NCBI GenBank assembly: GCA_030248065.1
Contig: JASAMV010003530.1
Span: forward strand, 1 to 64,000
Direction of reading: 5' to 3'
Length of the DNA stretch: 64,000 nt
From: Rhynchonema sp. JSB1_4
Taxonomy: Eukaryota > Nematoda > Chromadorea > Monhysterida > Xyalidae
This document shows positions 1-64,000 of the stretch, piece by piece (position 1 is the stretch's first letter; every line of letters begins with the position of its first letter). The translations under genes were made by a program, and so were the position numbers. The notes under the pieces were generated by a model that ran no database searches, had not been told where the DNA came from, and worked only from the letters and a program-made list of their open reading frames with translations.

Positions 1-960
1 ACGTATTGCTCACTTTTGAGCTACGGGTTTGATTCCGTTGAAGCCCACTTGAAAGACCGGCAGGTATATGTATACAGTACATATATGAGCCTCAGAGACC
101 ACGGCAATGTCTTCTCTTATCAAGCTCTCCGACAGTAGGCTAGTACATACAGTAGGTGATCTGATTATATTCGCTTGCACTACCTTAGATCTAGATCATG
201 ATGACGTTGCATTCACAACGAAGCCATGGGCCATCGGCACCATCGCGGAAAACCAAATGTTTCATCGACTACCACCTTAGCCTAAGCCAAAGAAGTAGTC
301 GAGCCACGGTTTGTTAACCCTTTACCGATACCGAGCACATGTTGGACCTGAGAGTTACCTGAATTTCGCCAACGTACCGTGTCCTCGCGGTGAGGGTTCC
401 TCCTGAGCTGAGTGCGTTGACAATGCTGCTGCCACAGTACACATTCTTGACACATTTGTCACGACTCATTCGTTCGAACACATCGGTCAACATTCGCATC
501 GTGCGACTGCGACGCGCTTTGTCTGTGCAGTGAACCGACCTTGGTTAAACAATACCGGCTGCAACTCGGCGTGAATTCTGCATGTACGCGTGCACGCCTT
601 TCACCGCTTCAGCACGTGGTGCATGTGGTGCATTAGGCCTCCTATGTACAGTATGTATGGGCAATCCATCGGCTCATGGCACTTTTTATACACACAGCGC
701 ATGCAGCAGCACACGCCATTTTCTAAACCAAATTTACACCTAGGGCGAGTGCCATAGTTTGATGTCCACTTTTTAAGTTATCCGGTTTTCATTTGCTGCT
801 TGCCATGAGTAACTGAACGAAGTACAATAAATGGAAAAGTATTCGGGTCTCGGAAAAAAACGGTTTTTTTTTCGGTTTTTTTTTCGGAAAAAAACCGGTT
901 TTTTTCCGCCTGCCAGTATAAACCCGGCCCGATTCCCACCTCTGGTAGGGTACATACTGT
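1..960. other. No gene recognised
   Basis: No exon-like reading frame with matching splice sites could be supported. A short poly-C/poly-T stretch with inverted T- and A-rich runs lies near 850-910, and a G-rich transposon mosaic begins near 940. One RATGTTTCA motif lies at 258-265. Confidence 0.5.
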
Positions 961-2165
961 AGGTGGAAAAAATCGGGGCGGGTAGGGGGTACCGTATTGT
1001 CGGAAATAGAACTCGGGGGGTCTATTTTTTCACTGGGGTCATTTTGGGGGGGTTCAATTTATGGGGGGGGTCAATTATTGGGGGGGTTATATTTTTCATT
1101 TGGCCCCCCGACGAAAAAAATCATTGTTAATAATGCCCATAAAAATGGCTTGTTTTCGGTATTTTCTAACTTCAACAGCGGCAATTAGGCTTAAAAAGCT
1201 GTATTCTGTTGTGTATGCAAGCTTAAACAACGTTTGACACGACAACACAGTCCTACCATACCACTAATCTGTGGTACGGTGAAGGTTGGGGTGGGGTTCT
1301 ATTAATGGGGGGGGGTCAATTAATGGGGGTTCTATTTTTGATTTCGAGCCATTTAGGGGGGGGGGGTTCAATTAATGGTGGGTTCTATTTCCGACAATAC
1401 GGTAGTGTACCTGGGATTTTGGGGGGGGGGCGGGGAAATCCGTTTTGGGGGGAGGGGGGGAGATTTTTGGGGCGGCTAGGGTACGAACACTAGTTTTTTC
1501 GGGTGCCGTCTCTTATGTACTAAAAAGTACATATATCGCGCGCAGCGCGAGATTTTTTGCACTTTTCAGGGTTTTCGGTCGAAATTTGGGCACTTTTTGT
1601 ACCGAAAAATGGGCATTTTGGGGGTAAAAATCGGGGCGGGTAGGGTACCAGGGCGGGGCGGGCAGGGGGGTAGGGTACAAGAGCGGGGGCGGGGAGCAGT
1701 GTGGTTCCTGGTCGCGGAGGGGGAGATAGCGGACCCTCTGTTTTTTTGGGAGGGGGAGATAGTGTACCCCCGAGGGGGGAAGGGGGGGAGACCCAAATTC
1801 GGGAAAAAGTCACTTTGTGAGGTAGAAAATTTGACCTATTTTTTGCCCATTTTTGGAAAAAATTCTTCATAAAAAGGGTATTTTGGCGACTTTTGAGAAC
1901 ATTGACCTGAAAATCACACATTTTAGGCCTAAAAATGCCCATTTTAGGCCTAAAAATGGCCATTTTAGGCAAAAATTGGGGGAGATAGTGTACCCGGAGG
2001 GGGAGATAGGGGGATAGTGTACCACCCGAGGGGGAGATAGCGTACCCGAGGGGGGACCCCCCTCCCCCCAGGAACTACACTGGCGGGTAGGGGTAGCGTA
2101 CCAGGCCGGGGCGGGTAGGGTATCATTGGGGGGACCCTCCCACCCCCCCCCCCAGCCACAGCACT
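940..2165. mobile_element. G/C-rich non-autonomous transposon mosaic
   Basis: Long G-runs on one strand and C-runs on the other alternate with repeated short units such as TAGGGTACC and GGGGGAGATAG. The right edge ends in CCACAGCACTG, the same end seen at 3040 and (inverted) at 19268. Long frames here, such as the repetitive one on the minus strand at 1520-1972, come from the repeats and are not genes. The left edge is blurred. Confidence 0.6.
992..1402. mobile_element. TA-flanked foldback element, nested
   Basis: Terminal inverted repeats of about 23 bp (CCGTATTGTCGGAAATAGAA at the left, its complement at the right) are flanked by TA at 990-991 and 1403-1404. The host repeat has an uninterrupted copy near 19320-19350 that reads straight across the insertion point with a single TA, which confirms a TA target site of Tc1/mariner type. 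No transposase is encoded. Confidence 0.8.
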
Positions 2166-2559
2166 GCACCCGATGTTTGGCATGGTACTGTTACCAATAA
2201 TGTGATGGGTCTGTGTTATTTGGGTGGCTTGTGTGTAGCTGTTGTTGGGCTTGGTATGAAAGGGCCATTCGGCTGTTACAAGAATAAGGGTTTATGGCAT
2301 ATTGGATAATGGGTAAGGTGAGGGTAAGGAATACAATAAAAGGGCGAGTAGGGTGACCGCTCGTCAGATGGTACAACGATGGAACACAAGCGGGGTGAAC
2401 ACCAAACTGGGCAGAACACCGAACTGAGCAGAACACCAAACTAAAGCATGAAGCCGTTAGGCGGCCAGAGAGAAACGTCATGGCTGGTGGGCGGAGTTAG
2501 CCAACCAGTAGGTCCGTGACAGTACCCCCCTTAGGTACATACCTAACCCCCAGGCCATC

Positions 2560-3040
2560 GGCTCTGGTGCAGTAGGTATCTCTCCGAGCGCGGTACAGTA
2601 GGTATCCCCCTCCAGAGTACCTCCAACACTGGGGGAGGGGGTCCCCCCAATGGCACCCTACCCGCCCCGCCCTGGTACACTACCCCCTACCCGCCCCGCT
2701 CTGGCACCCTGCCCCCTACGCGCCCCGCTCTGGTACCCTACCCGCCCCGATTTTTGCCCTCAAAATGCCCATTTTTCGGTCAAAAATGACCAAATTTCGA
2801 CCGAAAACCCTTAAAAGTGCAAAAAATCGCGCGCCACGCGCGATATATGCACTTTATAGCACATAAAAGTAGGCACCCAAAAAACTTGTATTGTACCCTA
2901 CCCGCCCCGAAAAATCTTCCCCCTCCCCCCAAACCGTATTCCCCCCCTCCAAGATTCCAGGTAGGTACACTACCCCCAACCCGCTCCGGATTTTTCCACC
3001 TATGTACCCTGCCCGCCGCGCAAAAGTAGCCACAGCACTG
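2560..3040. mobile_element. C-rich transposon ending at a splice acceptor
   Basis: This is a repeat of the same family as 19268-19450, in inverted orientation. Its end CCACAGCACTG stops at 3040, directly before the TTTTGCAG acceptor of the first visible zinc-finger exon. The 300-400 bases to its left (2170-2560) hold no recognisable gene. Confidence 0.55.
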
Positions 3041-3048
3041 TTTTGCAG

Positions 3049-6000
3049 CCGTCGTCGTCATCGTTCAACAAAGATTCTGAAACCGATATCAGCAGCAGCA
3101 ATCGCAGTCTGTCGCCAAACTCCAACTCACCGCGCTCGGAATCACCTCCCTCCAGGTTTGCAAGACCGGCCGTCGTATGAAGCCACAGTTGTCATTGTCA
3201 GGCTCAGGGGTCAATCGGCTCAGGTACTCCACTCACTGCTGGCAGTGGCAGAGGCCGTCTCAGAATTTTTGTCGACCCCCAGATTTCTGACCGAAGTCAT
3301 CTAGGTATCTATCGCAGAGGCGTAGCTAGGTTTGAATTTAACGGGTTCCGTATTAGACACCTACACCTTGCAACCAGTAGTGCAGTTGGGGGGAGGTTGC
3401 TGGGTCCCCCTGGTATGGGGTGTGGGAAATTGGCCAGCGGTATGGGGTGTGGGACATTTTTCACTTTTGGAACAAGCACCCCTAAGAAGTGACTTTTTGA
3501 TCCCGAGAAGTGCCAAAACTGACTGACCCTTTTTCCGCCTAAAAATGTCAAAAAATCGCTTGCTGCCGCAAGAAAACTCTGTTTTAAGCATTTTTAGACC
3601 ACTGCTTGGTACTTTTATAAGACTTGTGGGGTCATTTTTTCAGACCCCCTCGGGTATGGGAAATTTTTGATTTCTGGGGTATGTATGGGAAATTTTCCGA
3701 AAATTGGGCTGGGTGGAAAATTTCGATTTCTCAACGACCCCACCACACGCACACGCACTATTTCGTTCCAGATTTTCGAACTCACGCTCCCATATAACCA
3801 GTGATGCACCTGAATCGACAGATAAATGGGCGAGCGTTGCACACGATAATAATGATGCGATGATCGAATCGAATGTCAGTGGGCAGCAATTTGATCCTCA
3901 GCCGGTTGACACAGCACGGTGAGTTGATGGACTATTTTAGTTGAATTAATCAATTACCGACAAAGCCCTTCTTGATTGCGAAAGGCTCACCGGGTGGCTG
4001 GTTGTTTCGCGCAATCAGTGAGAATGTGAAATGCTCCAATGTAAGGTTGTGAGGCTGATGGTCAATGAATGAAACAGGGTGCTAAATTTTGCTCTCTCTT
4101 CCCTCCCATTCCGGTGAATGTGTTTTCGCGGTGTTATAAACGTTTTATATTTTTCAGAATCTGCAGGACATAGCAACAGCAAGGTGTTGGGCTTTCCATT
4201 ATGTGTTTACCTTGAAACATTTTGCGTTCCTGAGAAGGCCTGAGTGAATTGAATTTTATGATGATAAGACAGACAGACAGTTTAAAGCACCAGCAAAGCG
4301 AAACACACGTGTATATGCACCTGCATGCAGGGCTGGGCAAAAAATAAAAAAACAATTTTTTTTGAATAACGTTTTTGAAAAAAATCAAAAAAACTTTTTT
4401 TTAATTTTTCGGGGGAACAAAATGTTCTAAAACGTCCAAAAATGGTCTTTTTGGGGGTTATTTTTTTGTAATTTCTTCTCAAGGGTCGAAAAATTTTCTT
4501 AACATAATCACCTTTGCGGCATGTATTTGGTACCTAAGATGCCCCAAATGATGTTCTTTATACCTTACCGTGATACATGAGACACAGTATGCACGTACCT
4601 ACATGGTACTTCGATCAGTGGTGTCGTTGGGGGGGGAGAAGGGGGTTACCCCCCCTAGTATCCGGTATCCGGTATCTTGATTTTTTCACCCAGAGGTATC
4701 CGGTATCCTGACTTTTTGTCCAGGGGTATCCTACCCTAAAATTTTTCCGAAAACCGTGAAAATCGCCCATTTTTACCTCCAAAATGTTTAAAATCGCTTG
4801 CTGGCGCAAGCATAACCCCCAAAATGACCATCTTTTGCACTTTCAACACCGATTTTGCTCGATTTTCCTCTAAAAAATTCACCTTTTTTGAACAACCCCC
4901 CTGGGTATCCGAGATTTTTTATTTTAGGGAGCAACCCCCCTGGTATCCGAGATTTTTCATTTTGGGTATCCGGTATCTGAAAATTTTGGATTTTGGGTAT
5001 CCGGTATCCTGACTTTTTGATTTCCCAACGACACCACTGACTTCGATGTCATACCCCATCGGGTCATATACGACTGATTCAGCGACCCGACAAGTATTTC
5101 TGCATCTTATATTCTCAATTCTGTGTGGTCTATGAGTGAGCTTATTCGACCACAAACTGTTGTCTTATACCACAGAGCAGCAATCATCGGTCCATATCAA
5201 GCACAGACTGTTGGATCGCACCTAAGTGATGCGAACCAAGTCACAAAAGTGACTTGTCAATCAAAGTTGCATTTTTTCGCGCTTTTGCACGTTTTTAGGC
5301 AAATTTATTGAAAACTTTCCCCGAATCTGAGGCTTTTTAAAAACACTGTCTAAGAATTTTTTTCCAACCCTGCTCGGTGCCTGCATGGCTGGCACGTACA
5401 TAAATGCCGATAACCGATTGCAGATCGATGCAATTGCGCACGCCATCACCGACGCCCCTATTCCACCCGGTCGAGCCAACTATGGTTGATTCAGCCTCTC
5501 AACCAATCGAATATGCCGTCATCAGTTATGACGAACCACCGCCGGGATTCAAACCGGAAACAAATTCGAATGATTCTGTTGACAAAAGATCAACCGGCGG
5601 CAAAAAGCCGCGACCAATAACGCAGATTATGGCATTTGACACGTTGGTGCACTTTTTATTGTTTTGGACCACGATATTTTTTGTAAGTAGGGACTAAAGC
5701 GAAACAATTTGCGATTTGGCAAGTAGATGTTTCTGAGTTGCAGCTATTGAGCAAGTAAAATATGCCGACAAGTGATTCGACTTGACGAAAAAATTTTGTT
5801 TTGAACAAGTGCCACAACAATACTTTGAATTTTTTTAAATTTTTCAGATTGGAGAAACGAATCAAAACTGAGCCGCAAACGACCGAATTCGACGTCTATC
5901 GAGATGATGACCCGCTCGCATCACTGTTGCCACCGAGACGAAAGTCAGTTTTTCTGTGTTTTTTTTTATTTTCTTGAATTTAACCCGAGAAGCGTAAATA

Positions 6001-9000
6001 AGAAGATAAATCCAGGAGAAAGCCGACCGTGCCGGTCATGCCAGCCCATTATCCGACAAGGGAATTCTGGGAGGAACAATGTGCATCGGTGCCGTATGAA
6101 GTGCGTGAATTCAGTCCTGCCGTAGTTTTGGCCGAACCGGAGATGCAGGTCAGCTTGAACGATTTGTGTTGTATTTTTATTGAATATTATCAGTTGTTTT
6201 CACTTTTTCCTTTCGCTGTTTAGGAATTTCTCGATGCCGCTCATGCACGTCGCGCCGAACGTGCTAAACGTAAGCAGGTTATCGACGTAACACCGAAACC
6301 AGAAGCAGACATCAGGTTTGTGTGTATAAAGCTGATAATTCCTTCCTTATTTTGATAAAAATGCCGATGATGTAAAAATACATGAGCCAATTCTTTGCTG
6401 AGATTGATATCGCTGTTGATTTCATGATAGGACTGAGGCATTGGAAATCAATAACATTGTTTCTTTGTTTCAAACATGGTCACATTTTCAAACTCACCTT
6501 TTCTATTTAGCATTGTATACACACCGGGTAAGGTCAAAAGCCCGGCGCGATATGCGACCACATGTTTGGCCATCAACTGCGGCATTTGCAAGAAGTGGTT
6601 TTCAAGTTGGTGCTTTTGCTAAAACTGATGTTTCAATTAGCAGACTCGCATGTTTTCCTTGAAAATCAGGCGACATGGCCGTATGCGATCATCTTCGACA
6701 ACCGAAATCCGGCGGATCTCCGCAAAAACAGCAGGCAGCGGAAGTTCAAGAGCAGTCTGATAGTTCGTTTCGGGACGAACCACCTGAAGCCAGTCCTTCG
6801 AACAAAACCGATGAAATCATAGCCGAATTGGGCGATGATCCGATTCTGTGCTCAATTGTGAAAGGTTTGATGTGCTACTTTTTAGGTTGCCTGTTTATAG
6901 TGGCATTATGTAAAGAACATTCACCTCGCTGAGTTATGCAGAGGTTAACAGCAGTTCGCGATGAGAACTCGGTTATCGTTGAAACGTCAAGACCAGTGTA
7001 GTTCCTGGTCCGGCGCGGCGGTTAGTGTACCTACCCCTTTTTCCGGGGGGGGGGTGGGTGTCAACCCCGGGGGGGAGGGGGGGGGGGGGAAAAAAAAAGG
7101 AAAAAACAACCTTTTAAGGGGGAAAAATTACCCGTTTTTTTCCCCCTTTTGGAAAAAAACTCTCCAAAAAGAGGATTTTGTGGCGACGTCAAACTACAAC
7201 TAAAAAAAAACCCCCCCCACTACTAACAAAAACCCCCATATTAGGCCAAAAACTGCATATAAGAGGGAAAAAAGAGGGGGGGGGGGGGCGGGGGGCGGGG
7301 TGGTGGGCAGCGTGGCCGCGTGGCGCGGGGGGGGGGGGGAGCCTGGGGGGGACCCCCCCCCCCCCCCCCCCCCAGGAACTACACTGGTCAAGACTAAGAG
7401 TCATAATTTCACAGTACAGACGGTCACTATCGCAAGACAAGACGGTGCACAATATTCATTTATATTCCGGATTCAGTCGCAAAGACTGCAAGCTCGCGCA
7501 TTCACCTTTTTCTGCAGAAGAAGTCCAAGTGCAGCCGGACCAACCGCCGACAGCAGCTATTGAGAGTGAGACAATCATGCTGTTGCCGCCAGTTAGCCAT
7601 CGACTGCAGTGCAGCTTGTGTCGTCATGAATTCGCTAGTGACAGTGCTCTGGCTGAACACATGGCTGCTCATGAGACTGCCGAACGCAAATACAACTGCT
7701 CCACTTGTCCGATGCAGTTTCTGGATGAGAAGGAGTACGCCAGACACATTCTGTCGGCGCATGATGGTTTGTGGGAATGTGGGACGGTTTGTTTCGGACG
7801 TTTTTGTTCAATAGTGGGCGGCAGTATAGTACAGGTCACAGGGCGGCATCAGAAATTGAAAGTAGGATTTTTTAAGCGTTAAAAATGACGAAATTTCCTA
7901 TTTCCCAGTTTCGCAAAATAAGAAAGCTGGAATTCTTTACTTGCTAAACGACACAAACTTCATAGTTTCTGTTTCCTACCTTCACGTAAGGCCGCCGTTA
8001 AGGACGTAATCTAGATTTACTGACCACACTAATTTCGACCTGCACTGAAGTTTTCCTATCAGCTATCTGGGAACAACGGCAGTGGCATCAGCAAATCTCT
8101 AAACACAAGGAGTCACGAAACAAAGGCATGACAAAACCAATTTGACAGCGCTCAATCTGTTGATCGTTGTTTGATGGTGCCGTGACCCCTCTCTCTTGCT
8201 CTTTGTTTTCTTTTATATTTGGCGTGAGAAATAAAATCGAATCAAATGAACACAATCCAACATCAACAATATTGCAGCCGAGCGTCCGTACCCGTGCAAA
8301 CATTGCGCCGAGTGTTTCGTCAGTCGGTTGGTGTCTATCATTATTTATTTTTCAAATTTTGCCACAGTTTCAGAACACCGTCTACCTGATGTGTTCGGGA
8401 CTATAATTTTTTCGGTCACCACATTTGTCAATTTTCACCGTTGTATGTGATGAACTTTGAGACAAAACATGCTAACATTGCAGCTACTATCTAACGATCC
8501 ACATGCGTTCGCATTCAATCAGTCGTCAAACCCTGGTGCAACAACGCAAGAAGGAACGACCGTTTCACTGCGAAAAGTGTCCGAAGCGATTCGCTGAAGA
8601 ACCGCACTTGAAGAGACACTACAAAGTGCACACTGGTTAGTTTGAGTTGGCCGTTTGCTGAATTTGAATATTTTTGTTTTTCTACGGTTTAACTGCGGAA
8701 TTACACATGAAGTGTGGTGCTCCTGTTATCGGATAAATGAAACATTTCGAGACGAGGCTATTCGTTTGAGTGATGGAATTCTTGCCAGTTGTATTGTTTG
8801 TGTCAAATCTGGTGATTGGATTTGAATCCGTCTTTATCATGTCATTTGACTCTTTTGTGTTGGATATGGAACATTCACCGCTCGATCAGGGTGAAATTGT
8901 TTCAAGATACAAAATGACACAATTTCTACGCTGATGGATGCGACATTAGTGATTCCAGTAAATTAAGAATTCTTGATTCAAAAATGGCACTAGTCAAGGC

Positions 9001-10054
9001 AGATTCGATCGCCAAATTTGCGGCTGTGGAGTCACAAGTCACAATATCGGGGCATACGGAGAAATAACCAGTTCTTCCCGAATTTCAGTGTCCGAGGCCC
9101 GTCTGAAGTGTCCATTCAAGGGCTGCACCAAAACATTCGGTCACGAAGTCAGTCTACAGAAACACCAACGCACGCACAGCGGGGAACGACCGTTCAAATG
9201 TGAATTCTGCGGATTCGCGTTCGCCAGACGCGATGTGTTGACTGTGCATCGAAGGTGAGTCTGATTTTGGCGTCCTTTTTGTCTTTTGCCTTGGGTTGTT
9301 GAAGTCAGTGATGCAGTTGGTCCAGGTGGTAGACATTTGTAACTGGAGGTGGAGGAGCTCGCGTGGACTGATTCTGTGGTTTGGAATTTGGAGTTATTGG
9401 CCCAAAAGTAAAAATAGTATAAATGTAAGTTATGCTGAAATAAGCTCCCAAACAGGTATTTTTATTGCGTGTTTGAACAACAAGTATTTGAGAAAATTAC
9501 ATTTGGACCATGAAATCGCCATTTATTGGTTGATACCCAGGCATGGTAGACCAGCCCCAGAAATGCTGAGATTTGGGTTTGTATGATGGATTTTTGGGGC
9601 TGACCACTGACCGCTTCAGCGACGTCGCAATTGTTTGTGCACAGGTCCATGATGATATAAAGGCAATCTACGCCAACACGAGCCCGATTTCGGAGGTGAT
9701 GTGGTTACAAAACGAAACGATTAGAAAGAGAAAATCATCATGCCCCACGCTGTATTCTACAACGTGTAACATTTCCCAAATCAGCAGCCACGTATGAACG
9801 TTCACTATTCTGCCGCCTCCGAAATCGGGCTCGTGTTGGCGTAGTGTTACTATACTTTCTATGTGGTTCAGTTGCTTTCTGATTGTGTTCAGCACAGTTT
9901 CATGTTTAAATCTGATTAAAATTAAAGTATTCATGGAATGCTATTTTTCAGAATTCACACTGGTGAGAAGCTGCACTCATGCGAACAATGTGGGCGTCAG
10001 TTTGTGCAGAAAAGTGACCTGAAGAAACATTGGGCGCGTTGGCATCTCAGTTGA
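3049..10054 (+). CDS. C2H2 zinc-finger protein, 13 exons, 5' incomplete
   Basis: Probable nuclear DNA-binding regulator; target unknown. Exons with matching phases: 3049-3155, 3772-3918, 5424-5642, 5848-5943, 6016-6148, 6224-6315, 6511-6605, 6670-6864, 6952-7766, 8278-8326, 8484-8635, 9089-9254, 9952-10054 (stop TGA). The N-terminal half is Ser/Pro-rich and low-complexity. The C-terminal half carries seven C2H2 fingers: CSLCRHEF, CSTCPMQF, CKHCAECF, CEKCPKRF, CPFKGCTKTF, CEFCGFAF and CEQCGRQF, the later ones joined by typical linkers (HTGEK, HSGERP). A possible extra finger, CGICKKWF, spans exons 7-8. The start codon lies upstream, beyond the transposon that abuts exon 1. Exon 9 contains or abuts a hAT-type insertion (6994-7386). 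I do not recognise a named orthologue. Excluding the insertion, about 655 residues are visible. Confidence 0.85.
4328..5379. mobile_element. hAT-like non-autonomous element (CAGGGCTGG end)
   Basis: Starts CAGGGCTGGGCAAAAAA and ends near CCAACCCTG at 5372. The octamer CCTGCATG lies directly before it (4320-4327) and again at 5380-5387, seven bases past the expected end, so the right edge is uncertain. Its right part (5140-5360) is homologous to 61910-62110 inside the 61452-62470 element. It sits in a zinc-finger gene intron. Confidence 0.65.
4616..5039. mobile_element. Nested hAT-type MITE, TSD ACTTCGAT
   Basis: Terminal inverted repeats CAGTGGTGTCGTTGGG and its complement bound a 424-bp element. 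ACTTCGAT occurs exactly at 4608-4615 and 5040-5047. It is inserted inside the 4328-5379 element, so it is younger. Related ends appear near 3735 and 26065. Confidence 0.88.
6994..7386. mobile_element. hAT-type MITE (CAGTGTAGTTCC family), TSD GTCAAGAC
   Basis: Begins CAGTGTAGTTCCTGG and ends with the exact complement. The 8-bp duplication GTCAAGAC lies at 6986-6993 and 7387-7394. The interior is made of G-runs and C-runs with no transposase. It lies in or beside exon 9 of the zinc-finger gene. Confidence 0.92.
9668..9844. mobile_element. Palindromic MITE, copy 1 (TACGCCAACACGAG ends)
   Basis: Inverted ends CTACGCCAACACGAGCCCG, about 34 bp with the GATTTCGGAGG extension, surround about 110 bp. 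Two other copies lie at 50838-51011 and 59112-59284. It is located in the last intron of the zinc-finger gene. Confidence 0.85.
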
Positions 10055-10113
10055 ATTAGCTTGGTATGACTTTGTGACTGTCTTGTTTGCTATAGTAAAT
10101 TTCTAATTTCGTT

Positions 10114-10340
10114 GCCTCATGCATTCTTACAGACGCAGGGAAACTCCCGCTCGAAGTCGAGGCAGGTAACAAGCTCAACACACAGTGAACAAGCCACGCA
10201 GCTGACACGCACAGCTTGTGTGACTGAAACATTCGAAACGCACGCGAGCCAGCTGCGTGGCTTGTTGACTGTGTGTTGAGCTTGTTGCCTGCTTCGACTT
10301 CAAACGGGAGATTTCCTGCGTCTGTAAGACTGCATGAGGC
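10114..10340. mobile_element. Palindromic MITE downstream of the zinc-finger gene
   Basis: Arms starting GCCTCATGCA(T/G)TCTTACAGAC are inverted copies over about 100 bp and meet near 10227. The loop holds an AATGTTTCA motif on the minus strand (10225-10233). It starts 60 bp past the zinc-finger stop codon. Confidence 0.8.
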
Positions 10341-11412
10341 ATAGAAACTTACTGTACCGTGTTAAAGTCTCTTGTATTTTCTTGTTTGTTGGTTGGTTTA
10401 TTGCTCTCAGTGACGCATAAAACCATGCACGTAAATTAGTGATAGAAGCACAGTTACAAGACCGGGTGGGACAATTACGGAAATGAAAATAGTTACAACA
10501 CTGGTTATAACAAAACCACAGCAAATAAAAGCTACAAAAAGCGCCAAGGAGAGAGAAAGATCACGGACATCAGGACAGATCACAGGACATGTTAACGGAA
10601 CTGAAAATTATGCATTAATCCTCGTCCTCGTCAAACGACAAATGTCGGGCTCAGAGGGCATATTGGGATCAGTCCATGTTGTCAACAGTCCAGAACAGAT
10701 GGTGGGTTGGTGATTGTCCGTCACTTCCGTGTACCACCATTTAGCGACGTGGCTGGCTCCCCAGGCTGACGTGAATGCGTATCGAACGAGACATCGCCAT
10801 ATCCATCCCGTTGACCGCATCCGGACGCGGTGGCGATAGAGCCCTTCTTGTTTGTATAACGCTCTCACAATAATCATTGATAAGTCTCTAACGTTAGCCA
10901 TAGCTTGATTTCATTTGAAAATGTTTCGTTTGAGCTGCACATAACCGAAGCGCAGTTTTGACAAAACCAATGCGTGTATCCAGTTTTCAACCGAAAATCT
11001 AACGATTTCTAATAGAACTTCTAGTTGTTATTGATGTTTGACGGATTTGATCAGCAATTGTTTTTCGTTGGCCGATCATGGCATGCAGCCGGTTTAATCG
11101 AAGCTATTTTTCATTTGTTGTAGATTTGCTTATTGTTTCATTTACTTGAGATGATTTCTGATCTTTGTTGTGTCAGTACGTTGGAATGTTTTTTTGTTTT
11201 GTTTCCGCAGTTTGTTCGTTTCGTTTAATGAGACCAGACAAAGTTTTCTTTTCTCAAAACATTGTTCAACAAGGGAGGCGTAACAAGTTGTAATCATGGA
11301 AACACAATAGATGTTTTACATAAAATCACTATGAAAGTGTGCCCGATTGAACACCCAACAATTTGGTAACAACAGAACCTTTTCGAAAAATACGGACAAA
11401 ACAAAGACAAAA
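10341..11412. other. Spacer between convergent genes
   Basis: This separates the zinc-finger gene (+) and the PELP1-like gene (-), which end toward each other. No exon is supported. A TTGTTTCA occurs at 11133-11140. Confidence 0.5.
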
Positions 11413-14400
11413 CTACTCAGGAGTGAAATCTGCCAGCATTTCTTCTAGGCTAATCTTGTGGCTCTTTTCTGTCGAAGAGTGTTTGGGCAGTTCCGGTTCT
11501 TTGTCGATTCTAGGTTGCTTTGTAACGGGTGTCTGAAAGCACAATGTAATAGCGAGATTCAAACCTGGCGTTGTGAGTGACCGATTTGCATGGCAACAAA
11601 CCACTGAGCTACACGCACCTCATCCTGCAAAGTGCCATAGAGCACGTCAACAACATCGCTAGAGTCGGAATCATCTGAATCTAACGTCAGAACGGGCGGC
11701 GGTTCGCTGGGCACGGTTGAAGAGGGTACAGCTGAAATATCAGGGGGTGGTATCAATATCCAAAACGGTGGATCATCTGACTTTGTTGGCTAACAATTTC
11801 GAGATTTACTCCTGCTTTTTGTTTCGACGGGCGTAAAAGTTGTTACCAGTCAACTGACGTACAACGTTTTTCAAATAAATGACACCAGTAAAGTTCGCCA
11901 ACGCAAACATACCAACCTAGTGATCGTCTCGATGTCGGGATAAAGTTCAAGTATTTGCTGAAAAAAAATCCTTGACACAGAAAGTCACATACCTGGACCC
12001 TTTTCCGGTTCCTTTACCGATGGCAGCTCAGCGGATGAAACATTGATCGTGAAATCTTGTGTGACCACATTCGGTGTGTCGACAATGACGGCGTCGTCAG
12101 GCAGTTTCGGCAAAGTCGTTGTTGCTGTGGTGGGCAGCGGGTTGATGTCGTCTTCAGAATCAGATGAATCCATTTCCATCGTTTTCTCGCCTTGCGTTCG
12201 ATCGGCGTCTGAACAATATTTAATGAATCGTGGCGAAACTCTCGATAGTAAACACGGAGGAACGCTATTTCGGTCACCTATCTGCCTAAAATGTCACCAT
12301 AAACATGGTAAACTGGTGTTTATGATTCCAGTGCTTTACTGAAAACAAACAACGCAAAAATTAAAAAATAAAAATACCATTTTCCTCCTCCCCATCATCT
12401 TGTTCATTACCAACGCGCAATATTGGATCACTGACCGACTCGGGTCGACTCGAACTGGCCAGCCAAGAACTGCAAAAAACGATCGATTGCTACAAAAGTA
12501 GATAAAGTAATAAAAATTTCAGATAAAAGATATCTGACCTGAAGTCAGGCGTGTCATACAAAGGTACCAGTGGTCGTGCTATGGTAGCGCACAGTGACAG
12601 ACCTTGGGCACACAACTGGCGATTTTCGTAATCGCAATCTTTCTGTTGTCCACGTGCGAATATGCGAGAGGCCACCTGAATGGTGTGATTATGATGAAAA
12701 AAAACTTTTCGGCGACAGAAAACAGGATGATCAATCCGGTCTAGCCTCAGCGTGATTATTTGTTTATCTTTCAGCCTGGGGACAAAATATGATGACAGTT
12801 TGCAGCACAAGCTCAGGCGACCAGATCATAAAAACTTTTATGTGTTCGCCGCACTTCATACATTTATGCCCACATAAGCGCAGCAGCTGATGTTTTATGG
12901 TCGATTGATCAGGCAAGCAGCAAAACGTACGGTCAATCCCAGTTTGAGCCGTAGTCCACCCACACTTGTAAACGCCACTATAACCCAATCAACCGATCTC
13001 TACCTGCACAGGTAGTGGCACAGACTGAGCGCGTGTTGTCAGCAGCGCGATTAGAATTTTCAATAATTCGGCTCGATATCTGGGCTCACGATGTGCGACA
13101 TTGCTGATTGTATCGCAGTAGAACGTGGATGTTTGCGAGCAGACCACGGACTGAAATAAAAAACATCAAATTCTCGTTGGATAAGATTTGAAAAATTATT
13201 TTATGCAAAAACAAAATACCTGAAGTTCGCTCAATAGCGATGGCGGCATCACGGGTCCACAGCGTCGACATAAAGTCGCAAGGAAACGACAGCTCGCCGA
13301 CAGAATTTGCAATGAATCGACACTTAACCGAGTGGATGAAGATTCCAATTGCATGTCCGAAGCTCGGTTGATCACCTGTGTAAACGAGAAAGTTACTAAG
13401 AATAAAAATATAATATTTTTTTATTGATGAAATTGAAAGAACTGACCTGCAAGTCATTGGCGCTGACTTTCTGGCCCTTCTTGCGTTTTACGGGCGTCGG
13501 ACTGATTTTGAAGGACACTTTCTGGTCAGCAGACTTGCCCGGTTGATTGCAAAGCAGATGACGTTCTGCAAGATTGGAACTAAATTGATGATGCAGTATT
13601 CAAGGCATATGAGAATGACAGCATAAGTCAACTAAATAAACTGAGATTGGCAATCTCTGGTTGATTGATTTTATTGAGCAAACACACGGCAAATGTCATG
13701 GGACTCGTCTGCCAAGGTCATCGAAGCAGCCTCAGGTTTCACGTCAGCAGCAGCAAGACTATCCAGCCGAATTCACAAAAAAGGTCACTCGACTCAATTA
13801 CTTCATGCCACAAAAAAAAATCTAAATTGAATGAAACACTTCACAAACCAATCGTAGCCCAACATCGTTCCACCGATTTGTGCACGCTCGCGTTCACGCC
13901 GTGGCATTCTACTGCCTCCGTTAATGTTTCATACGTTCGGATTCTCAGCTGGGCCATCAGATGTTTCATTTGCTGCGATTCTGCTATAAAAAATGTGTTA
14001 TTATATCATTACCATCATCAGAAAACACAAAAAGAGAGAAAACTTCGCAACAAACCTTCGACCGGCAATAACCAGTCGAGTTCCGTCAATAAATGCGATG
14101 TGAACGCTTGTATCCACGGGGTTAGCATCACCCGAGCAGCACTCTGCAGCACACGCGCAAGATCCAACGCAGCTATGTGAAACATCATCAACTGCTCGAT
14201 GGGTACTGTAGTGGCCTCCTTGAGACTCAGGCAAAGTCGCATGGTGGAGACCAGATGGGAAAGGGGCACTGGGATGGGGTTGGCGATTCGGTCATGGGCA
14301 ACCTGAACAAATAAAGATCGGTGTCAACGTTGGTGATCGGATCGGATTGTATCCGATCTGCCTTGATCATCACCAGACAATTTTGTATCTGTAATGTTTC

Positions 14401-16220
14401 AACATGTACTGGTGTTGGCGCTCCCCAAATTTCGATTCGACCAGCGTGAAGCTTGTAAACAAGCAGACAAGACAAGCAGCTCATAAACAAGGTTTACGCT
14501 GGTATAATTTAGTTGAGCAAGGTAATCTGGAAAATGATATTCCAAACGTCACGTGACCAAGTTAGACCTCATCCAATTACCAACCTCAAAACCTAGAAAG
14601 CAAAATACAATTGAAGCAGGATCACCAAATACCTGAATTAGTTGTGTCAACAAAATTAGCAGACATTTGGAGCGTGCCAGATCGAGACCAGGTGTCAGGT
14701 CCATGTCTGAGACTGGATTGTCGGGATCAATAGTTGGGAATAGGACCACCGGTGGGTCGGTGCTGGTCGACTGCGAATCCGTCACAGATCCGGACGTCTG
14801 TTGGACTGAAATGCATTTGGTTTGGTAAAAAAAAATTGGCAACATTACGAACATGATGGAATACTAGAAACACACCGGTTGCAACCATGTCCGCATCAAA
14901 GCGGCACATGACACGCGATATGGCTTCCATCGATGCGTGGGTCCAGTTGAGCCAGGTTGACGTCTGAAGCCAGATTCATGGGCCGTTTCTGTCAACTTGA
15001 ATTGAGTAAAGTATTTGTATTTATCTGCACCAGCGGATCAAGGGACTTAACCAATAAAAATAAGAGGGCATGTACGTAACAATCAAAACATTTTACGGGA
15101 CGGGACGGACCAGGGACCATTCTTTGAGTGGTAATAGAAGTCAAAAAAACATGAAAATGAGAACCGTTACATCAGTGAGCAATATTGTAGTTGCATCCAC
15201 TGATAGTAACGCATTTCTGCAGCCGCTTTGTGCCGGCTGCCAAACGCACTAACCTGCTTATCAGCTGGTGTCCCGGCGAAACAACACAACGCCAGACATT
15301 CGGCAATCAAGATGACTGATGTTTCACTCGATTGTGTGTAAAATGCGCCGATCAACGTGTCACGAGTGGCGGCCACTTGCCTGACAGAGCACGCGGTCGG
15401 ATAGACGCGCAGAATCACCAGCAAACAATGCAGTTTGGCTGCAAAATGTTGCAAATAAAATAGCCACAACGTGAATGAAATACAGCCGAGAAGCTGGACG
15501 AGATCACGGACGACAGACACCCGGGATCCGTACGCCTCACACCCGGTCTTGTAATTATGCTTGTTGCACTTAATCTTCTTCCGTTATTTTTGTGATTGGG
15601 TGTCGACGCAATAGACCAACCAACCAATGACATACAGGAACTAACTCGAATCGGCTGTCAATCGACGAGCTTTCAGAATGCGAGTCACCAATTTCGCTAT
15701 TCTGTTCGAAGTGCTCAATTCACGCGCAGCTGTTGCGTAGTGGGATGAACGAAGCAGCAATTTGGACAGACACAACCAAACACGAGGATTAGGCCCGGAC
15801 TCTGAAAAAATCGATAATCAAAGGCCACGGCTAGTGCGAGCACCAACGAGGTCTTGAAAACGATCCGCGAACACAGGCCGAAGAAGGCAAAACTTCCGTG
15901 ACATTATTACCAACGCAGATAAGGCTTGAACTTTGGTAAATTTCAGTGCCGTAACCCCTCGGAAACGAAAATCAGCAATATAAATGTTTCACAAACAGTA
16001 TTTATGAAAGTCGCTTTGAATTTTCACAAATGTTTTGAAGTCATTATTCAACTGCATCAATCAATAACCAATCAAGAATACCTAATCGATCGTTCAATGC
16101 ATCAAACCAAGTCGCATGATCGTTGAGAAAGTTTTCTGTCGAACAGTCGGTGAGCTGAGACCACAACTCGGAAAGCGACTGGTCTTTAGCGCCATCTGAT
16201 GCTTGCTCGCCCGATTCCAT
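11413..16220 (-). CDS. PELP1: PELP1/RIX1-type ribosome-biogenesis scaffold, 15 exons
   Basis: In known families PELP1 (yeast Rix1) is a nucleolar scaffold of the rixosome/PELP1-TEX10-WDR18 complex acting in pre-60S maturation. Exons from the start: 16220-16082, 15801-15646, 15438-15254, 14963-14876, 14805-14633, 14302-14056, 13983-13849, 13565-13447, 13375-13220, 13150-13004, 12675-12539, 12469-12378, 12208-11993, 11731-11619, 11532-11413. All phases agree, giving about 740 residues. The N-terminal two thirds are leucine-rich helical repeats (for example WLCLSKLLLRSSHY and LAQLRIRTYETLTEAV). A basic patch, PVKRKKGQK, may be a nuclear localisation signal. The C-terminal third is acidic and Pro/Ser-rich (DDGEEEN, DSDDSDSSDVVDV). 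The extreme C-terminus EEMLADF matches the PELP1 tail as I know it, and this is the main basis for the name. Five RATGTTTCA motifs fall in its exons. Confidence 0.82.
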
Positions 16221-16778
16221 GATCACCTGAATACAATACAAACAATTTGTTCGAAGTTCATTTCCGCTCGTTCAGAACCACAGACCTAATTCGGTATCAA
16301 CACGGGATAATACCCGCACAACCGGGAAATAGCAGCGACGATCAGGAACAGCCAGCCACGATGTGTTTGGCGTTTTATTCGTTTTCTACGTTTTCGAGTT
16401 GAAATATGGCGGCAGTGCTGAATCTCTCGTGTGATTCACTTGCAACAATCATGAAATCAGCGAACACTTTGCCTATATACAAAATGAAATCAACTGAGCA
16501 AACCCTAATCTAAAACGTCGTGATCAGCACAGTATCAACTCTACCCACACAAAGGCTACAAAGACTTAGATTAGCCAGCGAACACACAAATTCAATGATG
16601 TACAGTCAAGCGCCCATGATACACAAATACGTTAACATGCGTTTTTGTGGGTATCCAATTGAATAACGGTCGTCGTCTTCGTCAAGACAAGACATCAGTT
16701 TGAGTTGCACCAAACGACACAGCTATTCAATGAATTCCTCTCTTTGATCAAAGCGCAGTAATATTCACAATCAGCAAT
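16221..16778. other. Short spacer between PELP1-like gene and NDUFB7
   Basis: This should hold the promoter of the PELP1-like gene and the 3' flank of NDUFB7. No exon or clear core-promoter element was recognised. Confidence 0.4.
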
Positions 16779-18548
16779 CTATTTCGCATCGGCATCGATT
16801 TTTCGTTTCATTCGCTGCAACAATCGCTTCTCGCGTTCATACTCCTTCATGCGCATCACCCAATCCTCGTATTCACACGTCATGTACGCGTGCTTCAGAT
16901 CGCGACAGTTGTAGTGCGCCAACGGGAACGTTTGATCGATGCACTTTTTCAACGGAATCAGTTTGTGTGCGCAATAGTCGCGCTCGTCCCACGCCAGCCC
17001 CGCCACGTCCATCTCCTCCCATGTCACCTGCAATAATGCAATAATGTAACAGCAGTGAGTTTTGCCCGTTTCGGCCTGTTTTCACAGACGGGCGAGGTGC
17101 CAGGCCTCGTCGGTGCGAACACCTCTGGCCAATTGACCTTCAAAAAGGACGTCGAGTAGATCTTATTGCTCAAGTAAAACATCGCTGATGCGCAAAAATG
17201 TGCAAGCCAGTGAGATAGGGCAACGGGTAATAAGGCCACAAGTTAGCCACCACACTCTACTGGTACGTTACAAAAATGCAACAGCAGTGAGTTTTGCCCG
17301 TTTCCTGATTGCGTTGTTTCAAACGAAACTTGGATGCCACTGCCACGGGCAGAGTAGTGGCAGGCCGAGTCGTCGTGCGCGAAATTGGGTATAAAATGGC
17401 GTTTTATGGGGATAAAAGTGCTGAGAAGTCGTCAATTTTTTGTCACAGATTAACAATTAAGCTTGTTTATAAAGTAACACATATCCCTACAAGCCAAATA
17501 ATAATTATCAACAGAACTTCACATAAATATCGTCTCATCTTGAGAAGCGAAAATTAGGTGACATTGTATATGTATTATTGTTGGGGCACTATTCTTTCAC
17601 TTCGGCCGTTTCGTGGCGTTCGATTACTGCGGGTAGTATTACTGGGGCGGGGAGCACACGCTATGCGCTTTTTGGAAAGTTGGCCGGTTCCCGTCAAAAA
17701 CGCCCAAAAAATGCCGAAAAAAAACGCCGAAAAAATGCCGAAAACAAAAATGCCGAAAACAAAAAATGCGGAAAGCAAGAAATGCCGAAAAAAATGCCGA
17801 AAACAAAAAATGCCGAAAATTAAAAAATGCTTCTAATGTTACGAAATTTCGTTTTGGGTGGGTATTCATGTAGTTCGTGCACGAAAAACGGCCCTGGTAT
17901 AATTCGGATTGAACTTGTAATTCTCGTTTGGTCACATGTCTTCCTGGCTGGCAGCCTAAGCCTAAGCCTAACCCTGAATGAAGGCCTGTGCCGTTCCATT
18001 TGTGTGAATATGTTCTTCATGTGAACAGGTCTTCCTGGCTGGCAGCCTACATAAGTATAAGCCTAATCCTGAATGAAAGCCTGAGCATGTGTACTTTTGT
18101 GATGTTTCGTCTGGACAATTCTTTAAGCCTAACCCTGAATGAAGGCTTCGGCAGCTATACTTTCGTGAACGTTTCCTTTATTTTGGGCAGATTTTCCAAT
18201 TTTACAATTGTGGGGGTGATGTTTCACTTGTGGGTGAATCCCAATTCGATCCCCAGCATTTTTATTTTTTCGGCATTTTTTGTTTTCGGCATTTTTTTCG
18301 GCGTTTTTTTTCGGCATTTTTGACGGCCACCAGTTGGGCTGGCCCAAAAATAGGTACAATCCCTCCCTTCCCTACCGACACCTTGAGGCTAAAAGAACCA
18401 AAAGAAAAACCACACAAACCTTCATTTCTCGCTCCTTCCTGCCCTCAGGAAAGCCGGCCAGCGGATCGAATTTGGTCGGATAGTAGATTTCAGGCTTCGT
18501 TTCCGGTTCGATCATCTCATCTCGAAATGTGACATATCGATTTCCCAT
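16779..18548 (-). CDS. NDUFB7: NADH dehydrogenase subunit NDUFB7 (complex I B18)
   Basis: Accessory subunit on the intermembrane-space side of mitochondrial complex I. There are two coding exons: 18548-18420 (start MGNRYVTFRDEM) and 17032-16779 (stop TAG). The second exon carries the family's twin cysteine motif, DYCAHKLIPLKKC followed by NCRDLKHAYMTC, then YEDWVMRMKEYEREKRLLQR, which is almost diagnostic. The FPEGRKEREM segment at the exon junction is also conserved. There is no cleavable presequence, as usual for proteins imported by the CX9C route. The total of about 127 residues fits the family. The 1.4-kb intron holds repeats. Confidence 0.93.
17680..18350. repeat. Inverted ATGCCGAAAA arrays with minisatellite between
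   Basis: The left block (17700-17825) repeats AAATGCCGAAAAC. The right block (18264-18330) repeats the complement, TTTTCGGCATTTTT. Between them, about three copies of a unit reading CCTAACCCTGAATGAAGGC occur (17935-18160), including a perfect (GCCTAA)x3 at 17954-17971. The whole looks like a foldback repeat inside the NDUFB7 intron. Confidence 0.65.
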
Positions 18549-18847
18549 CGTGGTTTGTGTCAGTGATGAAGCTTGAAGCACCGGTGGTGATCCGAGCGAC
18601 GGGCAGCAGAAGGACGGGCCTGTTTACGTTTGGGCTTTCCAGCCCGCTGCGCCTGCGTGCGGTTCGGTCGGCGGACGTGGTGAAATACGGCGAAACGTCT
18701 GGCCTGGCCAAATCAGAAGGCTTCAGGCTTCACTGAAAAAGGGACGATGTTTCGCTGCTGCGGTGCCTGGCCCAACAGAGGTGGAATTCGGGCCCAGGTT
18801 TCTGGCCCGAACTGTCGGCGTCGGGCCGGGCGGTTAGTGTACCTCAG

Positions 18848-19262
18848 CAGTGTAGTTCCTGGTCCGGAGGGGGAACAGACGTACCCTCCACTATTTTCGG
18901 AGGGGGAACAGACGTACCTACCTGGGGGGAAGGGGGGGGGAAGTCCCAATTTGGGGGGGGACGGAAAAAAGTCATTTTTTGAGCTCGAAAAATTGGACTA
19001 TTTTTGCCTTCTTTTGCGAAAAATCACCTATAAAAAGGGTATTTTGGCGTTTTTTTGGAGGTTTAAACTAAACTAAACCAATTTTTTGCCTAAAAATTCC
19101 TATTTTAGGCCTAAATTTGCCCATTTTAGGAAAAAATTGGGGGAGCAGACGTACCCGGAGGGGGAACAGTGGGGCAGGCGTACCTCGGAGGGGGACCAGC
19201 AGACGTACCCGAGGGGGGGGTGCGCCGCCGCCCCCCCCCCCCCCCCCCCAGGAACTACACTG
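18848..19262. mobile_element. hAT-type MITE (CAGTGTAGTTCC family), TSD TACCTCAG
   Basis: Same inverted ends as 6994-7386 (CAGTGTAGTTCCTGG), with TACCTCAG at 18840-18847 and 19263-19270. It is nested in another G-rich repeat that continues to about 19450. The 18549-18840 stretch before it is the 5' flank of NDUFB7. Confidence 0.92.
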
Positions 19263-19802
19263 TACCTCAGTGCTGTGGCTACTTTTGCGGGGCGGGTAGG
19301 GTACATAGGTGGAAAAAATCGGGGCGGGTAGGGGGTAGTGTACCTGGGATTTTGGGGGGGGAAATCCGGTTTGGGGGAGAGGGGGGAAGATTTTTCGGGG
19401 CGGGTAGGGTACAACACAAGTTTTTTCGGGTGCCTGTTTTTATATGCTATAACGTGCATACATCGCCCGAACCCCCCAAATCTCCGGCCCGGCCCGAGCC
19501 AAAAGCCCAAAATCGCGGCCCGATTGCTGCGACCGCTGCAATGCAGTAAAAGGTTTTCAATTTCAACCGAAAAAACTTGCAAAAATGAAACAAAACAAAG
19601 AGAATTGGGAACCGGAACAGCGGAGCCGGAGCCAAGAGCCGGAACTTCGGTGCATTGGGTATAATAGTCGGTGCATGTCCCTCAAGATGAACTAAAATAC
19701 CGAACAAAAGAAGTCTTGTATTCACTTTCATTTTCACTTTCACAATTTCTGACGGAATTGTGATCAAAATTACACAAATGCGTTGCTCGCTTTCAAACAC
19801 AG

Positions 19803-20103
19803 GTAAAGGCAGTCTACGGGAGGTTGTCACTCAGCCCCCGAATACCGTAACCCACCGCAAGCGAGATCGTTGCGAGAACCTTGCTGATCGCTGCTTATCG
19901 ACACGTGTATTAGCGGCAGCAAGCTGGAAATTGTCATTATGCGCGTCGATCACCAAAACTTGGAAATGTTGGTTGGTGTTGGCGCTAACACGCAAAACAT
20001 AGATAAAAAACAAAATGGTCTCGACACGATCCTTGCAGATCAAAATTACGGTGGGTTACGGTATTCGGGGGCTGAGTGACAACCTCCCGTTGACTGCCTT
20101 TAC
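19803..20103. mobile_element. Palindromic MITE (GTAAAGGCAGT ends)
   Basis: The arm GTAAAGGCAGTCTACGGGAG, continuing through CACTCAGCCCCCGAATACCG, is repeated inverted at 20047-20103. The centre lies near 19955. No coding content. 20104-20700 holds nothing recognisable. Confidence 0.75.
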
Positions 20104-20747
20104 GACTTCATCGACACTGTTTTTGTGGTGGGTCCACAGCAACCTAATTTTATTCATCGTGCTTTTGAAAGGCTGGTCCTACTTGTCCATTCCCAAATGT
20201 CAAATCAATATTGGCGCCTCGAAGAGCATCGACACCTCTCATAAAAGTATGTTGCTGGTTTGTTTATGGTAAAAAATAATAGCGAAGTTGAAGTCATTGG
20301 CAACCAATGATGCATTGCATTAATATCAATAAGTTCATTCACTTCAATGAGAGCTGATGGTGAGCTTGGACAAGTGGGTTCAGTGTGACCCACCTTTCAA
20401 AGTCAAAACTCCAGCTGATGATGTTTTCGGTAAAAACTATCGTTTGTGCAGCTACTACTAGTCATTTTTGCAAACAGCTCTCAAATGGTAGATCCATCTT
20501 AGTTTGGACCTTCACAACAGAAAAGTAGGTGACAAAGCAATATTTGTGTCTTGAGCTTGCAGATGATCCCTGCGGATTGTCAATCAATGTTCAGTTGAAG
20601 CGCTGTCATTCGATCAATGCTGTTTGACGCAACCGGAGGGTCGCCTTGTCGGCGGCAGTTGTTTCTACACAACACCAACATCATAGAAGTGTGACGATTG
20701 TTGGACTGCGGCATTGACCAGTGGTGGCAGTGCCACCGCTGGTCAAT

Positions 20748-21290
20748 GGGTGGAATTCAGAAAACAAAGTCAAGCTCACCGTCAAGCTCAACGTCAATGT
20801 TCAAAGTCAGATATTTCGGCGTCACGCTGGCTCGTGCAGCAGACGCAATTTTCTAAACGAAGGGTCAACTTTGACGCATTATTGTGCAAGACAGGATGCT
20901 TATCTAGCCAAAATAATATTATAGGGATGTAACAGAAGCGTTTTGTGAGAGTATTTCAGAGTTTCATGTATTTCTGAAAGGAGGCAAAGAATGAACAGAC
21001 GATCACCAACGGAGGTGCAAAAAATTTTGACTGCGGTCAATGATCGCCACATTATTTCAATACCATTTGTCAGAAATTATTATAACTCAGAAATAATCTT
21101 TTGAAACGCTTGTGCCAAGTCCTTAAAATAACAGTATCCCGAGAAGCGCATCCAATAATGCACAAGAATGCGTCAAAGTTGACCCTTCGTTTAGAAAATC
21201 GCGTCTGCTGCACGAGCCAGCGACATCTGACTTTGAACTTTGACGTTGAGCTTGACGGTGAGCTTGACTTTGTTTTGTGAATTCCAGCCA
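20748..21290. mobile_element. Long inverted repeat, about 180-bp arms
   Basis: The arms at 20748-20930 and 21115-21290 are inverted copies. The same short frame (WLVQQT-FSKRRVNFDA) appears on opposite strands in the two arms. The frame comes from the repeat and is not supported as a gene. 21300-22040 holds no supported exon. Confidence 0.65.
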
Positions 21291-22049
21291 ATGCCGTGTG
21301 GCAGACTGGCTCGACCCTACACCAGGCGGATCATGCGCGTCGTTGCTGCTGCTCAGCTCAAACAACAGAATGTCCGGCCTTTGAGCAAGGTCTTGCCGAG
21401 AACAATCATTTATCATCAAATCTTCGTTGTTTGCGGGAGTACTACATTGGTTCAGAGCGGAGTGACACAGAAACCAATTGGGCGTCCGATGGTACAACCC
21501 CCGATCCTGAGCTACCAGACAGGAGCGTGCGTCCGTTGCTGCCCCGAGGAAGGGATGCTACTGACCTGACACGGAAGGGTGCGGTTATTTGGAGTGGACC
21601 AACGACGAGGTGTGGACTCACCGACAACAACAGCCGAAAACTGGAATGAAATCGTGTCTGACTGAAAAACGTTGGTAATTTTTCACGTTTCCTTTGCCAC
21701 GAGATAAACTGGGTTCGTTTGAATAGGTGGTCCGTACCAATGCTACAAAATGCACATCAACGGACAGCAATTGAGCGCATCTGGCACTCCCCCCCCCCGA
21801 GTCCGTCATCGACACGTTCACAGGCAACGTCGACTAACGAAGTTGTGCGCTCGCTGTGTCCAACTTGAAGGATGTCTGGCGTTCAACTTTTGGCGAATCA
21901 CCAATCTTTGTCAGCTGCTCGCCTTCACAACCGACGCTCTCAACACTACTGGCCAAGCAACGTGGACTCTGGATGCTGGATGTCAATACTATGAACGATA
22001 TTTCTAATACTTTTTCACCAGCGATTCAACGACTCTGGGCAGAGGTATA

Positions 22050-22373
22050 GTCCGTCCACCAGCTCATGGCACTTTGTGTTGCTGCTGGCTGGTTTGTTCC
22101 CTTCCTCCACATTCTAACGAAAGAGAAATTGAGTTTCCGAAAAAAAATATTTTTGCTCCTAAATTGATGGTTTTTATGAAATCGACGTGTTTTATAGATT
22201 TTAATTTAATTTAATTTTAAATTTGATCGAATTTAATCGTTTTCGACACGTATTATTATTTTTTCAGTTTTTTTGCAAAATCGCTCACACGCAGTTTCTC
22301 TTTCATTAGAACGTGGAGGAAGGGAACAAACCAGCCAGCAGCAGCAGAAAGTGCCATGAGCTGGTGGACGGAC
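22050..22373. mobile_element. TA-flanked MITE (GTCCGTCCACCAGC ends)
   Basis: Perfect ends GTCCGTCCACCAGCTCATGG and complement, with TA at 22048-22049 and 22374-22375. The arms extend about 90 bp around an AT-rich core. The layout is Tc1/mariner-type and no transposase is present. Confidence 0.82.
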
Positions 22374-22375
22374 TA

Positions 22376-24440
22376 TACTCAATGCCTTTTTGAAGAGCTG
22401 ACCCTTGCTCTTCTGTGCATCACTGCTGTCGATTTATCTGAACACAACGCGTTGTTTACACACTCTGTACATTACATCGGCAGACTCTACGTTGTTCCAA
22501 ACGTTACTACATCCATGTTTATTTGCCAGTCGAATACGCAGCTGTAAACCATACCTACTGACATCAACCATTTGAGCATGATGTAATTAACAACGGAGAG
22601 CCAACTCTGAGCATAGTCACATGGTCCACGCAGATAAAAGATAAAAACATTAACGGGGCAACTTATTATTGTGATTATTATTATTATTATGGAATTATTG
22701 TGATAATCATGCGGAATATTAGTTCTTGGAGTCGGGTGTCGGAACGGGTCGGGTGACTGTGAGACCCACTGTTGCAGTGCGAGCGAATGCGTGGCCTATT
22801 CTCTTTCTTTGTGTGTTGTGCGATGGGTTGGCTCAAAAAGGATTTCTAAATTGTACATTTGTTGCATTGCATTTGCAATGTTGGTGCTTCGTGATCTGTG
22901 TTTATTTTGTATAAGAGTTCATGATAAGCATAGGTCTCGGATTTTCAGAATTGCTGTGTTTTCTGATCACAAATTGCGGTCCGCGAGCGAGAGGCGGCGG
23001 TAATTCACCTCTCCGTCTCCACTCTCCAGGCGATCTTCCTGTTGTTCTCGTCTCGTTCAGCCGGCCCCATTGGCCACTGTTAGTCAACCAACATGAGTTT
23101 CGGCACGGGAAGCCAAGAGCCAGCGCCACATGTTCATTATTTCCTCCGACCGCCGTTCATGGCGCCGTATGTGACAAATGCTATTGGTGCACTTTGTTCC
23201 GCTCAGGTAGGAAAGAAGCAGAGGTCGCAATCGGGCCGGCCCGACCTCGGGCCGGGCCGCGATTTTGGGCTTTTGGCTCGCGCCGCCCCAGCCAAAAAAT
23301 AAAGGGCAGGCCAGCCCAGCACCACACCCCCCCGAACCAACTAACTACTTACTAACTAACTAAAAAATATTTTTATAAAACAAAAATAACTAACTACTGA
23401 CCAATCAAGCAAGCAATCTATAATCTCTCTCTCTACCTACCCACCAATAAAAAACAATTATATACAATCAACTATCTACCTAGCCAGCCAGGCAACCAAC
23501 CAACCCACCCAACAACAAAAAAGGCACACAACCCAACCTACCGACCGTACCGACCGAAAAAAAAAAAATATAAAAAAAATAAACTATAAAATAAAAAACT
23601 CTAATCTCACGCGGCGCTCAAACATCTATCCCCTCTGTAAAGTAAAAAATCGATATTCTATATCAATTTAAACCCAAAAACCCACCCTACTATCCCCCGC
23701 GCCGGGCCCCCCCCAACCTACTATAACCGAATGTAACCCCAACCTACCTACCTACTGTACCTAGGTGATACCCCCCCCCCCCCCACCACCACCATTTTCA
23801 CCAAAAAAAAAAATACCAAAAAAACCCCAAAAAAAATTACAAAAAATATTAAAAACTAACCCAAAAAATTCATCCGGCCCGCAAAATTTGGGGGCGGGGC
23901 GGGGCGGGAGAATTGACGGCGGGCGGGGCGGGGCGGGCGAAATGCGCCGCCGGCAACCCCGCCCACACAAAAAGACAAGAATAAAAGTACCACCAGTGAA
24001 ACCCAAGGCGGTGTCGTGGGGGGGGGGTTGGGGGAAGGTTTACCTATTTCGGTGTCCTCCCCCTGGGATTTTTATGGGGTATGGGAAATCGGCCGGGGGT
24101 ATGGGGAAATTTTTCACTTTTGGAACAAGCACAGGGAGACGGAGACTCACCGCGCCGGAGACCCCAAGCGGCGAACAAAAAGCCGCGCGCCAAGAACCCA
24201 ACACAACGGACAACACCCACACCCACAACCCCAGCCAGAACCACGGCCCCCCCCCCCACCCCCCCCCCCTAAGAAATGACTTTTGGACCCCGAGAAGCAC
24301 CAAAATTGACCATTTTTCGGCCAAAAATGTCAAAAATCGCTTGCTGCCGCAAGAAAACTCTGTTTTAAGCGCAGTTTAGACCAATTTTTGGCACTTTTAG
24401 AAGATTTTTGGGGTCATTTTTTCAAAACCCCCACCCTCGG
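22376..24440. other. Gene-free region with low-complexity blocks
   Basis: It contains an (ATT)n run at 22665-22692, an A/C-rich block without gene content (23320-23760), and G/C-rich transposon pieces (23765-24440) related to 3400-3740. No spliced gene model could be built. Confidence 0.5.
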
Positions 24441-24443
24441 GTA

Positions 24444-25938
24444 CCGTAAAAACCTAAACAGAAGGGGGGCTCTATTAACTCACTGACCCCATTTTGGGAG
24501 GGCTCTATTGCGGCGGGGGCTCTATTGCGGGGGGCTCTATTAATTCACTGACCCGAACCTGAAAAAATTGTTCCCAGAAATACCACCAAAAACCCCTAAA
24601 AAGGGGTTTGGAAGGATGTTTTTTCGTTTGTAGTCGCATTTATTCGTGTCTGTTCGTCAATAAGAGGCGTATTATGTGTTCCGAACGAACAACAAACGTG
24701 CATAAATTTACCTGTGCACCACTATCAAGCGTTAATACACTACTGTATAGGGGATGTTTACTTAAAGTGACTCTACAATTGGTCGTTGACCGCGTTTGTT
24801 TGCAGTCATTTTTTCAGAAAATTAAGACTAGGTATCAGAAACCCAGATTTAGGAAATAGATTTTCAGGTCGCTGCTTTGTGATGTTTCACGGAACCCACA
24901 CATTTTTACAGGAGGAGAAAAAATGAAAAAAAGTTTGAGGCAGGCCTGTGCGAAACACAAGGTAATCCAATAGAAGATATTTTCAGCGTTTTATACTCAG
25001 ACGTTTTTCTGTTAAACGAGATATAAAGCATTGTGCGAAACGCCATGTGTGATAAATAATAAACGAAACACTCCAAAAAATCAAGCCTTTTTAAAGCACC
25101 CTTTTACTCTAGCATAATATTAAGCATCTGTGGTGAATGAAATAAGTTGTCAATTAGAAATATAAATCGTCTAATTATCTAGTATTCAGGATGTGCTTTT
25201 CGTTTTTCAAAACCCTACACAGCTCACACAATGTTTACCACAACATGCGCAAGGCAGCCATTCAGACCACGCACAGCGCACACACAACGACAACACACAG
25301 CCGGCCGGGGATAATGTTTCAGCTTTGTGTGTGCGCGCTGTGGGAATGGGTGCCTTGCGCATGTTGTAGTAAACATTGTGTGAGCTGTGTAGGGCTTTGA
25401 AAAACGAAAAGCACATCCTAAATACTAGATAATTAGACGATTTTTATTTCTAATTGACAACTCATTTCATTCACCACAGATGCTTAAAATTATGCTGGAG
25501 TAAAAGGGTGCCTTAAAAAGGCTTGATTTTTTGGAGTGTTTCGTTTATTATTTACCACACATGGCGTTTCGCACAATGTTTTATATCACATTTAACAGAA
25601 AAACGTCTGAGTATAAAACGCTGAAAATATCTTCTATTGGATTACCTTGTGTTTCGCACAGGCCTGCCTCAAACTTTTTTCATTTTTTCCCCTCCTGTAA
25701 AAATGTGTGGGCTCCGTGAAACATCACAAAGCAACGACTTGAAAATCTATTTCCTAAATCTGGGTTTCTGATACCTAGTCTTCATTTTCTGAAAAAATGA
25801 CCGCAAACAAACGCGGGCAACGATCAATTGTAGAGTCACTTTAAGGGGGGCTCTATTAATTCATTCACTGACCCCTTTTGGGGGCGCTGTATTACGGGGG
25901 GGGGCTCTTTTCCGGGGGCTGTATTTAGGTTTTTACGG
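24444..25938. mobile_element. 1.5-kb TA-flanked foldback element (giant hairpin)
   Basis: Ends CCGTAAAAACCTAAA and complement, flanked by TA at 24442-24443 and 25939-25940. Most of the element is a near-perfect inverted repeat with its dyad near 25304. Both strands therefore show almost the same short frame starting MCFSFFK. The terminal stretches GGGGCTCTATTAA-TCACTGACCCC are shared with the smaller relative at 38273-38680. An uninterrupted copy of the host repeat exists near 3645-3670. Confidence 0.88.
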
Positions 25939-26079
25939 TATGGGAAATTTTTGAGTTTTTGGAGAAACCCCCCTTGGTATGGAAATTTTTGATTTTTGGG
26001 GGTATGTGTGGGAAATTTCCCGAAAATTGGGCTGGGTATGAGAAAATTTCGATTTCTCAACGACACCACTGCACTGCAC

Positions 26080-26487
26080 CAGTGTAGTTCCTGGGGGGAG
26101 GGGGCCCCCCTCAGGTACGTCAGCCAATTTTCATGGGTCGAATGTTGAGAAAAGTCCAAAAAGCCAAAAAATTCGAAAATTTTCTGCAGAATACTTATTT
26201 CTTCACAATGACTGGAAAAGGTCAAGAATTAGAAACGTTAAAAATGCGCGAAGCGCAAAAATTTTTAAAATTTTGCTTCAAGAGTGCAAATTTTCTTCGA
26301 GTTCAGGTGACTTTTTCTAAGTAACTAAGTAACGGTAATTTACATTTTCCACGTAAATTACCACTACTTAAGGATATAGTGACTTACTGAAAAAAACGTT
26401 TTTTTCCAGGAAAAACTTTCAGGTCTAAAAATGCTTATTTTAGGCAAAAATTGAGGCAGGGGCCCTCTCCCTCCAGGAACTACACTG
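26080..26487. mobile_element. Degraded MITE of the CAGTGTAGTTCC family
   Basis: Ends CAGTGTAGTTCCTGG and CCAGGAACTACACTG are present, but no 8-bp duplication is found, because its left side abuts the end of another repeat (ACACCACTG). It lies just upstream of the NDUFS5 exon. Confidence 0.7.
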
Positions 26488-26572
26488 ATCGACAGAAGCG
26501 CGAAAAGCGCATGAAATCTCCGCTTCTGGACGCATCCGCCCGCGTTTTCCTTCACGAATTTTTCTTGATCAG

Positions 26573-26972
26573 TGGGCGCTCGTCAACCAAATATTCTCTT
26601 CCATTGCATTGCAGTGGAAAGAGTGTGGCTATTTCGAGACACAATACTGGAAATGCATGGAGGCGTATGGCATGAGGCTCGGACGTCGTTACTGTCATTT
26701 GGAAGGTCGCGATTTCTGGGAGTGCGCGAAACGAGAGAAAGAGGTCGGCAAAGCTCTTTTTGTTGAGTTTCATTTGACAAATTTTTCACTTTGCGAGAAT
26801 TTAGGTACAGAACATAAATGTCGATTTTCAGAAGGGTCGCTATCTGCAAATCCAGCTAGAGAAAGGCAAGCAGGCGTTGAGAGGCGAACGCGACCGCATG
26901 AATCCGTACAGACAAATCGCGCCCGAGACCTATCTGCCCGATCATTATGAGTACAGCGAAAAGTGGCGCTAA
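26573..26972 (+). CDS. NDUFS5: NADH dehydrogenase subunit NDUFS5 (15 kDa), 5' incomplete
   Basis: Accessory complex I subunit in the mitochondrial intermembrane space. Exons 26573-26743 and 26832-26972 (stop TAA) join in phase 0. A twin CX9C fold is visible: CGYFETQYWKC and CHLEGRDFWEC, with the spacing between pairs expected for NDUFS5, then a basic helix (KGRYLQIQLEKGKQAL) and a short C-tail ending EYSEKWR. About 103 residues are visible. The acceptor TTTTTCTTGATCAG before 26573 is strong, so the start codon must be in an upstream exon, possibly beyond the transposon at 26080-26487. I could not find that exon. Confidence 0.78.
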
Positions 26973-27935
26973 AAACTGGAACTGCAATTTTAGTGATAGC
27001 GTGTTTGTAAATCGTACCCAAATGTATTATCGTGTAATATATATGCACGATCGAACGATATCGTCTCATCATCTATATTCATTGTGTACATAAAATAGCC
27101 TGACAGTCCAGTCAAACCATGCATGTTGTTCAATGTCATGTTGAGGAAAGCTCTGCCGAAAGCTGTTGCTCATAAACATAACGTAGGTACTTGTTAGGTG
27201 ATGCTCTTCGTTTGACTATTTCCAGGAATATGCTTATTAATAATTCATAGCATAAGTAATAAAAGAAACCAGCTCTGTCGTTCTTATGTAAATCTTCGGA
27301 ATACCACTGGTGTTTCTGCCAGATGTTTATTATTTCTCGCTTTCTGTGCATATTTTTTTTAAGAACTACTGTTTTCGATCAGGATTAATCGCATGCTTCC
27401 GTCAAATTCATCGTTGATTTTCGAACACTCACAACATCAACGTTCGTCCTTGAAACAGAATCTGCGACATATTTATTGGGTGCTGCGAGTGCGCGAACTT
27501 GTCGGGGCCCGGGTGTGTCTGCAGCACAGACGTGGTGGCGTGCATAGCAGCTTGGTGACCATTGGTTGGTGAACTGTTGTTGTCTGCTCACGCGCATGGT
27601 TTATTTTTTAAATTTCGCTCATTCCTTTCGCTACGTCGCGCTTTTCAAGTAAACAAAGACGTTTTAAGAAGTTCACTGCATATGGCAAGTGATCCCGTAC
27701 ACCATTTACAAAATGCAAGTGTCTGCAAAAGTAAGCCATGCGTTCACAAAAATGTTTTGGTGTTTGCGTAATTAAAAACCACCTGCTTCAAGCGTGCGTC
27801 GCTCGCTCAATTGGTTATCAGAGCTGTAAAGAAGATTCCAAACATCAAATAAATTTAACAAATATTATTCCAGAACGTCAACTTCGTAATCGAGAGTCCG
27901 GTCTGTGCCCGGGTCCAGCTCTTTGACCGTGAATG
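26973..27935. other. Spacer between NDUFS5 and DET1
   Basis: No coding exon is firmly supported. A minus-strand TTCTGTTTCA occurs at 27451-27460. The promoter and 5' UTR of DET1 should lie at the right end. Confidence 0.4.
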
Positions 27936-30900
27936 ATGTCCAGCCAACAACACCCAGTCCAAAGCATCGATCGTGAATTAGCGAGCAAATGTCGCAAACG
28001 TGTCAGACAGCCGTTGAGTGTCCGGCTGCGGACAAGGGAGACCCATGCCGGATACCGGCCATGCCCTTCGCTTTGGCATCTGGTTGGTGATTTGGGGTTG
28101 TTGAAATGACTGGTTGAAAGTTCGATAGGCACCAACAAATTTGGTGATCGGATTGCCAGTCCCGCGCGATTGATCTTTTTTGTTTCGCTATTATCGATAT
28201 GAACAGATAGAGGGGGTCAATTGCTGGGACCGGCGTGAAACAGTTCCCAGGCCAAACCCCATCTACGCTTGTCAAACTTGGCATCAGTAAATATCATGAT
28301 GTCCTCAAAGGTTGTGGTGCTTGTGGCACGCGTAACGCGTTGATCACTGGCGGGTTTCGGCTCCTGCCGTCGCGCCCGGAGCCATCGTCAGAGACGAAGC
28401 GCACGGATCTGCAGACAACAAAACACCAACAGAATCTGTTTTGGGGTCTGCAGATGATCCGTCCGCTTCGTCTCTGACGATGGCTCCGGGCGCAAACCAA
28501 GGGTTAGACGGCAGGAGCCGAAACCCGCCAGGGATCAACGCGTTATGCGTGCCACAAGCACACAACGTTTGATTAAACCTCGCTTTGTGCAAGCGCAGTG
28601 CAGCCACAAGCAAACCGCGATGTCCTTCTCGTTAAAAAAAACTTCGATAACAATGTTTGTTTGATACCGGCATTCATGAGCTAACTTCTCCAGCAGACTA
28701 ACGCAGAAATGCGCTTGCAGAAACGTCAACTGAGCACCTACCAGCTGCCGCATGCCACTGTTGTCAACGTCAGCAAACCAGACGTTTTTTTGCGAAAGTT
28801 CAGCCCGGACGGTCGTTGGCTGCTCGCGGTGTCGGCGTCGCAGACTAATTTAGTTGGTGTTTTGTGATTTTTCTCTTGGGGTTCGGTTCATGTGCTTTAC
28901 TTGGTTGCCGGTACGGTATCAATGTTAAACAATGTTGGAATCTGGCTCGCCTACTTGCTCGATCAGCGTAAAGACGTTCAGTTCACGCAGTTGCATCGGT
29001 CAAATTCTGAAAATCCGTAGCAACAAGAGTCACGTGACCGAGACAAATCATCTGCGATCCGATCATGGAGAATGGCGTGCGTGGTAGCTCAATGTGTTTC
29101 AGCTGAAAAATACGCCCGTTTTCCAGCTAATCTATTCGTATCGAGGCATCAACTGTGCTGGCCAATTGTTGCATTCAACATCGGCAGTGTCGGTGGTCGG
29201 TGGCGTGGAGATTGGCTCGCAGGAAATTAGAGACGGACTTTTTGAGGTTCGACTTTTTCGCATAATTTTAGTTGTGCAGCATGGTCTTGGTTGCCCGCTT
29301 CGACTTGCGCTCGCGTCTCGCAGGTGCACCAGCTTATCGTCGTCAGTGCGAATGCCACCAGATGGTCACGTGATCCCAAAAATAATAAGGCTTTTTCGAA
29401 ACAGACGCCTCATTTTATCCAATCATTTAGACCCTGTTCACCGAACGTCACACCATCGAACTTGTGTGTCCGCTCGCATCTGACGGCTACCAGGTGAATC
29501 GCGAATTCTCCGTGTTCACAAATGACAGCAAGCACGTGATCATGGCGTCGACGCAACGAAGTGTCCGGGTTAGTTGTATGACGTTGTCTTTTGTCAGTAT
29601 GTTTTTAAGTTGCCATTTTTTACATTTTTTTACCAATTTTTCTTTGCATTTTCAGCCGGGCCAAGTTGATCGTTTCCCGCTGTTTCTGCAGTTCTACCAA
29701 ACCAACGAATCACTACAACCGTCCGAGAATGTGCCACCCGAAAATATACGATTTCACTGCGTCGACATTCAGACGGGAATGTTGTGCGATACGTATGAAT
29801 TGACCTGTGACAAGGTTGTGATTGAATTACTGCAGTTTTTTCAAACTTAATGCAAAAAGCCAGGTGATCGAGGCAAGACCGGATCATTTGATTTCGATCA
29901 TCATTTTTCTTTTCCACAAGTAACACCCATCCAGCTGATGTTTCATTCAGGTGCTGCTGACCAGTTCCTGTGGCGTTCATCTCTACGAACGAACCCTGGT
30001 GGTACTGTCACTGCAGCATCAGAACATCTACCTGTTCCATGTGAGATTTTTCTTTATCTACGATCGATGAAGTTCGGGTGATAAATTTTTCTGTCGATTT
30101 TGCGCCAGATCCACCACGACACGGGCCAGTTGCATTTGTTGCGCAAAATCGGTCGCACTGTGTTTGATGACGATGAGCCGTGGATGAATGCACACCCGCA
30201 GCATTCGCAGGCTTGATTATTTTTTGTGATTCTTTTGTTCATGGTGTTTTTACGTTTGACATTTCTTTTCCAGTTGCCCTTGTCCGAACTGAGCATGTCT
30301 GCGCTAAAACATCGATTTATGGCGTATTTGTATAAAGAAATGGCAAGGGATTCGGCAAAGTTTGTTTGTAGTTTTTTTCCCTCCTTACATTCCAACATTT
30401 CGGTCTGTCCTCTCTGCTGCGAACGAAAATTGACACTTTGTTCCCCACGTTGTCAGTATGATAGGGTATCATGGGCAGATTGGATACTATGTTTGTGGTT
30501 CACTATAGAGATTTGCACCACACAGAGGCTCATTTGAGAAAGAGAGGCTGGAGTGCTTTAGGATTTTTGTGGCTCGTTTTCTATCGGGCTGCTGATGCTA
30601 CAGAACTGCTTGACAATAGATATGACAACTCCGAGATAGACCTTCAATGTTCACCTAAAATTCCAAAAATTCTACAAACTTCTCACTTTCAGTGCTGCCG
30701 ACAACCGTCGTCGTTTCTTCGCCCAATTCGATCTGCTCCGCAGTCTCAAACTATCTCGGGTGCAACTGATCACACCCGATGTCCTGTTGATTCGATTGAC
30801 ACACGAAATCGGGCTCACGCAAAGGGGCTTGTCGCAATCGCAGGTACAAAATTGATTATTTGTGCTGTTTCTGTGGCGGACACATATTTTTTTCTTGTTT

Positions 30901-32165
30901 TTCTGATCCCACTGTCCCTTCTGGCCTTCTACGACTGGCAACGGGCAGAAGTCCTGGCCATGTCCAGTCAAAATTCGGACGAACTTTGTCGATTGTACGA
31001 ACGGAATGCGGACCTATTTCGACGACCAGGTGTGATTTGAGTGGATTTTGTTGATTTTTTTGTCTTCATCCAAAATTGTCCTATTTTCAGACGGTGCTAA
31101 TTTGATGTTTGCCTCCGATATCAACACCAGCTACATGCTTCGGTACCAACACGAGCATTTCAAACGTACGATGCGAATGAATAGGAGTGAATTGGACGTG
31201 CGTTGTTTGGCGTTTTTTGCATTATGGTCAGCACTGCATTTACGCCAAGCGCTACACATGGAGCACGTTGGAAAGTCATGTTAACGTGTACATCACTGAC
31301 AGTTGCCCGACAATAATGTCAATAGTATGCTGTAGCTATATGCATAGATCATGGTAACAAGATCGTGATCCCTTTTTACACTGGTTAGAATTAGTACTTC
31401 AGCTCTGTCACAACATAAAGTACCGTTCAAACGAACTTTATAATTGTCCAGTCGTGGTCGTTGGTGCCTGCCTTGAAATCTGATAGGGTTCCTTCTGGCC
31501 ACATGTTTGTCATCCAACCACTTTTTACCAATCCCCTTGCAGGTGACCAAACGTGTGCTGCTCAACCTTCCCTTCACGGCACCAGTCAGTCACAGTCCCT
31601 ATCTGGACGTCAATCTGTTCTCCTACAACGACAAGTACGTCTCGCCGTCCGATCGACCGAAACACGCGGCTGATTCGGCTGTGCGGTGAGAAATATTGGG
31701 CTTTGATATTTTTTGTCACTGGTCCTGTTGTTTTGATTCGCTGTAATATCAATGTTGGTGGTGGGGTCGGATCTGCCCTTATCAATATTTTTTGTGTTGA
31801 CGGTGCCAGCAACTGCGCAGATACCACTAGTTGCGGCCCATAAAAGTTTTCTATTTCGGATTGGGAAAACCATTTACTTTTGTGGAAATCAGTAGCGTCC
31901 AAATGTCTTCAGTTCAAAGTCACGTGATTGAAACACATCCGATCAGATCTAAAGGTTGACATCAGCCATGTCTTTCGTCATTTCCAGTTTCTACCACCGC
32001 GACACCGGTCAGCTGGCATTCACCCTGCAGTGCGGTGTACCGCAACCCAATGCCCCGGCCGTATCCGCACTGATTGCCTACGTCTGGCATCCCTATGACG
32101 CGCTGTGTCTGTCTATGCAACGCAACAATGCCGTTAATGTGCATCTGCCGTTTGTTGGTGATTGA
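27936..32165 (+). CDS. DET1: DET1 homologue (CRL4 E3 ligase co-adaptor), 13 exons, complete
   Basis: DET1 works with COP1 and DDB1-CUL4 to direct ubiquitination of transcription factors. Exons: 27936-28082, 28694-28852, 29127-29246, 29431-29568, 29656-29814, 29951-30040, 30109-30210, 30274-30359, 30693-30843, 30924-31029, 31091-31197, 31543-31685, 31988-32165 (TGA). All phases agree, giving 561 residues, close to the family's usual 550. Diagnostic segments: [18 protein letters not shown] near the N-terminus, [57 protein letters not shown], and a C-terminal [16 protein letters not shown]. Intron 7 is GC-AG and intron 9 appears to be GT-TG. The start MSSQQHP was chosen because it opens a frame that splices in phase; the N-terminal residues are the least certain part. 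A candidate AATAAA lies at 32285-32290. Confidence 0.93.
28309..28571. mobile_element. Palindromic MITE in DET1 intron 1
   Basis: The arms GTTGTGGTGCTTGTGGCAC and inverted copy extend inward about 115 bp (GGCGGGTTTCGGCTCCTGCC, then GGAGCCATCGTCAGAGACGA) with a short central spacer. No coding content. Confidence 0.78.
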
Positions 32166-33013
32166 CATGAAATGCACCCGTGCATTTTATGGATTTATTG
32201 GGAGAATTTCTCGAGTTCCTGAATTCTCAAGCTGGTTTTTTGTATGTACACATATTGATGCCTACCTGTTATTCCAGAGACACAAATAAAATATCAAATT
32301 TTGTTCAACCGCACACACACACGCGCGCGTTGCGAGTTTATTGTCGGGAATGGTGAAAATGTGAAACTGGAAACGGGGAATCACATACAAGAGCAAAGGA
32401 TCGGAGTGAAAAACACAGCATGAAAGATTATCCAAATACCAATATCAGTGTATGATCACACAGCAGTATTGTAGACCTCGTGTTGTGCACCTGGCTGCAG
32501 TGAGCCCTCACGACTGCTGCTCTCCAACAAACGCACCTTGGGAAGGTCGAGATGGCTGGCCGCCGTGCACTCGCTCGTCTGCAAATTTGTGCTCGTTTTG
32601 ATTTAGTAAAATTGGCTCGAAAAAAACCTGCAATGGCGCAACATTTCACACCGTTGCATGCAATAGTGTTACAGGGGACTGCACTAGCTCGCCGCCACTC
32701 AGGCTAAGAGCAAGCTCCAGATACAGTCGGGCCCCCCGCTTATTGTCACGTGATCTAGCTGTTTCGATCATCATAAAGATTGTTCACAATGCACAAGAGA
32801 AGAATGGCAACACCAGAACGATATAACGGCAAAGTTGGGTCCAACTGTCAAAGTCACTATCTGGATGGTCACATAAATTGGGGCACACTGCAAAGAATAA
32901 AACCGGATGCAATACAACACAACGACCGATGAGGTTTTGCTTGCAAGCCATGTTCGGTTGGGGGCACAACATCAGGGTGGAGTTCCTTGGTGAATCAGGC
33001 ACTCTTACTGAAT
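32166..33013. other. Spacer between convergent DET1 and glutamate receptor genes
   Basis: Holds the AATAAA at 32285 and a CA/CG dinucleotide run at 32311-32330. The final receptor exon may extend into the right part, but no stop codon could be assigned with confidence. Confidence 0.4.
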
Positions 33014-36000
33014 GTCCCATACCATGTCTTCGTGCGTGAAGGAAGTCGTTGAAACATCAGGATGTTGGTATGCACCATTCCTGTTGGTGCTCATCTGTGG
33101 CTCGAGGCTCATCACCGCCGTTAGAATGCCCTTGATTTTGGACCGGTCAGAAATATTTACGTGAAGAGAAGACTTGGCATGCAATACATACAGTGGAGGT
33201 GAACCCGCATAGAAAGCGATTTAAAATCGGACTGTAAAAACCCGCATCTACATGTACATTTTTGGAACTGGATTTTCTAAAAAGCGTTGATTTCTATGAT
33301 ATCGTGTTTGAAGCGAAAGACAACTCTGTGGTAGCCCATATTCCTTTTTCGAACAGGTGCCTTTCACCGCCAGATTTTTTCCAACTTCACTAATGTTTCG
33401 ATCACTGGCTGATCTTTCAGGAACAAAACAGGCCGACCACAAAGTTTGATATCAGCCGGAGAGCAAGCCCCAAGAACGCCCTTCAAACATTCAAACATCC
33501 CCAAGCGCAGCAGTGCCCACTTTTCGTCATCGTTCGTATTCTCAAAATCGTGTCAACTCAAAACCAACGCAAACTCACAGTCAAGTTCATCAATCTATCA
33601 GTGACATTCTGTCGTTCCTGATCAAACTGTCCGCGATAGAACAACTCTCCACAAGCAGCCAGCATCGCAGCCACCATGCCCGCGATCAGGATGTAGAATA
33701 TGCCGGCCACTTTGCTCAGGTTCAATGACACACTTTGACTGGCCTGCAAGTCTGTATAGCGTGAGTGTCTTGTTTGCAGCGTATCATTCTGAACGACGTT
33801 TTGGTTCCCGCCCACCGCTATCTCCGCCTGTTGACCAGTATCCTCTCTAGGTGTAGATTGAACTCTTTACGGTGACCGAAAATATCGAATCCCAATCATG
33901 TCACTTTTAAGAGGATACCCTCTGCGGACAGGCATTCGTTACAAACCGAAGCCTATCACATAAAATCTTCACCTAACCTTTGACAGGCCCTGTTCGCATT
34001 GACCCCGATCGTACCACCATTTGATCTCCAATTTCTTCAGTTCACCTTTCTCTTGCAATTCCAATATTGCCAAGTTGAGCGGCATTCTGAAGTCATACAA
34101 TTTCTAATGCAATTGTGTTGGAAAATTGTCAAAAACGCAAGTCCACGAACTTTAGATCCGATCCGAAGGGTGTGGCGACTCCGTAGCCCACCGAATTCAG
34201 TGGATCACCCACTTTCATTGTGTCACATGGCTTGCGTGTGTTTGCGTACTCGTTTGCCGTGCCTTCTAGCATGAATGCATAGGCACCCTGTGATGTTTCA
34301 TAGTGTTATGTGGCGGAACTGTGGCACGGTTTCAGGCGATTTCAACTGCAATCTTAAACAATCAAAATAAAGAATATTCGCCGCACAAAGTGGTAATTGG
34401 GAAGTTACCGGCAGATTGGGGAAGAAAATATAAAAAGACCACTGCGTAGACAGTCACCACAAAAAGGGCAGGTTGTATATTGGAACAACAGCCAGTTAGC
34501 GCACCTTTGACTCGCGCACTTTCTTGATGCCCTCGTCGTAGTTGTTCACAAACACAGAGGGCACTTCAGAGTTCATGAACTGCCACATTTTCTGATAGGT
34601 CGTCACGGTGGAATGCTGGGTGATGAAAATTTTTTCAGTTTTTTTCACGCTTTCACAGCATAATTTGAATAAAATTTCTATCCGTAAAATACGAAAAAAC
34701 CTGAAAGAATGCGGCGGTCGACCCGCCGCCAGCGATTCCGTACTTGATCTTTGTCTGTGCTGCCAACTTGTCGACTGAATCGATACTCGCCTAAAATTGT
34801 TGCATTTTTACTTTTTTGAAAACAACAACAACGTTTGTTGAAAAAAATTCACGAACCTCCAACTTTTCGCTGGTCAGAAACGCAGCCAGATTTGCCGTGT
34901 ATGATGCCATTAGGATCATTGTGAAGAACCACCAGGCCGATGATGCTATGCGGCCGCTGACTGATCTGAAAGCTTGCTGGAGAATTTTGAACCTGATCCT
35001 GCAACCTGAATTTTCAAGGAAATCAAATGACCTCGGCAGTATATCGGTTCCCTGATGCATCAATGCAGCCAAAGTGAACCACAAACAATTGTAGACCGAA
35101 AAGTCGTTGGACACCGAGTAACCGCCATTTGCTGTTTCCTCTAGTCGCCATTCGTAGGGACTGAATCGTGACACCAGAAAGATCACGATCGACACCTGAA
35201 AGAAGTTTGAATTTTCTAAATCCTAAATCTATTTTTGAAAAAATTCCAAAAATCGTCTACTTACACCCAAATACGCGAGGCAAATGAAGGTCCAGATCTG
35301 TTCGCTGAGCGGATGCATGAAAGCAAAAACCGAAAATTCGGCCTTGTCCGGCTTCTTGATCATGATTGTGATGCCGGTTACCTATAAAATCAATTTGATA
35401 TCATTGATTTATCAAGCATGTTCCAAATCCAAATAGTCTTGAGGATACGAACCATGAACGGCTTGCTGAAATCCACCACCCGTTCACGCTGCCTGCTGAT
35501 CGTTAATGGAGCAACGGCAATGTGGGCGCGCTATCCAGGAAGATCAGTTTTTCTTGTGGAAGTCGTTTTTGCAAAAATTTACCAAATTGTCAAAAATACT
35601 CAGAAACTATGCCCTTACCCCATCCAATAGTTCCCCGACCATCCCGTTCCACGATCCATCCGGCCTTACACCGCCGTATTTCCCATCGCCAACCAAATGG
35701 ATCCGATACGAGAAACCGATTCGCGCGGCGACCAACTGTAATTAGCTCAAAAATGAAACATTCTCTCAAGGACTCATAACAAGTTATTGATAGAAGAAAT
35801 TCATCAAAACAATGATGATCGCCAACTCTGAGCATATCGACACAGAATCCTTCGTATTGCGGATTTGGCTCTCCTTCTTCGCCAACCAACATCACGTGGG
35901 GAGCTGGAAAAAGATCTGATGTTTCATCACAGTCACAACACAATGACACGATTGAATTCATGGGTATATTCTAAAAGTCGAACAGAATTCTAAGTAGTCT

Positions 36001-38819
36001 CATACCAGTGAGCACGGTGGTGATTATTCGCGTTGACGGGTCACCGGTCAGATTGAAGATCAACGCAAAATCCAATGTCGGCAGTGGACCCTGTTCGATC
36101 AGACCAACGCCTTGCTGCCAGGTGCATCGCTGCAGCAAAGAATGGCTTGGAAATCTTTCTGGAAATCCAAAAGCCATTCCAAACTATTGCATACCTCAAT
36201 ACGACTAGCAGCGGATTCTTCGTCAAACGAATAATCGATAATTTCCACCTTGAAGCTGCTGCGAAGTCCGCGTTCGTTGAAAGTGATCGGTCCGGTAAGC
36301 ACTTCGTCTTCCGCCATTTTGACCTAAATTTATTGAAAATCCTTATAAAAACTTACAAATTTGTCCGCAAAATACCAGTGCTGACATTTCTGATCTTGTC
36401 AGCGATCGCATGTCCCAACGTGAACGTTTCATAAAACGGACTGCTGTCCTTATGTGCATCGTCCTTGCCCACTCGACACAAAATGCCGTGATGACCACTG
36501 AAGATAGTTACACGCAGATGGGCGTTGTTTGATTGATTAAATAAGAAATTTTTCTTTCCGAACAATGTTGAGTTACCGATTCCAGACATTTCCGCGAATG
36601 AGGACCTTATCGAAATCCACCGTATCCTCTTCCATAATCTGTGCGAGTGCACGTTGCGCCACCAGAACTGCGTCAAACGCCAGCGCCAAATCGGCCTGAT
36701 GGAGAAAAATTTCCAATATTTTCACCAAAAACAAAAATACACGTTTAGCACGAAAAAACCCAACCGGCAAATCACTATCGTCGGGCAAATTTCGTTCGGA
36801 GAGAAACTTGCCGAGACGCCGCGAGGCCTCTTTGAACAGCCGAGTGTTTCTGTTGACCAACTGCAGCACGGTCATGTTGAGGAAGCCACGTTCGATTCGT
36901 TTCATGTCACGCGGAGTCAGACCCTGAATTTTCAAGGGGGTTACTTTTTAAAGTTTTCCTTGATTTCTCACGGAGAGTCAGTGACAAAACTCACAAAATC
37001 GGTCAGCAAATAGTGAAATCTGTCGGGTGACTGAAGTGAATTGGTGAAAAGTGCGTTGAGAAACACGGCAAGTTTGGCCGCGTTTGAAACATCAACCACA
37101 ACGTAGAAACCGCCCCCATGCGCTGCGGTGGAGTTGAATCTAAATGTGCAAATATAGTGGCCATGAGCTGTGTTCCAGTTTTCACAACCGGACAGTGAGT
37201 CAGGACATCGTCAGTGTGAATGCACTAAAATGGTCAGGCACCTGTATGTATCCCAAAACATAGACATCAAAGAAACCAAAATTTACCATTCAAATGGCAA
37301 AATAGTGTTGAATCAATTTAGAAAATTTTAGTAGGATTTAACCTGTCACGATGGAAATCCCTGAGAAAATCGGCGTATTCTCTCACATCGTCCGGCAACG
37401 GCAACAGTTCAACGTAGGTTTGATGCTGATCAGCTTGCGATTTCAGGCGAGTGAATGTGCTTTGCATGGTCAGGGCGGCTTGAAAAAGGACATCAACTTA
37501 GGCTAATCACAATCACAAGGCGATGGAATATACTAGGCTAACGACAATCACAAGGCGATGGAATGTACGCACCATCAATGCCATCGTGCATGTACGTCAC
37601 ATATCGCCACTTCTTCATTTTGATAATGTCGGCCAACAGTTCGTCAATCGGTGGTTTCATGCTGACCGAATAGAAACTGCCCGTTGCTTGTGGCCGATCC
37701 TCCAGTAGCCTGTGAAACATCAAGTTGTGGATGTGTGCTTCGTTATTCAGGCAAACCACGCCCCGACTTGTACCATGACGAAAGGCCCCAATTGATGAAC
37801 GGTACTTGATGCGCAGCGCAAAGTGAATCGTACGCTCTGAACGATAGTGCGTCGCCGGTACCCAGCACACAGAAGGCGCCCGTTGAGCTCAGGCGTGTGC
37901 AAACTAAGTACATAAATTGTGAATATTGTGCCTGAATTTCAGGGCCAACTCATACAAGTCCACCTTTATCCCAGATGCCATACGAATCGCCATTGGCCTC
38001 AGTGAGCACATCTCTATAGACAGTCAATAGCGGGTCGATGTGCTTCATGTAGACGTCTTCGATGAATTCGAGGACATTCGACACTCCATCGTCAACTTCC
38101 TCCGTGCGAAGGAATGTGGCTGGAAATATTTATATTCAAAACATTAATATGCAATCAGGATATTTCGAGATTTTTAATTATGCCGCTAATGTCGACCAGC
38201 GTAAAGGCTATTGTTAATCAGGTGTTTTTCACGCCGGTCGAAATTGAAGGGATGATTAAATGCCGTAGTATACCGTAAAAACCTAAATACAGCCCCCCCG
38301 GAATAGAGCCCCCCCCGTAATACAGCCCCCCCAAAAAGGGGTCAGTGAATTAATAGAGCCTCCCCCGGAATAGAGCCCCCCTAAGTAACATCCCCTTGAT
38401 AGTGGTGTACAGGTACATTTATGCACGTTTGTTGTTCGTTCAGAGCACATAATACGCCTCCTATTGACGAATAGACACGAATAAATGCGATTACAAGCGA
38501 AAAAACATCCTTTCAAACCCCTTTTTAGGGGTTTTTGGGAGTATTTCTGGGAACAATTTTTCAGGTTCGGGTCAGTGAATTAATAGAGGCCCCCCCGGAA
38601 TAGAGCCCCCCCGCAATAGAGCCCCCCAAAAAGGGGTCAGTGAGTTAATAGAGCCCCCCGTTCCACTTAGGTTTTTACGGTAAGTTAATGAAGAAAATTA
38701 TTGGCGAAGGTAGGACAATGAAAATCAGACTGACCAATAGGCATCCGGTCAAAATGTGCCCGGCTCAAACCGGCGCTCGTCAGAAAGGCACATAGTAAAA
38801 CCAACGGCTTCATTATCAT
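33014..38819 (-). CDS. Ionotropic glutamate receptor subunit, AMPA/kainate type, about 23 exons
   Basis: Ligand-gated cation channel subunit in the plasma membrane. Coding starts at 38819 with a signal peptide ([20 protein letters not shown]). The amino-terminal domain follows in exons near 38.1, 37.9, 37.7, 37.4, 37.1, 36.9, 36.6, 36.4, 36.25 and 36.1 kb. The ligand-binding half S1 has [23 protein letters not shown] and [23 protein letters not shown], with the glutamate-binding Arg. M1-M3 include [18 protein letters not shown] and [17 protein letters not shown]2 holds [15 protein letters not shown] and AYAFMLEGT, with the binding Ser/Thr and Glu. M4 is [19 protein letters not shown]. The exon near 33.0-33.17 kb reads as a cytoplasmic tail; its acceptor and the final stop are uncertain. 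AMPA versus kainate class cannot be settled by eye. Confidence 0.9.
38273..38680. mobile_element. TA-flanked foldback element in receptor intron 1
   Basis: Ends CCGTAAAAACCTAAA and TTAGGTTTTTACGG with TA at 38271-38272 and 38681-38682. It shares interior sequence (GAACGAACAACAAACGTGC on one strand) with the 1.5-kb element at 24444-25938, of which it is a shorter relative. Confidence 0.88.
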
Positions 38820-41190
38820 GGTCATTCTTCGTACAGTTTCACAGACCGTTCAAACTGTTCTTTATTTTCTGAAGAATAAAACAGGAAATTTAACAACTGG
38901 CTGGCTTTTTTCGCCATCATAAAACTTGTGCAAAGCAGTCGCTTCTCAGAAGTATACCACCCAGACTGAAGCAACACGAGCACAGAACTGACGACGACAA
39001 TATGACAACAAGCAGATGGATGGCTCACTGCTCGTAGCGATGGAATTCCCCAATGAATTTATGTAAATAGAGCCGTGTCGGTCGGTAGAAAAATGAATAC
39101 ATTTTAGCTGCTGACTTGGGTTCCGGTTGATGGGTGCAGAGATCGTTTGTCGTTCAACGAGACCTCTTTGACACCCAATATTCTCGATGTTCTAACCTGG
39201 CTTGTAGCGTCGGCTCATAATTTCCTATGAGACTCCATTGGGGTTGGTACAAGCAGCGGTAAGGATTCAATTTAGTGTCCACTCGTCCTGGCATGCGCGT
39301 TCATGCTCGTGTGCGTCTTAACTATTACATGCACTTTGTGCCACTTTGTGACCGTGGGTTAGGGTAGGCCTGACTGGCTTGCACGTAATGTAGGTATGTA
39401 TGCATATATGCATCTTCATTTGAAACCGGATTTCCAGCCGAATTCTGGGGTTCAGGAATGGTCTGAATGCACGAATAGTTTTGTCATGCATATACGGTAT
39501 GTCGTGAAAATTTTAGCATTTGGAAATAATTCCGCAACCTTGCGGAGCCTACAATAAAGAAACAGGAAAACAACAATTCAAATATTAAGACCGGAACGGA
39601 CAGACTACCGGGACCTGCGGAACTCGAACTCAGACTGGTCCAGAACCAGGACTGTATTAGAGAACCGCAAACAAGGTCAATCTGCCCGAGAGTTTGTGAT
39701 GGTGTTTATTGTTGTTTTTTATATTTTTCTTTGTGTTTGTTGTTTATTTTGTGTTTGATGTAGACTTGGTATGGTTTTGTGTTCCGTTTTAGATTAATTT
39801 TGTTGTATTACTGTAAATTTGTTGTTGTTCATGTCTTGCCTTGCTTAGATATTGATAGTCGATTCTGGTCGCTCTGATGCTTCAGAAAATGTTCCTATTT
39901 ATTCATTTGTTTGTGAATGAAGCATAGTAGCCGAAATAAATATGCGATGCTTTGTTTATTTGATATGAGAGAAAAAATTTATTAACGCATGCCAATGAGT
40001 TGATCCACCGCCAAGTTCTTCCACCGTTGTGATTGCTGTGCAGTGCAAGGCTATGGGTGGCAGAGCTTGCAGTTGTGCCACAGTGATAGGCATCTTTCTC
40101 CGATGACGTCAACAAAGAAAATTATCGAAATATTGTTCAAAAATGCTTTTTGAAATTGTTTCACAGCAATCGTTGTTGTTTGACATGTTCAACTCTTTCA
40201 AATGTGTGACTTCAACATTGTAGGTACGAGCCGTGAAACATTTGAGCACCGTGCATTTGAGTGCAATAATGTGGGCAGCAGTTAGCAGTTGGTAAAGAAA
40301 TTGGTTCAAGGGTAGGTGGTCTCACCCCTTCTCGTTGAAACCTTGAGCGCTTACAGTAACACACATGTGGTGGTCGTCTTGAAACATGTTGGGTTATAAT
40401 CTCTGCTCTGCAGTCCTTCACTGACCGTTGTCGCAAAACCGTTGGTGAGGGTTAGGGGGCAAAAGAATTACCCATAGCAATTTGCTACATGCGACTTTTT
40501 TGCGTTGTGCGTTCCTTTCTGCGACTAACCTGCCAGTTTTTGTGTTAGATTTGGCGGCTTAGTTTTGTCGCAGGTCAGTCTCTCTGTGCTATCTCAGCGT
40601 TCAAACAGGCAAAATTACCAACACACATTACATACAGAATGTAATACTTGTTGGTTTTTTCTGCAAGTGAGTTGAGCATACAGTATAATTACACCGTGAT
40701 GCAACATGCTGTTTGGGGGATTAACGATGGGTGCGTGGGTTTGATTCTCTCTTTCGCTGTCCCACTTTTCATTGGAAGTCGTAAGTTCGGTTCACGTTAT
40801 ACATACAGGATGTCATTCGTTGTGAGCGAACGATGCTCTGGAGGCTTCTATTACACTGGTCAACTCAAGTGGTCAACTCACATTGTAGGGTTGTCAACTC
40901 ACGCCGAATGTTCTTTATGCTGAAAAACAACTTGTTTCGAAAAATATGGTGCGCGCTAAAGTGCATATTATACATTATGTGCTTTTTTTCTCGCGCTCAC
41001 TCGGGGCAGCTGTGAGTTGACGAAAAGTGATTTGACTACTTCAGTTGACCACTGTAGTATGAATCGGTCTGCAGTATATTTATACTGTATGTTCAACTGT
41101 GACATCAGGAGATCACGAGCAGACAGAGACAGCCGTACCAGCCAGGTGGACTGGATCACAAAAGGGGCGCAGGTCCTATTTTGGTACACA
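38820..41190. other. Gene-free region upstream of the receptor gene
   Basis: Contains the receptor promoter presumably next to 38820. No exon was recognised. RATGTTTCA occurs at 40234-40242 (-). 39700-39850 is T/G-rich. Confidence 0.4.
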
Positions 41191-41413
41191 TACAGTACCG
41201 GGTGCAATTCTAGGCTGAAAGTTGAAGTCGCGTGCACGCGCGTGCGAAACAGTGCAAAGTATAGGCAAAAGTCGAAGTATGTAACTTCGCGTGCACGCGA
41301 AGTTTTGCGCGTGCGCTGGCGTGCGCTCCCTATGTTTTAGCACTAGGAAGTCGCGTGCACGCGCGTGCACGCGACTTCAACTTTCAGCCTAGAATTGCAC
41401 CCGGAACTGTACA
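41191..41413. repeat. Palindrome with GCGTGCACGCG arms
   Basis: Ends CCGGGTGCAATTCTAGGCTG, continuing AAAGTTGAAGTCGCGTGCAC, recur inverted at 41361-41404. The core is rich in alternating GTGCACGCG. Likely a MITE. Confidence 0.75.
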
Positions 41414-42290
41414 GTGTCAGTGCACCTATGTAGGTAATTTTCCCGCTCAAATTTATCGTGAACACCCTGTAATTCACCCATTAATTTGTGTTTGCACCGA
41501 CACCGCATGCTTGCATTTTTTTCGCTGTGACATGGGCGTGGAGGCAATGACCTGAGAAGCTTTGTGCTGTGGATTAAAAAATTCGTAAAGGTGAGCCATA
41601 GCACGATAGCAGTACCAATCACACATAGCGAGCAACACGTGGTTTGCGTGTGATGAAGCCGATAAACAACGCACACACGACGACAACGTGTGCTAAATGT
41701 TTCATGATCTCAGCGCTTTCACACGCAAACGAAACGAGACGTGGCTACAGTACCCCATGTCTAAGAATTCAGGGTGATGCGGTGTGGTCCAAGACTGCAA
41801 AGCACGGCTGGTTTGCCTTTAAACATTTTGCAACCTGTAACAACCTTTTATTTTGGTATTTGATGTTGTATAAAACCGGAACATCACCGAGACAGTAACG
41901 AGTGAAAAACATAGACCTTGTCACACAAACATGTACATAAACAGTATGTCGCGAAGGATACACAATAAGCAATTTTCGACAAAAAAAACTTTGAAGTCGA
42001 GCTCTTCATGAACAATCATAGTCGTTTCCATGATTTGAATCCACCAGGTTAGTTCAGCCGGAATTGAGGACCACGTAGTGTTGTATATTTTATGTTTAAA
42101 ATATAAGGGAGGTGGTAATAAGGGGTGTACAAGGAGAGAGGATGGACCACCGAAGTCCATAGATGTACATACATACATACACAGGAGAATTGTCATTATT
42201 AAACCGGCGGAGTTTTCCGTCCAGAGCTCCAGACGCTTAATTCGGAACGGCTCGCACATGAGACTCACAAACCATGCTAAAGGTGCTAAC

Positions 42291-42470
42291 CCCGGTTGCG
42301 CCACCAGAAACATGATGACAACTTCCAGCTGGCTGGACCTCAATTGTTTGGCGAAGAGCGTACGCTGTCCAAAACATTTTGTGCGTTGGACAATGGTGCT
42401 GTTCGCGTATACGCGCAAATTTGAGGTCAGCCCGCTGGAAGTTGTCATCATCGTTTCTGGTGACGCTACC
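42291..42470. repeat. Inverted repeat with diverged relative at 43.2 kb
   Basis: The arm CCAGAAACATGATGACAACT recurs inverted as GTTGTCATCATCGTTTCTGG. Parts (AAAACATTTTGTGCGTTG, CAGCTGG) recur in diverged form near 43220-43315. No gene is seen between 41.4 and 43.4 kb. Confidence 0.6.
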
Positions 42471-43438
42471 GCCCAAGGTTCCGCTTTCGATAACTTGGGC
42501 CAAAGTGAACAAACTGTCAACTTGTGCGTAAAAACAGCCAGAAAGTAGAAGATAACGCACCAACAGAAAACAGAAATATGAGTCTCATAGCCATAATTTG
42601 AGGGAGGCTCTAGCACGAGCGGATTCAGGGGCGGGGCCACAGGGGCCCAGGCCCCCTTTTGGTCAAAGTAGCCCCTGAAGCGGGCCAGCATTTCGGAGAG
42701 AAGAACGAAAAAGGATCACTGAATCGCAGGATTATATTCACTCTAACACTCTTGAAAGGTCCAAAAATCGCTACACCCATATCATTGAAATTTAGCTGTC
42801 GCGCGCGCAAAAAGCACTCTGGTAGTTGAATTGCAAAATGATTAGTTCAAACGCTGGGTGCCAATCAGTGAAAGGGCGAAATCTTCATTCATATTTTGCA
42901 ACTACAACGCTACGGATTACAAACGATAGAGATACCAATAATTCGCCCAATTGTAGTCTCCTGTAAATTGGCGTCTGGTCAATGGCATTTGGGGGCGGGG
43001 TTTGTTGGTGTTGTGTGAGCAAAATTATCTGCCGATTAACTACACAGTCTGAACAATGTACATACATATAGTCCAGCCACGAACTCATGAGACGAATTAT
43101 TTTGAAGTTGACTACTTGAACGGATCCAATAATGTTCCGGTTCCACGTATTTCGGAAATGAAAGAAAGAGAAACGCATGCATTTTTTAAAAACACGCTCT
43201 CCACCTCGGTGCGTAAATTCCCTTTTGACTCCCAAAACATTTGTGTGTTGAACGACGTTGCTGTTTGCGTAAGCACGCAATAAATTGAAGTCAGCCAGCT
43301 GGAACTTGTCATCATGTCTATCGGCCCAATCTCTTTCTTTTGTTTGCGAAAACCCGTGTAACTGGCGCATTTTTAAATCTGGCCAAGCAAGCTTAAAAAG
43401 CTCATGAGCTCGTGGTTAGACTATACACACACACACAC

Positions 43439-44327
43439 CTGGATAGTACGGTACATTCGCTGGACGTGAAAAGCAGCTCCTGACGCATAGTCCTTCGTCA
43501 TTTCGAAGATATCCTCTTCTGGAACGGAACAGCAAGCAGTCAGCCCAAGACAGTTAAAAAAACTAAAATATGTATAAATACACAAAATGGCTCCCTCACC
43601 TGCACACGCAGAATTCCATTCCTCGACAGGGGTCGCGACCGGTTAACTGGATATCATATGGGTCGATTTCCGGACATCTCACACTCTGTCCGCGCTTGAA
43701 GGTCGAACGAAACGTGTTTCGGTTGTCGCACGCTTTCTCCAGACAAACCAGCCCGCAATCGTGTGGCTCCTCATTATCGTCACACGAACTGCTGCCCAAT
43801 TTGACGGTGACCCGTCGGTCTGATCAGGGTGATGGATCAGGGGAATGGATGGATTGCAACACGCAAAAGTGCACGGCTCCATCGAATCAATGAAACGGGA
43901 AAGCAGCAAAAATATCAAGAGTGCCACAACAAGACCTTCATTGACCAACGTTGGCAGGCTCTTTCACACAGTTGCCGTGTCGCAAAGTTATTCGCACTCA
44001 CGCCGCAGCCCCAGAAATGAGGCAGACATTTATCTTTCTGTTGATCATAGTGGTAGCCCTCTTGAGCTTCGCCCAAGCAGACGTGGCTGGTCTGACCTAG
44101 AATCGCAATGGATTCGGTAATCAAGACTATCAGAAGTGACGCCGATAGAAATTATTTATGAAATGTTAACGGCTCCATCGCAGAAGTTCCCTTTTATGTT
44201 CTGCCTTACACGGCATAACATTGCCCACCCCACCTTCACCGTCGGGGGTTTGCCTGCATTGATAAGGCAACGGATACCTCCTCCTGGCAGCGCACAGTTC
44301 CTCCAGTGAGCATGTTGAAATGACGAT
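43439..44327 (-). CDS. Kunitz-like + TIL-domain secreted protease inhibitor, partial
   Basis: Exons with matching phases: 44327-44234, 44096-43950, 43819-43600, 43518-43439. The second exon is a 1-1 phase module with CLGEAQEGYHYDQQKDKC, FWGCGVSANNF and LCERAC. This is the C-terminal two thirds of a Kunitz domain; the usual first cysteine is missing or lies in the previous exon (YQC), so the domain is divergent. The next exons form a trypsin-inhibitor-like domain ending in the typical CVCRRGYLRNDEGLCVRSC. Such proteins usually block serine proteases outside cells; the target is unknown. The signal-peptide exon and final stop were not found, so both ends are open. Confidence 0.7.
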
Positions 44328-45389
44328 CTAAAAATATAAAAAAATTTATTTGAACTCTTCTGCTCAAATTCTTTTGTGGACACAATTATAGTAAACCGAC
44401 CAGCAAGAATGAGTTGCATCTCATGGTTCGATATACATATGCACTTCCAAACAGTGCAATAAAGCTCTCCACACAAAATACCCGCTGGCCAAGCACACAA
44501 GGATATTGCACAGCATACAATGTGAATCTGTTTCGGTATTCACTGTACCACCTCATTTATTTCCCACCGAGTTGCGGTCTACCCCCTCTATAACGTCTTT
44601 TACAGCGATTCGATAGGATCTTGATCTGGGACGCGGTTCGGTCTCCCGATCTTCCGTTGACCGGGCTCGCGGACCCTTGTTTGAATATTCTCTCTTATGA
44701 ATTAACGTACTTGGATCGTGATCAAGATTTGCCACATACAAAAAGGCAAGACTGTGCGGCTAACCACAGCAAAAACAACAGCGGATTTCATTCCAACAGA
44801 TAAGCTTCCGTTCACGAAACAAATGTATTTTCCTGTATACTTCGTGAGCCCACGCCCATTCCAAAACATTCTGACTGGACTAGGCCAACGTTGATTTATG
44901 TGCAGCGATGATTCTGAGCAGGGACTGGAAACGCATTCCTGAACGTTCCAGATAACGTTTTGCACCAACGCGAAAAAAATCATTTGTTTGAGGATCCTTG
45001 TTCTGTATCATAGAATTCACATTATCGGACTCCCATGCAAGCAAAGAATAATATGTATAACGAGGAGACAGAGCAAAACAATGAGGAACGGCATGCAGCG
45101 TTCATAGCACCAAGTGCTACGACAAATGGGACAAACAGAAACGAATCGACTGAACGCTGAACAATTGAAGAATCAAACAGGCGAATTTTTTGCCATCGGA
45201 TAACAGAAATCAGTACCACTATCAATGCCGAAATCAAAACTATGGTTTAAGCTTTATCTGTATGAAATTCTCTTTCACTGCACCCCAAAAACGAATAATC
45301 ATCGTAGCTAAATAGATACAAATACGTTACATGCCTGTTGTCGGTGTAAATCAGCAGTAAACAAGTCAAGTATGAAACACACATTGATA
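44328..45389. other. No firm gene; likely upstream part of inhibitor gene
   Basis: A minus-strand start MKSAVVFAVVSRTVLPF near 44792 looks like a signal peptide, but no splice path to the Kunitz exons in phase was found. Nothing else is supported. Confidence 0.35.
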
Positions 45390-46528
45390 CAGGGTTGATA
45401 CAAAAAACAGTGGTTAATTAAAAAAAAACTTTAAAACTTATTGTTTTGAAAAGGCATATATGCGGTTTTTTGTAAAAAAACACGACTTTTAAAAAAAATA
45501 AAATGGCCTAATTCTTCCAAAAAATTGGCCTTTTTGAGGTATAAACTTTGAATTTTTTTCCAAGTTGGGCCAATTTTTCCAAAATCGCGCCTAATGCGGC
45601 GCTTAGTCTGACCGCCAAAATGACTCATAAAGAAGTTGATGGCCTCAGATTTTTTTGAATGATAGGTCAGTGCATGTCTCTTCGGCACAATTGTAGCTTC
45701 ACCAATCTGCAAAACGATTATAGAGAAACGTATGGGAACTAATAGCTACGTACCATGTGTACATACAAACATACAGTAGGTACATATACTGGCTCAGGAT
45801 TATGAACAGAAACTTTTCATTTCATCGAATCTCTTGAAGTGTCATTTAGAGGGGCTCTATCTGTAGAACTCAGGTATCGGAGAGCGCCAAGTTTGTTCCT
45901 GGGAGATTATGTCGGATTTCACTTCGAATTTGAGGTGTGAAATAATTTCCCAAAACTAAGCCCGCACTTTGTACAAAGCATGTGACACATGAATGAAAAT
46001 GTCTGCAGATGCGCCGGGCTTCTTCGGAAAAACCGTCGAATTAGTTCCCAGTAGTGGCTTTTCCGGGGGAGTATATTTGGCATTCTCCGGCACGTCACTC
46101 CTTTGATTAGAACTTCACCAGCTGCGATACATAAACGGAAATCGTTTCCTAACGTCATTGAGTCATCATCATCGAGGTTTGCAACGTGAAATTTAGTATT
46201 CTGCGGCAGTCTACGCAGTTACTCAGAACCACGTCAGCGAGATATTTATGCTATCAACAAACACTGATAAATAAACTAGTCGTGCCGAGTCCACGTCACG
46301 TTCAGATCCCGCTAGAATAACCGAATCGCCTTCGTACGTGTTGATGATTTCCACGTGAGGGGTTATGTCAATTTTGAGTTTTCAAAAAATGTTTGTGTAA
46401 CACCTCCATTTCACCTGAAACGGCGTTTGTGCTACTTTTTCAAATTAAAAATATTTGTTCAAGAAAAATTCTTTTTATTTTATTTTAGAAAAAGAGTGCT
46501 CTAACAGAAAATTTCTTTTTCAACCCTG
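45390..46528. mobile_element. hAT-like element, imperfect TSD
   Basis: Starts CAGGGTTGATACAAAAAAC and ends CAACCCTG. The flanking octamers CATTGATA and CCCTGATA match at 6 of 8. The right half (45760-46528) is homologous to 62195-62470, for example CTGGCTCAGGA and ACCTGAAA-GGCGTTTG. It ends 20 bp beyond the astacin-apple stop codon. Confidence 0.72.
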
Positions 46529-46547
46529 CCCTGATAATTGTAGGAAG

Positions 46548-49500
46548 CTACGCTCTTTCAATGTAGAACTTTCCATTCGGGTCGCGTCTACAAGGAAATT
46601 CTGGTTTTGGAGCAGAAGCATCATGCGGCACCAAATAACACGCGTGCGAATGGTCCCAGTGAAATTCAACGTCCAGTTTACGTTCCAACATTTGTTTCTG
46701 GTTCTCGAACATGTTATAGATGTCGTATTGAATGGCTTTGCAATCAGACTTGGCTTTCTTCTCGCACTCCCACATGCATTCATCAATTGAGCTCACTGAA
46801 TTTACCGGACCTTTCAACTGCAATAATTGAAAGTGAGAGCCTTGCAAAAATTCCGTTAAATCTTAACTAATCGAAGTTTTTTGATACTTAGGATTATGGC
46901 GGACTTAGGGCGGACTTAGGTTGATCACGGAAACCGGAACACGGAAATATTTCCGTGTTTTTTGTTCCGTGAAAATATCTCAAAATCACGAACACGGAAA
47001 CAGCCCAAGACAGGTGCACTAACATTTGAAGGCTTCATGGGTCCCACGCATCCAAAACGAAGAGGCTTCCACTTATCTGCAAATTGAAGCGAGATTCATG
47101 TTCGCAAAATTTTCAACAATTCAAACTTACGTATACTTCTCTCCTTGGGTTTATAGGATCGCTGTATGTAGACAAACTGAGGATTCAGCTTTGTGCCATG
47201 TTGTTGTTGTTGTGTCCATTTGACGCATTCGTGGCGAAAGTCGTCGTCTGAATCTAGCTTGTTGTGCAGATAGCAGTCACCTGTGTGAAACAGACTTTGT
47301 TTGTGATGGTGGTGCAATTCGTTGTTGGTTACGCTCGTCCCTCCGCAGCAGGGTTGGATTAAAAAACGTTTATTATCGAACTTTTTTTCAAAAAAAACTT
47401 TTTAAATTTTTTTTTAAAAAATCACTTTTTTTATTCCGGACGCCGAAAAAATTGGTTTCTTGAAAAATGAAATTTCTGAATTCATGTTACTTAGGTATGT
47501 TTTGAGGGACACTAAAAGAACTTTTCCACTGACTTGCATGTTTACGTCGATCACCTGCGATTTAGCCCCTTTGGTCATGACTTTGAGAACCACGAAGGTA
47601 ACGCTATGGGTATATATGACAAAGGGAAGACCAACCTTCTGTTTGTGAATTTGGGGATAAATTTGAAGAGAGATTAAGCCTTACACCACACTCATGTTGT
47701 GTGAAAAGCAACAAATGTCAAATCCACACAACTGCAAATAGGCGAACAACGTGGAGTCTGTCGATAGCCCACGACACGCTCAATAACTGTGCAGTATACG
47801 GTATGGGGTGTCCTATATTATGCATGCAGCGATTGTTGGGATGTTTGGGAACTGTATGAGTCCATTACAACACCATTTTAAACTGAAATATAAGCGCCTC
47901 AGGCAATTTTTTGAGAATGGTGAGCAATAAAACGCATGAAAGCATACCTTTTTACCTTAAAAAGTAAAAAAAAACAGTAAAAAAGTGGACTTACTTTTTA
48001 AAATTTTGAAATAAAAAAAGTGGCCAACTTTGAAAAAAAATTTTTTTTGCAAAAATTTTTTTTACTTTTTTTTAATCCAACCCAGCTCCGCAGTGTTTGG
48101 GTTTGACACTCATGTTTAGGCTTGGACCTGCTACGAAACATCGACTAAATATGACTACTGCAATGCACGTACTGCAGCCAGTGACAGCCATCCATCAAGC
48201 CTGATGTTTCACCATACCTATATTTATATAGCAACCGATTGGTGTGATCCTTGCACCTGGCCCACCACTTATTGATATTTAAAAATTTTGGCATGTTTTT
48301 ATGATCCATTATTGTTGCCGACATCGCGACGAACACGTGACGTTCATTCATATTTGTACATGACCTTTCGGTTTAGTGCAGATTTAATGCCGAAATTAAT
48401 CGATAAACACAACCTCTTAGGAACAAAATTCTAAACAATTCATCAACCCTATTTTCTGGATTTCAGGTACACAAGAACAAATTCAAGAGGGCCGCCTGCT
48501 TCTTATCACAAGCATACGGTAGTCACTTGATCTTGTCCATGTTCGTTTTGAATTGTGCGCATAACACAGTATCATACAGTCAAACGCGCATAACACACGT
48601 ATTGCAAGCGCGCGCACTGGCAGCCAGGGTTGGGCAAAAAAAACAATTTTTTTTTTAAAAAGAACGCGTGTTTTTTTTAAAACACGGTTCTAAAAAATAA
48701 TATTTTTTAAAAACAAAATATTTTTTTTAAATTTGGCCGGGGAACAATATTGTCCAAAATCGTTCAAAAAATGGCCTTTTTCGAGCTTAAAGGGGCCTTT
48801 CGCATTTCAAATTGCCTTCAAACTTTGCACGCATTTGAATAGTGTTCAGGGCGTTATTAAACTCTCACGCACCAAGAACCCAATCTGCAGCATGCGACCA
48901 GGAGATGCACTTCAAGAGGAACATCCGGGAACAAAGTATGCCGCGGACCAGCACAATTTATACCTGCGCATTCAGGCAAGCTGCTTGATCAAAAAGGTGT
49001 CAAGGCGAATGAATGTTTCGCATGAAACTTGCAACACCGCTAACTATGGAATTTCGCTTTTCTTTTTATTTCGAGTTTCAACGAATTGTTCCAGCGTGAC
49101 AAGTAGACCTTGAAACATTTAGCAGCCACGCACGAGCAATTCGTTGCAATTCGAAATAAAAAGAAAAGCGAAATTCTATAGTGAGGCAGGGGCAAATATC
49201 GTGCGAAACATTCTGCGCCTTGACCGCCCTTGTTATCAGGCGAGTTGCCTGAACGCGCAGGTAGAAATTGGGCTGGTCCAGATTTGATTTTGTTCCCGGA
49301 TGTTCCTCTTGAAGGGCATCTCCTGAACGCATGCTGAAAGTTAGACCTCCGGTGTGTTTGACTTTGATGACGCCTTGACCACTGTCTAAACACATGCGAG
49401 GTTTGAAGGGGGTTTGAAATGGAAAGGCCCCCTTTAAAATTGGTGATTTTTTTCTCCCAGGGTGCGTGATGGTTTCTTTAAAAAAGTGCATGCGGCGCTT

Positions 49501-52500
49501 GTTTTTCACATCTTGGCGTCTCTGAAAGCGTTTACCATGTGCCTTGATGTAAAACATAAGGTACATGTGTTTATTTCGTCAGTAGTTCACGGATGACGAG
49601 CTTCATCAGAGCAATCAAAGTTGTTTAGACAACCAATATTCAGAACAAACAGCAAAATATCTGGTTTCTGTATAGGCAACCTACGTTATCACGTAAATGT
49701 ACCTCATTTGGGCATCTCTGATGCACACATACAGCAACACCAAGAGACAGAACATCGGTCAGTGGCCCACGTGGGCTTCAGGCCCCATCAGTTACTGGAA
49801 GGGTACAAATATAACACAGGAAAACTCGCCAATAAGCCACATTCAGTAAGTATAATTGCTCATCGTATATTTTATTAGCCATTTTTTTGCATTCATCTTT
49901 TATTTTCGCTAAAAAATTGAATTATATTTTTCATCTTCGAAAATTTAAAAAAAAATTTATTTAAAAAAATATTTTTTAAAAAAATTTTCGTCTAAAAAAC
50001 ATCCTTTTCCAACCCTGCTGGCAGCACTGTGTGGTGGGAGCGTACAGTCGGGAGCGTAAAGTCCCTAATGGCATACTGTGAACCTATGACAATTTGCGGC
50101 AGTTCTAATTTTTGTTCCTTCCCAACGTGATAGTCAAGAAGTGGCGGTCTATCTTTTTTCATGTCATGAATATAAACTTTGTTCATCGGCAACAATAAAT
50201 AGAACATAAAAAACCGACAAAAAATTCGAATATCAATGTTGGCGGGGAAGGTTTAACTACTGAAAGGGATTAAAATGGAATACTGCAGGGTTGGTTTTGT
50301 TTTATGTGGTGAAATTTGCGGTTCGAATGACCTGGATTTTGTTGCACAAGCGCACCTTGGTCATTGTTCTTCGTATCCTGGTGATACGTCAATGATTTGC
50401 ATTCTTTATCGTCCTTGCAGCTGGAGAGACAGTTGGCAAAGCCTTTGCCTGCCTTGTTGCTAACTTTCTTTGGTGACGCCTTCCCGTCTCGCTCGCCTTT
50501 GAAACACGCATTCAGCCGAGGGGGGCCCCAGGTGACCGAGCCTGGTTAGGTGTGGGTATTGGTCGCACAAAGAAGAACACAAGAATTCAACAATTTAATC
50601 CCGATTTTCATGCTCAAGCACTCTTAATCATTGCGCTATTTGTATATCTAACAAAAGATTTTCATCTGAAAAAAACTATACAGTTTCTGCACCATTAAAC
50701 ATGCGATAACTGACACACCTTGTGTGTAAATCGCGCAACGCGACATGATTTTCCCCCTTTACAAGTCAGGAAAAAATGTTGACGAACTCGTATATAAGTC
50801 ATTTTGCAACCAATAGCAAGCAAGAATTAAGGGCAAACTACGCCAACACGAGCCCGATTTCGGAGGTGGTGAACTTGCAAAACGCAAAGAAAGAGAAAAT
50901 CATCATGCTCCATGTTGTATGCCACTACGTGTAACGTTTCCCAAATCAGCAGCCACGTCATGAATGTTTCACCATTTTGCCAGCTCCGAAATCGGGCTCG
51001 TGTTGGCGTAGTTTTACTTTACATATGTACAGTCTGCCCCCTTTATGGTAACTGACCCTCTATAGTGGAACCCTGTTTACATTGATGTCAGGTCCCAAAT
51101 TTTCACCTGTTATAAGAACTCTCTGAAGAAGGGAAATTTTTCTGTTGTTTGTTATTTAGGATTCATACAGTCGTCTCGTTGTAGGTTTTGTAGATTTATT
51201 GTCAGGGTTTGTGGTATAAGCAAAGTCACTAACGGTACAACTAAAGAATGCAAGAAAGAGCAAAGATTATATAGGGACGCGACATGATGTTTGCAAAAGC
51301 CCCAATCGGGGGGGGGGGGGGAGGAAATCAGGAGAATTAGATTATTAGCGACACAAAGTGGCGTGCCGCACAGAAAGTCACTCCCAAAATATTGGCACAA
51401 CGGGCAAATAAAACACCAGGAAATTGCTAATGACAGAAATTTCCTGCAATCTCTTTACAGTGGAAATTTTTTTGTTGCGTACAGTGACACACTGTGCATT
51501 CTGAGTCGAACCTAACACACTGAAACTCTCTCCCTTTACAGTGGCAAAAATCTAATGCCCCACGATTAAGCACCAAAAATGGTCCCCAAACAGCCACAAA
51601 TGAGAAATGCAGCCCACTCAAGCTCAACACCAGGCTTTGTGTCTGTTATTAGCATTAGGGTGTTGTTTCTGCAATTTTACAGTAGTACGTCTGAAATAGG
51701 GCACATTCATGACCAACAAAACGCACTGTTCCCCGTGCAACGAATGCTTCGTCACATGCAAAATATGCCCTGTGTGGAGCACCCTGTAATTGCTTCACAG
51801 TGGAAATGCTTTATGTTTTTTAAATCGTATCGTTATGGAAATTCTTTACAGAGACGAAAGTGACTGGGTCCGTTTACGTCACCATAAAGCAGGTAGACTG
51901 TAACAATTACCATTGGAACCACTGCAAATCACGCTAAGATCCATACAGTCTTACCTTTACACTTGTACAAAGTGTTTATTTTACGAATGTCCCAAAACGT
52001 CAGGTACCACCTATTTGGACGCAGTTTACCGCCGGACTGTTTCATTACGTTCGGATTACTGTAGCCCATGATACTGAAGATTTTTGTATCACGTATAGTC
52101 AAATACAGCGGCAGAGTGCCAACATTTTGAGAGAGTGTTCAACATGTCCAACCTGCGCTCATCATATGGATAATCCAAGTAGGCCCAGATCGAATTCTCA
52201 TGTTTTTCGTAGTCATTGCCACTGTTCACATCATTTAGCTGAAGTTCAGCATTTTGCAATTTTAAAATAGAAGTGATGGATATATAATCCGCATATATGG
52301 ACGCGCATGTACAATACGGGATGCAACAAGCCATAAAATACCTATGGTTACCTTTGACGAGATTTTGATGCCACCGCGATACGATCGGTCCTTGCGTTGG
52401 TGTTCGTGCTGGATACCGATTGCATGCATCAGCTCGTGCACAATGTAGCCCTGCAGCCTTACGATCTAGTGATTTGTCTGTCCGACAAGCCCGCAAGAAA

Positions 52501-55500
52501 ACTGCGGTCATGGGCGCATTACCCTTTCTGCGCTCGCTCTCAGTTTCAAGAGACCTTTGCCCAACTTTCACCGTATACAATGTAAACAGACCAGCAAGTG
52601 CACGTGCGGCCTTTTTAAAAGCTTAAAAGTGGCTTCGTTCCGGATCATCAGTTAGCCAAACATTGTCAAATTGGTATTTGACATTAATTTTCTCGTGTGG
52701 GCGTTATGTACCTGAGTCTATTTACTCAAACTATAAATGTACATACTGTACAGTATATGTTTTGAACTTTTCAAATGCCCAAAATGGAACAAGCATTTTT
52801 CATTGATTTCGGTACTCTTTTGTTCCATGGCTCCATTTTCGATGCATTTTTTAGCTCCGGATCGAAGCCGTTTTTTTAAATGGGCACAAGCTGTATCTCA
52901 GCCGTGCTTGCACTTGTGGCGGTGCTGATACAGAGGCAGGGTTGGGCAAAAAAAACGACGGCGTTTTTCCTTAATCAAAAACGAAGTTTTTTAATGCCTG
53001 AATTTCCTTGATTTTCCCTGATTTTTCAGGAAAGTACCCTGATTTTCAGGGAAAATTAATTTTTTGTCCCATTTTTTTCAAAAATTTTCCGACCAATTTT
53101 TACTTTGTCGGGATAACGTTGATATACGGAGTTTGACTTTCAATGATGAACCCGGCCAAAGCTGGCCCCATGACGCAAGTCTGATATGGGATGGTAACAA
53201 CTCACAAAGAAAAGGGTTGAAACCCGTTTATTTTGCCTCAGAACACATAGAATTACTTCATTTAACAACGTTTTCTTGTCCCAACATGAGCGTTTTCCAA
53301 CTTTTTTGGGGCTATTTCGGTCATCTGGGCGTTTTTAGCTTAAAATCTTCTTTAAAAACAAAAAAACGTTTTTTTGAAACGAATTGTTGAATAAAAATGT
53401 TTTATGCCCAGCCCTTTTCTCTAAATGTTTGTGAACGCATGTTGACATTTTGCGAAAAATTTGTTGAGGTTTTATTGCCAGCCACTGGCGGTAGTGGTTG
53501 TTTTTCTATGGTGCTGTATATCTTGGCCACACACTAAATGTATTATATGCTTAATTGTTTTATCGTTTAACACATCGTCCACTGTTGTTGCTTGCTATTG
53601 AAAGTAGTTGTGCGTAAGTTCAATCGTCGTTGGTGCATAATTTATTTCACGCCATTGCTTGATTATTTGCTGTGTTGCAAGTTTCCTCATTTCAGCATCC
53701 CTAAGAATGCACCCATCAGACGAGCGATACCTCCCCGTGAAGAAAAACACGGAAGTTCGGACACCCTTCGAATCAACAGGCATCATCTCAACTGGGTTGT
53801 TCAGACACCATTCAGGGCACAAATCGAAGGGTGACTGAACTTCCGAGGTTTGTGTGGGTTTCGCTACCTCAACGTTTTCTGTGTTTGAATCAGAATTTTG
53901 TGCCCAATATTTGATTTAAGTCTGAAAGCCACTGCGTTGATTTCGCATTTTATCGTGTTAAAATTTGCAATGAGATGGGTAAACGGGCAGACCTTCGATG
54001 GAAACAAAATTTAAATGCTGTAGGCTGGAGTGGTCAGCCACACCCCTTTAAGGTCGCCATCTCCTCACCGGAAAATATTCCCATTTGAAGCATCTCTCAT
54101 GAGACAAAAACGTCGCGGTGGCATGTTCAGCGGTTCGTCCCGGATAACTTTCACAATGCGCGTCTTTCTGCTTCCTTCCTGTCGGTAGACGTCCAGTTAT
54201 GTGAATGTATTCCTTCATGTCGGTTGGTTTGTCGTTCTGAATTATTGAGGGGGGCAAAGCTCGGAATATTTATGCAAACAGATTCTGTGCGACCAACGAA
54301 GATAGGAGCGATTATTTGGTCGCAGAGTTATTAGAACTCTGCCGGAACATGTGATTTTCAGGTTCAGCCAATCAGGGTTGGGCAAAAAACGTTTTTTTTT
54401 TAAAAATCGTTTTTTTAAAAAAAACGTTTTTAAAAAAAACGTTTTTTTTTAAACGCCCAGATGACCAAAATATGCCCGCAAAAAAATGGAAAACGCTCAT
54501 GTTGCGAAGAAAACCTGGTTAAATGAAGTAATTCTATGTGTTCTGAGGCAAAATAAACGGGTTTCAACCCTTTTCTAGCGAGTTGCTAAGATCCCATATC
54601 AGACCCGCATCGTGGGACCAACTTTGGCCGGGGTCATCACTGAAAGTCAAACTCCGTATATCGACGTATCTCGACAAAGTAAAAATTGGTCGAAAATTTT
54701 TTGAAAAAAATGGGACAAAAAATTGATTTTCCTTGATAATCAGGGTACTTCCCCGAAAAATCAGGGAAAATCAAGGAAATTCAGGATTTAAAAAAAACGA
54801 AAAACGACCCAGGCGTTTTTTTAAGAAAAAACGCCGTCGTTTTTTTTTGCCCAACCCTGCAGCCAATCTCAACGGCTAAATCTTTTCTGCATTTCAAAAA
54901 AACAGTTTCGACTTTTAAAGCCTGAATGCTGACTATATAGAGGTCAACGTAACAAATTTCCCGCGACAGGAAAAATCATTATGCCCACACGTTCGAGTTT
55001 TGACACGTCGTCAAATGCTTACGGTCATAAAGATAACGTATCCCGTTTACAGAGAGAGAGATTCATTGGCACTGAAGAATGGCAACTGAGTACCCTATTT
55101 CCTGGATTACATTAGTTTTTGGGCGCGTTTGTTTCTGATTTATTTGAAAAACTCCCCACTGAGTCTCTGTTTGTGCCCAGGTAAACACATGTAGCAGTTC
55201 GGAAGACGCTCGTAGATGGTCACTTATTCAACAGGTTGATTTTATTTGGGAATATTCGTGCTGATATACAGCAGGTTACATCAACATCAGATTTACCTTT
55301 TTGAATCGCAGACAGGAGGCCATTTCTAAAATTTTGATCGCCTTCTCAATCAGCTGTTTCTTATGATCGTTGAATTTTGTCGAGATGAAATATGGTATCT
55401 GAAAGCATAAAAGTCAAACAAATTTTTGCCTGATTGTTTTTTGGCCGCCGGAAAAGCGCCGCGATAACCACCCCTGGGGACTACTTAGGATTTGCTTCTG

Positions 55501-57314
55501 TTTTGAGACTTAAAAATAAAAAATTATCCCCAGTTAAAGTACAATCGGTGAAAGTACCCTACGAATGGGGTGTAAGTACCCCAGTGGGGTCATTCCGGCA
55601 TTCTCCGATAAAACTCGGCTGGATACTGACTGCTTCAGCGTTTGGCCATGTCAGTGCTGTCTGGTTCTCGATCACATCGTCGTTGCCCTTTAATACACGA
55701 ACCCAATCCAAATCGAAGTGGTCGAAAGGTCCTGAGAGCAAATAAGAAATTCAGTAACTGGGCCCGGTCCACAGAATCTGATTGCCTTAACCATTACACC
55801 ACTAACATTAACACTTACATACACTAACACTAACGTTTACACTAACACTAACGTTGACACTAACACCATCATAAATGTAAGGATTTTCTCTTTTGTGTTT
55901 ACTTTTATGTTAACGTTTGTGTTGGTGTTAGTGTAAACGTCAGTGTTAGTGTAAGTGCTAATGTTAGAGTTTGTGTTAATGTTAATGTAATCCGCTTCTG
56001 TGGACAGGGCCCTGGAAATTCCAGGCTGGAATCCCAACTACCAGCCAGCGTTAAAAAATTTTAATTAACGAGCTTTTTTTAAAAAAATGTTTTTGACGAA
56101 AACTTTTTTTATTAGAAAAAGTGTTGCAAACGGCGTTTCAGGATAAATGAAATCGATGCAACATATTTTTCAAAAATTGAAAAATTTTCGCCTGAGACCC
56201 AACTTGTGTGGTAACACCCGGTCGTATTGTGCAGATTCTATGGTCTCTACCAGTCTGAGGTTGATGTTGACTAACGATGTTACTCTAATGTATTGTAGCA
56301 TGCCGTACAATGTATTTTAATGCATCTAATGCCGTATATCTGATATACGACCGTCAAAATATCGATTACAGCCCAAATCTTGCGCGTCAGATCGACTTTG
56401 CGCGCCCGGTTTTGCACCAGACTTGCATATATACATGTGTAGTAGCATTCAGTAGTACATTATCGATGCCACATCACTATAAAAGACCAGCCCCGCGCAT
56501 CCCTGTACGGATTTGGGGACACTAGACGGGACCCGTGCCTACGGCCCGGCTACAGCGCCGCGCCCGTGCCGTCCCCCCCCCCCCGAAGACCCCGTTAGCA
56601 TACCCAAAGCTACCCGTGAAAATTGACCCGTCCGCCCTTCCGAGGGAGGGGGCCACAGACAGACAGACAGACATACATACATATAGTCTTTCCGTTTTAT
56701 AACAGTCCAGAGGCGGTATACAGAAAATGTTTCAACGCCTTAAAAACAGCAGTCATCGTCGTGGATGATAACCAACAGGCCGACAACGTGGCTCGAAACA
56801 TGCGTGCTACTTGATAGCTGCTGTTGCGATGAAACATTTGCTGTATACTTTGTTTGGACCGAGAATAAAATGAAAGACTATACATACGCCTTCCTGTTTT
56901 AGTAGTATAGATATACAGGGCGCCGCAGGCGCGATTTTGGAAATATTGTCCCGTCCATAGAAAGAAAGTGCCAATTTTTTGCCTCGAAAAAAGGCCATTT
57001 TTAGACATTTCAGCCCATTTTGGGCAACTTTTTTTAAAAACAGCAGAATCCGAGTTTCAAAAAAATTTTTAACCACTTTTTGCTAAACAAACCTGCTACC
57101 AGCGTGTATTGTGAATGCCAATGAAAATGTACTGTAATATAAGCCCGTTTGTCGGCTTCGATGGATAAAAAATGAACTCACTGCTGGTAATCTCATGACA
57201 GGCCTTGCATCCGTGCTTCTTCTTCTTCTCTGTGCGTGTCACGAATCCGTAAGTGATCCAGACACACGTGGCTAGAATCAGCACCGAAAAGCTCACGGAT
57301 CGGTGCAAGCGCAT
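46548..57314 (-). CDS. Secreted astacin metalloprotease with two apple/PAN-like modules, 11 exons
   Basis: Zinc endopeptidase predicted to be secreted. Exons: 57314-57182, 55731-55631, 55398-55297, 54236-54069, 52450-52352, 52238-52153, 52073-51955, 50541-50356, 47280-47131, 47076-47024, 46817-46548 (TAG). Every junction phase agrees, giving 488 residues. Exon 1 is a signal peptide (MRLHRSVSFSVLILATCVW). The mature protease begins near WPNAEA-IPYFIS. The zinc site HELMHAIGIQHE fits HExxHxxGxxHE, and the Met-turn is SIMGY rather than the common SIMHY, keeping the Tyr. After KCKG come two cysteine modules of similar layout: ACFKG...NCLSSCKDDKECKSL...DCYLH and GCVGP...ECMWECEKKAKSDCKAI...ACYLV. 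I call them apple/PAN-like from cysteine spacing only. A hAT element lies just past the stop, and several lie in introns. Confidence 0.85.
47349..48085. mobile_element. hAT-like element, TSD CTCCGCAG
   Basis: Starts CAGGGTTGGATTAAAAAA and ends AATCCAACCCAG. CTCCGCAG lies at 47341-47348 and 48086-48093. It sits in an intron of the astacin-apple gene. Confidence 0.88.
48625..50017. mobile_element. hAT-like foldback element, TSD CTGGCAGC
   Basis: Starts CAGGGTTGGGCAAAAAA and ends TTTTCCAACCCTG. CTGGCAGC lies at 48617-48624 and 50018-50025. The interior is an imperfect palindrome (for example AATTTCGCTTTTCTTTTTAT at 49049 and its complement at 49155) with its dyad near 49112, where a minus-strand AATGTTTCA sits. 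No transposase. Confidence 0.92.
50838..51011. mobile_element. Palindromic MITE, copy 2 (TACGCCAACACGAG ends)
   Basis: Same ends and interior as 9668-9844 and 59112-59284. It contains GAATGTTTCACCATTTTGCC. It lies in an astacin-apple intron. Confidence 0.85.
52937..53413. mobile_element. hAT-like element, decayed right end
   Basis: Begins CAGGGTTGGGCAAAAAA. The interior (GATATACGGAGTTTGACTTT, GGTTGAAACCCGTTTATTTT) matches 54373-54859 inverted and 59914-60408 directly. The right end GCCCAGCCC is degraded and no TSD is visible. Confidence 0.8.
54373..54859. mobile_element. hAT-like element, TSD CAGCCAAT
   Basis: Ends CAGGGTTGGGCAAAAAA and GCCCAACCCTG, with CAGCCAAT at 54365-54372 and 54860-54867. 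It is 487 bp, the inverted homologue of the 59914-60408 copy, and lies in an intron of the astacin-apple gene. Confidence 0.94.
55762..56022. repeat. Inverted hexamer arrays (ACACTA/TAGTGT)
   Basis: 55795-55865 repeats ACACTAAC-type units and 55915-55990 repeats the complement GTGTTAGTGT. Outer inverted ends are GGTCCACAGAA and TTCTGTGGACA. It forms a potential hairpin in intron 1 of the astacin-apple gene. Confidence 0.75.
56690..56905. repeat. Palindromic MITE with RATGTTTCA in both arms
   Basis: The arm GTATACAGAAAATGTTTCA near 56716-56734 recurs inverted as TGAAACATTTGCTGTATAC near 56830-56848. The outer parts (TTTTATAACAGTCCAGAGG) match less well. Confidence 0.55.
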
Positions 57315-57689
57315 GGTGGTGACAGAGTGCTATGATCGTAATGTTTTGAAGTCTGGTAATGCTTCTTCAACGCTTTAATTGTGAAAAAATACAGTCTGAT
57401 CATTTTTTCAACGGTTCGTGGTTTGTCGTGGTAAGGCAGTATACGAGACCCTCCGAAATTCCCCTACCGTAACCGTGCAACATTGCTGCATTCACACACA
57501 CGTAGCAAAACGCTGCTGACATGGTCTGCGCATCATTGCAGAAAATTGCCAAGCTACCATATCCATCTGTTCATAATCTGGTTATTATTGTCCACATACT
57601 GTATGATGTCATTCGTATTTGTCGTTCTGTCACAATTGTCTGTCGTTACCGATTAAGAGCTGTCACCAGTGATGTAGTTGGTCCGAGCA

Positions 57690-58884
57690 AGAGAGCTTAC
57701 GATTTTCCGTACTGTACAACAGTTTAACCAAATACGCGATTTTATCACCGATCCGGACACAACCACTGGTCGTAACAGCAACAAAGATAGGCACTTCACG
57801 GCAATCGAGCAGCTGCGAATTTTGATCCGGCCGTGATGCGTGTCTCTATCCGCTTCCACACAGGGATCGCTTTTGTGTAGACGAACATGTGCAAGGTATT
57901 GCCATCTGCAGTCGACAATCGACCCAACCAATCAAACAAAGTCAGGTCGAGGCGACTGACGTTCGCCGACTGAACGCCGAGACAAAGCAGACCATCGTCA
58001 TTTGACAGCTCCAACAGCTCGACCGGATGGAAAGCATGGTGTTCTGAGATGCCGGGAAGTTCTTGATTGTCTGTCCACCTGTTTTCTCCGGGCCCACTAT
58101 CCTATAATACCTGGGCAGGCATGAAAATTATTTTTATGGTCCACTGGACTTTCCGTCACGTGAAACAGTGCGAACATTCGATTCCAGAGTATTTGAGCGG
58201 CGGCTTTCCGTGCGCCAGCGTCAGTGCGAGTAATCGCTTTGCTCGTTTGGACCTCGAAACGTGGAAAATTGAACTTCTCTCGTTCATGAATACTCCTTCT
58301 TTTCAACACGCGATGGTTGTCTACAACGATGCTATAATGGTACACAATTTCTACGCTGAAATATCTAAAAGCGCGCCTTGCATTCATGCCAGTTCTGCTC
58401 ATTGTCTTGCTACCTTGCAACTTCACCTGCGTACTTTTCAGGTTTGCGGCGGCGGAATGGGCTCGTGTCAAACCTATGGGCCCGGAGAAAACAGGTGGAC
58501 AGACAATCAAGAACTTCCCGGCATCTCAGAACACCATGCTTTCCATCCGGTCGAGCTGTTGGAGCTGTCAAATGACGATGGTCTGCTTTGTCTCGGCGTT
58601 CAGTCGGCGAACCATAGTCGCCTCGACCTGACTTTGTTTGATTGGTTGGGTCGATTGTCGACTGCAGATGGCAATACCTTGCACATGTTCGTCTACACAA
58701 AAGCGATCCCTGTGTGGAAGCGGATAGAGACACGCATCACGGCCGCATCAAAATTCGCAGCTGCTCGATTGCCGTGAAGTGCCTATCTTTGTTGCTGTTA
58801 CGACCAGTGGTTGTGTCCGGATCGGTGATAAAATCGTGTATTTGGTTAAACTGTTGTACAGTACGGAAAATCGTAAGCGGCCAC
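57690..58884. repeat. Inverted duplication of a kelch-gene 3' end
   Basis: 57690-58088 and 58486-58884 are near-identical inverted arms of about 400 bp around a unique 397-bp spacer. The right arm includes the last 292 bp of the kelch exon and its flank. The left arm keeps the same frame open on the minus strand (57796-58014). Confidence 0.85.
58188..58777 (+). CDS. Kelch-repeat protein, 3' exons only
   Basis: Exon 58188-58339 joins 58442-58777 in phase 0 (stop TGA). The frame reads as kelch blades: NRFARLDLETWKIELL, HAMVVYNDAIM-VCGG, then GPGENRW. Kelch propellers usually bind proteins; the partner is unknown. Exons further 5' were not found in the 800 bases upstream, so this may be a truncated or duplicated gene end. 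The final exon is part of the inverted duplication. Two upstream exons could be missing, or it could be a pseudogene. Confidence 0.55.
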
Positions 58885-59111
58885 GTTCACCCGGAAATCC
58901 GGGTCACCCGCGGGTGGGCGTTTGTGTGTAGGGATAGGCAGCGTCGCGAGAAAACTCACCCGGGTAGACCCGCGGGTCTGATTCTTTTACTTAGCAACAT
59001 CTTATACATAGGCAGCAGGTGGAAATTTGAATTATCTGCTGCAGGAACAGACACTCTGCGTATACAAAATGTCATGAAACGTTATCAATGAATAAAAATG
59101 GTATAGGCAAA

Positions 59112-59284
59112 CTACGCCACCACGAGCCCGATTTCGAAGGTGGTGAACTGGCAAAACGCAAAGAGAGAGAAAATCATCATGCTCCATGTTGTATTCCACA
59201 ACGTGTAACGTTTCCCAAATCAGCAGCCACGTATGAATGTTTCACCATTTTGCCAGCTCCGAAATCGGGCTCGTGTTGGCATAG
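59112..59284. mobile_element. Palindromic MITE, copy 3 (TACGCCAACACGAG ends)
   Basis: Same ends as 9668-9844 and 50838-51011 with small differences (CTACGCCACCACGAGCCCG at the left). The interior is nearly identical to copy 2, including GAATGTTTCACCATTTTGCC. Confidence 0.85.
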
Positions 59285-59913
59285 TTTTACTTTACATTAT
59301 CACTTTCATGTGTGTTATGTTGCTTTTTCGTGCGTTTGCTGTGGTTTGCTCATTTTTGTGCAAGGTATGAACAGGTTAAACAAGCAACTTGAAGCTGGCG
59401 TTTGGTCTGTGCTTCCCAAAGTTTGCAAACTTTGATCATGCAACATTAATCACATTGCACTAACTGCTGATATTGGTCCCACAATGACTATATGAGAATC
59501 CATCCAAAATTTTTCCTGAACTGACAAAGCAGAAAATTTAAATTGACATTGCGCGCCAACGTGTAATCACACATAAAGTATGCAGTAAGCGAAATGTTTC
59601 AGATATTGAAAACATGGTTGACTGGCTGGTTTATTTTCAGATTAAAATGTTTTGTAAGAAATACAAATAGCGCAGTGGTTAAGCGTGGCTCATCTTTGAA
59701 ATCCTGAAAATCAAGGTGGTTTTGGATGGATTCTCATATGGGCATTGTGCGACCGATATCATCGATTTTCTGCCTCTCACCCGCGGATGAGTCCGGGTCA
59801 GCTCACTACCGTAACCTGCTTATGCCTGCTGTGTTGGAGATATTTGCCGGGTCACACGCGAGCGACCCGCGGGTTGCCGGGTTGAACGTGGCCGCTGTTT
59901 TCCGTACTGTATA

Positions 59914-60408
59914 CAGGGTTGGGCAAAAAAAAACGACGGCGTTTTTTCTTAAAAAAACGCCTGGGTCGTTTTTCGTTTTTTTTAAATCCTGAATTTCCTT
60001 GATTTTCCCTGATTTTTCAGGGAAAGTACCCTGATCATCAAGGAAAATCAATTTATTGTCCCATTTTTTTCAAAAAATTTTCGACCAATTTTTACTTTGT
60101 CGAGATACGTCGATATACGGAGTTTGATTTTCAATGATGACCCCAGCCGAAGTTGGTCCCATGATGCGGGTCTGCTATGGGATCTTAAGAACTCGCTAGA
60201 AAAGGCTTGAAACCCGTTTATTTTGCCTCAGAACACATAGAATTACTTCATTTAACCACTTTTTCTTCCCAACATGAGCGTTTTCCAATTTTTTTGGTGG
60301 CATATTTTGGTCATCTGGGCGTTATAAAAAAAACGTTTTTTAAAAAAAAAACGTTTTTTTTAAAAAAAAACGATTTTTTTGGAAAAAAACGTTTTTTGCC
60401 CAACCCTG
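59914..60408. mobile_element. hAT-like element, TSD ACTGTATA
   Basis: Ends CAGGGTTGGGCAAAAAA and TTTTTTGCCCAACCCTG, with ACTGTATA at 59906-59913 and 60409-60416. It is 495 bp, with poly-A/poly-T arms and no coding content. Confidence 0.94.
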
Positions 60409-60771
60409 ACTGTATATTGTCCATAAAGAATTGAAATGCAGCGTTGTCGTCTTAAAGTTAGCAATCAATTAAGAAATGGTGCCGGGCGGGTTTATAAAAA
60501 CGTCAACAAACACAAACGCAACCAAACACCTTGCTGTGTGCACAACCTTGAAGATCGTTAGATCATTTACTGGCCTGTATCACCAATCTAGTTCTTTCAA
60601 GCCAACCTACTGTTTGTGACGCGACGTCAGTCAAAAGAATAGGCCGGTAATAAAGTAAACGCAGGTTGGCAACCTGAGTGGCTGTAAACTAAAGTGGCTC
60701 GCTAATCACCACTAGGTATAATTTAAAGGTGTACTTCCATTTTCTTATTCTCGTTCTTGCAACTGGCCAAC

Positions 60772-63256
<2,485 letters not shown>

Positions 63257-63316
63257 GCCTGTTTACTTACACCAAATACCAGTGAGTTCATTACATCATA
63301 ATATATGTAATTGTAG

Positions 63317-63939
63317 CTCGAAAATTGACGGCGATTGCAATGGACAAGCGCGGTGGTGCCCATCGAATTCGCGTTACCGACACCAAACTAGACATAACCA
63401 TGAATGACCCAAAGATACTTCGGCCTTCTTTTTCAAGAATGAAACTGCTCGTGATCGAGAACAAGCTGTTTGCGTTTGATCAAGGTGGTTTTTTTGCTGA
63501 CAATTTAAGCTTGATGGCATGGGTAATTTATATACTTTCTACAAATGTGCAGACTCGGCAAGAGTTGAAGTCTTCGACGCTGCCTCACGTGGTTGGAAGC
63601 CAATGGAAAGCAGACGCCAGCACCGCGTGTCTCGTGAGTTTTTGTCTCCGTTTTGCAGAACCAGGGTTCTTTGCTGCATGCTTGCTTGGTGTGATTGCAG
63701 CAGCCATTGTCTACGTGCCGAGTGAACGTCAAATCTTGGTGTGCGGCTGCTATCCGGATATACTGACCATCAATGTTGGTACGGACGGACGGGGTTACGG
63801 TGGCATACCCTTCAATTTTCAACCATTCTGTGTCCACTCGTGCGAATATCATTCGGCGGACAATGTCGGGGGTCGATGGGGGAAAATTAAAGCGCCGAAA
63901 GACACCTGTCTGAACGGTATCGCAGCGGTGAATTTTGAG
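63317..63939 (+). CDS. Kelch-repeat protein, 5' part; continues past the window
   Basis: Exons 63317-63484, 63553-63633 and 63701-63939 join in consistent phases; the donor TTTTGAG-GTAAGT at 63940 shows that it continues. Kelch-like strands: KLLVIENKLFAFDQ, VEVFDAASRGWKPMESRRQH, AIVYVPSERQILVCGCYPD and EYHSADNVGGRWGKI. The beginning is unclear: the first exon opens in phase with either an upstream exon or an internal ATG (MDKRGGAHR). It lies 60 bp past the astacin stop; a splice from the astacin gene itself is possible in phase but would skip its stop codon. Confidence 0.6.
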
Positions 63940-64000
63940 GTAAGTGTGGAACACCGCGCACTTGAAGGGACGGCGAACAATATGAAATTGCATATAAGTT

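Follow-up and report, generated by a model that had tools for sequence, protein, structure and literature searches.

A 64-kb stretch of nematode DNA, the whole of which we call the window, raises the question of why one short word, RATGTTTCA, recurs in it on both strands, and whether its copies could be promoters of small RNAs, as the initial annotation suggested. The family TTR-52 occurs in the genome and marks it as that of a nematode.

Excess of the word and its two components

The counts from which the idea arose hold up on recounting. TGTTTCA is present 50 times in the window (26 on the + strand, 24 on the - strand; about 50 had been given), and the related 7-mers AGTTTCA, CGTTTCA and GGTTTCA occur 12, 12 and 10 times (about 10 each had been given). 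The 33 copies of ATGTTTCA, 32 of them directly preceded by A or G, were likewise as described, and the list of example sites was correct except for its first entry, which lies at 258 rather than 259. In 100 dinucleotide shuffles TGTTTCA averaged 22.1 copies (maximum 35) and RATGTTTCA, found 32 times in the window, averaged 3.24 (maximum 9). The annotation had named a genome-wide count matching shuffled sequence as grounds for giving the idea up. RATGTTTCA occurs 85,310 times in the 204-Mb genome (42,630 + and 42,680 -) and the reversed word 3,304 times (1,604 and 1,700), so a match to shuffled sequence is not what we find.

This signal is a mixture of a sharp 10-mer, TGATGTTTCA, and a less sharply defined word, AATGTTTCA. 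The window holds 13 copies of TGATGTTTCA versus 0.35 in dinucleotide shuffles, and 18 of AATGTTTCA versus 2.2; genome-wide, TGATGTTTCA has 37,556 exact copies versus 345 reversed, and AATGTTTCA 38,663 versus 1,974. A bias of base composition or short words as the source of the excess is refuted, since in all four word tests every one of the 100 shuffles stayed below the observed count and the reversed words are 20 to 109 times rarer genome-wide; we found no point in its favour. The excess of RATGTTTCA is a real signal.

The sites in the window are listed below. Their gene context was read in one gene, the window's glutamate-receptor gene, and copies were sought in a 314-kb sample of the genome.

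6626..6635, +: TGATGTTTCA, exact match
14178..14187, -: TGATGTTTCA, exact match
15317..15326, +: TGATGTTTCA, exact match
18217..18226, +: TGATGTTTCA, with one other, loosely matching stretch in the sample (E up to 1e-3); outside dispersed repeats by the stricter test
24880..24889, +: TGATGTTTCA, exact match, in one half of palindrome 24761-25845
25717..25726, -: TGATGTTTCA, exact match, in the other half of palindrome 24761-25845
29936..29945, +: TGATGTTTCA, exact match
33050..33059, -: TGATGTTTCA, exact match
34291..34300, +: TGATGTTTCA, antisense to the glutamate-receptor gene, adjoining a 3' splice site inferred by eye
35917..35926, +: TGATGTTTCA, antisense, in a glutamate-receptor intron inferred by eye
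37085..37094, -: TGATGTTTCA, sense, in a glutamate-receptor exon inferred by eye (frame without Pfam match)
37713..37722, -: TGATGTTTCA, sense, adjoining a glutamate-receptor 3' splice site inferred by eye (frame without Pfam match)
48202..48211, +: TGATGTTTCA, exact match
13960..13968, +: GATGTTTCA with A before it (AGATGTTTCA)
256..264, +: AATGTTTCA, weaker variant
4213..4221, -: AATGTTTCA, weaker variant
8738..8746, -: AATGTTTCA, weaker variant
10225..10233, -: AATGTTTCA, weaker variant, within palindrome 10107-10347
12036..12044, -: AATGTTTCA, weaker variant
13923..13931, +: AATGTTTCA, weaker variant
14393..14401, +: AATGTTTCA, weaker variant
15983..15991, +: AATGTTTCA, weaker variant
25313..25321, +: AATGTTTCA, weaker variant, within palindrome 24761-25845
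35754..35762, -: AATGTTTCA, weaker variant
40234..40242, -: AATGTTTCA, weaker variant
41696..41704, +: AATGTTTCA, weaker variant
49111..49119, -: AATGTTTCA, similar copies in the sample, palindrome 48787-49437; probably spurious
50963..50971, +: AATGTTTCA, similar copies in the sample; probably spurious
56726..56734, +: AATGTTTCA, weaker variant
56830..56838, -: AATGTTTCA, weaker variant
59236..59244, +: AATGTTTCA, similar copies in the sample; probably spurious
59593..59601, +: AATGTTTCA, similar copies in the sample; probably spurious

An Rfam scan of the window at gathering thresholds gave no match.

Form and setting of the sites

The 10-mer is strikingly exact. In the sample, 60 of 74 copies of GATGTTTCA are part of TGATGTTTCA, and single-base variants of TGATGTTTCAC at positions 1-10 have at most 4 copies each, compared with 30 for the word itself. 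The flanks lean to [G/T][C/G]TGATGTTTCAC. The motif is directional: C follows it, and the two bases in front are G or T and C or G, in that order. Neighbouring sites are in the same orientation in 18 cases and opposite in 16 by one count, 21 and 24 by another, and their spacing is clumped (variance/mean 1.75 over 31 bins of 10 kb). GCCTGA occurs within 100 bp of TGATGTTTCA at 19 of 56 sites, with 5.5 expected (21 of 59 once like flanks were removed); it was rejected as a partner word because its position relative to TGATGTTTCA is not fixed.

Some sites apparently lie in coding exons, as the initial annotation had conceded, judging by the glutamate-receptor exons inferred by eye. A coding relic was dropped as an explanation because the word is found in different reading frames and on both strands. 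The coding signal exceeds the mark at 7 of 56 sites, compared with 6% among 1,120 positions drawn at random and 9% among 321 TGANNNNTCA positions, a slight excess in both coding-score comparisons (p 0.02 each). An element read from transcripts, acting in splicing, as a branch point or in RNA binding, would fit two of the four glutamate-receptor sites, which adjoin 3' splice sites inferred by eye, and the motif can yield the nematode-like TTTCAG or TTTCACAG. However, these two sites are in opposite orientations, neighbouring sites lack a strand bias, and CAG follows only 5 of the 60 copies of TGATGTTTCA, and we regard a role at the RNA level as highly improbable.

The claim that the copies are not one repeat stands for TGATGTTTCA and has to be given up in part for AATGTTTCA. 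By a test that covers the 314-kb sample and detects only families with a second copy there, missing low-copy families, TGATGTTTCA lies in dispersed repeats at 0 of 60 sites versus 14.9 expected by area; 4 of the 60 are in two palindromes and 56 in unique DNA. For AATGTTTCA, 15 of 49 sites are in dispersed repeats, 4 in palindromes and 30 in unique DNA. A looser test matched 25 of 123 RATGTTTCA sites to another similar stretch of the sample, including 5 of 60 TGATGTTTCA sites, namely the four palindrome sites and the one at window position 18217.

Mobile elements and other repeats in which the word occurs by accident do explain part of AATGTTTCA: besides its share in dispersed repeats and the looser matches, it forms head-to-head pairs at a 26-bp offset (9 pairs, or 18 of the first 100 listed places), and the tandem units at one locus (L029) also contain it. 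For TGATGTTTCA, the absence from dispersed repeats is joined by its flanks, which are unique at 0.90 of sites versus a median of 0.05 over 403 enriched 10-mers; among these 10-mers a share of at least 80% is reached only by TGATGTTTCA, by words that overlap it with a shift and by a single simple repeat. The similar flanks between copies that a mobile-element repeat would be expected to leave were not found for TGATGTTTCA in the sample. As the source of the excess, repeats are very unlikely.

Likeness to the Ruby motif and to the U6 promoter

The Ruby core, which we take to be CTGTTTCA, is identical to ATGTTTCA at 7 of 8 positions, one base apart; TGATGTTTCA has TGATG in place of the 5' part of the Ruby motif. 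The canonical core is not strongly enriched here, with 6 copies in the window versus 33 of ATGTTTCA, and its excess in the 314-kb sample is mild (39 versus 14 reversed; 28 when pieces L009 and L010 are left out).

Passages of a study of nematode piRNA promoters describe GTTTC as the core of the Ruby motif, derive that motif from the SNAPc motif and note a GTTTC in the SNAPc motif of Romanomermis, which belongs to clade I (PMC6436959). They also describe piRNA loci that are dispersed within genes and lie in either orientation, an expected motif-to-21U distance of 42 nt in each species, a marked low-Tm signal downstream of P-type loci, and intragenic loci of P. pacificus that are 97% intronic (PMC6436959). 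Our sites resemble these P-type loci of Pristionchus pacificus in their GTTTCA core, in being numerous one-site loci, in lying in both orientations in genes and in belonging to a nematode. A GTTTC(A) core word is enriched genome-wide, as the counts of TGATGTTTCA show, and the sites are dispersed on both strands and within genes without being limited to clusters, the gene context being that of one gene. They differ from Ruby loci in their exactness over 10 bases, in lacking a visible 42-nt 5'U or low-Tm architecture, and in that some are apparently exonic, so that not every TGATGTTTCA site seems to be intronic.

Between 30 and 46 nt downstream of TGATGTTTCA neither T nor YRNT peaks (n=59), in a test of low power estimated to exclude only a fixed-offset signal shared by roughly half of the sites or a larger fraction. 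AT content around TGATGTTTCA is symmetric (n=59-60; if only a minority of sites had such a signal, it would escape detection), and thus gives no sign of a high-Tm then low-Tm signature; no clear TATA-like or T-run signal was seen near the sites either (n=59-60). At AATGTTTCA sites, the DNA 10-40 nt downstream has a lower AT content than that upstream (n=42, z -2.2).

A link to snRNA promoters is suggested by the genome's own U6 genes. Five U6 matches lie above threshold: two full-length genes, two 3'-shortened copies and one more (L033). All but the last carry GCTGATGCTACA at -58, which on the sense strand agrees with GCTGATGTTTCA in 10 of 12 letters without being identical. The chance of such a match is 0.003 over 30 sense positions or 0.0085 over the 89 scanned, doubled for both strands; these figures are post hoc, and the four U6 copies are copies of one another. 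This likeness is as expected of a SNAPc-derived element. The 14-mer U6 block TGATGCTACAGGAA, allowing at most one mismatch, occurs at 62 places, none of them on the contigs of the 8 U2, 9 U1 and 8 U5 genes above threshold. The likeness of TGATGTTTCA to the SNAPc-bound PSE of snRNA genes lies in this incomplete U6 match; the U6 block was not found upstream of U1, U2 and U5 at this stringency, and the dispersed sites lack a clear TATA-like signal downstream.

A 22-mer search of the genome found no canonical SL1, and a search for the SL1 family found none among the 50 scored of 52,251 first-look candidates, a result of little weight as the controls were also silent. Lacking canonical SL1, the genome probably does not belong to the groups with known piRNAs. 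A GPCR-like exon, searched for relatives that might place the species, had no homologue. In the portions of PMC4323106 on this subject, clade I and II nematodes are reported to lack PRG-1/PIWI and a nematomorph to lack long 5'U RNAs. Piwi-domain exons, identified at the domain level only, are present on 17 contigs.

A promoter element or a protein-binding word

TGATGTTTCA as observed is numerous, exact, without strand preference, sparing of repeats in the sample and similar to the U6 block. We tentatively propose, at somewhat under an even chance, that it is a dispersed promoter element of the SNAPc/PSE type and a relative of the Ruby motif of nematode piRNA genes. A SNAPc-like complex (SNPC-4, Myb-type) would bind every copy and place RNA polymerase II for one short transcript downstream. 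Such units would sit in or among ordinary genes in either orientation, like the P-type piRNA loci of Pristionchus, and their transcripts need not be PIWI-bound 21U-RNAs; SNAPc binding, transcription, the small RNAs and an Argonaute partner are what we infer from the element. The idea that RATGTTTCA marks small-RNA promoters thus appears partly supported by the sequence: the signal is genuine, genome-wide, mostly outside repeats, near the Ruby core and U6-like, but shows no downstream trace in a test of low power. Also counting against the proposal are the apparently exonic sites, the U6 block that was not found near U1, U2 or U5, and the reported lack of PIWI in clades I and II.

The main rival, which we consider a serious possibility though well below even, is that TGATGTTTCA is the site of a sequence-specific regulatory or architectural protein, a zinc finger or other, with no small RNA involved, used for example in chromatin organisation, insulation or homologue pairing. 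CTCF sites and the pairing-centre words of C. elegans are scattered words bound by zinc-finger proteins. TGATGTTTCA is similar as a word scattered over the genome but unrelated to them in sequence, and pairing-centre words are regional and repeat-borne, whereas TGATGTTTCA is genome-wide and, in the sample, outside dispersed repeats. A binding site would suit the symmetric flanks, whose GC content is slightly raised out to about 100 bp either way (n=60), the missing directional signal downstream, the high exactness across 10 bases, the dispersed repeats of the sample being free of TGATGTTTCA, and the slight excess of coding signal. It would also suit sites in both orientations and in inferred introns, splice sites and coding exons in different frames. 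Yet it gives no reason why the word should resemble the Ruby core as well as the block at -58 of U6, and the motif itself is directional.

In the literature on nematode regulatory or dispersed motifs and on enoplean genomes, we found no description of the word, and among the papers listed for the word itself the titles point to other subjects. The prevailing view is that nematode piRNA promoters were co-opted from that of snRNA genes, and the clade I and II worms sampled have reportedly lost the pathway. It is conceivable, with the balance of probability somewhat against it, that an early-branching nematode carries about 37,000 exact 10-base address words in unique DNA, exons included, for an undescribed genome-wide purpose with a SNAPc-derived or other dedicated reader. 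They might be one-gene small-RNA promoters outside the known piRNA groups, or a chromatin or pairing code. The promoter proposal predicts short RNAs at a fixed offset from the 37,556 TGATGTTTCA places. If it is true, dispersed small-RNA promoters would exist in a group thought to lack them; otherwise, the same kind of PSE/Ruby-like word would serve another genome-wide use.

An exact ten-base word

The initial annotation had counted about 50 TGTTTCA, 33 ATGTTTCA and 32 RATGTTTCA in the window, and our recount of the 64 kb returned exactly 50, 33 and 32. Dinucleotide shuffles give means of 22.1 for TGTTTCA and 3.24 for RATGTTTCA. The excess extends to the whole assembly (203.9 Mb in 5,747 contigs, with the window at C2146:1-64000; the scope of all genome-wide counts here), with 42,630 RATGTTTCA on the plus and 42,680 on the minus strand, against 1,604 and 1,700 for the reversed word (the same letters read backwards).

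The true word is longer and sharper, the 10-mer TGATGTTTCA, which occurs 18,829 times on the plus and 18,727 times on the minus strand (reversed word: 172 and 173). For closer analysis we used a 314-kb sample composed of the window and 25 pieces of 10 kb, 20 of them contig starts and five from the interior of contigs C7, C100, C900, C2700, and C3300. Contigs were taken at regular intervals of contig number, except C3 and C7, picked after sites had already been listed there; dropping their pieces leaves 53 of the 60 sampled TGATGTTTCA copies, in 294 kb. The reversed word occurs once in the full sample. The longer form TGATGTTTCAC has 30 copies there; words that differ from it by one base within positions 1-10 number between 0 and 4 each, and the last position alone tolerates any base (C 30, T 12, A 9, G 9). 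Near-misses are modestly overrepresented: the 30 one-mismatch neighbours of TGATGTTTCA add up to 73 copies, compared with 26 when the word is reversed, and 24 of the 73 are TAATG, AGATG, and CGATG forms. Flanks prefer G or T, then C or G, on the 5' side and C on the 3' side (n = 56).

A weaker 9-mer variant, AATGTTTCA, is also in excess genome-wide (38,663 vs 1,974 reversed). Eighteen of 100 listed places form nine head-to-head pairs, outward-facing and offset by 26 bp. The arrangement is seen, for example, at:

C13: 5074 and 5100
C22: 14827 and 14853
L015 (an individual stretch of the assembly, as are all L numbers): 1481-1489 and 1507-1515

The canonical Ruby core CTGTTTCA shows a mild excess in the sample (39 copies vs 14 reversed). 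Runs of C or G are very numerous in the window, with 78 overlapping CCCCCCCCC in 64 kb, strands pooled.

Repeats and distribution

The sites had been described as not belonging to one repeat, which holds for TGATGTTTCA and only in part for AATGTTTCA. Dispersed repeats, defined as self-BLAST matches of at least 60 bp with a second copy inside the 314 kb (low-copy families escape this definition), cover 25% of the sample and contain none of the 60 TGATGTTTCA copies, where 14.9 were expected; 56 copies are in unique DNA and four are two pairs in local palindromes. With the threshold relaxed to E up to 1e-3, another similar copy in the sample exists for five of the 60, those four and the site at window position 18217. 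The 49 sampled AATGTTTCA copies are mixed: 15 in dispersed repeats, four in palindromes, and 30 in unique DNA.

We compared 403 enriched 10-mers, each present 12 times or more, at 6 times expectation or above, and free of homopolymers of 5. Their median share of unique flanks is 0.05, against 0.90 for TGATGTTTCA (59 sites), and shares of at least 0.8 are otherwise reached solely by shifted overlaps of TGATGTTTCA and an ACATAC simple repeat. Outside these, the most repeat-free enriched 10-mer in the sample is the E-box-like palindrome GTCACGTGAC (14 sites, 71% unique flanks). Overlapping enriched words reading CTTCGCTGCGATATTTACATTCGCAT, each with some 50-140 copies in the sample, are probably one repeat family.

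Density of TGATGTTTCA across the 26 pieces falls as repeat content (Spearman -0.57, p 0.002) and GC content (-0.48, p 0.013) rise. Clumping of the copies (a variance/mean ratio of 1.75 over 31 bins and a CV of 1.56 for the gaps between 100 listed places) may in part reflect repeat content, and neighbours have no strand preference (18 same and 16 opposite; 21 and 24 in a second tally).

Long palindromes or fold-back inverted repeats, with halves or arms about 70-99% alike, are frequent and could represent either fold-back elements or chimeric products of DNA amplification:

Window: 24761-25845, 48787-49437, and 57695-58878
L023: 3095-6181 (~3 kb)
L027: 4032-4875
L026: 5482-7145
L042: 4103-5766

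Genes and nematode markers

One window gene carries four sites:

About 33.6-38.0 kb, minus strand: AMPA/kainate-type glutamate-receptor gene
34132-34305: contains a ligand-binding exon (E 6e-16 to GluA4)
34791-35222: contains a Lig_chan match
34291, 35917, 37094, and 37722: sites, two sense and two antisense

Two of them adjoin 3' splice sites, a third is in an intron, and the fourth is in an exon, with splice sites and exons read by eye; Pfam searches of four frames over these sites gave no match. Of ten frames over sites, one scored above the Pfam cut-off; it is a PhyH exon in L018, and the matched part takes in the site. Coding scores at sites run slightly higher than at control positions: 7 of 56 sites exceed the mark, compared with 6% of 1,120 positions drawn at random and 9% of 321 occurrences of TGANNNNTCA (p 0.02 for either control), under a weak codon model built from 1,256 codons of exons that in some cases contain sites.

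The TTR-52 transthyretin-like family is not known outside nematodes and has 15 matches above cut-off, six on contig C414; together with TTAGGC arrays, these identify the genome as nematode. The arrays are interstitial and short, three units each (window 17954-17971; L013, L023, L025, and L027). SL1 is general in Chromadorea; the canonical 22-mer, with up to 2 mismatches, was not found in the genome, which would point to an enoplean or other early-branching worm as the likely source.

Likeness to snRNA and piRNA promoters

We tentatively read the dispersed word as a SNAPc-type promoter element, at slightly under an even chance, on two likenesses. The Ruby core CTGTTTCA differs from ATGTTTCA by one base, and U6 promoters of the same genome carry GCTGATGCTACA at -58 on the sense strand, the expected PSE place, matching GCTGATGTTTCA at 10 of 12 positions. 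This block precedes four of five above-threshold U6 matches (full-length in L029 and L030, truncated at the 3' end in L031 and L032) and is absent from the fifth, L033; four weaker matches were left out of the alignment. The chance expectation for such a match is 0.003 in 30 sense positions or 0.0085 in the 89 scanned, doubled for both strands, a post hoc figure for four U6 copies that duplicate one another. Allowing one mismatch, the U6 14-mer occurs at 62 places (control 18), none on contigs of the listed U1, U2, and U5 genes. At 17 of 56 such places listed with their letters stands TGATGCTACAAGAA, one base off the U6 block (C118, C608, C1238, and others), which may belong to a repeat or another RNA gene family. 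About 1.1 kb downstream of the U6 gene in L029, at ~2705-3090 on the minus strand, lie ~29-bp tandem units with AATGTTTCA or AATGTTTCG.

Beltran et al. (2019; PMC6436959) conclude that the Ruby motif derived from the SNAPc motif and describe dispersed piRNA loci inside genes in some nematodes, and Sarkies et al. (2015; PMC4323106) describe PRG-1/PIWI as missing from clades I and II. Here, Piwi-domain exons occur on 17 contigs (54 exon matches, at the level of domain rather than clade).

At 59 non-redundant TGATGTTTCA sites, neither T nor YRNT is enriched 30-46 nt downstream (per 5-nt window T is 0.20-0.30, vs 0.275 overall) and the flanks show no AT asymmetry, nor was a TATA-like or T-run signal clear at TGATGTTTCA sites. 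We estimate that the T test could rule out a fixed-offset 5'U only where at least half of sites carry one, so a share near 20%, the figure published for P. pacificus motifs in active domains, is one it would overlook. AT content is slightly low on either side of TGATGTTTCA to ~100 bp (n = 60); at AATGTTTCA its downstream value at 10-40 nt falls below the upstream one (n = 42, z -2.2, one of ten comparisons). The missing downstream signals, like the absence of the U6 14-mer from contigs of the listed U1, U2, and U5 genes and the reported lack of PRG-1/PIWI in clades I and II, count against the promoter reading. Symmetric flanks and the lack of a directional downstream signal would suit a putative binding site of an architectural or regulatory protein, nearly as likely as the promoter reading, although the nearness of ATGTTTCA to the Ruby core and the U6 -58 block point instead to the snRNA/piRNA promoter family. 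The element itself is real, unusually exact, and unusually abundant, and that its dispersed copies would serve as small-RNA promoters is, though unproven, plausible.
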